Assembly: GCF_032884065.1 (NCBI RefSeq) | Contig: NC_088863.1 | Coordinates: 62,584,104 to 62,648,103 of the forward strand | Direction: 5' to 3' | Source of the DNA: Artemia franciscana | Lineage: Eukaryota; Arthropoda; Branchiopoda; Anostraca; Artemiidae | Length of the DNA stretch: 64,000 nt | Shown here: one piece after another, positions 1 to 64,000 of the stretch | How the letters are laid out: each line of letters begins with the position of its first letter | Numbering within the stretch: position 1 is the first letter of the stretch | Notes under the pieces: generated by a model | Database searches by the model: none | Seen by the model: only the letters and a program-made list of their open reading frames with translations | What the model was told of the DNA's origin: nothing | Position numbers and translations under genes: made by a program

Positions 1-1718
1 CTATTGACGTTTTTGTTGGCTATGATTGTTTATTTAATTTCTGTTCATTTCATGTTTCTTTTATTCTCTAATAGTAATGTCTGGTCGTTTTAAATTTGGA
101 TTATTATATGAATTAATTTTTTTAGTAGTTAAGTTTAGTATGGCACTTTACTAATCTTTGAAAAAAATTCTTCTACATAAATTTTTCTAAAATTATTAAA
201 TGAAAATGCCTTTTTACTGTTTTTTTAAAAACAAGTTTCTTGTCTTGTGCCTTTTTGGTAAATCCAAGTCCTGCACTTTCGGCCAAATGTCACAAAAAAC
301 AAAAAAAAAATGTGGTATATAAACATTTCTCCTTATTAAATCACATTACAAAAATTGTGTTGAGCCAAGATAAAACCAGAAATAGAAAGTGACTCAAACG
401 GAAAGAAAAAAATTATTACGATTTTTACTTGATTACGAGCTTCCTTGCGACAGGAGGAATTGAACCGCTGACCCATTGATCATGAGAACAGTGCTTATCC
501 ACTACGCTGTCACAAGGTATAGGGTTATTTTGTTTTTCCATCTGTTTATAAAGTTCACAAAGTTTCAATAGAAAATTTATAATAATAGCTGATTTTTTTT
601 TCCTTAGGGGGTGGGACTGAGGGTTCAGCAAAGCAATGGATTATTTTCCAATCAGAAATTTGATCATTGGATTTTCTTTTTTACTTAGTTAGGCATGTTT
701 TCTTAATATTTTTCTTTTGTTCTTCCGATACATGAGTCATTTTGCCTTATTATTTTAATTCCGTAGTACTTTTTTTTCGGTATTAAAACATTAAAATGTA
801 TTCTATACTTTATTCTGATTTACTTTGTTTCTTTTTTTGAAAAACAAAATATGAATCGATATATTAATCTGTACATAGAAATATACTTTTATCCAAAAGT
901 GAACACGGAAACTCTAATTCTCTAAAATCTAATCCCCACAAACATTAAAGTATTAAGCATTATGATTTGCATAGTCGGTTTATTAGTTCAACTTCCTTCT
1001 CAAAATATCCAAAAGGTAAAAAAAATTTGTAAAGAGTTCTTTAAATATTCAAAACATCAAAGAACGAAAAAATAAATTACTACAATATTCAAGAAGACTG
1101 AAAAAAAGTAAATAAAAATAAACTGAATGTTTAATATATACTATTTTAAAAAAAAATCGCGAAAGAAGTTTTTAAAGAAAAGTAGAGATACACTAAAATT
1201 AAAATGATCAAAAATAAAGTCGAATAATTTTTCAAGCATAAAACTACCATAAATTACCAAAAAGAACAGGAATCACAATAAATAACCGAGTCAAACTCAA
1301 AACGAGAAGAAACTAATATGATTAGGATTGACACCCTAAAATTTTCAACTATTTCTTGGCAGCATTTTACACAATTTCCAATAAAACACGTCCTTTTGAG
1401 AGTCTGGACACACATGCAAATATTCCTTGATTTAGTTTTCCACCTTCACATGTTCCCCTGAAAATTAAAATGTATTATCCTTCTTAAGACCACCATACAA
1501 ATGGGGCCTTTGGATTTAGTTTTATAGAACATTCCATGATAGTTTCTACTTTGTTCCTTATTCTATACCCTATTGCCGCCTGGATATCTTTGTAGCCTTG
1601 ATTCACTTAAGCTATTTTTATTTAGTTCAATAGTGGTAATAATAGGCGTAGCATCTACTTCTATTAATAGAAGTAGAATAGCAGTAAAAGTGGTATTATT
1701 GGTGGCCCTAAGAATTTC
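1..1718 (+). repeat. Family-1 composite repeat, partial direct copy
   Basis: This stretch reads almost base for base like 23759-25490, in the same orientation, and like the reverse complement of about 5000-6700. It stops matching near 1715, where it abuts the palindromic end of the next, inverted copy. No protein-coding content is supported. It contains a 75-base tRNA-like module at 443-517. The left end is cut by the window. Confidence 0.85.
443..517 (-). other. tRNA-like module in family 1 (copy 1)
   Basis: Read on the minus strand, 75 bases begin CCTTGTGA and end TCGCAAGG, giving an acceptor-like stem with one G-T pair. An A-box-like TAGTGGATAAGC and a B-box-like GGTTCAATTCC lie at tRNA-like positions. 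The anticodon arm does not fold cleanly, so this is more likely a tRNA-derived (SINE-like) segment than a working tRNA. The same 75 bases recur at 6156-6230 and 24204-24278. Confidence 0.45.
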
Positions 1719-1719
1719 G

Positions 1720-1742
1720 GCACTTTGTATTAACCAAGTGAC
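1720..1742. repeat. Terminal palindrome of family 1
   Basis: The sequence reads CACTT-T-GT, ATTA, ACCAAGTG: 8-base arms with one mismatch around a 4-base centre. The partner at the far end of the right arm (28249-28268) has the same design. Just outside it the two copies stop matching, so it marks the element end. Confidence 0.6.
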
Positions 1743-1949
1743 ATATAGCGATCGTAAACTCTGTCGGTCGGTCTGTCTGTCCCAGTTTTGCTAATTTAGG
1801 CACTTCAAGATAGGCTAAGATGATTACATTTGGCAGGTTTATCTGGGATCAGACCAGATTAAATTAGAAAAAGTCGTTTCCCTGATTCATTATCTTGGGG
1901 GAAGTGGGGGATGGTTAATTCGGAAAAATTAGAAAAATGAGTTAGTTTA

Positions 1950-3490
1950 ACTTACGAACGGGTGATCAGATCTTAATGAAATTTGATATTTAGAAAGATC
2001 TTGTCTCAGAACTCTTATTTTAAATTTTGACCGGATCCAGTGACACTGGGGGGAGCTGGAGGGGAAAACTAAAATTTTGGAAAACGCTTTGAATGGAAGG
2101 ATCGGGATGAAACTTGGTGACAATAATAAGCGCAAGACTTAGATAGGTGATTAACATAACCGGAACGGATCTGCTCTCTTTGGGGGAGTTGTGGAGGAAC
2201 CTAACCTGAAAAATTAGAAAAAATTAGGTATTTTTAACTTACGAAGGAGTGATCAGATCTTAATGAAATTTCATATTTAGATGGATCTTGTAACTCAGAT
2301 CTCTTGTTTTACATCCTGACTAGATCCGGTGTCATTGGGAGGAGTTGGGGGGGGGGTTGGAAATCTTAGAAAACGCTTAGAGTATAGAGATCAGGATGAT
2401 ACTTGGCGGAAAGAATAAGCACAAGTTCGAGATACGTGACTGGCATATCCAGACCGGATTCACTCTATTTGGGTAGTTGAGGGGGGGGGGGGGGGTAATT
2501 AGAAAAATTAGAAAAAATTAGGTAGTCCTATTTGTAACTTACGAACGGGTGATCAGATCTTGATGAAATTTGATTTTAAGAAAGATCTTATGCTTCAGAT
2601 CTCTTATGTTAAATCCTGACCAAATCTGTTGACTTGGGGGAGTTGAAGGGGGAAACCAGTAATCTTTGAAAACGCAAAAATTGAAGTATCTTTATCTTAC
2701 GAATGGGTGATCGGATCTTAATAAAACTTGATATATAGAAAGATTTTATGTCTCAGATGCTCCGTTTTCAAGTTGAATTGGCTCCGGGTATATACGGGGA
2801 TGGAAGGGGAAAACAAAAATCTTGGAAACCGGAAATCTTGGAAAACGCTTAGAGTGGAGAGATCGGGATGAAACTTGATGGCAAGAATAAGCACAAGCTC
2901 TAGATCCGTGATTTACATAATAGGATGATGAAAATTGGTAGGTGTGTCAGGGGCCTGCACAAATTGACATGATAACAGTTGTTTCCCCGATTCGACCATC
3001 TGGGGGGGGGGCTGGAGGGAGAAGATAAAAATGAGGTATTTTTAATTTACGAATGGGTGACTGGATCTTAGTGAGCTTTTATGTTTAGAAAGAACTAATG
3101 TCTCATAGCTCTTATTTTAAATCTCGACTACATCTGGTGACATTTGGGGAGTTGGAGGGGGAAACTGAAAATGTCGGAAAACACTTAGAGTGGAAAGATA
3201 GGGATGAAACTTGGTTGGTAGGATAAGCAAGTGTCGTAGCTACGTGATTGACGTAACTGAACTGGATCTGCTCTTTGGAAGAGTTAGGAGGGATCCAGTG
3301 GTTTGGAGGGTTCGGTGTTCCTGGACATTAAATGATAGGCGTGTCAGGAACCTGCATAAATTGACTTGATAAAGTCTTTTTCCCCCATTCGACCATTTGG
3401 GTGGCTGAAGGGAGAGCAAAAGTTGGAAAAAATGAGGTATTGTTAACTTACGATTGGGTGATAGGATCTTAATGAATTTTATATTTCGAA
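1950..3490. repeat. Degenerate tandem array, roughly 300-bp units
   Basis: The motif GATCAGATCTTAATGAAATT or a near copy occurs around 1965, 2250, 2547, 2708, 3058 and 3459. Between occurrences comes the same order of blocks: a TCTCAGA block, a GGATCCGGTGACA-like block, a G-rich run, then GGGATGAAACTTGG and AATAAGCACAAG. Spacings of 160 to 400 bases show unit deletions. The inverted counterpart lies at about 27010-28200. Confidence 0.8.
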
Positions 3491-3556
3491 ATCTTGACCG
3501 GCATTAAGCCTTTGATTTTCCTTGAAATCAATCTATTTATTCTTAGAATTTTGCTA

Positions 3557-3577
3557 GAGCTCATGCCATATGAGCTC
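3557..3577. repeat. 8-5-8 hairpin GAGCTCAT/ATGAGCTC
   Basis: A perfect inverted repeat with a 5-base loop, conserved at 10341-10361 and 26945-26965. The loops differ (GCCAT-like, ACCAT, TTGGC) while the arms stay perfect. Confidence 0.65.
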
Positions 3578-3779
3578 TTGCCTCTTGGCTTTTCCACCAA
3601 ATCATCCTATGAGCAGAAGCTTTTGAACTGATACCATCCAGATGCATGTTTTATAGCTACTAAGAAAGGATAAATGACTTTGGACGTCTTCTATGACTGG
3701 CTTAGAGATGTTTTTCTGTCTCAAGTCAAGGAACAGACCTTTCTTGTTCTTGACAGGAAAATCCCAGGAATTGTATAGG

Positions 3780-5290
3780 GTATTAAGTTGAAAATTGTCA
3801 GGGTATTTTAAGGTGGATGTTGAACTACGCAAAATGCAAATTTTACATACTACTACTATTACGACTGGTGCTACTACTGTTGCTACTCGAACTACTACTA
3901 AAACTGCTATTGCTATGACTCTCTCTACTACAAATACAACATCGATTACCACTACTAGTGCTACTGAGACAAAGAGTATTTGGTGAAAACTTCAGGGACT
4001 GATGAAGAGGATAGTGAAATATGCTAAATTGGAACACGCAATGTGGATATAGGCTAGTAAAAGGGCGTAACAGCTATATCTAAGACGCAGCTTCGAGTAA
4101 CATGTGTAAACTTTTAGTGTTGAAGGGTACAATGAACCAACCAGAAGGTACTATTTACATACTACTACTGCTACTTCTACCACTACTAAGGCTAAGGGTC
4201 TCAAATTGAAATTTTTAGGAAATATTGTAGAAAAAAGTAAATTAAATTAAAACATGCTATTTGTAGGCAGGCTGTCAAAAGGCCTTATCAACAGTATTTC
4301 GAGAACGGCTCGGGATATTAGGCTAAAACTGTCAAGGCATGTTGAGGGGCTAATTGTGGTAATAAAAATGTCTTATATACATGTTGGTACTGCAAGTAGT
4401 CATACTATTAGTAGTGCTGTTTGTACCAATAATAGTAAGGGTAATTGTATTAATGTGGAGCTTTCAGGAACTGTTGAGAGGAATATTGGGATAACTCAAA
4501 ACATATTATATACATGCAGGTTATCAACAGGACGTTTCATTAATATCACAGAAACACCTTAAAGTATTAAGTTGAACCTATTAGGGCATGAGGAGGGGAT
4601 GTTGAGCTATACCAAACAGGCACAATATGAATACTATTGCTTCTTACTATTAATACAGCTAGTGCCATCACTAATGCTACTGCTATTGCTACTCCTACTA
4701 CTTCAGCCACTGTGTCTACCTCTATTGCTAATGCTAAGGGCATTAATTAAACTTTCAGAGAACGTAAAGGGTATAGTTGAACCAAATCCAAACACACACT
4801 TTGCATAGGGGTTATCAAAGGGATGTATTAGTAACATCCCAGCAACAGCTTAGGGTATTCAGCTGAAATTCTCAGGGCCACCAATAATACCACTTTTACT
4901 GCTACTTCTATAATCCCTTCTACTGCTGCTGTTGCTACTACTATTGAACTAAATCCGAATAGCTTTAGTGAATCAAGGTTGCAAAGATATCCAGGTGGCA
5001 ATAGGGTATAAAATAAGGAACAAAGTAGAAACTATCATGAAATGTTTATGTTGCTATAAAACTAAATCAAAAGGCTTCATTTGTATGATGATTGTCAAGA
5101 ACACGTCCCATTACTGTGCATCCAAGTTTTGAAAATTGTGTAGGTACAATGTCTTAGGAAGGATATTAAATTTTAATTTTCAGGGGAACATGAGAAGGTG
5201 TAAAACTATACCAAGGAATATTTGCATGTAAGTCCAGACTCTCAAAAGGACGTGTTTTATTGAAAATTGTAAAAATACTACTGAAAAATT
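3780..5290. repeat. Composite minisatellite with embedded trinucleotide tracts
   Basis: A conserved box recurs near 4264, 4512, 4800, 5088 and 5225: a TTTGCATG-like word, then TCAAAAGGNCGT, then CAGGAACGGCT-like, then GGGTATTAAGTTGAAA, then GGGCATGTTGAGG. Most spacings are 248-288 bases. Between boxes lie tracts of ACT/GCT-type triplets (3845-3960, 4150-4185, 4640-4740, 4880-4945). ORFs here encode low-complexity Thr/Leu runs and are not taken as genes. Confidence 0.75.
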
Positions 5291-6155
5291 GTTGAAAATT
5301 TTAGGGTGTCAATCCTAATCATATTAGTTTATTCTCGTTTTGAGTTTGACTCGGTTATTTATTGTGATTCCTGTTCATTTTGGGTTTCATTTATTGAATA
5401 TTTGTAATTAATGGTAGTTTTATGCTTGGAATATTATTCGACTTTTTTTCTGCTCATTTTAGGTATGTGTAGCTTCACTTTTCTTTGAAAAACTTCTTTT
5501 GTGATTTTTTAAAAATTAGTATATATAAAACATTCAGTTTATTTTTATTTACTTTTTCTCAGTCTTCTTGAATATTGTACTAATTTGTTTTTTCGTCCTT
5601 TGAGTTTTTGAAAATTTAAAGCACTCTTTTCAAAATGTTTATACCTTTTGGATATCTTGAGGAGGAAGTTGAACTAATAAAACGACTATGCAAAGCATAA
5701 TGCTTAATACTTTAATGTTTGTGTGGATTAGATTTTAGAGGATTAGATTTTCTGTGTTCATTTTGGATAAAAGTCAGTTGGATAACAGTCAGTTTCCATG
5801 TACAAATTGATATTTTGATTCATATTTTGTTTTTCAAAAAAGAAACAAAGTAAATCAGAATATAATATAGAATACATTTTACTGTTTTAATACCGAAAAA
5901 AAAGTACTGCAGAATTAAAATAATAAGGCAAAATAACTCACTTATCGGAAGAATAAAAGAAAAATATTAAGAAAACAAGCCTAACTAAGCAAAGAAGAAA
6001 ATCAAATGATCAATTTCATGATTGGAAAATAATCCATTGCTTTGCTGAACCTTCAGTCCCATCCCCTAAGGAGAAAACAAATCAGCTATTATCATAAATT
6101 TCAATTGAAATTTTGTGAACTTTTTGAACTGTTGGAAAAACAAAATATCCATATA

Positions 6156-6230
6156 CCTTGTGACAGGGTGGCGGATAAGCGCTGTTTTCATGATCAATAA
6201 GTCAGCGGTTCAATCCTTCGTGTCGCAAGG
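6156..6230 (+). other. tRNA-like module in family 1 (copy 2)
   Basis: A 75-base copy of the tRNA-like segment, here on the plus strand because this arm is inverted. It keeps CCTTGTG...CGCAAGG acceptor pairing and a GGTTCAATCC B-box, with several substitutions in the D-arm region. Confidence 0.45.
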
Positions 6231-7493
6231 AAGTATATTTCAATTATTTTCGATCCGATTTTTTTTTTCTTCCGTTTGAGTCACTTTCGATATCTGGTTC
6301 TGTCCTGGCTCAGCACAATTTTTGTAATGTGAATTAATAAATAAAAATATTTATTTACCACATATTTTTTTTTTTTAATTTTGTGACTACATTTGGCCGA
6401 AAGTGCAAGACTTGGCTTTACCCAAAAGGCACAAGACAAGAAACATGTTTTTAATAAAAAGGTAAAAAGGCATTTTCATTTTTTAATTTTAGAAAAAATT
6501 ATGAAGAAGAATTTTTTCAAAGATAAGTAAAGTGCCATCCTAAATTTAACTACTAAAAAAATGAATTCATATAATAATCCAAATTCAAAACGACCAGACA
6601 TTATTATTAGAGAATAAAAGAAACTTGAAATGAACATAAATTAAATAAATAATCATAGCTAACAAAAAGGTCAATAGGTACTAATAAAAATGAGTAAATA
6701 AATCTTAAAACGAGTAAAATATAAATTGGATATTCAAAATGTTCAAAATGTAACTAGAATAAGTACATCAAAATGTTTAATGCAAACTATGCGTCTGAAA
6801 GTTGTCAAAAGGCGTATCTGCACTATCGCAGGAACGGCAGAGCATATGAAGTTTAATCCTTTCGGACATGTTGAGGAGGAAGTTGAACTAATAAAACGAC
6901 TATGCAAATCCTAATAACTTAGAGCTCTATGCTCTCTTAGGAGCCAAAGATTTCAGAATTTGCCTGAATAAAATAGGAAATTAGCTTAGTATTGTTTCAC
7001 CAGCCATGATGTTAGTATGTTTAGCATAAAATGGCATTTTTTTTTTGTAAAGTGTAACTAAGCTCATTTGTTTGAACAAAAAAAATAATGACATAATATC
7101 ATCTTTACGTTATATTCCCTTAGTTTCAATAGAATTCGAAAGGGGTATGATGTCATAACAATTTCTGTTAACTTTCTGTTTCCAATTCAATATGCCCTCT
7201 CTTAAGTTTCTACGACCATCCCTCCGAGACAAAGTGGTTAGAAAATAAAAAGATGAAGAAGAAACATTCATGTGGGCCAGATTATTCTTTACTAAGTACC
7301 TATTAAAATCGTTTTTACTAAATGCCCTCTATCGAGGGTGCTTAATCTACCTACCAAGGGCACTTGATTAATCAAATTGTCATACACTTTGTATGAGTGA
7401 ATTTCAAATTAGTAAATTTTGTATATATAGGATCAGCACAAACAGTAGATGTTGCTCATGCGTACGTTGTAGTAAGACCTTCAGTTTTTGGTT

Positions 7494-7940
7494 TTAGTTT
7501 CTATATGCTCCTTCCTTATGATTAGCTACTTTGAAGAGCTTGATCCAGAGCTCTCTTAAATCTGAAGAAGCCAGCCTGCCTCTCAAAGTCGGATTTTTAC
7601 GTTTAAGCTTAATGTTGATATTGCAAGGCTTGGATAAATGACAATCATTCTGCAAAAGCACACCCATTAGAATACTCCCCAACGTATTCCCGGTGAGAAG
7701 GTAAACGTAATTTTGTGTTACGTTTGAAATACTCTGCTCTAAAAGTGAAGCTGTCAGTCCACAGTAGTCATGTCGCAGGCTTACTTCAAACTTTATCCTC
7801 AAAATCAAGGAAACTTTCGAAATTGAAGCTATGACTTCAATTTCCGTTCGAATGAGCCCTTTTCTGATATTTTTTAAAACAGAGTCAATGTGATGACCCC
7901 AAGGGAAAGAAGGCCAATAGAACGCTAATTTTTGTTTCAA
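7494..7940 (-). CDS. Unrecognised 148-codon ORF inside the inverted repeat
   Basis: An open frame of 148 codons with mixed amino-acid composition and no motif I recognise. The C-terminal part (SSDLRELWIKLFKVANHKE, residues about 124-142) is also readable in the inverted partner at 16922-17110, where the upstream part is broken by stops. Differences between the copies mostly change amino acids, which argues against selection on the protein now. It could be the relic of an element-encoded protein or chance in a repeat. Confidence 0.2.
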   Translation of the reverse strand: MKQKLAFYWPSFPWGHHIDSVLKNIRKGLIRTEIEVIASISKVSLILRIKFEVSLRHDYCGLTASLLEQSISNVTQNYVYLLTGNTLGSILMGVLLQNDCHLSKPCNINIKLKRKNPTLRGRLASSDLRELWIKLFKVANHKEGAYRN

Positions 7941-8358
7941 TGAGCCCTCTCCAGATATTTTAAGATCTCATTTTTGGTGAGATCAGCTATGAAAAAGAAA
8001 ACATAATTAAACACACTTCCAGGGTGTGGCATGATCTCTCTAAGAGTCCACGCCATACTCTCCTTTTTAGTCTAAAGTACTCTTTTTTGTTTTAAAGAGA
8101 ACACAAAAAGACAGAGAACACTTTCATTTTTTGGGATGTTTTCCTCTTTTTTCTAAAATCAAGCAAATTTTTCCAGGATCTTAGCCTTTGGGGGGAAATG
8201 TTAATCCTTATGGACTTTATGCAGTCCAAACTATCTTAAAAAGATTCAAACTCATCTGCAGCAATCTGCTGCAGAGCTCGGAACTTAATCCCAATGATGA
8301 GAATATGAAAAGCGTCTATATACTAATCCAAAAAAGAATATATAATCAAGGATATTAT

Positions 8359-10308
8359 ACAAGCAAGGATAAGAATATCATAAGGCTGAGTGTCAATTTA
8401 TTTCTAACTGAATGCAATGTGGCACCATGGTTTCAGAAATCCCTGTAGCCTAGTAAAGCACGATAATCAGGTCACAGTAATGAAAAATTTTAAAATACTT
8501 TTCGACAAAAACTGTCGAGGGATAAAAATTGCCATTAGAAGTTGATACAGGAATAGTAACTATGATTTCAAATAATTTTAAAGTTTATTGTGAAAATGAA
8601 TTTTTAGAAATGTCGGAAGATAGCTTGAACCCTCAAAAATACTGTCAGATAGATGTCACTGCAAATGTCATTGGAAATTAACAGTCCCCCCCCCACCTTG
8701 AATAACAAAAAAAAGCAATGGCAACATTGATGTGCCCTCTTTTTCCTATTTTCTTAATAATTAGTGGGACAGTAAAAAACCATGAGGAACTGCTTAAGGG
8801 CTCATTTGAAAGGAAATTCCTATATATATGTGCTCTGTGTAAGTAAAAAAAACAACATATTATTGAAAATAAAATGGAACTTTTTGGTAAAAACCTGCAT
8901 CTTCATGCACAAGTTCGTGTCGTATTGGGTATGATGTCATATTTGACATCAAGGGTTTCGTAACGAAAATATTATTTGTCGAATAAAAAAAAAGGAATTA
9001 AAGAAAAAATTTGTAATTCATAACTTGGTACACTCGACGTTTTGCTGCATAACAATATACGATTTGTTGCCAAGGATATATTGTTTCTCAATTATGATGG
9101 TATATAGATAATTTTGATAAATCTTATCCTTGCTTTAAAATAATTCTGAATGATTTCAACTAAAATGAACCTTCAAAACATAAAAAAAATCCAATAAAAA
9201 GAAATAACTTATTTTCTTTGCACAGTCTTATAACAAGATAGACTCCATTTATATAGCTAATAAACCGTGTCGAAAAACATTCACTACCAGAAAATTTATT
9301 GCTCTTGGGTGTGAACGAAGATCATAGTAGGGAAATATCAAAATCACACCGAATCTAAAAAAATGGTATTTTTCTTTAATTTTTGTTGTCACTTTTTACT
9401 ATTTAATTAAGTCAAAATTTTTAGTTATTTTGGTGATCCTCTGCTTTTGATACTAAGAAGTTGTGAGTGTTTTAATGCACTCGCATTTTTACATTTTTTA
9501 AATGCATTTTTGAGTGGAAACATAGCCAGTTGTGGATGGAATCTTTTCAGTGGAATGCTTTATTATCTTCATTCTTTTAAAGACAAATATCAAATCATAA
9601 GTTATACTCTGCTTCAAATACTGCTTTCTTCAGAATTTTCACAAAAACAAAAACAAAAAACAAGTAAAAACACATCTAATTTATAGAAATTTTTGCTGCC
9701 ACTAAAAAAAAAAAAAAAAAAAAATTGACAAACAACGTTTACCAAACACACAAACAAAAATCGATCAAAAACCCCAAATTCTACGCATATAATTCTACGG
9801 TAATAATCTTTCAAAATATTGGAGCTAAGATTTTCAAGGTTTAAACGAATTAGCCCTTCTAAATTTAAAGTACTCTAAAACAGGAGATTAACTAATGACA
9901 GCATATTAATTCTAAATAATTAATAACAGCAGATTAATTCTAAATTTAAGGTACTCCAAAAGAGATTTGATCCCATCGCCATCGCTTTGTGTTCGAGAAT
10001 TTTTTCTTGAAGCATTAGGGAAACATTTAAAGCTCTAGTGTTACAAATAAGGAGGTGTAAGGGGTGGGGGGGGGTGGATCCGTTATGAACAACATATTTC
10101 TGTCCGTCTGATGTTTTAAGGTTGCTCTTTCGTTTAAAATTGTCTTTTTAATTTATTTTTCTCATTTATAATACCGTATGAATAGTTATCCTAATATGAG
10201 GGGAAGGGCTCTACCCCTAAAACTCCTACTCTATATTGAATTTTAATTTTTTCAAAGCAATATTCGGGGATGAAGGACAAATTTAGTGTATTTGCTTTTG
10301 AAAATTCA
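8359..10308. other. Spacer with no recognised gene
   Basis: AT-rich sequence with short homopolymers, including a 20-base A run at about 9705-9724 and C or G runs near 8685 and 10060. Short ORFs at 9447-9686 and 9614-9814 are low-complexity and overlap on opposite strands. I see no gene, no clear repeat partner and no element ends. Confidence 0.6.
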
Positions 10309-10530
10309 ATTCAATTTATTTAGAATTTAGAATTTTGCTAGAGCTCATACCATATGAGCTCTTGGCTCTTCCGACCTCGTCACAAGTGCCTTATGAGCTC
10401 TTAGCTCTTCTTTTTGTTCCAAAGAGACCGCAAAAAGAGATAGAACACTCTCTTTTTGTGGGATGTTTCCCCCTATTGTCTAAAATCAAGCAAATTTTCC
10501 CAGGATTTGTTGGAAATGTTCATCCTAATT
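10309..10530. repeat. Family-1-related module with hairpin
   Basis: It carries the GAGCTCAT 8-5-8 hairpin (10341-10361). It then matches the block also found at about 8060-8200 and, inverted, at 16400-16560: CTTTTTGTTCCAAAGAGA, a GGGATGTTT word, then TCTAAAATCAAGCAAATTTT. Confidence 0.7.
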
Positions 10531-10842
10531 ATTTATTATTATTATTTATTGGAAAATTATTAATGTAAAAGAAGCAAAAGACAGTGCAATAAACGAAAAA
10601 AAAAGAAAAAAGAGAAGAAATTTACACTGAGAGCGAAGACAAACAATTAAAAAAAAAAAGCAAAATCCTCTTAACCTTTTTCAAACTGCACGTTATAAGG
10701 TGATGACACAGACATACAAAAATACAAAGTTTTGAACTAGACGGAGGAAAAGAGATAGAGAAAAAAAGAAAAACCAACAAACAAACAACAATATAAAAAA
10801 GAGGCCGAGACTACTGAAATAGTACAGAAAACCATTCAGGGC

Positions 10843-11127
10843 AAAAAGAGCATTTGCATATGACGTCATTATTAGTACATGAGGCTTTGTATATGCACTG
10901 ACAATGGGAAAGCCAAGAATGTTGTATACTCGCAAGTTTTACGTAGTTTGAAACACATATATAAATCTATCTATATTCACAGGTGGGACACAGGGACACA
11001 ACTACAATGGCACGTAACTAATAATGCGCGTAACGACTTACGCGCGTTTGGGGGCTTGGGGGGGGGGATGCGAAGCGCCCCACCAACTAGGTGTTGGGGT
11101 GGCGCAAAGCGCCACCCCAACATTTAG
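10843..11127 (+). mobile_element. Helitron 3' end, 5'-truncated
   Basis: This matches 47735-48013 closely. It holds the last about 20 codons of the RepHel protein (reading [18 protein letters not shown]), a short 3' untranslated part, then two GC-rich hairpins near 11060-11085 and 11093-11120. It ends ...AACATTTAG-T where intact copies have AACAGCTAG-T, so the CTAG terminus is mutated. A TGACGTCA palindrome lies at 10861-10868. Confidence 0.75.
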
Positions 11128-11131
11128 TAAA

Positions 11132-11335
11132 AAATAATAGTGACTTAATATCATCCTTACGTTATAATCCCTTAATTTCAATAGAATTCGACATGGATAT
11201 GATATCATAAAATTTTTTATTAGCTTTCCGTTTCCAATTCAAAAAGCCCTCTCTTAAGTTTCTACGACCATCCCTCCTATACAAAGTGGTTAGAAAATAA
11301 AAAGGGGAAGAAGAAACATACATGTGGGCTTTATT
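11132..11335 (+). repeat. Module shared with both inverted-repeat arms
   Basis: Matches about 7080-7280 directly and 17310-17520 in reverse. Diagnostic words are AATAGAATTCGA, CTCTCTTAAGTTTCTACGAC and CAAAGTGGTTAGAAAATAAA. A third copy of this block therefore sits in the spacer between the arms. Confidence 0.75.
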
Positions 11336-11589
11336 CTCCTTTCTTTAGTTTGTGTTATTATATTTACATATGTGTTGTAAATTTCTTGATTTTACTTCAA
11401 ACTTTTTCTCAACTCATAATACTTTTTAGAGAAACTAGCTTAGTGACACCTGTGACAACAATTTGAAAATACGCAGATAAAAAAGCGACTTGAATCACCA
11501 TTCCCACACTGACTTTTAAATTAGTAATGATCTGTGGAATATTTGGTAAAGCAGTCGTGAATTATTAAATCTAGAATCAACACTTCCAA

Positions 11590-12540
11590 TTGACGGCCCC
11601 AATAATGAAAAAGCGATATGTTGTTTTAATGCAAGGGTGAGCTCTGCAGGGTAGATCCAAGATATTCTTTAGCGGGGGGGGGGGGGGTGCATATTAGATT
11701 TTTTGGACAAACTTGTGATAAATTGAGGGCCTAATGACAATGGTTGACAAAATCCAGACATTGGCAGACCTATCTCTAAATAAAAGTGCGCAAAAAATAC
11801 TTGAAATTTTGGTGGGCTCTAGTACATCTTACTCCCCTCTCTTTTATTTATATCAGAGAGATACCATTTATTTATAGAATCCTTCTAAAATATAGAAAGA
11901 AAAGAAGAAACAAAGAGAAGAAAGAAGAAAAGGAAATAAGAAAAGAAAGAAGAAAAGAAAAGAAGAAGAGAAGAAAAAAAAAACAAAAAAAGAATCAATT
12001 ACCTATTACAAAACATTTGGCAATATTCCACCTTTACTTAATCTTCCTAAACCGGTAACAGTTGCATTATTCCAAGAAGTATATCATCACTAGATGGCAG
12101 TCAAATAGGTGAAATAGTAGGACTAAATTCAACCAGTTCCTCTAAATGCAACAGTGCAATAACATATTCATACGTAAAAAATTATATTTAGTGTGAAAAA
12201 TTTTCTTCGTCACTGTCCTTTCCACAAATGGAAACTCCTCTGTGAATGAAAATACGTCATATTCTCCCAGTCAAATCCTGATTTGAGTAAGTAAAAGGCT
12301 ACAAAAAACGAAAATTGATTTAAAAATAATAATATGGCATTGGACTAGTCTAGAAGCAGGTTGTAGATGTAGTGTACATATTCTTCACCAAAATCAACAA
12401 AACCTATTAATACCTTCCTGATAAGTCATATTTAATATTGATTTACTTGTTTTTATTTTGTTTTCGTTGTTTAGGTCAACTTATTTTCATTTGATTGGAG
12501 TATTTTTCTCTATGGGCTTCGTTATTTGAATTGGAAACGT
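11590..12540 (+). repeat. Direct repeat copy 1 (partner 28270-29363)
   Basis: Parallel reading shows the same order of words in both copies: a GATATGTTGTTTTAATGC-like start, a G-rich run, the purine-rich AAAGAAGAAA tract, a GGAAACTCCTCTGTGA block and GTTGTTTAGGTCAACTTATT. The AAG-rich tract creates a Lys-rich ORF at 11786-12058 that I do not accept as a gene. Copy 2 is interrupted at its end by the old RTE-like LINE. Confidence 0.8.
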
Positions 12541-12662
12541 TAATCACGACATCGGAGATCCTTGACTATTCTCTGAAGAAACGAATGGACCGATAATTTA
12601 TTTAGCACAATAAAAGCTCTATAAATAAAGTATAAACTAGTTTGAACCTTATAATATTACAT

Positions 12663-12948
12663 AAAAAAACTAGTTTTATTAACTGAAAGTAAGGAGTGAC
12701 ATTAAAACTTAAAACGAACAGAAATTACTCCGTATATGAAATGGGTTGTCCCCTCCGCAATCCCTCGCTCTTTACTCTAAAGCGTTTAACTGTTTTAAAA
12801 AGCAGAATTGTGGCAAAGAGTCAAACTTTAGCGTAAAGAGCGAGGGATTGCGGAGGGGACAACCCATTTCATATACGGAGTAATTTCTGTTCGTTTTAAG
12901 TTTTAATGTCGCTCCTTACTTTCAGTTAAAAAAACTAATTTTTTTTAT
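12663..12948. repeat. Long palindrome 1 of family 2
   Basis: Left arm 12663-12787 and right arm 12822-12948 are reverse complements with only a few mismatches, around a 34-base spacer. Both arms hold GGTTGTCCCCTCCGCAATCC and CCGTATATGAAATGGG or their complements. The CCGCAATCC variant is found in both arms here but not in the other family-2 copies (CCTCAACGCC). Confidence 0.9.
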
Positions 12949-13251
12949 GTAATTTCTGAACGTTTTTGAATTAATGCATGTTTGATTTTGGCTCTCCACA
13001 CATAAATTATTAAAATGAAATTTGCATATTAATTCCTTTTTTGACTAAATGGCTTTCTCTTAGTTTTGATCAGACGATTTTGAAAAATAAGGGATGGGGA
13101 AGGAGGCCTAGTTGTCATGCAATTTTTTGGTTACATAAAAGGCAACTATAAATTTTAATTTTTAACGATTTTTTTTATTAGTAAAAAATATACGTAACTT
13201 AAGAATTAACTTACGTAACAAACTTTTATATTCTTTAATTTTTATTATGTA
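12949..13251 (+). repeat. Family-2 element, part left of the inserted Helitron
   Basis: Matches 60060-60330 in order (GATTTTGGCTC..., then TAGTTTTGATC, then GGAGGCCTAGTTG, then TACGTAACTT) and, inverted, 63400-63660. It stops at the A preceding the Helitron and resumes at 14771. Confidence 0.75.
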
Positions 13252-13402
13252 CTAGCTGTTGGGGTGGCGCTTCAAGCCACCCAAACACCTAGTTGGTGGG
13301 GGCGCTTCGCCCCCCCCCCCAAGCCCCCCGCGTGCGTAAGTCGTTATGCACCATATTAGTTACGCGCCATTGTAGTTGTGTCCCTATGTCCCACCTGTGA
13401 AT

Positions 13403-13599
<197 letters not shown>

Positions 13600-13600
13600 T

Positions 13601-13795
13601 TTAACTACGTAAAACTTGCGAATATACAACATTCTTTGCTGTCCCATTGTCTCTGCATATAAATAGATTGTCAGGTTTACCGACTCTTGAACATGCAACA
13701 TATAATGGTCCATGGGAAAACAATCCGTATTCAGGTCTATACCTCATGATTCTAATGATTGCCCTTGAGCTTTGTTGATGGTGATTGCTAATCGA
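13601..13795 (-). pseudogene. RepHel helicase C-terminus, broken
   Basis: On the minus strand the reading runs LAITINKAQGQSLES, stop, GIDLNTDCF, a one-base frame change near TTTTCCC, then [20 protein letters not shown] and on to VVYSQVLRS and TAA. TINKAQGQS and YVACSRV are the conserved last helicase motifs of Helitron Pif1-like proteins. Upstream of this the coding region is replaced by minisatellite, so this copy is non-autonomous. Confidence 0.75.
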
Positions 13796-14770
13796 CCATT
13801 CCCTGTGTCGCCGTCGTCATTTATATATCCCCCTGTGCCCCCCGGCGTTCCCGTTGTAAATGTGTCCCTGTGTCCTGGTCGTCATTTATATTCCCTATGT
13901 CCCGGTCGTCATTTGTGTCCCGGTGTCCCAGTCTGTGATTTCTCTTTGAGCGTCCCGGGCGTCATTTATATTCCTTGTGTCCCGGTGTCCCGGTTGTCAT
14001 TTGTGTCCCGGTGTCCTGGTATGTATATACATTCGTTTTTGAATTGGTCTTTTTTTTAGTTTTTAGTTTTTTACCTTTTTTTAGTTTTTTTTAGTTATAC
14101 CTCATGATTCTAATGATTGCCCTCCCCCGACGTCCCCGTTGTATTTGTGTCCCTGTGTCCCGGTCGTCATTTATATTCCCTGTGTCCCGGTCGTCATTTG
14201 TATCCCGGTGTCCCGGTCTGTATGTACATTCGTTTTTGAAATGGTATATGATGAAATAATTTTTTTTATTTTTCCCCTTTTTTTCTTTTTAGTTTTTTTT
14301 TTGGTTTTTACTTTTTTTTAGTTTTGCTTTTCTCCTTTATTTTTCTTTTTTTTACTTTTTTTATTTTTTTCTTTTTTAGTTTTTTTTTAGTTTTTTAGAT
14401 TTTTTAGTTTTTTTATTAGTTTTTAGTTTTTTCTTAGTTTTTACCTTTTTTTTAGTTTTTTTAGTTTTTTTTTTACTTATGTCCTGGTCGTCATTTATAC
14501 TCCCTGTGTCCCGGTCGTCATTTGTGTCCCGGTGCTTTGTTGATGGTGATTGCTAATCGAACATTCCTTGTGTCCCGGTCCCTTTCTCTTTGAGTGTCCC
14601 GGTCGTCATTTATATTCCCTATGTGCCGGTGTCCCGGTCGTCATTTGTGTCCCGATGTCCCAGTCTGTAATTTCGTCACTCGAAAACATGACGTCAGTCG
14701 ACACACAAACATGACGTCACTCGAAAGACACACACACACACAGACAACTTATTTTTATATAGAAGATAGA

Positions 14771-15929
14771 TATGAGGGGGTTTGTACCCTCGTTAATGCC
14801 TCGTTTTTTATAATAAATCGTAAGTTTTGTCCCAATTCTTTAAGAATGACCTCTGAATTAGAAAGGCCGTAGAATAAATAGTTGAAATTACTAAAATACT
14901 ATAGCATAAAGAGCGAGGTATTTATCTCCTCCTAAATACATAGCTCTTTATGCTAAATTACTCTTAGAACCCTTCATATGCGTAATAATCTCTGTTCGTT
15001 TTAAGATTCAATGCTACTCTTTACTTTCAATTGAAAAAACTTTTCCATGTTTATTTTTTCATTGTTTTTTTATAGTAATTTTAGAAAATCCTGCGCCCTT
15101 TTCATTGAATTTCTGTTCCCCCATGACATATTTCTATAAGGAAAGATCCTCCCACATAGCCCCCTCCCCTCAACCCTACCCCCAAAACCAAAAAAAAATC
15201 CCCTGAAAACGACTGTAGACTTCCCAATAACCATTATTATATGTAAACACTGGTCGAAGTTTGTAACTTGCAGCCCCTCCCCCAGGGACTGTAGGGGAGT
15301 AAGTCATTCTCAAAGACATAGTTATTATGGTTTTTGACTATGCAGAACAAAATCGACCTCTCAAAATTTTTATCTGTTGACTTTGGAGAAAAAATGAGTG
15401 TGGGAGGGGGCCTATGTGCCCTCCAATTTTTTCGGTCACTTAAAAAGGGTACTAGAACTTTTCATTTCCGTTAGAATGAGCCTTCTTGTAATATTCTAGG
15501 ACCACTTGGTCGATACGATGACCCCTGGAAATAAAAAAAAAAACAAAAAAAACAAAAAAACAAATAAACACACACCCGTGATTTCTCTTCTGGCAAAAAA
15601 TACGAGATTCCATATTTTTGCAGATAGGCGCTTTAAAATTTTATTATAGGGTACTCTCATACGCCGAATACGATGGTGCGATTTTCGTTAAGATTCTGTG
15701 AGTTTTAGGTGGTGTTTTTTTCCTATTTTCTAAAATAAGGCAAATTTTTTCAGGCTCTTAACTTTTGATGACAAAGACTAAATTTAATGAAACTTATATA
15801 TTTAAAATCAGCATGAAAATTTCATTCTTTTGATGTATATCTTAGAATCAAAATTCCGTTTCTTAGAGTTTCGTTTACTATTGAGCCGGATCACTCCTTA
15901 CTACAGTTCGTTACCACGAACTGTTTGAT
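14771..15929 (+). repeat. Family-2 element, part right of the Helitron, with terminal palindrome
   Basis: It resumes the family-2 copy with TATGAGGGGG and a degenerate second palindrome (about 14771-15010). A body matching 60620-61457 follows: CCTGCGCCCTTTTCAT, CCACTTGGTCGATACGAT, TTTTCGTTAAGATTCT. It ends in CAGTTCGT-TACC-ACGAACTG at 15904-15923 followed by TTTGAT, after which the copies diverge. Confidence 0.8.
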
Positions 15930-16179
15930 AAAATGAATAAATTGTACAAAAAATCAAAATATTCAACAGAATAATAATTGAATAGAATAGACAAAATTAA
16001 ATTAGAATTAGACAAAATCGAAATAAAAAACAACAATCCTCCCCAACCCACCCAATTAACTCTACTGATAACATGCTTAAGGTGGAAATCTGACTGGCCT
16101 TACAACCACTTTCAAAATGTTTTATTAAAATTTTGACAACATTTTTGTTTCTTTTTGGGTTTTAAAATTTATTACAATC
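15930..16179. other. No recognised feature
   Basis: AT-rich sequence between the end of the family-2 copy and the start of the right inverted-repeat arm. Nothing further is seen. Confidence 0.6.
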
Positions 16180-17830
16180 CCCTGTATAATATCCTTTATT
16201 ATATATTCTTTTTTGGATTAGTATATAGACGCTTTTCATATTCTCATCATTGGGATTAAGTTCCGAGCTCTGCAGCAGATTGCTGCTGATGAGTTCGAGT
16301 TCTGGGTCCCGTATTACCAATATTACCCCTATTACCGTATTACAATATGCGTAAGCAGATTATCTTTTTACGATAGTTCGGACTGCATAAAGTCCTTAAG
16401 GATTAACACATCCCCCTAACGGCTAAGATCCTGGGAAAATTTGCTTGATTTTAGAAAAAAGGGGAATACATCCCAAAAAAAGAGTGTTCTATCTCTTTTT
16501 GTGTTCTCTTTAAAACAAAAAAAAGAGTAGTTTAGACTAAAAAGTAGAATGTGGCGTGAACTCTTAGAGAGATCATGCCACAACCTGGAAGTGTGTTTAC
16601 TTATTTTTTTTTCATGGCTGATCTCACCGAATACGTGATATTCAAATATCTGGAGGGGGCTCATTCAAACAAAAATTAACGTTCTGTTGGCCTTCTTTCC
16701 CTGGAGGTCATCACATTGAGTCTGTTTTAAAAAATATCAGAAAAGGGCTCATTCGAACGGAAACTGAAGTCATAGCTTCAATTTCGAAAGCTTCCTTGAT
16801 TATGAGGATTAAGTTTGAAGTAAGCCTGCGACATGAGTACTGTGGACTGACAGCACCACTTTTAGAGCAGAGTATTTCAAATGTAATATAAAATTACGTT
16901 TACCTTCTCACCGGGAATACGTTGGGGAGTATTCTAATGGGTGTGCTTTTCCAGAATGATTGTCATTTATCCAAGCCTTGCAATATAAACATTAAGCTTA
17001 AATATAAAAATCCGGCTTCGAGATGCAGACTGACTTCTTCAGATTTAAGAGAGCTCTGGATCAAGCTCTTCAAAGTAGCTAATCATAAGGAAAGAGCATA
17101 TGGAAACTGAAACTGAAGGTCTTACTACAACGTAAGCATGAGCAGAATCTACTGTTTATACTGATCCTATGTATGCAAAATTTACTAATTTGAAATTCAC
17201 TAATATAAAGTGTATGAAAATTTGATTAATCAACTAACCTCAGTAGTGGGATTAAGCACCCTCGATTGGGGGCATTTAGTAAAAACAATTCGAATAGGTA
17301 CTGAGTAAAGAATAACTTGGCCCACATGTATGTTTCTTCTTCCTCTTTTTATTTTCTAACCACTTTGTATAGGAGGAATGGTCGTAGAAACTTAAGAGAG
17401 GGCTTATTGAATTGGAAACGAAAAGCTAATAAAAATTGTTATGACATCATATCCATGCCAAATTCTATTGAAACTAAGGGAATAGAACGTAAGGATGATA
17501 TTAAGTCACTATTACTTTTTTTTTGTTCAAACAAATGAGCTTACTTACGCTTTACAAAAAAATTTCATTTTATAATAAGCATACTAACATCATGGCTGGT
17601 GAACCAATACTAAGTTAATTTCATGTTTTATGCAGACAAATTCTGAAATTTTTTACTCCTGAAAGAGCATAGAACTATAAGTTATTAGGATTTCTATAGT
17701 CATTTAATTAGTTCATACACTCTGCCGTTCTTGCGATAGTGCAGATACGCCTTTTGTCAACTGTCATACTCACAGTTTGCTTTAAACATTTTGATGCACT
17801 CATTCTGGATACATTTTGAACAAAGTGCTA
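16180..17830 (+). repeat. Right arm of giant inverted repeat, inner block
   Basis: The reverse complement of 6735-8358. Shared words include GGATTAGTATATAGACGCTT, CTCTGCAGCAGATTGCTGCT, AGGTCTTACTACAACGTAAG and GATAGTGCAGATACGCC. At 17830 it breaks off and continues into a different part of family 1, unlike the left arm. Confidence 0.85.
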
Positions 17831-18101
17831 TAACTTTTTAAAACATCGACGAAACAAAAAAAAATTACTACAATATTTAATATGACTGAAAAAAAAGTAA
17901 CTTAAAAATAAACTGAATGTTCAATATATACCAATTAAAAGTAATGACGGAAGAAGTTTTTCAAAGAATATTTAAGAGCTACACTAAACCTAAAATGAGC
18001 AGAAATAAAGTCAAATAATTTTCCAGCATAAAACTACCGCAAATTGCCACCGTTAGATAAATGAAACCCAAAACGAACAGGAATTATAATACAAAACCGA
18101 G
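17831..18101 (+). repeat. Family-1 fragment at LINE insertion site
   Basis: Matches the family-1 interior at about 1040-1290 and 24800-25075 (AAACTGAATGTT, AGTCGAATAATTTT-like, CAGGAATCACAAT-like). It runs up to ACCGAGT, where the LINE 3' end begins. Its join to the preceding block differs from the left arm, so a rearrangement between sub-repeats occurred here. Confidence 0.7.
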
Positions 18102-18107
18102 TTCAAT

Positions 18108-18288
18108 TCAATTCAATTTATTCAAATAAAACTACAATATAACACCAATAATAATAAAGATCCTGGAAGCGAACTTGTTGAGGACCATAACCACAAAAAA
18201 TTGAAAATGAAGAAGAGAGAAAAAAAATAGAAAAGAGAAAACATGAGTAACTAAAGCAAATTGAATAAGAATTTAGAGAGTTATAATA
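18108..18288 (-). other. LINE 3' untranslated region
   Basis: A short, purine-rich stretch on the plus strand between the ORF2 stop and the AATTG tail. No coding content. Confidence 0.65.
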
Positions 18289-21200
18289 TCAAAATTTTAG
18301 TACATTGCTATACAGCGTGCGAAAACTTGTGGATAGCTCGACACTGGAGGGTATTATATTCCATTGAAGTATAGATTTATAAATGGGGGATCGCTGGGTG
18401 GAACTAGAAACACACTTGGGGACAATGAAGGAACGGTTGGATGAACGGAGACAGAGGCCTTCAGAATTATTAATATTAAAATAAGATAATAATTGAGGAG
18501 GAAGATTTTTATGGTAAGCGGAGTATGCAAGGTATAGATTTAATTTTTTGATGATTTGTTCAAAAGGGATAATACCAAAATCGGAGTACAAGTCCTGGGT
18601 GGGATATAGTCGGGGCAGCCGAAAAACTGCTTTGATGGCACGGTTTTGGGCAGATTTTAATTTATTGGTAACTGAAGGAAAAGTGTTGCCCCAAACAGAT
18701 CCACAGTATGAGATATATGGGTAAATAAAAGAGTAATAAAGGGTGACAAGGATATCGGGAGTAAGAAAATAATTCGCACGATTAATCATACTTACCTGTC
18801 GCAAAATTATGGCTCTGATGTAGGACACGTGTGTTGCAAATGATAGGGAGGAGTCTATGTGAACACCAAGAAACTTGGCAACTTCCACCTGTGGGAGGAG
18901 ATTGGTAGAATATTTTAGGCCAAGTGCTTGCTGAGCTTCATTTTTTTTGTAAGGGGTTCGAAATAATACAACCTGACTTTTCTTGATGTTAATGGTCATG
19001 CAGTTAACTAGACACCACTCCTCTACTCTATTCAGAAGGGTTTGAGTAGAGGCGACAACGGATGGTAAATTAGGACCGGTGATGAAAAAGTTGCTATCGT
19101 CAGCGAAAAGTACTGGGTGCACTGATGGACCCAGGTCCGTAACCAAATCATTAATATAAAGGAGAAAAAGTATTGGACCAAGAACAGAGCCTTGTGGGAC
19201 GCCCCTTCGGACAGGTAGGGGATGTGAAGTCAACCCGCCCAGACTCACACTCTGTACTCTACCAGAGAGATAAGAGCCAAACCATGAGAAAGGAACTCCA
19301 CGAATCCCTAAGTTGTTGAGTTTACTTAATAGAACACTGTGATCAACCATATCAAAGGCCTTAGAAAAGTCCAGAAATAAGCCCAATACAGTATTTTTAA
19401 GGTCAAGTTGGGAACGTATAAACTGTGTGGCGTCTATTAGTGCATGAGCAGTTGAAAATTTGGAACGGAAGCCATATTGATGGGGAGAAATCAACGAATC
19501 TGAAGAATGAATCCCAAATAAAAAGGGAGAAAGACGTCGGAATATGAATCTCTCGAGCACTTTAGATATAACTGGGAGAAGTGAGATTGGACGATAATTA
19601 CTTATCTCAGACGGATCGCCTTTTTTATGAATCGGGATAACAATTGCTGATTTAAATATTTCTGGGAAGACTCCATTGGTCATAGACAGGTTTGCTATGT
19701 GCACAATGGGTTCACAAACATAGGAAGATACGGTCCTAAGAAGCTTATTACTTATGCCAAAGAAGTCAGGTGTACTACTATTAGAGAGACATTTGATAAC
19801 TTGAAGCACCTCTTTACGATCAGTTGGAGAGAAAAACATAGATCCAGGATTCTTGCTAGGTTGTACTGACTGGGAGAAGGAACAGGAGTTAGCATTTGGA
19901 ATATTAGTGAAATAATTATTAAAAGCATCCGGTACTGAACTTGGGTCAATTAATCTGCCACTGATGTCCTTAAGGTTAAGAGGTACAGATCTTGAACTTC
20001 TTTTTTTTGAAAGAATTTCATTTATTGTTGACAAATTTTTTGCAAGTTCCCTTTGCAATGAGAGATTTTCGAATAATAATAATTTTTTTTTGCTTCCCGG
20101 ACAAGTTTGGTATATAAATTTTGTATTTTTTATAATTAGTCAGGTCAATACCGTTACTGGTTTTGCAAGCTAACTTATATAGGTCATTTTTTCGGTATGA
20201 AGAGATTATCAGGCTATTAGACATCCAGGGGCGTATATGGCTAGTTTTTCGGTTTGATTTACGAACTGGAAAGGTTGAACTGATAAGATCACTCAGTCCT
20301 TGTGTAAAACCATTTGTGGCTGAATTAACATCCTGACAATCCAAAACCTTGGACCAGTCAAAGGATTTCAAACGATCCGTGAACCTGTTCATATTCACAG
20401 TATTATATATTCTATTATACGTAGGGGTTTTAGTTCTAGAGGGCTGAGTAGTTGGTAGGGAGGGTAGCGAGAGATAGATTGGAAAGTGATCTGACAGGTC
20501 AGAAAATATTATTTTGGAGGACAGGTGGTTTCCCAGGGAAGTGGATACGAAAATGTTGTCAATTACAGTAGCTGTAGACCTCACAGGATCAACTCTAGTA
20601 GGAAAAAGGATTGTGGGAAGAAGACCACTTGAGGTGAATGTTTCAAAAAAGGTATCACAATCATTATTATTGCTAACATTTAGTAAATTACAATTGAAGT
20701 CCCCAAAAACTATTGCCTTCTTTTGTGGTAAATTAATAAAACTAGAAAAATCATCAAATAGGTTACAAAAGAAAGGGGTCGGAAATGAGGGGGGCTTATA
20801 AAATAATGAAAAAATAAAAGAATTCTCGTCAACACTTATGTCTACGATTATTGAATAAATGCATCTATTATTTATAAGTTGCGAGAATAGGGATTCACAG
20901 TCTAATAGCCTGGTGAATTTCAGACTTGACCGGATGTAAAGAGAAATGCCGCCAGAGGACTTGGTTAATTTTCTTTCAATATGAATAGCTTGAAAACCAG
21001 GGAGGGAAAATTCATTCTTATCATCAATTTCTGAAAGCCATGTTTCCGTTATTCCAATTACGTCTAAAGGGCAGTAACCATTAATTAAAACTAAGTCTTT
21101 AAAATTAGCCCACTTATCCCGTATACTTCTGATGTTAAAGCAAATTACATTAAGTTTGGTCTCTTCCATTAGCTTAGGTTTCACATTTTTCACAAAATCA

Positions 21201-21358
21201 AAAGTGTCGAGATATTCACAGTTAATTTGGTTTAAAGGGCTATCGGGGCTAGCTAAGGGGCTGGTGGGCAAATTATTTTGGTCATCGTAATAGTTAAAAA
21301 CAACATTATTACACAGTGATAAATTCGTGAGAAACGTAAAATCTTGTACGGTGCACAT
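18289..21358 (-). pseudogene. LINE ORF2, endonuclease and reverse transcriptase, one frameshift
   Basis: ORF2 nicks the target and copies the RNA by target-primed reverse transcription. The first part (21358-20018, 446 codons) is an apurinic endonuclease: N75 in CFN, E105 in TETW, GDFN at 219-222 and SDH at 289-291. The second part (20058-18289, 589 codons) is the reverse transcriptase, with IPIHKKGD, FLDFSKAFD at about 228-236, RRGVPQGSVLGP and FADD at 318-321. The frame changes once in an AAATTTT run near 20117-20123. Reading past it in the next frame gives LYTKLVREAKKKLLLFENLS, which joins smoothly to the second part. No RNase H domain is visible. A single indel makes this copy young, or the indel could be a sequencing error. 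Confidence 0.85.
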
Positions 21359-23035
21359 TTAAACATCCATTGTGGTCTGAGTTTCATCATCTCCTTGATT
21401 AGAATATTGGAAATCTTCTTCAGCCGACGAAATATCATTGGTGGTAATTTTGGACTGGGATGGAAAGTTTGCCGTTTTTTTCTTAGATTTCTTGCCTTTG
21501 ACTAGGGCAGTGGCATCGATTACCGTCTTGGGGGTTGTGGCAATTTCAGAGCCTGCATTGATTTGATTTGCAGTTGAGTCTACAGGCTTAACTAGCTTTG
21601 ATGTGGAATCTATGTCCTTTTTCATGGAGGATAATTGAGCCATAGCTGTTTCTAATATGTCATCACCTAGGAGTTTAGTGATAGCTTTCTTCTTGAGAGT
21701 ATTTTTGGTTTCCTCAGCTTCATTACTAACCTCAATTAAGTGACTGACTGTGAGATAAGTTGCAAGCCTTTGCCATTCTTGGCTATTTTTAGATGAATCT
21801 TTTGGAGGGCAGGATGTTGAAGTAAAATTAGGTAAGGGATGGGGGGAATGACTAGAACCTTGAGTATGAACATTATTTGCATCTTTTGGAAATGATACTG
21901 TCTTTGCATCTGCTACAGCAACTGTTGCTTGGCTTCTACTGGGCCGATGGGGTGTGGGTTGCCAAGGGATTCTTGCAGCTACAACTGAGTAGGGTAGGTT
22001 CATTTTATCAGATGTTCTAAGGATTACAACTCGCTTTTGGTGAGCTGGGCAAGATTGTTTTTGGAGGGCTGTGTGTCCCTTCCGGTTACAATTTCTGCAG
22101 AAAGGGTCTGACTCAGGGCATTCACTAATTGCGTGGCCTGTTTTCCCACACTTAAGGCAAGACGGATGGGACTGTTTGCAGTGTTTTTTGCTGTGGCCGT
22201 GGGCTAGACAAGTGGAGCATTGTAGGGGCTTAGGCTTATAAATCTTGTAAAAAAGAGACATACCATGCAAGAATATTTCTCCGCTTAGCTCAACTTTGCA
22301 GGAAATGAGGATTGAACGGCTAGGGTGAAGAAAACCTTCTTTGTTTAAACTTAGCCTTATAGCAGTTGAAGGATTGATGAGAAGACCTGAAGAATCTATT
22401 AGTTCAGTTTGTATTTCCTCCACTTTTACACTGGTATCAACACCATACAGCACATACTTGTGTAACTTTTCCACATCTTTTTTTGTGGCTAAAATTTTTG
22501 AGCCATCAAGAATTATTTCTTTGGATTTTGACAGGACATGGTCTGCCGCCTGAGAAGACGTAAAGTAAATATCAATAGACTCGTCCTGCTTGAAAACAAG
22601 TTCAAAATTCACCTTGGTGATCAGAAAGACAGCTTTCCTAATCTGCATTATTCGATCTTTTGAAAAGGGTTGGCCATTGGTTTTCTTGATTGAGACAGTA
22701 TAATAATTGGGGTGATCGTTAGCACTTGTTTCTGGGACACTTGAAGAGAGGGGTTGCACTATCGTTGGTGAACGAGTTTCATCCTTTTTCCTCTTTTTGC
22801 CAGGCGTCTCACCTCTTTCATTAGAGGTAGTTTCGGCTAAGGCCTGAATTCCTGACAAGTGGCTAACAGTTTTGGATCGCGTAGTTGGGGGGGTTCTAGG
22901 AAGAGTTTTATAGGTAGGTCGGAATGGCGACCGGCTAAGGGTTTCAGTGGGAGTATCCTTCTCGGGTGGTAGCCTTAGGGGCTTTTTTCCGTCATTTATT
23001 CCGACGAGATACTGCAGATTCACAAACTTAATCAC
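21359..23035 (-). CDS. LINE ORF1, gag-like nucleic-acid-binding protein (558 aa)
   Basis: An intact frame of 558 codons. ORF1 proteins of this type coat the element RNA and act in the ribonucleoprotein particle. Residues about 30-100 are Ser/Thr/Pro-rich. Residues about 273-330 hold three zinc knuckles: C273-x2-C276-x4-H281-x4-C286, C293-x2-C296-x4-H301-x4-C306, and a third C313-x2-C316-x4-H321 whose last Cys is spaced wider (C329). The C-terminal third is Lys/Ser-rich and probably disordered. The stop TAA at 21361-21359 is followed directly by the ORF2 ATG in the same frame. The start used is the first ATG of the open frame; upstream 23036-23226 looks like 5' UTR. Confidence 0.85.
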   Translation of the reverse strand: MIKFVNLQYLVGINDGKKPLRLPPEKDTPTETLSRSPFRPTYKTLPRTPPTTRSKTVSHLSGIQALAETTSNERGETPGKKRKKDETRSPTIVQPLSSSVPETSANDHPNYYTVSIKKTNGQPFSKDRIMQIRKAVFLITKVNFELVFKQDESIDIYFTSSQAADHVLSKSKEIILDGSKILATKKDVEKLHKYVLYGVDTSVKVEEIQTELIDSSGLLINPSTAIRLSLNKEGFLHPSRSILISCKVELSGEIFLHGMSLFYKIYKPKPLQCSTCLAHGHSKKHCKQSHPSCLKCGKTGHAISECPESDPFCRNCNRKGHTALQKQSCPAHQKRVVILRTSDKMNLPYSVVAARIPWQPTPHRPSRSQATVAVADAKTVSFPKDANNVHTQGSSHSPHPLPNFTSTSCPPKDSSKNSQEWQRLATYLTVSHLIEVSNEAEETKNTLKKKAITKLLGDDILETAMAQLSSMKKDIDSTSKLVKPVDSTANQINAGSEIATTPKTVIDATALVKGKKSKKKTANFPSQSKITTNDISSAEEDFQYSNQGDDETQTTMDV

Positions 23036-23226
23036 AGTTTTTAATCAGCGATAACACCAATATATTCAATTATACACTAATAATAACTCACTGTGTATGA
23101 AGTGAGCAATCCCTCACAATTAAGTCCGCAAGTTAATTGCGCAATCACAATACAGTACAAAAAGTGATCCGATTAGGTTCATAAGCTAGTTCCTTTTAGT
23201 TCAGATACTAAATTCAAACGACTAGT

Positions 23227-23694
23227 TAAACTCAAAACGACCAGGACTATTTAAGTTACTATTTAAGTTACTTAAATTACTATTTAAGAATAAACACAAA
23301 ATAAAATTTAAACATTAAAACAATCAAAACTTAGATTGAATATTCAAGTCAAACATAGAAAGAACAAAATCAATGCAAACAAGAGTTTGGCTACGCTCCC
23401 TTCTCCTCCACTAACTGTAAAAGCATAAAGGTAATAATGTCATTTGAGCTTTATTAAAAATTAATTATATTACAAATATTTCCTTTTGTACTGAGTTGCT
23501 GAGCTTTCAGCAATCAATATTATTATATATCCAATATTAAGTTGAATTTATTTGTTCTTTCCTAGGACAGTTCAGGACATATACTTTTAATAAAACGCAA
23601 GTGACGCAGTAGTGTTTAGACTTTTACAGGTAGGGAGGGGAGAATACAGAAGCCAAACTCTTCTTTGTGGTGATTCTTGTTTGTTTTAAGTTTG
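23227..23694. other. Junction sequence between LINE and right arm
   Basis: Begins with family-1-like words (AAACTCAAAACGACCAGG), then has short direct repeats of TTTAAGTTACTA and AT-rich sequence. No gene is seen. From 23695 the inverted-repeat arm resumes. Confidence 0.5.
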
Positions 23695-24203
23695 ATTTGA
23701 ATATCCAATTTAAATTTTACTCGTTTTAAGATTTTTTTTTACTCATTTATATTAGTATCTATTGACCTTTTTGTTGGCTATGATTGTTTATTTAATTTCT
23801 GTTCATTTCATGTTTCTGTTATTCTCTAATAGTAATGTCTGGTCATTTTAAATTTGGATTATTTTATGAATTCATTTTTTTAGTAGTTAAGTTTAGTATG
23901 GCACTTTACTAATCTTTGAAAAAAATTCTTCTTCATAAATTTTTCTAAAATTATTAAATGAAAATGCCTTTTTACTGTTATTTAAAAACAAGTTTCTTGT
24001 CTTGTGCCTTTTTGGGTAAATCCAAGTCATGCACTTTCGGCCAAATGTAAAAAAAAAAATTGTGGTATATAAATATTTCTCTTTATTAATTCACATTACA
24101 AAAATTGTGTTGAGCCAAGATAGAACCAGATATAGAAAGTGACTCAAACGGAAGGAAAAAAAATTATTACGACATTTAAATAGAACTTTTTCGACTACAA
24201 CTT

Positions 24204-24278
24204 CCTTGCGACAGGAGGGATTGAACCGCTGACCCATTGATCATGAGAACAGTGCTTATCCACTACGCTGTCAAAAGG
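24204..24278 (-). other. tRNA-like module in family 1 (copy 3)
   Basis: Differs from 443-517 at only a few positions (GGAGGGATTGAACC on the plus strand, and TCAAAAGG at the end). Its acceptor stem is weakened compared with the other two copies. Confidence 0.45.
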
Positions 24279-27200
24279 TATAGAGTCATTTTATTTTCCC
24301 ATCTGTTTATAAAGTTCACAAAATTTCAATAGAAAATTTATAATAATAGCTGATTTGTTTTTTCCTTAGGGGATGGGACTGAGGGTTCAGCAAAGCAATG
24401 GATTATTTTCCAATCATGAATTTGATCATTGGATTTTCTTTTTTAATTAGTTAGGCATGTTTTCTTAATATTTTTCTTTTGTTCTTCCGATACATGAGTC
24501 ATTTTGCCTTATTATTTTAATTCCGTAGTACTTTTTTTTTGCTTTTCGGTATTAAAACATTAAAATGTATTCTATATTTTATTCTGATTTACTTTGTTTC
24601 TTTTTTTTGAAAAACAAAATATGAATCGATTTATCAATCTGTACATAGAAATATACTTTTATCCAAAAATGAACACGGAAAATCTAATCCTCTAAAATCT
24701 AATCCCCCAAAGTATTATGATTTGCATGGTCGGTTTATTAGTTCAACTTCCCCCTCAAAATATCCAAGAGGTATAAAAAATTTGAAAAGAGTACTTTAAA
24801 TTTTCAAAACATCAAAGAACCAAAAAATAAATTGCTACAATATTCAAGAAGACTGAAAAAAAAGTAAATAAAAATAAACTGAATGTTTAATATATACTAA
24901 TTTAAAAAAAAAATCACGAAAGAAGTTTTTCAAAAAAAAGTAGAGCTACACTAAAACTAAAATAAGCAAAAATAAAGTCGAATAATTTTTCAAGCATAAA
25001 GCTACCATAAATTACCACCATTAAATAAATGAAACCCAAAAAGAACAGGAATCACAATAAATAACCGAGTCAAACTCAAAACAAGAACAAACTAATATGA
25101 TTAGGATTGACACCCTAAAATTTTCAACAATTTTTTAGCAGCATTTTACACAATTTCCAATAAAACACGTCCTTTTGAGAGTCTGGACGCACATGCAAAT
25201 ATTCCTTGATTTAGTTTTACACCTTCACATGTTCCCCTGAAAATTAAAATGTATTATCCTTCCTAAGACCACCATACAAATGGGGCCTTTGGATTTAGTT
25301 TTATAGAACATTCCATGATAGTTTATACTTTGTTCCTTATTCTATACCCTATTGCCGCCTGGATATCTTTGCAACCTTGATTCACTAAAGCTATTTTGAT
25401 TTAGTTCAATATTGGTAATAATAGAAGCAGTAGAAGGGATAGTAGAAGTAGCAGTAAAAGTGTTATTATTGATGGCCCTGAGAATCTCAGCTGAATAACC
25501 CATATGCAAAGAGTGTGTTTAGATTTAGTTCAATACTAACCTCAACGTTCTCTGAAAGTTTAATTAATGCCCTTAGCTTTAGTAATAGTGGTAGACACAG
25601 TGGCAAAAATAGTAGGAGGAGCAATTGCAGTATCATTAGTGATAGCACTAGCATCATTAATTGTAAGAAGCAATAGTATTCACATTGTGCCTGTTTGGTA
25701 TAGCTCAAAATCGTCTCCTCTTGCCTTAATAGGTTCAACTTAATACTTTAAGGTGTTTCTGAAATATTACTGATACGTTCTGTTGATAACCTGTGTGTAT
25801 ATAATATGTTTTAATTTAGTCCAATATTCCTCTCAACAGCCCCTGAAAGCTCCAAATTAATACAATTACCCTTACTATTATTGGTACAAAGAGCACTAAT
25901 AATAGTAAGACTACTTGCAGTACCAACATGTACATAAGACATTCTTATTACCACAATACACCCCAGAACATGCCTAACATCCAAAGCCGTTCTCGAGATA
26001 CTGTTGATAAAGACTTTTGACAGCCTGCCTACAAACAGCATGTTTTAATTTAATTTACTATTCTCCTCAATATTTCCTGAAATTTTCAATTTGACACCCA
26101 TAACCTTAGTAGTAGTAGAAGTGGTATAGTAGTATGTACTTAGTGCCTTCTGGTTTGTTCATTGTACCTTTCAACATTAAAAGTTTACACTTGTTACTCT
26201 AAGCGCCTTCTTAGATATAGCTGTTACACCCTTTTACTAGGCTATATCCACATTGCGTCCAATTTAGCATATTTCACTATCCTCTTCATCAGTCCCTGAA
26301 GTTTTCACCAAATACTCTTTGTTTCAGTAGTACTAGTAGTAGTAATCAAAGTAGTATTTGTAGTAGAGATAATCATAGCAATAGCAGTTTTAGTAGTAGT
26401 TCGAGTAACAATAGTAGTAGGACCAGTCGTAATAGTAATAGTATGTAAACTTTGCATTTTGCCTAGTTCAACATCCACCTTAAAATACTCTAACAATTTT
26501 CAACTTAATACCCTATACCATTCCTATGTTTGATGATATATTTGGGATATTGATGATACACCTTTCTGACTAAGTTCATGCACATAGTATGTTTGAAATG
26601 GTTTTTGAAAAATGGTTCATGAGCTTCTGCTCAAGGATGACTCCAGCCGTTTTTAAACAACCCTGTAAAGGGGCTGCAGAACATGGGATACATTGACTGG
26701 CAACTTGAGGATTGTAAAGTTCTTTTCTAAACCGAGCTTCACGAGATCCAAGGATAAATGGAGGTCATTGCTGTCAAGAAAAAGAAAGGTCTTTTCCTTG
26801 ACTTGAGATAGGATAAAAAATCTCTAAACCAGTCATAGAAGAGGTCCACAGTCATTTATCCTTTCTTAATAGCTATATATCATGCATCTGGACGGTATCA
26901 GTTCACAAGCTCCTGCTCATAAGATGATATGGTGGAAAAGCCAAGAGCTCATTTGGCATGAGCTCCATCAAAATTCTAAGAAAACATTGATTGATCTAAA
27001 GGAAAATCAGAGGCTTAATGCCGGTCGAGATTTAAAATAAGAACTCTGAGACACAAGGTCCTTCTAAATATCAAAATTCATTAAGATCCGATCACCCCAT
27101 TGAAAGTTAAAATTACCTCATTTTTTCTAATTTTTCCTCTCCTTTCAGCCCCCCCCTCCAGATGGTCAAATAGGAGAAAACGACTTTATCAAGTCAATTT

Positions 27201-28248
27201 GTGAAGGTCCATAACACGCCTACCAATTTTAATCGTTCTAGAGCGACCAGGAGCACCGAACTCGCCCTCCTAACTCCTCCAAAGAGAGCAGATCCAGTTC
27301 AGTTATGTCAATCACATATCTACGACATTTGCTTATTCTACCCACCAAGTTTCATCCCGATTTCTCCACTCTAAGCATTTTCCAATTTTTCCAATAAATT
27401 TCCAATATAATTTTTTTCATTTTTCCTCTTCCTCCACCCCCTTCCAGAGGGCCGAATGGGGGAAACAACTGTAATCAAGTCAATTTGTAATGGTCCCTGA
27501 CACATAAACCAATTTTCATGGTCCTAGCACGTCCAGAAGCATCGAACTCGCCATAGCACCGGAAATCCGAATTTTCTGAATTACCCCCCCCCACCCCCAA
27601 CTCCCCAAAGAGAGTGGATCTGGTCTGGTTATTTCAGTCACGTATCTTGGACTTGTGCTTATTCTTTCCGCCAAGTGTCATCGTGATCTCCAAACTCTAA
27701 GTGTTTTCCAAGATTTCCAGTTTTCAAATTTAAAAATACCTTATTTCTTCTAATTTTTCAGAATTAAACCTCCCCCTAACGTCCTCAAAGAGAGCGGATC
27801 CATTCCAGTTATATCAATGACGTATCTAGGACTTGTGCTTAGTTTTTCCACCAGGTTTCATCCCGATACCTCCACTCTAATTGTTTTCCAACATTTCATG
27901 CTTCCCCCTCCAACTCCCCCGAATGTCACCTGATCCGATCGAGATTTAAAATAAGAGCTCTGAGACACAATATCCTTCTAAATATTAAATTTCATTAAGA
28001 TTCGATCAAAAACTCGCAAGTTAAAAATACCTCATTTTTCTAATTTTTCCGAATTAACCGTTCCCCCACACCCCCCAAGATGGTCGAATCAGGGAAACGA
28101 CTGTTTCTAATTTAATCTGGTAAGGTACCATATAAGCCTGCCAAATTTAATCATCCTAGCTTATCTGGAAGTGCCTAAATTAGCAAAACCGGGACAGACA
28201 GACAGACAGACCGACCGACAGAATTTGCGATCGCTATATGTCAATTGT

Positions 28249-28268
28249 TTAATACCAAGTGCCATAAA
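28249..28268. repeat. Terminal palindrome of family 1, right end
   Basis: Reads CAATTGTTTAATACCAAGTG on the plus strand: imperfect 8-base arms around TAAT. It is the inverse of the end at 1720-1742 and the matching of arms stops just beyond it. Confidence 0.55.
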
Positions 28269-28269
28269 A

Positions 28270-29363
28270 AGCAATATGATGTTTTAATACCTGGGGGAGC
28301 TGTGCAGTGGTACATCCAGAATTTTCTTTAGGGGAAGGGGGTGCATAATAGGTTTTCTTCGATTAACTTGTGATAAAATTTAGGGCCTACTGACGACGGA
28401 GGACAAAATCCAAACTTTGGCAGACCTGTCTCTAAATAAAAGTGCACAAAATATATCTGAAATTTTGTTGGGATCTAGTACATCTTACTCCCCTCTCTCT
28501 CATTTATGGCAGCGAGATATCATTTATTTATAGCATTCTTCTAAAAGATAGAAAGAAAAGAAGAAAAGAAAAGAAGAAAAGAAATAAGAAAAGAAAAGAA
28601 GAAGAGAAGAAAAAAAACAGAAAAAAGAATCAACTACCTGTTGCAAAACATTTGGCAATGTTCCACCTTCACTTAATCTTCCCCAACTGCTAACAGTTGT
28701 GTTCATTCTAACATGTATATCATCACTAGATGGCAGGCAAATTGGTGAAATAGTAGAAATTCATCCGGTTCCTCTAAATGCAATAATGCAATATCGTATT
28801 CATACGTCAAAAAATTATATTAGGTGTCAAAACTTTTCTTCGTCATTGTCCTTTCTACAACTGGAAACTCCTCTGTGAGTGAAGATACGTCATATTCTCC
28901 CAGTCAAATTTGATTTGAGTAGGCAAAAGGCTAAAAAGTGCGAAAATTAATTAAAACAAAATAATATTACGGCATTGGACTAGTCTAGAAGCGGTATGTA
29001 GATGTAGTGTACATAGTCTTTTAAACACTCCCTAAAAGGAAAACCAAATATGAAATATGCTTCAAAATAGGTATTTTCTATCTTGTTTCATTCTCATATT
29101 TAATATATACTGACGCTTTCAATCTAAAAACGTTATACTGGAGCGAATAACAACGTATTAAGCAAAATAACATCATTCAAAAATGAATTGGAGAATATCG
29201 AATGGTAAATGGTCATATTTTGATATTTTCATATCACCAAAGTCCACAAACCCTATTAATACCCCCCTGTTAAGTCATATTTAATATTGATTTACTTGTT
29301 TTTATTTTGTTTCCGTTGTTTAGATCAACTTATTCTCAATTGAATCGAGTATTTTCCTCTATA
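28270..29363 (+). repeat. Direct repeat copy 2 (partner 11590-12540)
   Basis: Parallel to 11590-12540 up to TTTTCCTCTAT, where the old RTE-like LINE begins. It holds the same AAG-rich tract (28545-28625), which makes another spurious Lys-rich ORF. An extra stretch at about 29020-29240 has no counterpart in copy 1. Confidence 0.8.
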
Positions 29364-29378
29364 CTACTACTACTACTA

Positions 29379-32170
29379 CTAATAACTCACTGCAGCACCA
29401 AGCCACCTGAGGCCAACACAGCTACGCCCGCTCCTCCTCCAACCTAATCTATTTAAAGCCTCCCTCTTTACACCTTCCCAGGAAGTTCCCATTTCCCTTA
29501 AATCTTTATTTATGACTTCCTCCCAACCCAGACAAGGACGACCTGCTTTCCGTGTAGCCCCAGACGGTTGGCCAAAAAGGAAAATCTTCGGTAATCCGTC
29601 ATCCTTCATCCGTAGAACGTGGCCTAGCCATCTCTACCTTTCTTTCATTATAGCCCCAGAAAGCGGGATTGAACCACACTTTTCGTAAAACCTACTGTTT
29701 GAAAAACGGGCAGTCAGCCGGGTACCCAGAACAATCCGTAGGCAATTTCTCTGGAAAACATCTAGTAAATTTTCATCTGCTTTTCGGAGTGCCCATGCTT
29801 CAGAGCCATATTTGACCACTGTCATCACTGTAGCTTCCAATATTCTAATCTTGGTTTGAAGACTTATCTTTCTATTCTTCCAAACTTTTTTTTAACTCTG
29901 AAAAAACACCCTGAGAATTAGCTATTTTACTTTTAACATCTTCACTGCTCCCACCATCTTTACTAATAATACTACCAAGGTAACTGAAGCTCCCAACCTG
30001 ATCAATCTTTTCGTTACCTAATGTTACCTGTTCATCTTCACTTATTCCTAACCTTAGTGACTTAGTCTTCTTAACATTAATTTTCAAGCCTATTTTAGCA
30101 CCCTGAACTCGTAAAACCTCTAAAAATTCATTCATTTTGCTCATACTTTCATCTAATATGCTTAAATCATCAGTATAATCTAAGTCCAGGAGCGTTCTTC
30201 CTCCCCATTTGATTCCATGGTCTCCAATTGCCTTTCCTGTGCTCCTTAAGACGAAGTCCATCAAAATGATCCATATAAAGGGGGATAGAACACAACCCTG
30301 CTTAACTCCTGATTTAATACAAAACTAGTTGCTAACCTCATTTCCTACCTTAACCGCAGCAGTATTATGCTCGTACATAGCTCAAATCACTTTAATGTAT
30401 TTTTCTGGTGTACCATATAACGATAAGACCTTTGTTAACGCTGTTCTATCAACAGAATCGAAAGCTTGCTCATAATCGATAAAACTAAGGACCAAAGGTG
30501 TTTGACAACGAAGGGACTTCTCAATTATTAACCTAAGAGTGAAAACATGGTCGACACATCCTCTACCTTTTCTAAAACCGCATTGTTCTTCCCTTAAAAC
30601 TTTGTCTACAGCATGTCTCAGTCTAAAAATTATCATATTACTCAGTAATTTGCTACCTACAGAGAACAGACTAATGCCTCAATAATTACGACACTAACTT
30701 TTGTCACCTTTCTTATACAGTGGTTTAATTAAGGTTTTCCTAAAATCATTGGGTACTTCCCCTTTTTCAAAAATCATGTTCATAATCTTCAGTAGCTTAT
30801 TCCTAACCTCAGAGCCACCATATTTATGGAACTCATTAAATATACTATCAGCACCTGGGGCTTTATTATTTTTTAATCCCTCTAGTACTGTCGCTAATTC
30901 TTCCTCACTACACAAATCTTTTTAATTGTCATTTTCATCTATATCTTTTCCTGCAATTGTATCTCAGTTTAGCACATTCTCAAAATGTTCCACCCATCTT
31001 TCTTTAACTTTTTCCTTATCACTAATTGTGGCCCCATTTCTATCTTTAACTGGGACTAGTCCGGATTGGCTACTCCCTTTCAATTTAATAACAGGCCAGT
31101 ATAATATTTTACTAATATACCGTCTAGCCGCATCTTCCAGATCCTCAGCAATTTTATCCATCGCCTCCATTTAACATCTCCTTAGTTCATATTTTAATGC
31201 TTTCTCCACTTTCTTTACATTCCTTTTGTTTTCATACGACCTATCAATCAAATAATTCTTATACAAACCCCTTTTACTCTCTATTAAACCTAAAGCTTTT
31301 TCCCTAATATTCCTAGTTGCTTTCTTAGCACTCTTCCCTAGGACACCATCAGCAACTTCACAAATTGTTTTTCTGAAATTATTCCATCCATCTTCCACAT
31401 TGTCAAATTTTAAACCCTCAAGTTTTGTACTCAACTGTTCCTGAAATTTTTTTCTCAAATTTTCATCCTGAAGTCTACCAACATCATAACTTTCCGGGAG
31501 GGAGTTACCCTTCCGAAGTTTCAGCTTTAAATTAACCTTAGACACTACTAGACGGTGATCTTTACTTTTAACATCAATAACGGCACTCCTATACACCCTA
31601 GTATCTTGTATTGATCCTGCTAGTCTTCTGTTTACAATAACATAATCAATAAGGTTTGCTGTCTTACCATCACGTGAATACCATGTCAACTTATGGGCCA
31701 TTTTGTGACCAAACACCGTATTGGTTATAACTAGGTTGTTATACCTACAAAATTGCAAAAGCCTATAGACGTTACTGTTTTCTTTACCTAGGCTAGGATA
31801 CCATCTATCCCTATTTCTACCAACTTGGGCATTAAAATCTCCTAGCAAAAACACCATATTTCTACCTGGTACCCTGTCTATTTGCTCCTGTAATTGTAAG
31901 TAAAATTCATCTGAATCACTAGTATCTCCATCAGTTGGTTCAATGGGGACATATACTACTATAACTGATACCCTAAACTTTTTAGTCATAAAATGAGCAA
32001 TTAGTATTCTATTATTAATACCCTCCTAGCCTAAACAAGACTTAGCAGCTTCCTTATTCATCATGAGCCCTACTCCTTGTCTATGTACCCCATCCTTCCT
32101 GCCTGAGTAAACAAATTCTATGTCACCTAATTTCATGCTTCCTACCCCTGGGATATGAGTTTCTTCTGCC
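29379..32170 (-). pseudogene. Old RTE-like LINE ORF, endonuclease and reverse transcriptase
   Basis: Reading down the minus strand: GVGLMMNKEAAKSCLG, then VVYVPIEPTDG, GDFNAQVG and the SKDHRLVVSK active-site histidine region. Then come the RT blocks LKNNKAPGADSI, IKPLYKKGDKS, EEQCGFRKGRGCVDHV, FIDYEQAFDSVD, SGVKQGCVLSPF and LDYTDDLSI. The last is a change of the catalytic YADD to YTDD. A C-terminal GSEAWALRK and FQRNCLR region of RTE type follows. From 31989 to 29872 the frame is constant but broken by at least six stops, several consistent with CGA to TGA or TGG to TAG. One frame change occurs between 29872 and 29840. Not functional. Confidence 0.85.
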
Positions 32171-32171
32171 T

Positions 32172-35100
32172 GGGGTTACCTAGATGGGAATCAAGATGAC
32201 AGCCGAGGCCCTCTCTTAGCACGGCTATGGTGCGGTTTGGGTTGCCGTAGCTGTATCTCCGTCTCTAGTGTATCCTTGGGAAGTCGACCACACTACCTCA
32301 AAGTGGTGAAGCGGTGGCAACATTCCGTAGCTACATGCCTAGCGAAAGAATGGCTAAAGTGTGGAGGCGCCGACGGACTGGGGACCTGTCGGTCAATAAT
32401 ATTCCCACGAAACGTTATGAAAAAAGCAGATCAAAGAGTGTTAAAACAAGCTACGGCATTCCCGACAAGCGATGCGTTGGATGATTTACCGGCGTCTCCT
32501 TCGAAAAATTGGCGAGCTGGACACCTGTTGAAACGAAGACAATCCCTTGCAATAGGGTGCTGGAACGTCTGTTCGATGAAATGTTTGACGACCCAAACTT
32601 TCATAGCTGGTGAAATACATCGCCTAGGCCTCGACATCCTCTGTGTATCAGAGACAAGAATAAATGACACACTAGAAAACCATGAGATAGCAACACCAGA
32701 TTCAGAGAACTCTTTCTTCTTTTATAACTCAGGACCCAAAGATGGTAGTGGCAGTGCAGGGGTTGGATTTCTCCTTAACATCCAAGCACAAAAAGCTCTA
32801 ATAGAATGGGAGCCCGTATCATCTCGCCTTGCAAAAGCTAGATTCCGAAGCAAACTGTTTAATGTTACAGTGTTTGCGGTCTACGCACCCACAAGGGTCA
32901 GCTCTGAACAAGCAATAGATACGTTTTACGCCGAACTCAACGAAGCTGTAAAAAAGACCCCCAAACGTGACCTCCTCATTATCGGTGGCGACCTCAACGC
33001 ACACGTCGGCAGCAGACAGGCAAACGGCGACAGGAGCCTTGGAATTCACGGGTACGGCGAAAGATGCGAACGAGGAACCAGATTGGTCCAATTCGCCCAA
33101 GCGAACAACCTCGTAATAGCAAACACCCTTTTCAGACACAAGCCCTCACACGTCATAACCTGGAGATCCAGAGATGGAAGGACATCTTCCCAGCTGGACT
33201 ACCTACTCGTGTCGTCACGTTGGAGAAGCTCGATCCAGAACTGCAGAGCCTACAGAGGACCTGACACAGGTTCCAAGGGCGGGTCGGATCATACCTTGGT
33301 CAAAATGTCTGTGAAGATCAGGCTAGTGGCTCGTAAACGGAAGGAACCCCCAGAAAGATTTGACGTTGCCCGTCTTAAGGACCCGACAGTAGTAGAACAA
33401 TTCCGTGTTCAACTTTCAAATCGTTTCACCGCCCTCGAGCATGAACACTCAAATGAGTCTCCTGAGGACGGGAACTCGAGCGGGTCGTCGGTTAACGAAG
33501 ATTGGCAGAAGTTCCGAAATACACTACAGGAGGTAGCTCTCGAAACCCTTGGAAGAGTGAAGCGAAAGCGAAGACGGTGGATGTCCGAAGAGACAATCCG
33601 ACTTGCAACGAAGAAAAGTCTGTTACCATCACGCCACTCAGCTGAATTCAAACAGCTACGCAAGCTATGTCACCAGTCGGGCAGAAAAGACAGAAGGAAG
33701 TACTGGGAGAATATGGCGGTGGAGATGCAAAAAGCAGCTAGCCTGTCTGATACTAGGAAACTGTATCAGCTGCTTAAAGAGTCCACTGGGAAGAGGTCGA
33801 AGAACTCGGCCTCTGTAAGAGACGAACACGGTAACATCCTAACGAGTCGTGACGAAGTCGTTGACCGTTGGAAGCGCCATTTCCAGAAACTCCTAAATCC
33901 CCAAGTCGACCCTTCATCACCTGCTCCAAATCTTCAAGTGACCCAACCTCCCCCACCTCCTTCATCAACGCTCATTATCCAATACGCAGGAGTCAAAATA
34001 GAGCCCCCTGACGAAGAGGAAATCCTGGCAGCAATAAAGAAGCTGAAGAATCATAAAGCGCCGGGAATTGACGCCATACCAGCAGAAATCTACAAGGTAA
34101 GCCCCAGGCTTCTTGCACAGAACCTAGAAAAACTGCTCAAGAAAATTTGGGTACAGGAGGTTCTCCCAGACGATTGGAAAGTTTCAATTATCATCCCCTT
34201 GTATAAAAAAGGGGATAAAGCTGAATGCAAGAATTACCGGGGGATATCGCTCATAAGCATCGCTGCCAAAATATTTGCCATGATTTTACTCAACCGCTTC
34301 AGCTCAATCAGAAACACGACCACACGCCCAAACCAGGCGGGCTTTCGGCCAGGAATGGGCTGCATTGATCAGCTCTTTACACTCCGGCAAATTCTCGAAC
34401 ACCGCATGAAACACAATCAGATTACTATAGCCGTCTTCATAGATTTTATAACGGCCTTTGACTCGATCGTTAGAGATGGCATATGGGCTGCGATGCAAGA
34501 GGACGGCGTCCCTGATAAGCTGATACGCCTTATTCAGGCATACTACCAACACGTTCGTGCCTGTATACAAGCTGATGGAGAGCTGTCCTCCCTCTTCGAC
34601 ATCGATTTCGGGGTGAGACAGGGCTGCATCCTGTCCCCCATCCTCTTCAACTTTGTTATCGATTGGATCATGAAGCGCGCCATGCAATCTGCCAGAGGCG
34701 TTGAAGTAAGCCCTGACTTCTCCATCAAAGACCTTGACTACGCGGATGACATTGCCTTGCTAGAAAACGATATAGATCATGCGCAAGCCATGCTGTGTAA
34801 TGTTGCTGCTACTGCAGATTTGGTTGGGCTGAAGATCAGTAAGGATAAAACCTAAATTCTGACAAATTCTGAGGATGTACTCACAAGGGGCATCTCTATC
34901 GACAACTCCCGTTTAGAGGTCGTTGACCAGTTCAAGTACCTGGGATCCCTCATCGACATTTCCGGCGGCTGCAGTACGGAAGTCCAGAGCAGAATATCAT
35001 CAGCATCGATAGTCTTTGCTCAACTTAGGAAGAACCTGTGGAGACAAAGAGACGTCCTACTAAAAACAAAAATCCAGATCTTTGAAGCAACCGTCCGCTC

Positions 35101-35596
35101 CGTACTCCTTTACGGATGCGAGACATGGCCCCTGAAAGCAGCGGATGTTCATGCTCTCAAAGTATTCGACCACTCCTGCCTGAGACAAATCCTCGGTGTC
35201 TCCCTCCGAGACAGAATTAGCAACGTCGAAATTCGTAGACGATGCCACCAGAAGCATGACATTGAAGCCCTAATAAAAAAACGCCGCCTAACTTGGTTTG
35301 GCCATGTTTGTCGGAGGTCAGATGACACCCTCACTAAAAAGGCGCTATACTGCAAACCCCTCGCACACTGGAAGAAGAAGCGAGGTGGACAAGTCAAGAC
35401 CTGGCTTAACACACTCAAGGCGGACCTAGAGCCGATTGGTGGTTTCCGACGACACGGCCGAAGATGGGACAAGCAGTGGCTTGAAATATGTGCACCACAC
35501 ACACACGACCGAGCGGCTTGGCACTCAACCGTCTGCCAGATCATAGCGCCAGGGAGAGCTGAAGAGCTTGTGTCCTGAAACAAGTACAAGTAAGTA
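32172..35596 (+). mobile_element. Younger RTE-like LINE nested in the old LINE
   Basis: A plus-strand single-ORF element inserted in the endonuclease domain of the old minus-strand LINE. On the right the host frame reads TWNVTTLKNDYRID...RRFEL up to 35597; on the left it resumes with AEETHIPGVGSMKLGD at about 32170. The 3' end carries short AAGTACAAGTAAGTA repeats, typical of RTE tails. The 5' UTR is about 32172-32236. Confidence 0.85.
32237..35578 (+). pseudogene. RTE-like LINE polyprotein, one stop codon
   Basis: Endonuclease plus reverse transcriptase for target-primed retrotransposition. Numbering from TTG at 32237, the endonuclease has CWN at 108-110, SET at 138-140, GGDLN at 250-254 and SDH at 350-352. 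The RT has LYKKGD, NQAGFRPGMGCID near 699, FIDFITAFD at 734-742, VRQGCILSP near 793 and YADD at 835-838. TAA at 34853-34855 falls in KTKILT-like context, and the same frame then stays open to TGA at 35576-35578. The C-terminal part reads YGCETWPLK, CLRQILGV and RRLTWFGHV, which are RTE landmarks. Total is about 1113 codons with one nonsense change. No good ATG lies at the 5' end (the first in-frame ATG is MKKADQ), so the start is uncertain. Confidence 0.88.
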
Positions 35597-35683
35597 CAGT
35601 TCAAACCGTCTGAATTCGTCAGTTAAAATGTCGATGCGATAGTCATTTTTTAACGTCGTAACATTCCAAGTTCTAATTTTCAT
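35597..35683 (-). pseudogene. N-terminal endonuclease fragment of the old LINE
   Basis: The minus-strand reading MKIRTWNVTTLKNDYRIDIL is the conserved first strand of an RTE endonuclease, with the WN motif. It is cut after FEL by the 3' end of the nested LINE. The continuation is 3.4 kb away at 32170, which proves the nesting order. Confidence 0.75.
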
Positions 35684-36575
35684 GTTCTTTAAATCTTTGA
35701 AATTATTTTGGCCTCAAGAAAAGCAGTGATCCCAGATACCAGTGCAGGATGGGGACCAACATATCTTCTCAAGTCTACACCGAAGCGCTTAAGCCGGCTT
35801 AGAACCGGACAGCAAGAAGTCCCTTGGACCTCCAGTAAGTTGGAGGCTTTGTGCAATCCTGGGCCCATCTTGGTCACAACATAGTTTTCAGCACTTGGCG
35901 ATGCTCTTCTATCAACAAGAGTCGAAATCCTGCACAGACAGTCCCAAGCCTATTACCTCTGACTCATTATATATTCATGCCTACAAATATTATGCTACTA
36001 CGGGGAGGCAGCCCATAGTAGATAAATTAGCTAGGAAGAGGTTTTTCAGCCCGAAAACGCCCATCAAAACAAACTAAGCCCAGAAAATTATCCAATAATC
36101 AGAATCCCGTACGAGTGCTGTGTTGTTTACTAATCTATAATTTCCTCGAGGGGCGCCACTCCTCAATTTGGAAAAATTGACCGCAAGTTTCCCAGTCTTG
36201 CAGGTACCCCGAAAGGGTCGAGGCAGCCCTTTACAGAGGCCGTTGTCCATAAATCTGGATCTTACGCCCTACCGCAGTTGTCCTCCTATAGAGGATCCTC
36301 CCACGATGGTGTTCTGCTTCACCATGCTATTTAACCCATTACTGGGAGAAGGTTTGTAACTCATCTGACGTCTGAACACGGCAGTTAGCCCTGCAGAGTG
36401 TACATTTGAGGGGCCTTCTTCCTCCTCCACCTGTAATTATGACCCCCAGGGGAGGATTTCCCAGTTTCTATTATGGGCCCCACTGGGACAAGGTCCTACT
36501 TGGTCTAAGCCTCCTATGGAGCTGCTCTATCTATCTGCAGGGCTTTCCCTTATCTGTTGTCCTCCACAAAAACCT
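35684..36575 (-). other. Probable 5' region of the old LINE
   Basis: A moderately GC-rich block quite unlike the surrounding AT-rich DNA. Short ORFs on both strands have no motif. I infer that it is 5' UTR because it runs directly into the endonuclease start codon at 35683. Confidence 0.45.
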
Positions 36576-36589
36576 AGCATGATTATCTA

Positions 36590-36889
<300 letters not shown>

Positions 36890-36900
36890 TACGAATTTGT

Positions 36901-37996
36901 CATAATATGAATTTGTCATTTCATATTCCGAAAACAGATCGATGTGATGTATGCGAGGAAAAACGTGTAAGTGAAGAAAACAGAACTGAAATGGATCACG
37001 AAATAAAAGACAAGTATGAGGCTCATGTAAAAAGTAAAATTGAGACCAAGATTGAACATGACGGGGACAGGTAAAACCTATCTATTCCTCTATTTTGTTT
37101 TAATGTAGAGAATATTTTTCCGCTGCCCCGGGGTAATGTTTCTTCATTTTTCTATAAAAGCAAGATTACTACATTCAACCTCACGGCAATTCTTTCATTC
37201 CAGAGAAAGACTGGAGAGAAAATCAATGAGGTATACTGTTGTATTTGGTCCGAGTTTGAGGCTGGACGTGGAGCAAACAAAATAGCTAGTTGACTAGTGG
37301 CCATACTGGAACCAGTTCTTGATACTGACCCTGATACCTGTCAGTTAATTACTTGGTCGGACTCCTGCGTGTCCCAGAACCGAAAGTCGATTATAAGCTT
37401 CACCGTCCAAGATGTTCTAAGAAAATTTCCTCGCTTAGAAAAAGTGGTTATGAAGTATTGTGAACCAGGTCATTCGACTATAGAGGAGGTTGATGCTGTA
37501 CATAGCACTATTGAGCGGGGGCTAAAGCACCTTGATGTTCTTTGACTTTCAGAAGGCAGCAAAGCTGTTCAAGTACTCGTTGGTACCGTATTCAAAGGTA
37601 AAACAACTTGAGTTCCGTCAGGATAACGCTAAGAGAGTTTGGTTCAAAACTTCCTTCTCTGGAGACTTGCAAATGGCTACTATATCACAAGAATATACTT
37701 TGGTTAAAAAGTGTCCCAACAATTCGGCTGTCCGTGTTGTTGAACGTCTTGTTTTTCCCAAACTTTTTGGCAAAAATATTGATCTACCTGATGCGAAAAT
37801 CAAAGATGTCAATTATCTCCTGAAGTTCATCCCCAACCAAGACCAGATGTATTTTGAATACAAAATTGAACAGTACTACAAGGCCAAGGGGGATTTGGAA
37901 GTCTCTCCGTCTGTGCGAGATCCATGTCCAGAAGAGAAATCTATTGAAGCAAAACGGCAGCCAGCAAAGGAACTCAAAAAAAAGGAACGTTTCTGA
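36901..37996 (+). pseudogene. DDE-transposase-like gene, decayed
   Basis: Coherent protein signal across three frames. [16 protein letters not shown] is a zinc-ligand-like CxxC start, followed by a Lys/Glu-rich linker. About 37150-37290 then reads NLTAI...CIWSEFEAGRGANKIAS, a TGA, and LVAILEPV. Next comes LITWSDSCVSQNRKS with the acidic SDxC-QN block. EEVDAVHSTIERGLKHL follows, and after a frame change near 37535 a Lys-rich tail (to 37996). The block order (zinc ligands, GRGANE-like, WSDNCGGQN-like, GHT-VDxxH-IE-like) is one I recognise from widespread invertebrate transposase-derived proteins, but I cannot assign a superfamily. At least one stop and one or two frameshifts make it a relic. 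Confidence 0.6.
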
Positions 37997-38279
37997 CGTT
38001 TTTTATTTTTATTATTATACTTTTTGAAATAGTATTGCTACATCAGAACTCGTTTGTCGTATCTTCATGGTGAAAAGAATAGGCAGCCCTCACCGTTTTG
38101 TCGTATCTAAGTTAACTGAAATTTCGCCAAGGTCTGATTGTCGTATCTGTATTTCATTTCAGGTTATGACAATGAAAACTTCACCATTTCCATCTCATAT
38201 TCGGGAGACCTTCCTAGCAATTTTTTTTATGTATTTATGAAGAAAATCGGTTGTACCGTGTAAATTCCAGCAAAGGTGA

Positions 38280-38564
38280 AATTTTCAAAGTCGTTTTTCT
38301 CGGGATTTTGAAAACCTTAGTTACGAAAAAACCGCTCTCACAGGACGATATGATCTGAAAGGCCTGGGACTACTAGCACAGGGACTACTTGACACTGAAG
38401 CCGGTCAGTCCAGGTCACTTATCAGTGAAATTGAGCTTATTCCGTCTACTCGTTTAACAAGTTTGCGTATTCAGTCAGCTGCAGAACCAGTTATTGAGAT
38501 TGACAACGAAGTGTTTTTGATCAAAGGAAGACCCATTCTCTCTTGGTTTGATTGGGAAATGTAA
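38280..38564 (+). other. Unassigned 94-codon open frame without ATG start
   Basis: Open from a TGA at 38277 to TAA at 38562-38564. It includes GLLAQGLLDTEAGQSRSLIS, which faintly resembles the LLDTGA-SLIS active-site region of retroelement aspartic proteases, followed by VIEIDNEVFLIKGRPILSW. The Gly of DTG would be Glu and the spacing is off, so the resemblance may be chance. It may be a decayed part of the upstream transposase-like unit. Confidence 0.2.
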
Positions 38565-40690
38565 GCTTTAGTACTCACTTATTACCGAGGAGCTGCGAGA
38601 AAGGCTAAATCAATCCTTCTGGTCGTTTTAATTTGAGCAGAGACTCAAGTCGCTTAAGTCACATATCACAGCCAGCAAGCCAAAGCGAAAGCGAGTCTAA
38701 ATTGCAGAAAATTCTTCCATTAGAACGAACAGATCTACAATATTTTACTTCCCAGTTGATTCTGAGCTGAAGCAGGTCTGCAAATCTGCAAATCTACAAA
38801 AATCTGCAAGGAAATTGGTCTGAGTATGTACCGAAAAGAACTGAAGAAATAACATGTTTCCTTAAAAATGCTTTCTATTGATGAATGTGATACCTGCTCA
38901 TACCTATCAGCCAAAATCAGTGTCAGATCAGCCTCTGAAATTGAGGTAACAAAGCTGGAAAAGCATCAAGAGAGTCAAAAACGTGAGCAACCTTTACGCT
39001 ACTGACGCTGATCGTGTATGAAAAAACACCGAAAGGGTTTAAAGCTTCAACTTGCAGAAGATCCTTCTTCTGCCAACGATGCCGTCTTCGAAAGACGCTT
39101 TTTTCATCAGTCAAAGATTTGTCACACCAAAGTAGCCTTCTCTTTCCGGAGCCTAAACAAGCTGATTTTCCAAGCCCTGGGAAAAAATGAAATCCTGAGA
39201 ATGTGCTTTGGACATTCATATTGTGGATGTCAGGAAGAAACACGCAAAAAATGCCGTGTAACTTAGCTTATATTGTACAGATTTTTTTGTCAGAGGCAAA
39301 CTAACCATGTCTGTGAAAACTGACTAGGACGAACCTCATCAAGAATGGGATATCCTACAGCGAAAGTTCGATTGTCAACTTTTCCCCACGATGATGTCAA
39401 GGCCAAGAGGCGTACAGAGTGAAAAACTTGCCGTCATATTTGAGAAGCTAGTTCACTTGATGGCAAATTGAGTCAACCGCGATTTTTGCAAAGTACGCCA
39501 ACGTCAACAGGGAGTGAAGACTTATATGGGTCAATCAACTAGTGTTTACTTCCTTTATCTTTTTTATATCTTTTTTACCTAAAATAAATACGTTTTCCAT
39601 CACTTAGCTCTTCAGTAACTTGGTGTATATCCAGCCTTACCATTACTCGCGTGAGCAGACGTATATCCAACTGATTAAATAAGTAAAAGACTTATATCCA
39701 ACTAACCAGAAAACTAAAGAGATATATATCCAATTTTCGTTTGTTCAGAAGGGCGTATGTTTTTCAAGTTTGTAGCGAAAGAGACATAAGGACCAAATGG
39801 ACAACTTCCCAAGTTCGGATATACTTGAAAAGTCGCCTATCGGCTTGTGCAGTATCGAAAACTCCAAATTAAGTTGAAAAATCTTTGCTACAGGCTTATT
39901 TGCTCTCCAGTGAAGTGAGGTTTCTGGAATTTTTGAACCTAGTTTTCTCGAAACTGTGTTTTTGGATCTACGCCTCTTTCTCAAAAAACGGCTGCTGTGC
40001 CCACATAATATTCAATAATTCCATCTCATGAGAACCTCACTAGCATATTAAAGCCGGTACATGATTAACATACATTTAACCTTTACTGAATATCAGGAAT
40101 TACCAGTTAAGTAAAGCGGTTTATTTGAATTCAGATTATCTAGTAGAATCAGCTTAATAAAAGGAATAATTAGCTAAGTAAATCTATTTAGTTGAATTTA
40201 AGTGGACTAACAGACATGATTTAGTATTAAACTTTACTTGAAAGTACCTGGATCCTGGTGGTTTTTCCGCAGGGTACCGACACTCGGCATGTGGCAAGTT
40301 TCTATATATGGGTTCTCACTGTCACTCGCCTTCTAAACACGGACAATTTGAGCCTCTTCTTGATGTCATTACGTCCAAATTGACCTTAGAATAGAAGTAG
40401 TAACCTTATAAAATTCCAATTGTTTTTATTGGACCTTTAACACTTGCTTCAGCTTGTCTTTTGTCATTATGAAATACATGTCACCAAACCTTAGTTTCTT
40501 TTAATTTTCCAGGTGTTGGGACGATAAATTATTTTCTTCTAACGATTTAACAAGTCCAGGTTTTAGATTTTCAAAGGTATAGTGGGCATTGATGACCTTA
40601 TTTATGTCAAAATCCCAAACCCTGTCATCATCGCTATCATTTTTAATTTTAACACCTTTCGATTCTCGCTGTCCAGGTTGATTTTAATCG
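38565..40690. other. No recognised gene
   Basis: Possible coding remnants (for example around 39340-39540) are riddled with stops. Around 39620-39735 the word TATATCCAACT recurs four times at irregular spacing. Nothing else is supported. Confidence 0.5.
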
Positions 40691-40699
40691 ACTTATTCA

Positions 40700-41160
40700 T
40701 ATGTTTGGTGTTACATGTCTTCTAACTGCGTTTGTCTTTGCTTTTCATTTTCATTTTTGACTTGCTCACCTGCTCAGTGTCACATCTTTTTTAACTGCGT
40801 GTGTCTGGTCCTCATTTTCATTTTTGACACGCCATCACTATTTTTCTCACCGTGCGTATATTTGCTCTTCATTTTCATTTCTGAAAAGCTCACATGCTCG
40901 ATGGCAAATGTCTTATAACCACGTGTGTCTTTGCTCTTAATTTTAATTTTTACACATCGCCACTTTTCTTCTAGCCACCTGTGTCTTTTATTTTCATTTT
41001 TCTTTTTATCTGCTCATTTGCTTGATGTTGCATATCTTCTAAACGCATCTTTCTTTGCTCTTCATTTTATTTTTGACGCGCTCTAATTGTTGTTCTGGCA
41101 TATCTTCTAACCACCCATATCTCTGCTCTTCAACTTCACTTTTGACACGTTTCTAGATTC
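40700..41160. repeat. Degenerate tandem array, 53-72 bp units, about seven copies
   Basis: The core CTTCATTTTCATTTTTGAC or a variant occurs near 40743, 40811, 40867, 40935, 40988, 41060 and 41127, alternating with CTTCTAACCACGTGTGTCTT-like words. Units differ at many positions, so the array is old. Confidence 0.7.
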
Positions 41161-41449
41161 TGATTACTTCAGACAATTTAGCATTGGTCTTTTCATTAGC
41201 TACCCGTATTAGTGTTGTTGCAATTGAAGGTCCAGGCTGTCGATTTTCATGTCTTATCACGTTTGACAGTTCAGGTGTTGGTTCCAAGAATGAGAATTTA
41301 ATTTAATTGCAACGGCAAATTTTTGGTTTTTGGGCTATTCAACAGACATTATATTATATACATAACTAGCTGTTGGGGTGGCGCTTCGCGCCCCCCCTAA
41401 GCCCCCCCCCCCGCACGTGTAAGTCGTTCCCATTGTCTGTACATATAAA

Positions 41450-41590
41450 TAGATTGTCAGGTTTACCGACTGTTGAAAATGCAACATATAATTGTCCATA
41501 GGAAAAACAATCCGTATTCAGATCTATACCTCATGATTCTAATGATTGCCCTTGAGCTTTGTTGATGGTGATTGCTAATCGAACATTCTC
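41450..41590 (-). pseudogene. RepHel helicase C-terminus remnant in Helitron 2
   Basis: The minus-strand reading includes LAITINKAQGQSLES[13 protein letters not shown], then frame-changed [11 protein letters not shown]. It has the same stop and frame change as Helitron 1, so the two descend from an already broken parent. Confidence 0.7.
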
Positions 41591-42529
41591 TGTGTCGCCG
41601 TCGTCATTTATATATCCCCCTGTGCCCCCCGGCGTCCCCGTTGTAGTTGTGTCCCTGTGTCCCGGTCGTCATTTATATTCCCTTTGTCCTGGTCTTCATT
41701 TTTGTCCCGGTGTCCCAGTCTGTAATTTCTCTTTGAGTGTCCCAGTCGTCATTTATATTCCCTGTGTCCCGGTGTCCCGGTCGCCATTTGTGTCCCGGTG
41801 TCCCGGTCTGTATATACATTCGTTTTTGAATTGGTCTTTTTTTTAGTTTTTAGTTTTTTACCTTTTTTTTGTTTTTTTAGTTATACCTCATGATTCTAAT
41901 GATTGCCCTTGAGCTTTGTTGATGGTGATTGCTAATCGAACATTCCCTGTTTCCCCGTCGTCATTTTTATATCCCCTTGTGCCCCCCGGCGTCCCCGTTG
42001 TAGTTGTGTCCCTGTGTCCCGGTCGTCATTTATATTCCCTGTGCCCCGGTCGTCATTTGTGTCCCGGTCTGTATATACATTCGGTTTTGAATTGGTATAT
42101 GATGAAATAAATTTTTGTGTTTTTCCCCTTTTTCCTTTTTAGTTTTTTTTGTTTTTACCTTTTTTTAGTTTTTTTAGTTTTTTTAGTTTTTTGTGTTTTT
42201 CCCCTTTTTTCTTTTTAGTTTTTTTTTTTGATTTTTACCTTTTTTTAGTTTTTTTTAGTTTTTTTTCTTTTTTGTTTTTAGTTTTTACCTTTTTAGTTTT
42301 TTTTATTTTTATTTTTTTTTAGTTTTGCTTTTCTCCTTTATTTTTCAGTTTTTTTCCTTTTTTTATTTTTTTTTCTTTTTTAGCTTTTTTTTAGTTTTTT
42401 AGCTTTTTTAGTTTTTTTTTATTAGTTTTTAGTTTTTTTCTTTTTAGTTTTTTTTTGTAGTGTACATTTTTTTCATTTTTTTAGTTCTTTTTAGTTTTTT
42501 CTTTTTAGTTTTTTTTTGTAGTTTTTACC

Positions 42530-42608
42530 AAGCCAAGGTTCGAACCTGCAACCTCTCGGACCTAGAAACTGGAACATAACGCGCTACCAACTCAGCTACT
42601 TTGGGCTT
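42530..42608 (-). other. tRNA-like segment in Helitron 2 (copy 1)
   Basis: The minus strand reads CAAGCCCAAAGTAGCTGAG then TTGGTAGCGCG (A-box-like), and later GCAGGTTCGAACCTTGGCTTG (B-box and 3' acceptor arm). CAAGCC pairs with GGCTTG. The central part is longer than a normal anticodon arm. It is best read as a tRNA-derived sequence captured by the Helitron, not a functional tRNA. Confidence 0.5.
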
Positions 42609-42908
42609 GAATACATTCGTTTTTGAATTGGTATATGATGAAATAATTCATAATTCAGACGTCATTTGCGGAGAGACAGAAAGACAGACATAACACACAT
42701 ACACCTTATTTTTATGTTTTTCTCCTTTATTTTTCGGTTTTTTCTTTTTTTGTTATTTTTTCTTTTTTAGTTTTTTTTTAGTTTTTTAGCTTTTTTAGTT
42801 TTTTTATTAGTTTTCAGTTTTTTTTCTTTTTAGTTTTTTTTGTAGTGTTTACCTTTTTTTAAGTTTTTTTTAGTTTTAGTTTTTTCTTTTTAGTTTTTTT
42901 TTTGTAGT

Positions 42909-42988
42909 TTTTACCTAGCTAAGGTTCGAACCAGCAACCTCTCGGACCTAGAACCTGGAACATAGCGCGTTACCAACTTCGGGCTTGA
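42909..42988 (-). other. tRNA-like segment in Helitron 2 (copy 2)
   Basis: A near copy of 42530-42608 with a deletion in the A-box region (GAAGTTGGTAACGCG) and TTAGCTAGG at the 3' side. The surrounding T-rich DNA is duplicated as well, so it arose by local duplication. Confidence 0.5.
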
Positions 42989-43094
42989 ATACATTCGTTT
43001 TTGAATTGGTATATGATGAAATAATTCAGACGTCATATGCGGACAGACAGACAGACAGACATAACACACATACAACTTATTTTTATATGTATAG

Positions 43095-43211
<117 letters not shown>

Positions 43212-43262
43212 ATATATATATATAAATAAGTTGTCTGTCTGTGTGTCTGTCTGTGGATCAAG

Positions 43263-43334
43263 TGACGTCATGTTTCTGTGTTGACTGACGTCATGAAATT
43301 AGTTGTCGTCATTTTTGCTTTGACGGTGACGTCA
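43263..43334. promoter_or_regulatory. Three TGACGTCA palindromes upstream of RepHel
   Basis: Perfect TGACGTCA words at 43263-43270, 43286-43293 and 43327-43334, within 115 bases of the ATG at 43376. This is the consensus site of CREB/ATF-type bZIP factors. A promoter role is inference. Single or double copies also occur near the ends of other Helitron copies. Confidence 0.5.
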
Positions 43335-43375
43335 TTCAAGATATTTAAGACATATGTTCACGTAGAAATCTATTA

Positions 43376-46300
43376 ATGTTTAAGTTTACAATGACTGATG
43401 AACTTACCATGGCAAAAGCCGATGAAGATGCTCAAAGAGTCTATGCCAAAAAACTTGCTGCTGATAGAGAAAGTCAGAAAAGAAAGCGTGCCGAGGAACT
43501 ACCAGAGCAACGCGGAAGCAGACTTGCTGCTAAAAGAGAAAGTGAAAAAAGAAGGCGTGCCGAGGAATCAAAAGAAAAGCAAGGAAACAGGCTTGAGGCT
43601 GATAGAGAAAAAAAGAACAGAAAGCGTGCCGAGGAATCAAAAGAACAGCAAGGAAACAGGCTTGAGGCTGATAGAGAAAGAAAGAACAGAAAGCGTGCCG
43701 AGGAACTACCAGAGCAACGCGGAAGCAGACTTGCTGCTAAAAGAGAAAGTGAAAAAAGAAGGCGTGCCGAGGAATTACAAGAACAGCAAGCAATCAGGCT
43801 TGCTGCTGATAGAGAAAGTAAGAAAAGAAAGCGTGCCGAGGAATCACAAGAATAGCAAGAAATCAGGCTTGCTGCTGATAGAGAAAGTAAGAAAAGAAAG
43901 CGTGCCGAGGAATCAGAGCAACCTGAAAGTTATCGCCTGGCATTCAGGTACAACCCAGTCGATGATTATAGCTTGAGTAGATGTGTTCAAATCGGGACAA
44001 TGTCTAAAATTTGTCCCTATTGCAAGGCCTTGAAATTCAATGGTGAAACAATGGGAATGTTTTGCGCCTCAGGAAAAGTTAAACTTCCTCTATTGGCTGC
44101 ACCACCAGAGCCATTGAAGACTTTCCTTACTGGAACTACGTCAGAATCTAAGCGTTTTTTGTCAAAAATCAGAAAATACAACTCATGTTTCCAAATGACG
44201 TCGTTTGGAGCCCAAATCGAAAATCCAGATCAATTTATGTCTACTTTCAAAGTAAAAGGGCAAATTTATCATAGAGCAGGGTCCCTTCTACCATTCTCAG
44301 CTGAGAATCATAAATTTTTACAATTGTACTTCATCAGTGATAGAAATTCTGAATTGAATGCACGTTGCGAAATTTCTCCCAACGTTGAAAGGACAATCGT
44401 TTCCCAATTGCAACATCTTTTCCACGAAAATAATAATTTAGTGCGTCTGTTCAAAACAGCCATCGATTTGATGCCTACTGATACGCATAAAATTGTTATT
44501 TCCGCTGACAAAACGCCTCCTGGCCAACATGTGCGTAGATACAATGCTCCAACTATCGACGAAGTGGCAATCGTTATGGTCGGTGATCAGTTTTTACCTC
44601 GAGATATTATTCTTCATAAGCGAAACGCTCAGTTGTTAAGAATTGCTGAAACTCATCGATGCTACGATGCCCTACAATATCCTATCATTTTTTGGGATGG
44701 AGCCGACGGCTATCACTTTAATATTAAATTGATGAATCCAGCCACTAACAAAGAAATGAATAAGAAATGCAGTGCAATGCATTATTATTCCTATAGACTA
44801 ATGATTCGGCAGGATGAAGAAAATTATATTTTAAAATGCCGTGAATTGTTTCACCAATTCGTCGTTGATATGTATGCTAAAATTGAATCAGAAAATTTGC
44901 TATATATCCGGCTGAATCAGACCAAGCTCCGCTCTGAACAATACATTCATTTGCGAGATGCAGTTATAAATGACGGTAATACCACAAACGTTGGAAGATT
45001 AACAATTTTACCTTCGTCATATGCTGGCAGTCCCCGTCATATGCATGAATATGCTCAAGATGCTATTGCGTATGTTCGTCTCTATGGTCGTCCAGATTTA
45101 TTTATTACATTTACATGTAATCAATCTTGGGACGAGATACTGCAGCTTTTACTTCAAGGACAATCGGCGGTTCATAGGCATGACATTACGGCCCGTGTCT
45201 TCCGGCAAAAGTTGAAATCACTGATAAACTACATTGTAAAACTTAAGGTGTTTGGGTCAGTGCGATGCTGGATGTACTCAGTGGAATGACAAAAATGAGG
45301 TTTGCCACACGCACATATACTAATCTGGCTACATAAAAAAATTACTTCGAACGAAATTGATGATGTGATTTTCACTGAAATACCTGATAAAAATGTCGAT
45401 AAGGGGTTACATGATATTATTGTAAAAAATATGATACATGGACCTTGCGGTGCACTGAACGAAAATTCACCACGCATGGCCAAAGGAAGGTGCAAAAAGC
45501 AATATCCTCGACTTTTAGTTTCAAACACAATTACTGGCAATGATGGTTACCCACAATATAGAAGAAGATCTACTGAAGATGGCGGTAAAACAGCAATAAT
45601 AAAGAAGCGTAACGGTACCACCATCGAAGTAGATAACCAGTGGGTTGTTCCATATTCCCCATTATTATCAAAAACATTTAATGCACACATAAACGTTGAA
45701 TACTGTAACTCCGTAAAGGCAATCAAATACATATGTAAATACGTCAACAAAGGCAGTGACATGGCAGTTTTTGGCTTGCAGCCCGATATCAAAGATTTCG
45801 ATGAAATCGTACAATATCAGGCTGGAAGATACATAAGCAGTAATGAAGCTGTTTGGCGAATTCTTTCATTTCCGATACATGAACGTAGTCTAGCTGTTGT
45901 TCACTTAGCGGTACATTTACAGAATGGTCAACGTGTTTATTTCACGGAAACCATCGTGCAACAAAGAGTCCTGAATCCACCAGATACAACATTAACAGCT
46001 TTTTTTTGCTTTGCAAAAATGATTCTTTTTCTACAGAAACTCCCACGTGCAATATTTCCAAATCATCTGGGATGGGTAAAGTATTGCAGCAATGCAAACT
46101 TATTATTTGGGATGAGTGCACAATGGCACACAAAAAATCGCTCGAGGCTCTGGATCAATGCTTGAAAGATTTGCGAGGGAAGTCGAAACCCTTTGGCAGT
46201 ACATTAATATTGCTTGCGGGAGATTTCAGGCAAACATTACCTATAATACCTAGATCAACTCCTGCAGACGAAATGAATGCTTGCCTGAAAAATTCTAATT

Positions 46301-47154
46301 TATGGGCACACGTAAAAACATTAAAATTAACTACAAATATGCGTGTCCGATAGCAAAACGATGACTCTGGTCAAAAAATTTCAGATCAATTGCTGGCAAT
46401 GGGAAACGGAAAGCTCCCAGTAGACTCAATTTCAGGACGTATACAACTACCTGCTGATTTCTGTAATTTAGTGACGTCCAAAAATGAATTGATTGAAAAA
46501 GTATTTCCGAATATTCTAAAAAATTATAAAAATAATAAATGGCTAAGTGAAAGAGCGATTCTCGCACCCAAAAATATAGACGTCCACGAAATCAACAATA
46601 TTGTTTTGACCAAGATTCGAGACCAGGCAGTCCTTTACAAGTCAGTCGACAGAGTTTTGGAACCAAATGAAGCGGTTAATTATCCATCTGAATTTTTAAA
46701 TTCCATAGATCTTTCAGGGTTTCCACCACACGTGCTACAACTAAAAATAGGCGTACCAATAATACTTTTAAGAAATATAAACCCACCAAAGCTTTGCAAT
46801 GGCACTCGACTTGCCGTCAAAAAAACAATGGAAAACCTAATAGAGGCCAAAATCTTGACAGGGCCTTTTGAGGGTGAGGCTGTTCTTATTCCTCGCATTC
46901 CCATGATTCCAACGGATCTGCCATTTCAATTTAAAAGATTGCAATTCCCAATTCGATTAGCATTTGCAATCACCATTAACAAAACTCAAGGTCAATCATT
47001 AGAAAAATGTGGTATAGATCTTAATACTGATTGTTTTTCCCATGGACAATTGTACGTTGCATGTTCGAGGGTCGGTAAACCTGACAATCTATTTATATGC
47101 AGCGACAATTGGACAGCGAAGAATGTTGTATATTCGCAAGTTTTACGCAGTTAA
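43376..47154 (+). pseudogene. RepHel: Helitron HUH endonuclease-Pif1-like helicase, broken
   Basis: RepHel nicks and joins single strands (HUH Rep) and unwinds DNA (Pif1-like helicase) in rolling-circle transposition. In order: seven 23-residue Lys/Arg/Glu repeats (43455-43937); CPYCKALKF zinc-type motif near 44010; HUH motif PHAHILIWL near 45302-45330; two-tyrosine motif YICKYVNK near 45728-45751; helicase motif II IIWDECTMAH near 46090-46120; LLAGDFRQTLPI near 46210; late motifs TINKTQGQS and YVACSRV near 46975 and 47055. Breaks are TAG 43853, TGA 45287, TGA 45296 (in the GLPHAH approach), a frame change in an 8-T run at 46000-46007 and TAG 46351. At about 46034 the text jumps from KNDSF to STETPTCNISK. 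The segment with the Walker A site is missing (roughly 300 residues by family length). Not functional. Confidence 0.9.
43455..43937 (+). repeat. Seven tandem 69-bp coding repeats
   Basis: Each unit encodes 23 residues of the type AADRESKKRKRAEESQEQQ plus a NRL-like end. Units 1-2 and 4-5 share long identical stretches, so a three-unit (207-bp) block was duplicated. The TAG stop lies in unit 6 and looks like a CAG to TAG change. Highly charged, probably a helical nucleic-acid-binding or nuclear-targeting segment. Confidence 0.85.
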
Positions 47155-47160
47155 TTTGTA

Positions 47161-47661
47161 TTTTGAAACCAAATGAAGCGGTTAATTATCCATCTGAATT
47201 TTTAAATTCCATAGATCCTTCAGGGTTTCCCCACAGGTGCTATAACTAAAAATAGGCGTACCAATAATACTTTTAAGAAATATCAACCCACCAAAGCTTT
47301 GCAATGGCACGCGACTTGCCGTAAAAAAAAACAATGGAAAACCTAATAGAGGCCACAATCTTGACAGGGCCTTATGAGGGTGAGGCTGTTCTTATTCCTC
47401 GCATTCCCATGATTCCAACGGATCTGCTTTTTCAATTTAAAAGATTTGCAATTCCCAATTCGATTAGCATTTGTAACCACCATCAACAAAGCTCAAGGGC
47501 AATCACTAAAAAAATGCGGTATAGATCTTAATACAGATTGCTTTACCAATGTACAATTGTATGTTGCATCTTTGAGGATCGGTAAACCTGACAATCTATT
47601 TATACGCACAGACAATGGGACAGCGAAGACTGTTGTATATTCACAAGTTTTACGTAGTTAA
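47161..47661 (+). pseudogene. Tandem duplicate of the RepHel C-terminus
   Basis: About 500 bases repeat 46656-47154 (offset about 506), with small indels that break the frame. Readable parts are RIPMIPTDL and INKAQGQSL, then [20 protein letters not shown] and the stop. It shares the 3' coding end of RepHel but cannot be translated with it. Confidence 0.85.
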
Positions 47662-47672
47662 TTTGTATTGTA

Positions 47673-48012
47673 TCTATCTATCTATCTACCTATATAAAAA
47701 CGAGTTGTGTGTATGCATGTTTGTTTGTTTGTAAAAAGAGCGTTTGCATATGGCGTCATTATTAGTACATACGGCTTTGTATATGGACAGACAATGGGAA
47801 AGCAAAGAATGTTGTATATTCGCAATTTTTACGTAGTTTGAAACACATATATAAATCTATCTATATTCACAGGTGGGACACAGGGATACAACTACAATGG
47901 CGCGTAACTAATATGGCGCGTGACGACTTACGCGCGCGGGGGGGCTTGGGGGGGCGTGAAGCGCCCCATCAACTAGGTGTTGGGGTGGCGCGAAGTGCCA
48001 CCCCAACAGCTA

Positions 48013-48013
<1 letters not shown>
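47673..48013 (+). mobile_element. Short Helitron fused to the 3' end of Helitron 3
   Basis: It starts TCTATCTATCTATCTACCTA with a GTTGTGTGTATG leader like other Helitron 5' ends, then a third copy of the RepHel tail ([13 protein letters not shown]) and the hairpins and CTAG terminus. It matches 10843-11127. It could be a non-autonomous element inserted beside Helitron 3, or a new 3' end acquired by read-through. Confidence 0.6.
47938..48013 (+). terminator. Helitron 3' hairpins and CTAG terminus
   Basis: Two GC-rich inverted repeats: GGGGCG...CGCCCC near 47951-47967, and GTTGGGGTGGCGC with GCGCCACCCCAAC-like at 47979-48007 (one mismatch). CAGCTAG-T follows. Such a hairpin just before the CTRR-type end is the Helitron transposition terminator. 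Confidence 0.85.

Positions 48014-48085
<72 letters not shown>
48014..48085. repeat. (TA)n tract after Helitron 3
   Basis: About 72 bases of TA directly following the Helitron end. Confidence 0.97.
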
Positions 48086-48086
<1 letters not shown>

Positions 48087-48088
<2 letters not shown>

Positions 48089-48417
48089 ATTCCTTTGATT
48101 CTGCTCTAGGTTGGCATATTTTTAATAATCCGTCCCACATGATACTTTTTGAAAACTCTTCACTCATTAGTAATGATTTGGGAATAAAACAGGTGGTTCG
48201 ATAATCAATTGAAATTAATCTCAAAATCAATAAAAATATTTCTTTGAACAGGGACTTGGGGGAATACTCACTAAATTCTTTATACTCAAATTTAATTAAA
48301 AATGATCTAACAAAATATTTTACTAAACCAATTTATAATAGTACTGAGCCAACTACGAAAAGGCCTTTGAGACAGGCTGCTAAACAAGCAAGATTAGCTT
48401 TAAGAAATTGCATCTAA
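48087..48417 (+). pseudogene. Penelope-like element, GIY-YIG C-terminal fragment
   Basis: The reading HSFDSALGWHIFNNPSHMIL, then LGIKQVVR-stop-SIEINL, then NRDLGEYSLNSLYSNLIK, then a Lys/Arg-rich end and TAA at 48415. Penelope-like elements carry a GIY-YIG endonuclease after the RT. The R-E-x-IEI region holds a conserved Glu, and here the stop TAA (48202-48204) sits at that Glu position, consistent with GAA to TAA. RT and the GIY-YIG start are absent, so this is a 5'-truncated copy. Confidence 0.6.
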
Positions 48418-48765
48418 TCATTTTATTCTCTTTAGTTTGAATGAGTTTATATTTCTTCATTTCATTCTTTTCGCCAGTCCTGGTTAAACTTCGCTGAAGT
48501 AAGGATGCTAGGGCTATATTTTTAAAAAAAATTGTTTTAATAAGTGTTTTTATATTCAGTTTTAATTCTCACAATTTGATGTAAGTTCTTTTATATATAT
48601 ATATAGTATTGTATTGTGCTGAAGACGGCCCTTGGACATAGGGCCGAAATATCTACATAAATAATTTCCATTGTCTTGAAAAAACTTTCCCTATTGTTTC
48701 TACGTTGTATTTGTTTGTTATGGAAAGGCAGTGTGGTCTTCGTCGCTATTTTTTATATAGATAGA
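48418..48765 (+). other. Penelope-like 3' region with ribozyme-like hairpin
   Basis: Follows the GIY-YIG stop. At 48619-48650 lie CTGAAGA, a 7-bp GC-rich stem (CGGCCCT with AGGGCCG, 7-base loop) and then GAAAT. This resembles the CUGANGA-stem II-GAAA core of hammerhead ribozymes reported in Penelope-like elements, with one extra C before the stem or the G12 position used in pairing. The right boundary is set by the Helitron remnant. Confidence 0.4.
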
Positions 48766-48858
48766 TGTGTCAGTTGACAAACATGACGCCAGTCGACACA
48801 CAAACAAGACGTCAGCAGACAGACACACAGACAAACAACTTATTTTTATATGTATAGA
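48766..48858 (-). mobile_element. Helitron 5' end remnant
   Basis: The minus strand starts TCTATACATATAAAAATAAG, preceded by A, and continues with GTCTGTGTGTCTGTCTG and GACGTC words like the leaders of Helitrons 1-3. No 3' end is found nearby, so it is a truncated copy. Confidence 0.75.
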
Positions 48859-48984
48859 TTAATGCATTGGAAAATCAACAATCATATTTATACTATGGAT
48901 GATATCATATAAGAAAATTCTTTTACTACGTCACAAGAAATGCTTGTATGATATATAGATACTACCATAGTACATGACGTCATT

Positions 48985-49230
48985 TCCAAAAACCAAAATA
49001 AAGGCACGTAACGAATTTTCTCAGACTTCTGACCAATACAGATCGTTTTTTATGCGAGAATATCCAAAGAATCAAAATTAAGACTCTGAACGAATTTTCT
49101 CAGACTTCTGACCTATATAGATCGTTTAAATGCGATAATATCCCAAAAACCAAAGTAAAGGCTCTTACCGAATTCTCTCAGATTTCTTACCTTTCAAGAT
49201 TATGTATTTATGCGAGAATATCCCAATATA
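48985..49230. repeat. Three tandem units of about 79 bp
   Basis: CGAATTTTCTCAGACTTCTG or a near copy at about 49012, 49091 and 49169, each followed by GATCGTTT-like and ATGCGAGAATATCC-like words. Confidence 0.85.
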
Positions 49231-49370
49231 CTAGTTTTCCCAAAAAAATATGGGGTTGTCTTCGAGAAAAAATGCACTATCATTGTTCACTTATAAAGAT
49301 AGTACAAAATGAACAAAACTTCAAAACTGAAAAAATAACATATTGAAACTAAAAATACAAAAATAAAACC

Positions 49371-49646
49371 CTAGGGTGCTCCGTGGTTTTTCTCAATGAC
49401 ATCACCACTACCATTTTGTCCAACTTGACTATCAGTGTGTGCGAAAATCTTCAGCTCATCAACTGTTTCTTTGAGCGCTTCAAGAACGGCAGAGTCAACC
49501 CAGCTATTGTCACTCTCTTGATCAATGACCACAGTGTGAGGTTGGCTAATTTCAATTGAAATTTTCTGGGTTGTAAAGGTGTATAACAAATTCATTTTGT
49601 TACAGGACTTCAGTGTTCTAAATATGCATTCCTTACAGCAGCCCAC
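49371..49646 (-). CDS. Unrecognised 91-codon ORF, possible terminal exon
   Basis: Open frame ending TAG. From about residue 27 the composition is protein-like and acidic (KISIEISQPHTVVIDQESDN, DSAVLEALKETVDELKIF, VIEKNHGAP). An ACCTTTACAACCCAG just before the KISIEI codons could be a splice acceptor, in which case this would be a last exon of about 190 bases. No homolog or upstream exon is recognised. It is one of the few places with coding-like text outside transposons, but chance is not excluded. Confidence 0.3.
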   Translation of the reverse strand: MGCCKECIFRTLKSCNKMNLLYTFTTQKISIEISQPHTVVIDQESDNSWVDSAVLEALKETVDELKIFAHTDSQVGQNGSGDVIEKNHGAP

Positions 49647-49659
49647 AAACCACTGTTAA

Positions 49660-50215
49660 TCACTGACATGGATAAGCATTTATTTATAGAGAGAGTCATT
49701 AGGGGATGGCATGTTTTCACAGGAATTCATATCCATAAAGACTAAATTAGCTTAAAATTTTCACTATATATAAAATATTCTGGCATATGAACCAAACAAC
49801 CTTTTCATATCGTTCAGTAGAACAGGTTAACGAATTTTGATAAGTAATCATGCTTAAATGTATTAAAATGAACCTGCAAGGGAATTCTGACCTAAATCAA
49901 AATGTTTGAGTTTTTTTTATTTTTCATAGGTCAGAGATGGAACAATGCGACACTTTTACTATTTTTTGTTTGTTCAACTACAAAATAAGGAGTTACAATA
50001 AGACTAAAAACGATCAGAAGTTGGTTTTACATAAGAAGAAGCAAACCTCTACTTATTACCTCACTATTTACGCCAAGAGTTGAAACCATGACCATAGGAG
50101 TTTTTGAAATTTTTCATTGGCCAGAATTAATTTTTCCAAATGGAAATCTAACAGTATAGAAATTTACAACTATCAAATGCCTAGTTGTTTACGCTAAGAG
50201 GCAAAACTAAGCTTT
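49660..50215. other. No recognised feature
   Basis: AT-rich sequence without ORFs of note or repeats beyond short words. Confidence 0.6.
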
Positions 50216-52560
50216 AAATTATCAATTTGAAGTTCTAAATTTAAACATTTTATTTGTAATATCAGTTTCTATATTAAACTTTTAGTTTTAATTTTCATTT
50301 TTAGTAATCCAGTTTTAATACTTAATTTTATTGCTTTTATTTTAAAAGTTTAATTTTTACAAGTTTTTTTGGTTTTGAGGTTTCAGTCTTAAGGCTCTAG
50401 TCTTAAGGTTATAGTTTTAAAGTTTTGATCTAAAAATTTTGACCTTCAAAATAATAGTTTTAAAAATGTTTTTAGTTTTAAGGTTTTAATTTAACATTTT
50501 TGTTTTGGTATTTAATCTTTCCAGTTTTAAAGTTCTAGTTCTAAACTTTAATTTGAAATTTTAGTCTTGATGTTTTAGGTTTAAAGTTTTTTTGCTTTCA
50601 AAGTAATAGTATTTGAAAAAGTTTATGGTTGAAAAGTAATGTTTAGTTGTAATGTGTTATTTTTTCAGTTTTAAAGTTTTATTTGTCTTTAAGTTTTACT
50701 TTAAAATTTGTTATTTTTAATACTTTAGTTTTAAATTTCAATTTCAAACTTTTAGTTTTAATTTTTAGTTTTAGTGTTTCAGTTTTAAAGCTTTTACTTA
50801 AAATTATTAGTTTTAACGTTTTTAATTAAAAAGATCATTTTTTAAAGTTTTTTGTTTTAAAGTTAAATTTTCAAAGTTTTAGTCTTAAAGTTTTAGTTTA
50901 AAGTTTTAATTATAAAATAAAATATTTCCAAACTAATAGTTTTAAAACGGTTTTTGGTTTTAAGATTTTAATTTTAAAATTTTTTATTTAATATTTTATT
51001 TTCCCAACTTTAAAGTTTTAGTTCTAAACTTTTATTTAGAAGTTTTAGTTTTAATGTTTTAGTTTTAAACTTTTGTTTTTTCTTTCAAGGCAATAGTTTC
51101 AAATAAGTTTTGATTTTGAAACATTATTTATAAATTTTATTTTTAATGTCTGTTTTTCAGTTTTGAAGTTCTAGTTTTAAACTTATATTTTGACATTTTT
51201 AGTTCTTATTTTAAGCTTTAAAGGTTTGGTTTTAAAGTTTAAAGTTTTAAAGTTTTAAGTTTCAAGAAGTTTTTGAAATTATCAGACTTAAAGCTTAGAT
51301 TTTCTTAAAGTTTTAGTTCAACAAATCTTCAATTATTAAGTTTCTAGTTTCAAAGTTTTTAGTTTTAAACTTTAGTTCTTAAAGTTTTTAATTTAAAAGT
51401 TTTGGTTTTAATTTCAAATTTATTTTTTTAAGTTTTAGTTTTAGAAGTTTCTTTCGGCTAAAGGTTTTCTTTTTAAGACCTTAGCTTTAATGTTTTACTG
51501 TTCTAGTTCTTAATAATTATCTTTAAAGTTTGAATTTTAAAGATGTTACTTTTAAAAGTATTGGTTTTAAGGCCTCAGGCACAAAATTTTGGATTAAGAC
51601 TATCGATTTTAAGTTTAGATCTTAACTGGTGGTATTTTACAAGGTTTATCTTCAAATATTTTTCCAAAACATTCAGTGTTAATAGTTTAGGTTTTAAGAG
51701 ATTTATATTATCGGTTTTAAAGTTCTTTTCTTAATTGTAAGGCTTTTAATTTAAATTTCTTAGATTTCATCTGAAAGATATAGTTTTAAAGTTTGAGTTT
51801 TAAAAGTCTTATTTTTAAAGCGACATCATTTAAAAGTATTCGGTTTTAAGGTTTCACCTTTAAAGTTTTAGTTTTAATGTTTTTATTTTTTCTGACTTTA
51901 AAGCTTTTTTGCAAAGTTTTATTTTGAAATTTTGGTTTTGCGGTTTTAGCTCTGATATTTTTCCCGTAGTTTCATTTTTGCTTTAAATTTTTAGTTTTGA
52001 AGTTTTAATTTTAAAGTTTCAATTTTAAACTTATTTTAGAAGTTTTAGTTTTACCTTGTCAGTTTTAAAGTTTTAGTTATAAATTTCTGTTTTAAATATT
52101 AATTTTAAAATTTTAAGTTTTAAATTACCAGTTTTAAAGTTAAGGTCTGGCTTTCTTTTAATTTAAAAAGTAGTTTTAAAAGGTTTTTTATTTGTAATGT
52201 TTACGAAAGTTTTAGTGTTAAACGTTTTTCTAAAGTTTAGTTTTAAAGTTTTAGTCATAAGTTTCTTGGTTCCAAATTGTCAGATTTAAAGTTTAGATCT
52301 GATTTTTTTTTAAGTTGTAGTTATAAAAAAATTTTATTTTATAGTTTATGTTTTTAGAGATTTTAGTTTTAAAGTTTAGATCTTAACACTTATTTCAGTT
52401 TAAATGTTTTAGTTTTAAAAGTTTTTCTAAGGTCTTAACTTTAAAGTTTATATTTAAAGTCTTAGTTTTGGAAGTTTTTAGTTTTTAAGTAATAGTTTTA
52501 AGAAGTTTTTGGTTTTAAGGTTTTCATTTTAAAGTCTTAGTTTTAATGTTTTACTTTTCT
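50216..52560. repeat. 2.3-kb cryptically simple AGTTTTA-rich domain
   Basis: Almost the whole stretch is built from variants of AGTTTTAAAGTTTT with steps near 6, 8 and 14 bases. The plus strand is strongly T-rich and C-poor. Units are too diverged for a clean array. Edges are sharp, especially at about 52560 where the bias flips to A-rich. The 63-codon ORF at 51543-51734 is an artefact of the composition. Confidence 0.85.
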
Positions 52561-52754
52561 TGAATAATCCAATATAATTTTAAAAAAACAGAAACAATTC
52601 TTACAAATAAAATAAGTTCTAACAAAATTCGAAATATTTCTTACAAAACAAAAATTATTCCCATAAAATAAATAAAAAAATCCTTTACACAAGTCTAAAA
52701 TACTTCTAAAATAATAAAATTAGTTGCTGTAAATACAAAATACTTATACAAAAC

Positions 52755-52920
52755 CAACCCCGGGTACCTGAAGCCAAAATACTGCACCCCAGGTACCTGC
52801 AAACGACCTAGAGTTGTTCCAGGTACCTGCAGCCATCGTACCAACATCTCACAACCAACTCACAACTGCTGAAGGTACCTGCAGCCATCCTACAGCTGCC
52901 CCCGGGCACCTGCAGCATAT
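52755..52920. repeat. GC-rich 30-bp minisatellite with GGTACCTGCAG
   Basis: GGTACCTGCAG or a variant (GGTACCTGAAG, GGCACCTGCAG) starts near 52762, 52791, 52821, 52873 and 52904. Spacings of about 30, 30, 52 and 31 imply one lost or altered unit. It is the most GC-rich patch in this neighbourhood. Confidence 0.8.
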
Positions 52921-53439
52921 CTGCAGCTGTTAACTGATTTTAAACCTACTTTTATTTTACCGTGATGACATTAAGTTAATTGTTTTCAAGCTAGGTTCGT
53001 TGGCATATAGTATCACAATGGTAAATGGCACTTCTATATAATAAATAAATGCAAAAATACAGAACCCAGGAGTAGGGAATGCAAGTTATGTCCCGGGGAT
53101 ATATAAAGTTTTATGGATGGGGTTGCTGTAGCTCTAGTTAATTGAAAGTTCAATTTGCTTTCTAAGATTCAAAAGTGATCAGAGGGCAACTTGGCCTCCC
53201 CACGCCCTCTTTTCAACCAAACGCATCCGACTGAATTTTTTAGATGGCCATTTTGTTCAAAACAGTCCATATATCATATGACAATGACTCCGAGGTTGAC
53301 ACAATCCCCTCAAGCAATGGCTTGGGGCATATATGGTTTTGTTATGGAAGGGCTGTTAGGATAAACTTTGGAGGATGTTCGTTTGATCGAAAATAAAATA
53401 CCCTAACAGCCGACGGGGCAAGGATTGTAAATTATCCAA
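52921..53439. other. No recognised gene
   Basis: Includes a block (about 53160-53340) with CCTCCCCACGCCCTC and CCATTTTGTTCAAAACAGTC that recalls the family-2 body, but the match is weak. Confidence 0.4.
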
Positions 53440-54690
53440 ATTTACTTTTTTAAACTGAAGGTTTTATCATTGGGAAAGGGAGCAATTTCAACCATGGGGC
53501 AAACAAAACGACTAAATATATTGAGGTGAAATTTCAAGGAATGCTGAGGGGTATCATGGAGTAAGCAAAAACATACCATTTGCATCGACATTATCAAAAA
53601 CCCATATTTACAATATTTAGTAATCAGTAAGGGTATTAATTTGAAACTTTCACTGCCGTTACTACTATTACTGTCGCTGCAAAGGTGACTAGTTGTCAAT
53701 GCAACATTGACTACTTCCGATAGTAAAAACTTACAACTGTGAATGCTTTTTACTGGTACAACAATTACTTGTGACTACTTTCAGATAATATTGGGGGATG
53801 ATGAACAAAACCAAAACACATTATTTGCATGCTGATTGTAAAAAAGGCGCATCAGCAATATATCAGGAGCGTCTGAGAGCATTAAGGTAAAATCTTCTGG
53901 GTATGTCTAACAATACTTGAACCTGCAGGGAATGCTTAAGGGAATTTTAAACTAAAGAAACAGACACTGTTTGCATCCATGTTATCAAAATTGCCAGTTC
54001 TAAGGTCTGCAATATCTTAACACTGGCTAAGAGTCAGGATATTCAATCAAAAGATAACATGTACATCTAGGTTGCCAAAAGTACGTGCTTGAAATGTCTC
54101 AAGATAGTCCAATAGCATTTAGTTGTGACTTTCAGGAATGTCAAACGGGTGGGTATTGAAAAGAGTCAAAAACCACTAATTATAACTATCAAATTATAAT
54201 TAAATATTTTAACTCTTGTGCTAGAAACATGATAAACTGCAGAAATATCCATTATATTAACTCAAACCAAAACTTTGGCCATCAAAAAGGAACATTAACT
54301 CATTAAAAAAAAACTTCCCGAAATAGAAGTCTTCCAAAGAAAAGTAAAAAAAAACTCCAAAGGTGCTTCTCTGGAAATGAGATAAATGATGCCGATTCCT
54401 GCCCCCTAAGATATAGGCTTTAGTTAACCAAATACCTGAAAATCAAAAACAAATAGAACTTAATCAGAACAAACTTTCTAAAAAAAAATAATCAAAGAAA
54501 AGTAAAGCCATATTAAACTCAAGATCTGCAGAAATAAATTTCTGTATTAATTAAAATTGAAAACGACCAGATGTTACTATTAAAGAATAAATGAAACCCA
54601 AAACTAACAGAAATTAATTAAACAAATAATAGAAAATAAGCAAACAACAGGTACTAATATAAATGAACAAATAAATCTTTCTGGACCATG
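53440..54690 (-). repeat. Third, diverged copy of the family-1 composite minisatellite
   Basis: TTTGCATG/TCAAAAGG-type boxes occur near 53585, 53832, 53965 and 54062, with a TTACTACTATTACTG tract at about 53660. From about 54540 the text follows the family-1 end seen at 6590-6720 (AACGACCAGA, AGAATAAA-GAAAC, AGGTACTAATA, ATAAATCTT), in the same orientation as the left arm. Much more diverged than the two arms are from each other. Confidence 0.7.
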
Positions 54691-57158
54691 TCGTTTTGAC
54701 AACCAAGCTCAAAGTCAAGCCAAGATTTCAATGCAGCAGTTCACACCACAACATTTTAGTATCTTGTGTATAAAAAAAAATCCAAAATGAAGAAGGGAGA
54801 AAAACAGGGTTCGAAGATAAGCGACAGTAAGAATCAAAACATGTCAATTTCGGAAATGATAGCGATGAGAATACAGATGATGATTCGTTGGAATCATCTG
54901 AACTATCAAACATGATAAGACCAAGAGAACATCCCGAAGAAACTAAACTCACAATGGGTGAAAATCAACAGTCTGGACTACCAAATGAGACAAGACCCAA
55001 AAACTAAAAATTTACATGGATTATAAATGGTTTTGATTTGTTTGATTTGATTGATATGAATTATTTAATAAATGATTTGTTGAAAGAAAAAGAAGATTTC
55101 GTCTCACCATCTCGGCAATAGACAAATCTATAACCTGAACCATCATGTAAAACTAGACCAATAAAGGGGGTCGGTCGAAAACGGGCACAGCCGCTTATGG
55201 GACGTTAGAGACAAGTTTCTTGCGGCCATGCCAATTTCAAACAAAAAGAACAATTTGTCGAAAACGGACAGGCTTAAGACTTGACATGACAAAACTTTAA
55301 TTATAAGGAGGTGATGACATGCCAGTACTAAATCAAAAAGGACCCTGTCGAAAAGTGGTACATTTAGGCACTACGTCAAAAAACTGGTCTTTTTACCATA
55401 AGCTAATATGAAACCAATGGCAAGTGTATTTTCACTGAATAATTATGGGTCTACTGGAATTCAGTGGTACAGTAAGTACTTTGAACAAAAGATGGCAGTT
55501 AAGAGATAAATTCCAGTTTAGAAAAGGGCTAAGTCTTTTAAATTTAGGATTTATAAATGCCTTCTTAAAATGTGTAGAATCTACAAAAATAAATGTTTTT
55601 GTAGTTAAACTTTTTAGATGGTTTTCGTTCAAACAGCAACTTTTGATTTTTGCTTGTTTTATATCTAGTGGGACTCTTATTGAAAAGGATTTAAAAGGCT
55701 ATATTCATTGGAAAGGGGCGATTCTATCCTATCTGGAACTATTCTTTTATCCTCGTATTCTTTCATTCTTTTCGTTCAACTCTATTTCTACCTTGCTTTT
55801 TGTCTCATACCTACCTAGTATTCGTTGGCATTGAAAAAAAAATAAATAAGTAGCATTGAATGGATAAATACTTCATTTGAAACAAGAGACTGTTTTATAC
55901 AATATACGGTGTATTCTTCTTCCACTCTCAAATTAAGTATTTCATTTTCTTATCTGGTACAGTGAATACTTCCTAGTTATCTTTGGTCCTTGGATTGTAA
56001 CTGCAAAAATTTTGTAGCCTTAAAGAAAATAAAAGATAAGCCTAATAATACCTACACTAACGGATATTTAACACAGAAATAATTGTGAAATCTCTAGGGT
56101 TGTACTTCGGCTAAAAAATTAATTTTCGCTTGAAATACAACACTATTCTTTAGTTTTTGAGAAAAAAATAAAATACGGAAATAATAAACCAAGCAAAAGA
56201 TGCAACCAAGTATAGGACACCTAATTTATGAAATTATTTATGCAATAATAATAATACAAGCCAAAAATAATTTAGAAACCCTCTAGTAGGCTTAAAAGCA
56301 TGTTTCACAAAATGAAAGATATGTTTTCAATTACAATTCAGTCATTTGATATGTTAGATGAAGACTCAAATTTAAGAGCTTCTAAAATCGTTTGGTTCAT
56401 ACCTAATATGATGAAATATATAATATGATGTTATGAAATAACAAAAGAAAAATTTTTTATGAGAAAAAAAAATCAAAAAACAGTTTTTTTGCAACAAATC
56501 TTATTGCCTTTATTATTATATTAATATCTTGACTAAAATGAGAACCGAGAAGGATTTGTTCCTCTTAAGAAATTCTTAATGGCTGTTAAAATTTATTGTA
56601 AAATAACCATAGAAATGCAAAGAAACATTATCGAAGTAAAAACTGGAATCTAAAGTTTACTTTGTCCAAACAGGTATTTCTATAGAACTTGTTTAATGTG
56701 AAAGGTTTGACCTACTTTGGTTTACTCTAACAAAAACCAAATTGAAAAAAAAGATAAAGGACACAGCCCTCAGTGCCAAAAATCACTGTGAGACTGTATT
56801 TCAGTTTAATTTTGGGAAGCCCAGAGTAAACTTTTTTTTTATTGAGACAATGGAAGTTACTAAGGAAACATTCGTGGTTTCAGATGAACTTGGTCAATTT
56901 TATTACTTGTTGCGTTTATTTTACAGTTTTACTGAGAGACAAGTAATCCTCACTCCCCTTTCAAATTCATTTAATAAAAGTTTCAAAAAGCCCAAATACA
57001 CCCAATATATATGAAAGATAGTTCTTACCACCTTGACAAATGGACTTATCCTATTTTCATGTTGGACGTAATGAAATTTCTGGTGTGTTTTCTTTTTTTA
57101 TAAAATACTGAAAATGAGCATTTTTAGACAGTAATTTCATGATATTTCCAAAAGTATG
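54691..57158. other. No supported gene
   Basis: AT-rich sequence. Around 54840-54960 a plus-strand reading (NFGNDSDENTDDDSLESSEL) is acidic but flanked by stops. A 129-codon ORF at 55445-55834 is hydrophobic and overlapped by a minus ORF; I cannot support it. No repeats with partners in the window were noticed here. Confidence 0.5.
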
Positions 57159-57400
57159 GTGTTTGGATTTTTTAACTATACTGAACAGAATGGCTATCAA
57201 CAAAATTTGATCGGACGAATTGCAAAAAAAGAGCGTGAGAGGGGGATGGTCATCCTCCAATCTTTTAGGTCCCTTGAAATGGGCACTAGAAATTATAGTA
57301 TTCGTTCAAATAAGCCCTCTCTCGATGTTCTTGGACCATTGTTTTGCTACGATCGTCTCTGGAAGAAAACAACAAATAAACACCCAGTGATTGATGTCAA
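57159..57400 (+). repeat. Diverged family-2 fragment
   Basis: Follows the order of the family-2 body at 15360-15570: an ACTATACTGAACAGAATGG-like word, then GAGAGGGGGATGGTC, then CTCCAATCTTTTAGGTC, GGCACTAGAA, GTTCTTGGACCATTG, TACGATCGTC and CAACAAATAAACACCC. Clearly older than the other copies. Confidence 0.65.
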
Positions 57401-57540
57401 ATATTTAAATGTCAGTTATTTTTAATTACATCGAACATATATACAACTATAAGATTTTTAAGTAGTTCACATTTATCCATCTACTTGACACAAGTGCGCA
57501 CGTCCTAGGAGTTATTGTTCTCATCTTTGGGATAGCTCTG
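57387..57540 (+). repeat. Dispersed direct repeat, copy 1
   Basis: Shares GTCAAATATTTAAATGTCAG, ACAACTATAA-ATTTTTAA, CACAAGTGCGC and TAGGAGTT with 57973-58115, at about 80 percent by eye. Confidence 0.7.
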
Positions 57541-57972
57541 ATAAATTTTGTCCAGTATGCCTATGTGCTATTCTAATTTAACGTTACGTATCCTCCAGGA
57601 TGTTAACCCCCCCCCCACCTTAGGTTCAAATGTATAACAGCTTTTTAGCGCTTCGTTTGCATAATTATCCAGTATTTATTCTGCATTGTGGGTAGCTGCT
57701 AGGGAGTTATTTCTCCTCTTGAAAACAGAAAAAGAAAATAAATATTAACACAGGAAACCGATAATTATTGTAATTTGAATCTCGTAGTAGCTACCTGATA
57801 GTATCCCCTAAGCAGTGGTTTTGCTATCCGAATGTATTTCCGTATCTTAATGAGTTCAATGACCTGTTTAATCAACCCAAGAAAGCTTTAATTGAACACA
57901 CTTGAAAACTCCTGATTAAAATATTTATCCAATCCCATGGTAATTATGTTTTATTCTTAGTTCGTGATTCAT

Positions 57973-58115
57973 GTCAAATATTTAAATGTCAGTGATTTTC
58001 GATTACAACGACCAGATATACAGCTATAAAATTTTTAACCAGCTCACATTCGTCCGTCTGCCTCACACAAGTGCGCGCATCATAGGAGTTCACCTTCTCA
58101 TTTTATAGGATATTC
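57973..58115 (+). repeat. Dispersed direct repeat, copy 2
   Basis: Partner of 57387-57540. It is followed by a second small duplication in which TATAGGATAT and ATTAGGTAAGA recur about 88 bases apart (58107 and 58195). Confidence 0.7.
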
Positions 58116-58239
58116 TCTGTTCTATTAGGTAAGAGCCTGCATCTACAAATTCCAAATATTCTACACAAAGAGATTTTCTAGGCTATTCTTCTTATAGGAT
58201 ATACTGTGTTCAATTAGGTAAGAATGTTTATTTATATAT

Positions 58240-59515
58240 ATTCAGAAGTAAACTAAAACTCAGTCCTTTTCATAGGATTAATTCGACTCTGTGTTTCTCG
58301 AAACTGTGTCGAAAAATTAAATTTTGGATATGAGCGCAATAATCAAAGTTTAACATTGGGTCATAAAAACTTATTTTAGGTGGATGTGTGGGAGAGTGGA
58401 GGTTTTAAATAGAAATATATTTTATTTGAAAGCTATAATTATATATGGTTGTCAAAAAAGAATATATGGTCGCCATCTTTTTATATATGCCCTTACTAAG
58501 TTATTGCGAATCAATTATTTTTATTTATTCGTGATTTCATAGATTTTGAGGCGCGTTAAGGACTCCGATGTAATGACTCCGAAATAATCTGATGATGTAA
58601 ATGGCTTACAAGAATATACCAATTAAGTATTTATCCTTTGAATAAATTAGAATTTACATTGGCTAGATATAAGGTAAGCAAGAAAAAAGAACCAAAAACC
58701 AAGAGAATTTATTTTGCTGACTAAAAATTTTCCTCTTGCTTTTTTTCTTGTTTGACTGGCGTGTCTCGTTCAGTGCTTCCCTAAGCTTAGAATAGACAAA
58801 AGCGGTCACCCAGCTTGGATCTTTCTTTCAGTGAGGGGTGAAACAAAGATAACTACGGGGGTTAATGGCTTATTGTTTCACTATGGTTAGGTGATTTCAA
58901 GAGACATTTATCCCTGTTCTTGTCTTATATCCCCAATTTCATTGATTATATAACTTGCATATATACTAATTTTTAAAGTCAAACTGATTTTTTTTTCTTT
59001 TTTTTATCACGAAACATGATTTTGATTCACAAAGAGCCTATTGTTTGGGAAATTGTACACAGAGTGATTCCCTCCTTGGAATGAAACACTAATGACAAAA
59101 GAGTAGACCACCCATTTGTACATTCTCTCAAAGTAAAGTCATCGCTACCATGACAATTGAACCCTATTTCGAATAGGACTAGCTATAGTGATAGGATACC
59201 CCGATTCTTCCAACCCCAAAAATAGTATTTATCTACATTATGCAGTTGAATATACAAGCGGACAAAACCAGTAAACTTAATATTTGAACAAGAACGAGGG
59301 ACTAGAGCTGGGGTGAGGAGGGATGCAACAACTGCTCCCCTTAATTTTAACCCCCAAAAATAAAAACAACGTCATAAGAAGTTCTTTTTGCTCTCTAATA
59401 TAAGTTCAAAAGGAAAATAAAAGTTACGCCCTTTCATTTCCTTAATTTTTGCTTTTTTTATGTTTTCGAACGTCACTTTACACGGGGATTCGGAGAACCA
59501 GTTTCGGATTCGGAG
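58240..59515. other. No recognised feature
   Basis: AT-rich sequence. A short direct repeat GATTCGGAGAACCA occurs twice near 59490-59518 just before the family-2 copy. Nothing else is seen. Confidence 0.55.
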
Positions 59516-59516
59516 A

Positions 59517-61457
59517 ACCATCCAAAATCAAAACATGCAAAAAAAAAACATTCTGAAATTAAATTTAAAAAAAATGAGTTTTTTAAATGACAAGTAAGGA
59601 GCGAAATTAAAATTTAAAACGAACAAAAATTATTTCGTATATGAAAGAGGTTGTCCCCTCCTCAACGCCCCGCACTTTAAGCTAAAGTTTGGCTCTTCGT
59701 CGCGTCTCCACTTTTTGAAACAATAACAAAAACTTAATCGTAAAGAGTGAGAAGTTGAGGAGGGGACAGCCCCTTTCATAAACAAAACAATTCCTGCTCG
59801 TTTTAACTTTTAATGTCACTCCTTACTTGCGGTTAAAAAAACTTGTTTTTTTTATTCAATTTAGAAAGTTTTTGAGTTAATGCATGTTTTGACCACATTC
59901 TAGGACCACTTGGTCGATACGATCACTCCTGGAAAAAAAAACAACAAATAAACACGCCTCCATGACCTGTCTTCTTTCAAAAAAATACAAAATTCAATAT
60001 TTTTTTAGATAGGAGCTTAAAACTTCTACTGAAAGGTTTTCTAACACGCTCAATCTGATGGTTTGATTGATTTTGGCTCACCACGCATGAATAATTAAAC
60101 AAAATTTCCAGATGAGTTTTTTTTTTTGGCTGAATAGCCTTCTCATAGTTTTGATCGGGCGATTTTGATAAAAAAAAGGGGTGGGAGAGGAGGCCTAGTT
60201 GCGCTCCAAATTTTGATTAGTTAAAAATGCAACTAATTTTTTTACAAAAGTTTTTGTTAGTAATAAACATACGTACCTTTCGAATTAATTTGCGTAGCGA
60301 GCTTCTATGAGGTACATTTACTAATACGAACCCTCACTATACCTCACGAACCCCCTCATATACGAACATATATGAGGGGGTTTGCCCCCTCTTCAATACA
60401 TCGCTCTTTACACTAAAGCTTGAATATTGTTCCAAATCCTTAAGAATGACCCCTGAATTACAAAGACAGTTGAAATTACTAAAAATGCTTTAGCGAAAGA
60501 GTGAGGTATGGTGGAGGCGATGAACCCCCTTATATACGTAATATTTTATGTTCGTTTTAAGTTTTAATGCTGCTCATTACTTCCAGTTGAAAACAAATTA
60601 TTATTTTCTCTTGCTTTTTTTAAATAATGCTTGAAAATCCTGCGCCCCCTTCATGGAAATTCTCTTCCCTCATGATAATTTCCTCCATGGAAAGATCCTC
60701 CCACGTAAGCCCATCCCCCTGACCAACCCCAAACCCGAAGAGAAAAAGTCCCCCTGAAAACGTCTGTACACTTCATAATAACCACTATTTTAATAAACAA
60801 TGGTCAAAGTTTTCAACTTGTACCCCTTCCCCCGGGGAATGTGGGGGATTAATTCATCCGCAAAGAAATATTTATTATGTTTTCGACTATGCTGAGCAGA
60901 ATCGATATCTCAAAATTTTGATCCGGTGACTTCGGGGAAAAATGTGCGTGGTAGGGGGCTTACGTGCCCTCCAACTTTTTTGGTCACTTAAAAAGGCACT
61001 AGAAGTTATAATTTCCGTTAGAATTAGCCCTCATGAGACATTCTAGGACCACTTGGTCGATACGATCACTCCTGGGAAAAAAAAAAAAAAAAAAACAAAT
61101 AAACACGCCTCCACGATCTGTCTTCTTTCAAAAAATACAAAATTCAATATTTTTTTCAGATAGGAGCTTAAAACTTCTACTGAAAGGTTTTCTAACACGC
61201 TCAATCTGATGGTGAGATTTTCGTTAAGATTCTATGACTTTTAGGGGATGCTTTTCCTATTTTCTAAAATAAGTCAAATTTTCTCTTAGCTTTTGATGGG
61301 TAAGACTAAACTTGATGAAACTTATATATTTAAAATCAGTGTTAAAATACAATTCCTTTGATGTGACTATTGGTATCAAAATTCGGCTTTTTAAAGTTTC
61401 GGTCACTATTGAGCTTGATCGCTCCTTTCTACAGTTAGTTACCACGAACAGTTTGAT
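59517..61457 (+). repeat. Family-2 element, copy 2
   Basis: Palindrome 1 at 59517-59895 is followed by a misplaced 170-base duplicate of the distal body (59893-60063), the middle body (60064-60330), palindrome 2 (about 60340-60600) and the distal body (60600-61430). The terminal palindrome CAGTTAGT-TACC-ACGAACAG lies at 61432-61451, then TTTGAT. Same orientation as the copy at 12663-15929. No coding capacity. Confidence 0.85.
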
Positions 61458-62007
61458 GTTAGAAGCATTGCCGTTCTCTCGCGTAAATGCTGTCTATAGT
61501 GAATATCTTTGCCCGTCTAAAATAAATATTTACTTTTGAGTTACAGCTTTTTATGTACTACTATTTTTTCTTGCAAGAGGATCTAAGGCAGCTCCAGAAA
61601 ATATTCTTTTTTTAATACTAGATCCTTATAGGTGTTTTAAGATATGGCTAGTTTTCTTGCAGAAACTATTTAGGAAAATCAAATGTCTCTTGCCTTGATA
61701 CAATAATTATAAGTACATAACCGAAACTATGAATAAAACCCGTCCTTCTGATAAATAAACATGTTTAAGTTAGTTAAAAATGTGGGTAACGATCTTCTTG
61801 CTTCGGTCTTTATTTCCCACTTCCTTCTTCCTTATATAGCATGTCTTATGAAGGTGAGTGTCTAAATCAAGTTTATTAGCGGTAGAAAACCAGAGTACTA
61901 GCTTCTTATGTTAAATTAAGAGCTATAAAATAACTGGGATTGAATTCCTTTAGCATCATAAAATTTTGAAATGATTAAATGGGAACAGTTCGTAGTAGCA
62001 AGCTCTA
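61458..62007. other. 550-bp spacer between inverted family-2 copies
   Basis: AT-rich sequence with no ORF or repeat partner, except an isolated CAGTTCGTAGTAGC at about 61985 that echoes the terminal palindrome. Confidence 0.6.
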
Positions 62008-64000
62008 ATCAAACAGTTCGTGGTAACGAACTGTAGTAAGGAGCGACCCGGCTCAATTGTAACCGATACTCTAAAAAATGGAATTTTGATACCAATAGCT
62101 ACATAAAAAAAAATCGCATTTAAATGCTGGCTTTAAATGTATAAGTGTCATCAAGATTAGTCTTCGAAACACCCCTTAAAAGTCATACAATCTTAACGAG
62201 TCACACCATCAGATTCAGCGTATCAGAGAACCTTTTTGTAGAAGTTTCAAGCTCCTATCTACAAAAATGTGGAATTTCACATTTTTTGCCAGAAGACAAA
62301 TCACGGATGCGTGTTTATTTCCCAGGGGTGATCGTATCGGGCTCATTTTAACGGAAATTAAAAGTTATAGTGCCCTTTTAATTCACTGAAAAAGTTGGAG
62401 GGCAACTAGGCCCCCTCCCACGCTCATTTTTGCCCCACAGTCACCGAATAAAAATTATGAGATAGCCATTTTATTCACCATAGTCGAAAAACCTAATAAA
62501 TATGTTTTTTTGAACGACTTACTCCCTCGCAGTCCCCGTGGAAGGGGCTACAAGTTACAAGCTTTGACCAGTGCTTAAATATAGTAATAGTTACTTGGAA
62601 GTGTACATACGTTTTCAGGGGGATTTTTAGGTTGTGGGGGGTTGAGAAGAGGGGGATATGCTGGGGGAACTTTCCTTGGAGGAATTTGTCATGGGGGAAG
62701 AAAATTTTCATGAAGGGAGCGCAGGATATTCTAGCATTATTTAAAAGAATGAAAAAATAAATATGAGAAAGGTTTTTTCAACTGAGAGTAAGGAGAAGCA
62801 TTACAACTTAAAACGAATAGCAATTATTGCGCATATGCTTGGCTTACCTCCTCCTAATACTCCGCTCTTTACGCTAAAGTATTTTTAGTAATTTAGTTTT
62901 TAGTAATGGGAGGGGCTGCAACTTACAAACTTTGACCTGTGTCTACATATAGTAATGGTTAATGGGAAGTGTAAATACGTTTTCATGGGGATATTTTTGG
63001 TTTGGGAGGGGAGTTGAGGGGGTCACTTGGGTGGATATTTCCATGGAGGAACTTGTCATGGGGGAAGAGACTTTCAATAAAGAGGGCGCAGGATTTTCTA
63101 GCATTATTAAAAAAAACAATGAAAAATAAATATGAATAGTTTTTTTCTACTGAAAGTGAGGAGCAGCATAAAACTTAAAACGAGCAGAAATTATGACGCA
63201 TATGAGGGGTAATTATTACGCATATGAGAGGTAATACCTCGCTCTTTACGCTAAAGTATGTTAAGTGATTTCAACTATTTATTCTACGGCCTTTGTGATC
63301 CAGGGGTCATTTTTAAGGAATTGGGACAAAATTTAAGCTTTAGTGTAAAGAGTGAGGCATCGACGAGGGGTGAACCCCCTCAAATACGTAATAAAAACAA
63401 ACGAATATAGAAGTTCGTTACGTAAGTTACGTATATTTTTTTCTAGTGAAAACGTTCGTAAAAAACTAAAAGTTCTAGTTGCCTTTTTAAGTAATCAGAA
63501 AATTGGGGGACAACTAGGCTTCTTCCCTCGCTCCTTTTTTCTCAATATCTTCTGATTAAAACTATGAGAAAACCATTTAGTAAAAAAAAAATTAATATAC
63601 AAATTTAGTTTTAATTATTTTTGCGCGTAGAGGCAAGATCAAAACATGTATAAATTCAAAAACGTCCAGAAATTAAATGAAAAACAAGTTTGTTTTTTTA
63701 AATGAAAGTAAGGAGCGACATTAAAACTAAATTAAATTAAATTAAACTTACATTAAAAAAGTGAAATTAAAACTTAGAATGAACAGAAATTACTCTGTAT
63801 ATGAAAGGGTCTTTTCCTCCTCAACGCCTCGCTCTTTACAATAAAAGTTTGACTCTTGCTCTTAACTTTACTTTTTAAAACAGTAAAAAACTTTAGCGTA
63901 AAGAGTGGGGGGTTGAGGAGGAAAAGACCCTTTCATATAAGGAGTAATTTCTGTTCATTTTAAGTTTTGATGTCGCTTTTTTTAATGTAAGTCTAATTTA
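62008..64000 (-). repeat. Family-2 element, copy 3, running off the window
   Basis: Starts ATCAAA then CAGTTCGT-GGTA-ACGAACTG (62014-62033) and proceeds through the reverse of the family-2 body, a palindrome 2 region that is partly duplicated (about 62540-62900 and 62912-63260), and the middle body (63400-63660). It ends in a long palindrome from about 63632 that continues past the window. In both of its arms the palindrome reads GGGTCTTTTCCTCCTCAAC. Confidence 0.85.

Follow-up and report, generated by a model that had tools for sequence, protein, structure and literature searches.

Palindromic ends of two Artemia franciscana repeat families are probably end structures of non-autonomous Helentron-like transposons

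Our analysis considered a 64,000-nucleotide stretch of Artemia franciscana DNA (hereafter, the window) that contains two repeat families, each with an 8-4-8 palindrome (8-letter arms around a 4-letter loop) at one end. In family 1, copy A (1719–8361, plus strand) is colinear with copy B (23696–28263, minus strand) over 1719–6738 and with a further piece, D (16183–17822, minus strand), over 6740–8361; its far end rests on this one pair of copies. We read piece D as the continuation of copy B, past a stretch that holds a non-LTR retrotransposon. Copy C (1–1721, minus strand) comprises an internal part only, which matches 4862–6677 of copy A and stops at the copy A palindrome. Family 2 is represented by c1 (12656–15929, plus strand), which is split by a Helitron-like insert at 13252–14770, c2 (59522–61457, plus strand), and c3 (62008–64000, minus strand), which runs off the window. 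In each family, copies stop matching either directly at the palindrome or 6 bp beyond it.

The 5' terminal palindrome of family 1 copy A consists of GG followed by CACTTTGT-ATTA-ACCAAGTG (1719–1740, plus strand) and is read as a subterminal inverted repeat (subTIR) plus a complementary inverted repeat. A pattern match and copy comparison located its degenerate counterpart in copy B, also with GG (28242–28263, minus strand). Because copy B lies on the minus strand, both palindromes represent the same element end, and outward of it the two copies have only GG in common before matching stops. A preliminary description of this DNA had reported an 8-4-8 palindrome in both copies. The pattern is indeed present in both and exceeds chance expectation (two matches in the window versus 0.20 expected; 1 of 100 shuffles got there), but it is perfect in neither: 1721–1740 (CACTTTGTATTAACCAAGTG) differs from the reported form by one mismatch and CAATTGTTTAATACCAAGTG by two, and the latter lies at 28242–28261, 7 bp away from the 28249–28268 originally given. 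We infer that the perfect form is that of an ancestor.

Further features follow inside this end. A GTCK/GTCY microsatellite lies 22 bp inside the palindrome in both copy A (1763–1782, plus strand) and copy B (28192–28219, minus strand) – two of only three places in the window with GTCN tracts of at least three units. Copy A then carries tandem repeats (1923–3500, plus strand), with a 289-bp period over 1923–2675 as determined by TRF and looser spacing after, and, following the array, a palindrome of the form AGAGCTCAT-N5-ATGAGCTCT (3556–3578, plus strand). BLAST self-matches are present in copy B, yet TRF lists an array in copy A and none in copy B; by the same ungapped rule, a 72-nt marker has six copies in A and two in B. 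None of the three translated pieces of family 1 that were scanned reached the Pfam cut-off (best E 0.051).

This arrangement resembles that of described non-autonomous Helentrons. Traits listed for DINE-1 include a partial inverted repeat next to the 5' subTIR, a microsatellite of the GTCY type, a variable core of tandem repeats with units of about 50–500 bp and the absence of a significant ORF (PMC2374699). In oysters, the left flank of Cg_HINE elements has a subTIR with a complementary inverted repeat 1–12 bp away, and several of these elements have GTCY, GTCC or GTCK microsatellites there (PMC7492417). In mite HINEs, the 5' subTIR sits about 2–4 nt from the terminus (PMC4067079). Because its palindrome, GTCK/GTCY tract and tandem repeats match the published left flank, the family 1 palindrome is, on anatomical grounds, very probably a left end of the HINE/DINE-1 type (non-autonomous Helentrons). 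Family 1 shares with Drosophila DINE-1/INE-1 the inverted repeat by the 5' subTIR, the GTCY-type microsatellite, the central tandem repeats and the lack of a detected gene, and with Cg_HINE of Crassostrea gigas the subTIR, complementary inverted repeat, GTCY/GTCC/GTCK microsatellite and satellite-like array.

Differences from these systems concern the far side of family 1. Unlike in Cg_HINE, several kb continue past the array in both copies. Unlike DINE-1/INE-1, family 1 measures 6.6 kb where colinear – a length that we count against the HINE reading, together with the two findings below and the absence of a TRF array in copy B – and its 3' subTIR was not found: a search near the far end gave no inverted partner of the 5' repeat with up to two mismatches, the true 3' end being undefined. 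Published HINEs have TT on each side of the element. The family 1 junctions, GAATTTC and GCTTTTTAT, are T-rich without TT directly at the border, with one side visible per insertion. Partial paralogous empty sites are provided by copy C, which shows the 5' border of copy A, and by a repeat near 11603, which shows the outer side of copy B; among copies within the window, no empty-site continuation was found beyond the family 1 far ends.

The family 2 palindrome, CAGTTCGT-N4-ACGAACTG, has three matches in the window versus 0.15 expected, a count reached in 0 of 100 shuffles. Together with TTTGAT it occupies 15904–15929 in c1 (plus strand) and 62008–62033 in c3 (minus strand; the palindrome itself had been given at 62014) with 0 mismatches, and 61432–61457 in c2 (plus strand) with two. 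All three sites of the preliminary description are thus present and two of the three are perfect, though c2 is not, and TTTGAT, which opens with a T run, is common to all three copies before they diverge, as had been claimed. A 13-mer, AGTAAGGAGCGAC, lies one base inside the hairpin and is a candidate 3' subTIR; it is exact in c3 (62035–62047, plus strand) and has two mismatches in both c1 (15890–15902, minus strand) and c2 (61418–61430, minus strand). This end of family 2 runs 13-mer, 1 nt, hairpin, with a 9-bp stem that folds in c1 and c3 and is broken in c2. If TTTGAT is the terminus in the three copies, 27 bp separate the family 2 end from the 13-mer and 6 bp separate it from the hairpin.

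Inverted partners of the 13-mer are found in a foldback on the left side of two copies. The c1 partner (12688–12700, plus strand), which agrees with the c1 13-mer at 12 of 13 letters, is a candidate 5' subTIR; the 13-mer of c2 likewise has a partner, and the c2 partner (59593–59605, plus strand) agrees with it at 11 of 13 letters. The left side of c3, a copy that runs off the window, showed no inverted 13-mer. The foldback spans 12656–12953 in c1 (arms 89–90% alike) and 59528–59892 in c2 (arms 70–74% alike), reaching 32 bp and 65 bp, respectively, further out than the inverted 13-mer. Across the window the 13-mer has nine matches with up to two mismatches (three exact) versus 0.75 expected, and nine occurred in 0 of 100 shuffles; one of the nine, at 12764, belongs to another motif within the foldback. 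No GTCY tract lies in the three family 2 copies, of which c3 is visible only up to the edge of the window.

DINE-1 is described as having 13-bp subTIRs and, a few nt past the 3' one, a hairpin with a 7–11-nt stem (PMC2374699), and the Cg_HINE right flank as having a subTIR plus a palindrome. Because its 13-mer, 1 nt and 9-bp-stem hairpin resemble the DINE-1 right flank, we favor, on balance, reading the family 2 palindrome as a HINE-type 3' hairpin. The likeness to DINE-1/INE-1 – a 13-bp subterminal repeat then a hairpin, within the 11–15 bp 3' subTIR with hairpin just downstream that characterizes HINE/DINE-1 elements – is one of anatomy, compared as such and not letter by letter. Family 2 differs from DINE-1/INE-1 in its large foldback instead of a short inverted repeat and in the absence of the GTCY tract.

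Considering both families, we think it likely that the two palindromes belong to the ends of non-coding, non-autonomous Helentron/HINE (DINE-1-like) rolling-circle transposons. The families appear to add new representatives to an established kind, not to form a new class, and we make no claim that the repeats are undescribed. An alternative, which we regard as unlikely but deserving of weight, is that only family 1 is a HINE and that family 2, without relation to it, is a foldback or a non-autonomous element of the DDE type, the likeness of the palindromes being coincidental. Consistent with that alternative, local alignment detected no similarity of the two families outside the palindrome frame: a family 1 query restricted to 1719–3500 scored at best 28.3 (c2), 24.7 (c1) and 23.8 (c3) bits, while 60 shuffles of c2 gave up to 30.1 bits (median 24.7). 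Since no homology beyond the frame was detected, kinship of the two families is unproven. The 298–365 bp foldback, the repeated 13-mer and the missing GTCY tract also fit an unrelated family 2, as do the short distances of the hairpin and 13-mer from the end; mite HINEs have larger ones, 38–60 bp from the 3' terminus for the subTIR and 8–35 bp for the hairpin (PMC4067079). The order of 13-mer, 1 nt, hairpin and short tail nevertheless suits a DINE-1 right flank, and the hallmarks of a DDE element or MITE, terminal inverted repeats accompanied by a target duplication, were not seen: neither a target duplication nor a matching inverted end was observed, with one defined end per family.

The preliminary description instead proposed an unrecognised superfamily whose enzyme reads a shared CANTTNGT hairpin. 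The two families, otherwise unlike, have arms and loops of the same length, their arms agree at 6 of 8 letters (two random arms would agree at 6 or more with a probability of 0.004, for a pattern chosen after the fact), and copies diverge at or just past the palindrome. A joint two-family pattern with up to two mismatches has eight matches versus 1.14 expected, which 0 of 100 shuffles attained; the eight matches represent five sites, three of them matched on both strands. The family 1 left end, however, already has the published DINE-1/HINE left-flank anatomy, family 2 resembles the right flank, and terminal palindromes or hairpins are known for Helitron2 and Helentron elements (PMC5148889 and PMC4067079). 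A new superfamily is thus not needed, and we consider it very improbable. Helitron2 of Fusarium (FoHeli) resembles families 1 and 2 in the hairpins at its termini and its asymmetrically placed inverted repeats, but families 1 and 2 yielded no Rep-helicase gene, and the FoHeli termini given in PMC5148889 (TCAG...ATTTT, TGCCT...CTCCTGT) differ from theirs.

That both families are canonical Helitrons (Helitron1) is hardly credible: canonical-looking Helitron ends do occur in the window, for example in the c1 insert at 13252–14770 (5' TC, 3' hairpin, CTAG, A/T border), but a shared CTRR after the hairpin is absent from all three family 2 copies and family 1 begins with GG, not TC, and we rejected this reading for lack of TC/CTRR ends, the opposite end of each family being undefined.

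A Pfam scan of 10 frames of the window revealed no enzyme of the Helentron type, and Rep/helicase-type frames at 43856–47151 had no endonuclease match. Tyrosine-recombinase sites were considered as a role for the palindromes and left; no such enzyme was among the 10 frames. Rfam at the gathering threshold gave no match, ARAGORN gave no gene and a literature search by sequence words matched no paper. Searches by sequence pattern found no further copies in virus and prokaryote contig collections – a result that says little about an animal repeat because of what these collections contain.

We propose that the elements depend on an autonomous Helentron at another place in the genome, whose Rep/helicase (with endonuclease) would nick at the element ends and peel off one strand that would then enter T-rich DNA without target duplication. 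In family 1, the palindrome would be the 5' subTIR adjoining its complement, leading into the GTCY/GTCK tract and the tandem repeats of the centre. In family 2, it would most likely be the 3' hairpin just past the 13-bp 3' subterminal repeat, and may act as a stop signal in rolling-circle replication. Of the earlier suggestions about ends and mobilization, the palindromes do mark one end per family, and an HUH-type Rep, one of several enzymes then listed, would be the most likely mover. It is doubtful that one Helentron-type enzyme reads the same hairpin frame in both families, with no detectable sequence kinship between them, and that a self-folding single-stranded intermediate also lets family 2 rebuild its ~300 bp foldback in some lineages.

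If correct, the Helentron/HINE assignment adds HINE-type families, one with a satellite-like array, and shows that hairpin-ended repeats seemingly without a class can be assigned to one from their anatomy, by way of the palindrome, the GTCY tract and the array. Should the shared hairpin frame truly serve in recognition, matching such elements to their mobilizing enzyme would become easier.

Palindromes of the 8-4-8 design are enriched in the window as a whole. Six perfect examples with at least three G/C per arm are present, two of them belonging to family 2, where 20 Markov simulations gave 0.25 on average. Allowing one mismatch leaves a modest excess (26 palindromes versus a simulated mean of 14.6 and a largest value of 20), and other loop lengths (0–3 and 5–8) together yield 20 perfect palindromes, with overlaps counted and without simulation. 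Between the two families, 14 of 20 palindrome bases are alike when both are read inwards from their outer ends and 12 of 20 the other way round; the slightly better agreement is that of the same end rather than opposite ends, which we count against our preferred explanation.

Both repeat families, family 1 and family 2, end in palindromes with two 8-nt arms around a 4-nt spacer (8-4-8). In family 2 the palindrome is exact in two copies (at 15904 and 62014) and has two mismatches in the third (at 61432); as the preliminary description had reported, TTTGAT directly follows it in all three copies, which differ beyond that point. The family 1 palindrome is present in both copies but weaker than had been claimed, with one mismatch at 1721–1740 and two at 28242–28261 – the latter having been placed 7 bp off. 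The two family 1 copies, A and B, share GG, the palindrome and inner sequence when read in the same orientation; outside the GG and palindrome, comparison in that orientation found no clear similarity. Six perfect 8-4-8 palindromes with at least three G/C per arm occur in the window, compared with a mean of 0.25 across 20 simulations, and allowing one mismatch leaves a modest excess (26 versus a simulated mean of 14.6). The palindromes of both families are therefore unlikely to have arisen by chance, and they mark an edge of each family.

Copy A (+) starts at 1719. Its first part (1719–6738) is colinear with copy B (–; from 28263 to 23696) and the next part (6740–8361) with piece D (–; from 17822 to 16183). 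A non-LTR retrotransposon lies within the stretch separating copy B from piece D, which we read as a single family 1 copy. Copy C, an internal part in reversed orientation at 1–1721, matches only 4862–6677 of copy A and ends at the start of A. In both A and B the related internal sequence runs on past this junction, providing a one-sided empty site that places the 5′ border of copy A at or adjoining the GG. A search for a continuation on the far side found none; the 3′ end of family 1 is therefore only a candidate.

A third repeat (about 28264–29362 and 11603–12513) begins at the outer edge of the copy B palindrome and may represent the insertion target. A second palindrome, AGAGCTCAT-N5-ATGAGCTCT and variants, occurs at 3556–3578, 10340–10362 and 26945–26965; a short piece containing it (10305–10506) joins matches to 3522–3586 and 8084–8179 of copy A, and the stretch of A between these matches may have been inserted later into both A and B.

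We identified a GTC-type microsatellite 22 bp inside the palindrome in both family 1 copies (1763–1782 in A, 28192–28219 in B); only one other GTCN tract of at least three units exists in the window. Inward of the microsatellite, copy A carries tandem repeats with a period of 289 over 1923–2675 (TRF) and looser spacing to 3500. TRF returned no tandem-repeat row for copy B, and a 72-nt marker counted by one ungapped rule is present six times in A versus twice in B. These 5′ traits match the left flank described for oyster Cg_HINE, a non-autonomous Helentron-type rolling-circle (HINE/DINE-1) element: there, a complementary inverted repeat lies 1–12 bp from the subterminal inverted repeat (subTIR), and several elements carry GTCY, GTCC or GTCK microsatellites (PMC7492417). 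Two points count against this reading: a search near the far end, allowing two mismatches, found no matching 3′ subTIR, and the family 1 junctions are T-rich but lack the TT reported on each HINE end (PMC4067079). Three translated family 1 pieces gave no Pfam match above the cut-off. Most likely, and with good confidence, family 1 belongs to the HINE/DINE-1 type.

Family 2 comprises copies c1 (+; 12656–15929, split by a Helitron-like insert at 13252–14770), c2 (+; 59522–61457) and c3 (–; 62008–64000, running off the window). Its right end consists of a 13-mer (a candidate 3′ subTIR), one base and a hairpin, with a predicted 9-bp stem in c1 and c3 that is broken in c2. In described DINE-1 right flanks, a hairpin with 7–11 nt stems lies a few nucleotides downstream of a 13-bp subTIR (PMC2374699). 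The 13-mer has nine matches at up to two mismatches (three exact) against 0.75 expected, though one (12764) belongs to another motif. Both c1 and c2 carry an inverted partner of the 13-mer in their left foldback, agreeing at 12 and 11 of 13 letters, respectively; none was seen in c3, which extends past the edge of the window. Should TTTGAT be the terminus, it would lie 6 bp from the hairpin and 27 bp from the 13-mer, distances shorter than the 8–35 and 38–60 bp described for mite HINEs (PMC4067079). The left end is placed only tentatively: the foldback extends outward past the inverted 13-mer by 32 bp in c1 and by 65 bp in c2, and the family 2 copies, with c3 truncated, contain no GTCY tract. 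With modest confidence, we take the family 2 palindrome as the probable end of an element similar in type to family 1.

The foldbacks lie at 12656–12953 (c1), 59528–59892 (c2) and 63738–64000 (c3). The c1 arms agree at 131/148 positions, compared with 70–80% against arms of other copies. The c3 arms, the far one cut by the window end, share a private insertion, yet match each other (105/131, 80%) no more closely than one matches c1 (113/142, 80%). The c1 identities and the c3 insertion suggest renewed folding or homogenisation of the arms in these two copies; the c2 arms (105/149), which are at least as similar to c1 as to one another, give no such sign. Separately, c2 positions 59895–60068 (about 170 bp) repeat its own downstream part (61038–61219) at 92% identity, as if by template switching. 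Outside c3, a 12-mer at 61986–61997, beginning 28 bp from the c3 palindrome start, resembles one half of the hairpin that ends family 2 (CAGTTCGTAGTA, one mismatch); it could be left over from another copy, mark a preferred target or be due to chance.

The palindrome arms of the two families agree at 6 of 8 letters (chance for two random arms, 0.004), and no similarity above shuffles was found elsewhere: the best match of family 1 (1719–3500) to c2 scored 28.3 bits versus up to 30.1 in 60 shuffles. This common hairpin frame may reflect convergence, a shared enzyme or chance. Reading both palindromes as the same end improves agreement in the loop letters (14/20 overall, versus 12/20 as opposite ends), weak evidence against the family 2 end being a right flank. 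An unrecognised superfamily, as originally proposed, is not required. For both families jointly we regard the HINE/DINE-1 reading as fairly likely, our confidence being slightly reduced by the spacing and orientation points, which count against family 2. We propose that a Helentron enzyme encoded elsewhere would mobilise both families by rolling-circle transposition; no Helentron-type enzyme was identified among the window frames scanned.

The window is probably nuclear DNA of an animal. Other mobile elements in it include non-LTR retrotransposon frames at 18292–20139 (RVT_1) and 32159–34855 (RVT_1 and endonuclease domains). The 13252–14770 insert (–) looks like a canonical Helitron, with 5′ TC, a 3′ hairpin, CTAG and an A/T border; uninterrupted c3 provides an approximate empty site for it. 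A broken Helitron gene region (43349–47154, +) contains Helitron-type frames (43856–47151) with Helitron_like_N and Pif1 2B domains and a 69-bp-period repeat (43454–43915), and part of the region recurs near 47469–47620. Degenerate repeats, many of 14-bp period, make up about 2.4 kb of AT-rich sequence at 50200–52600.
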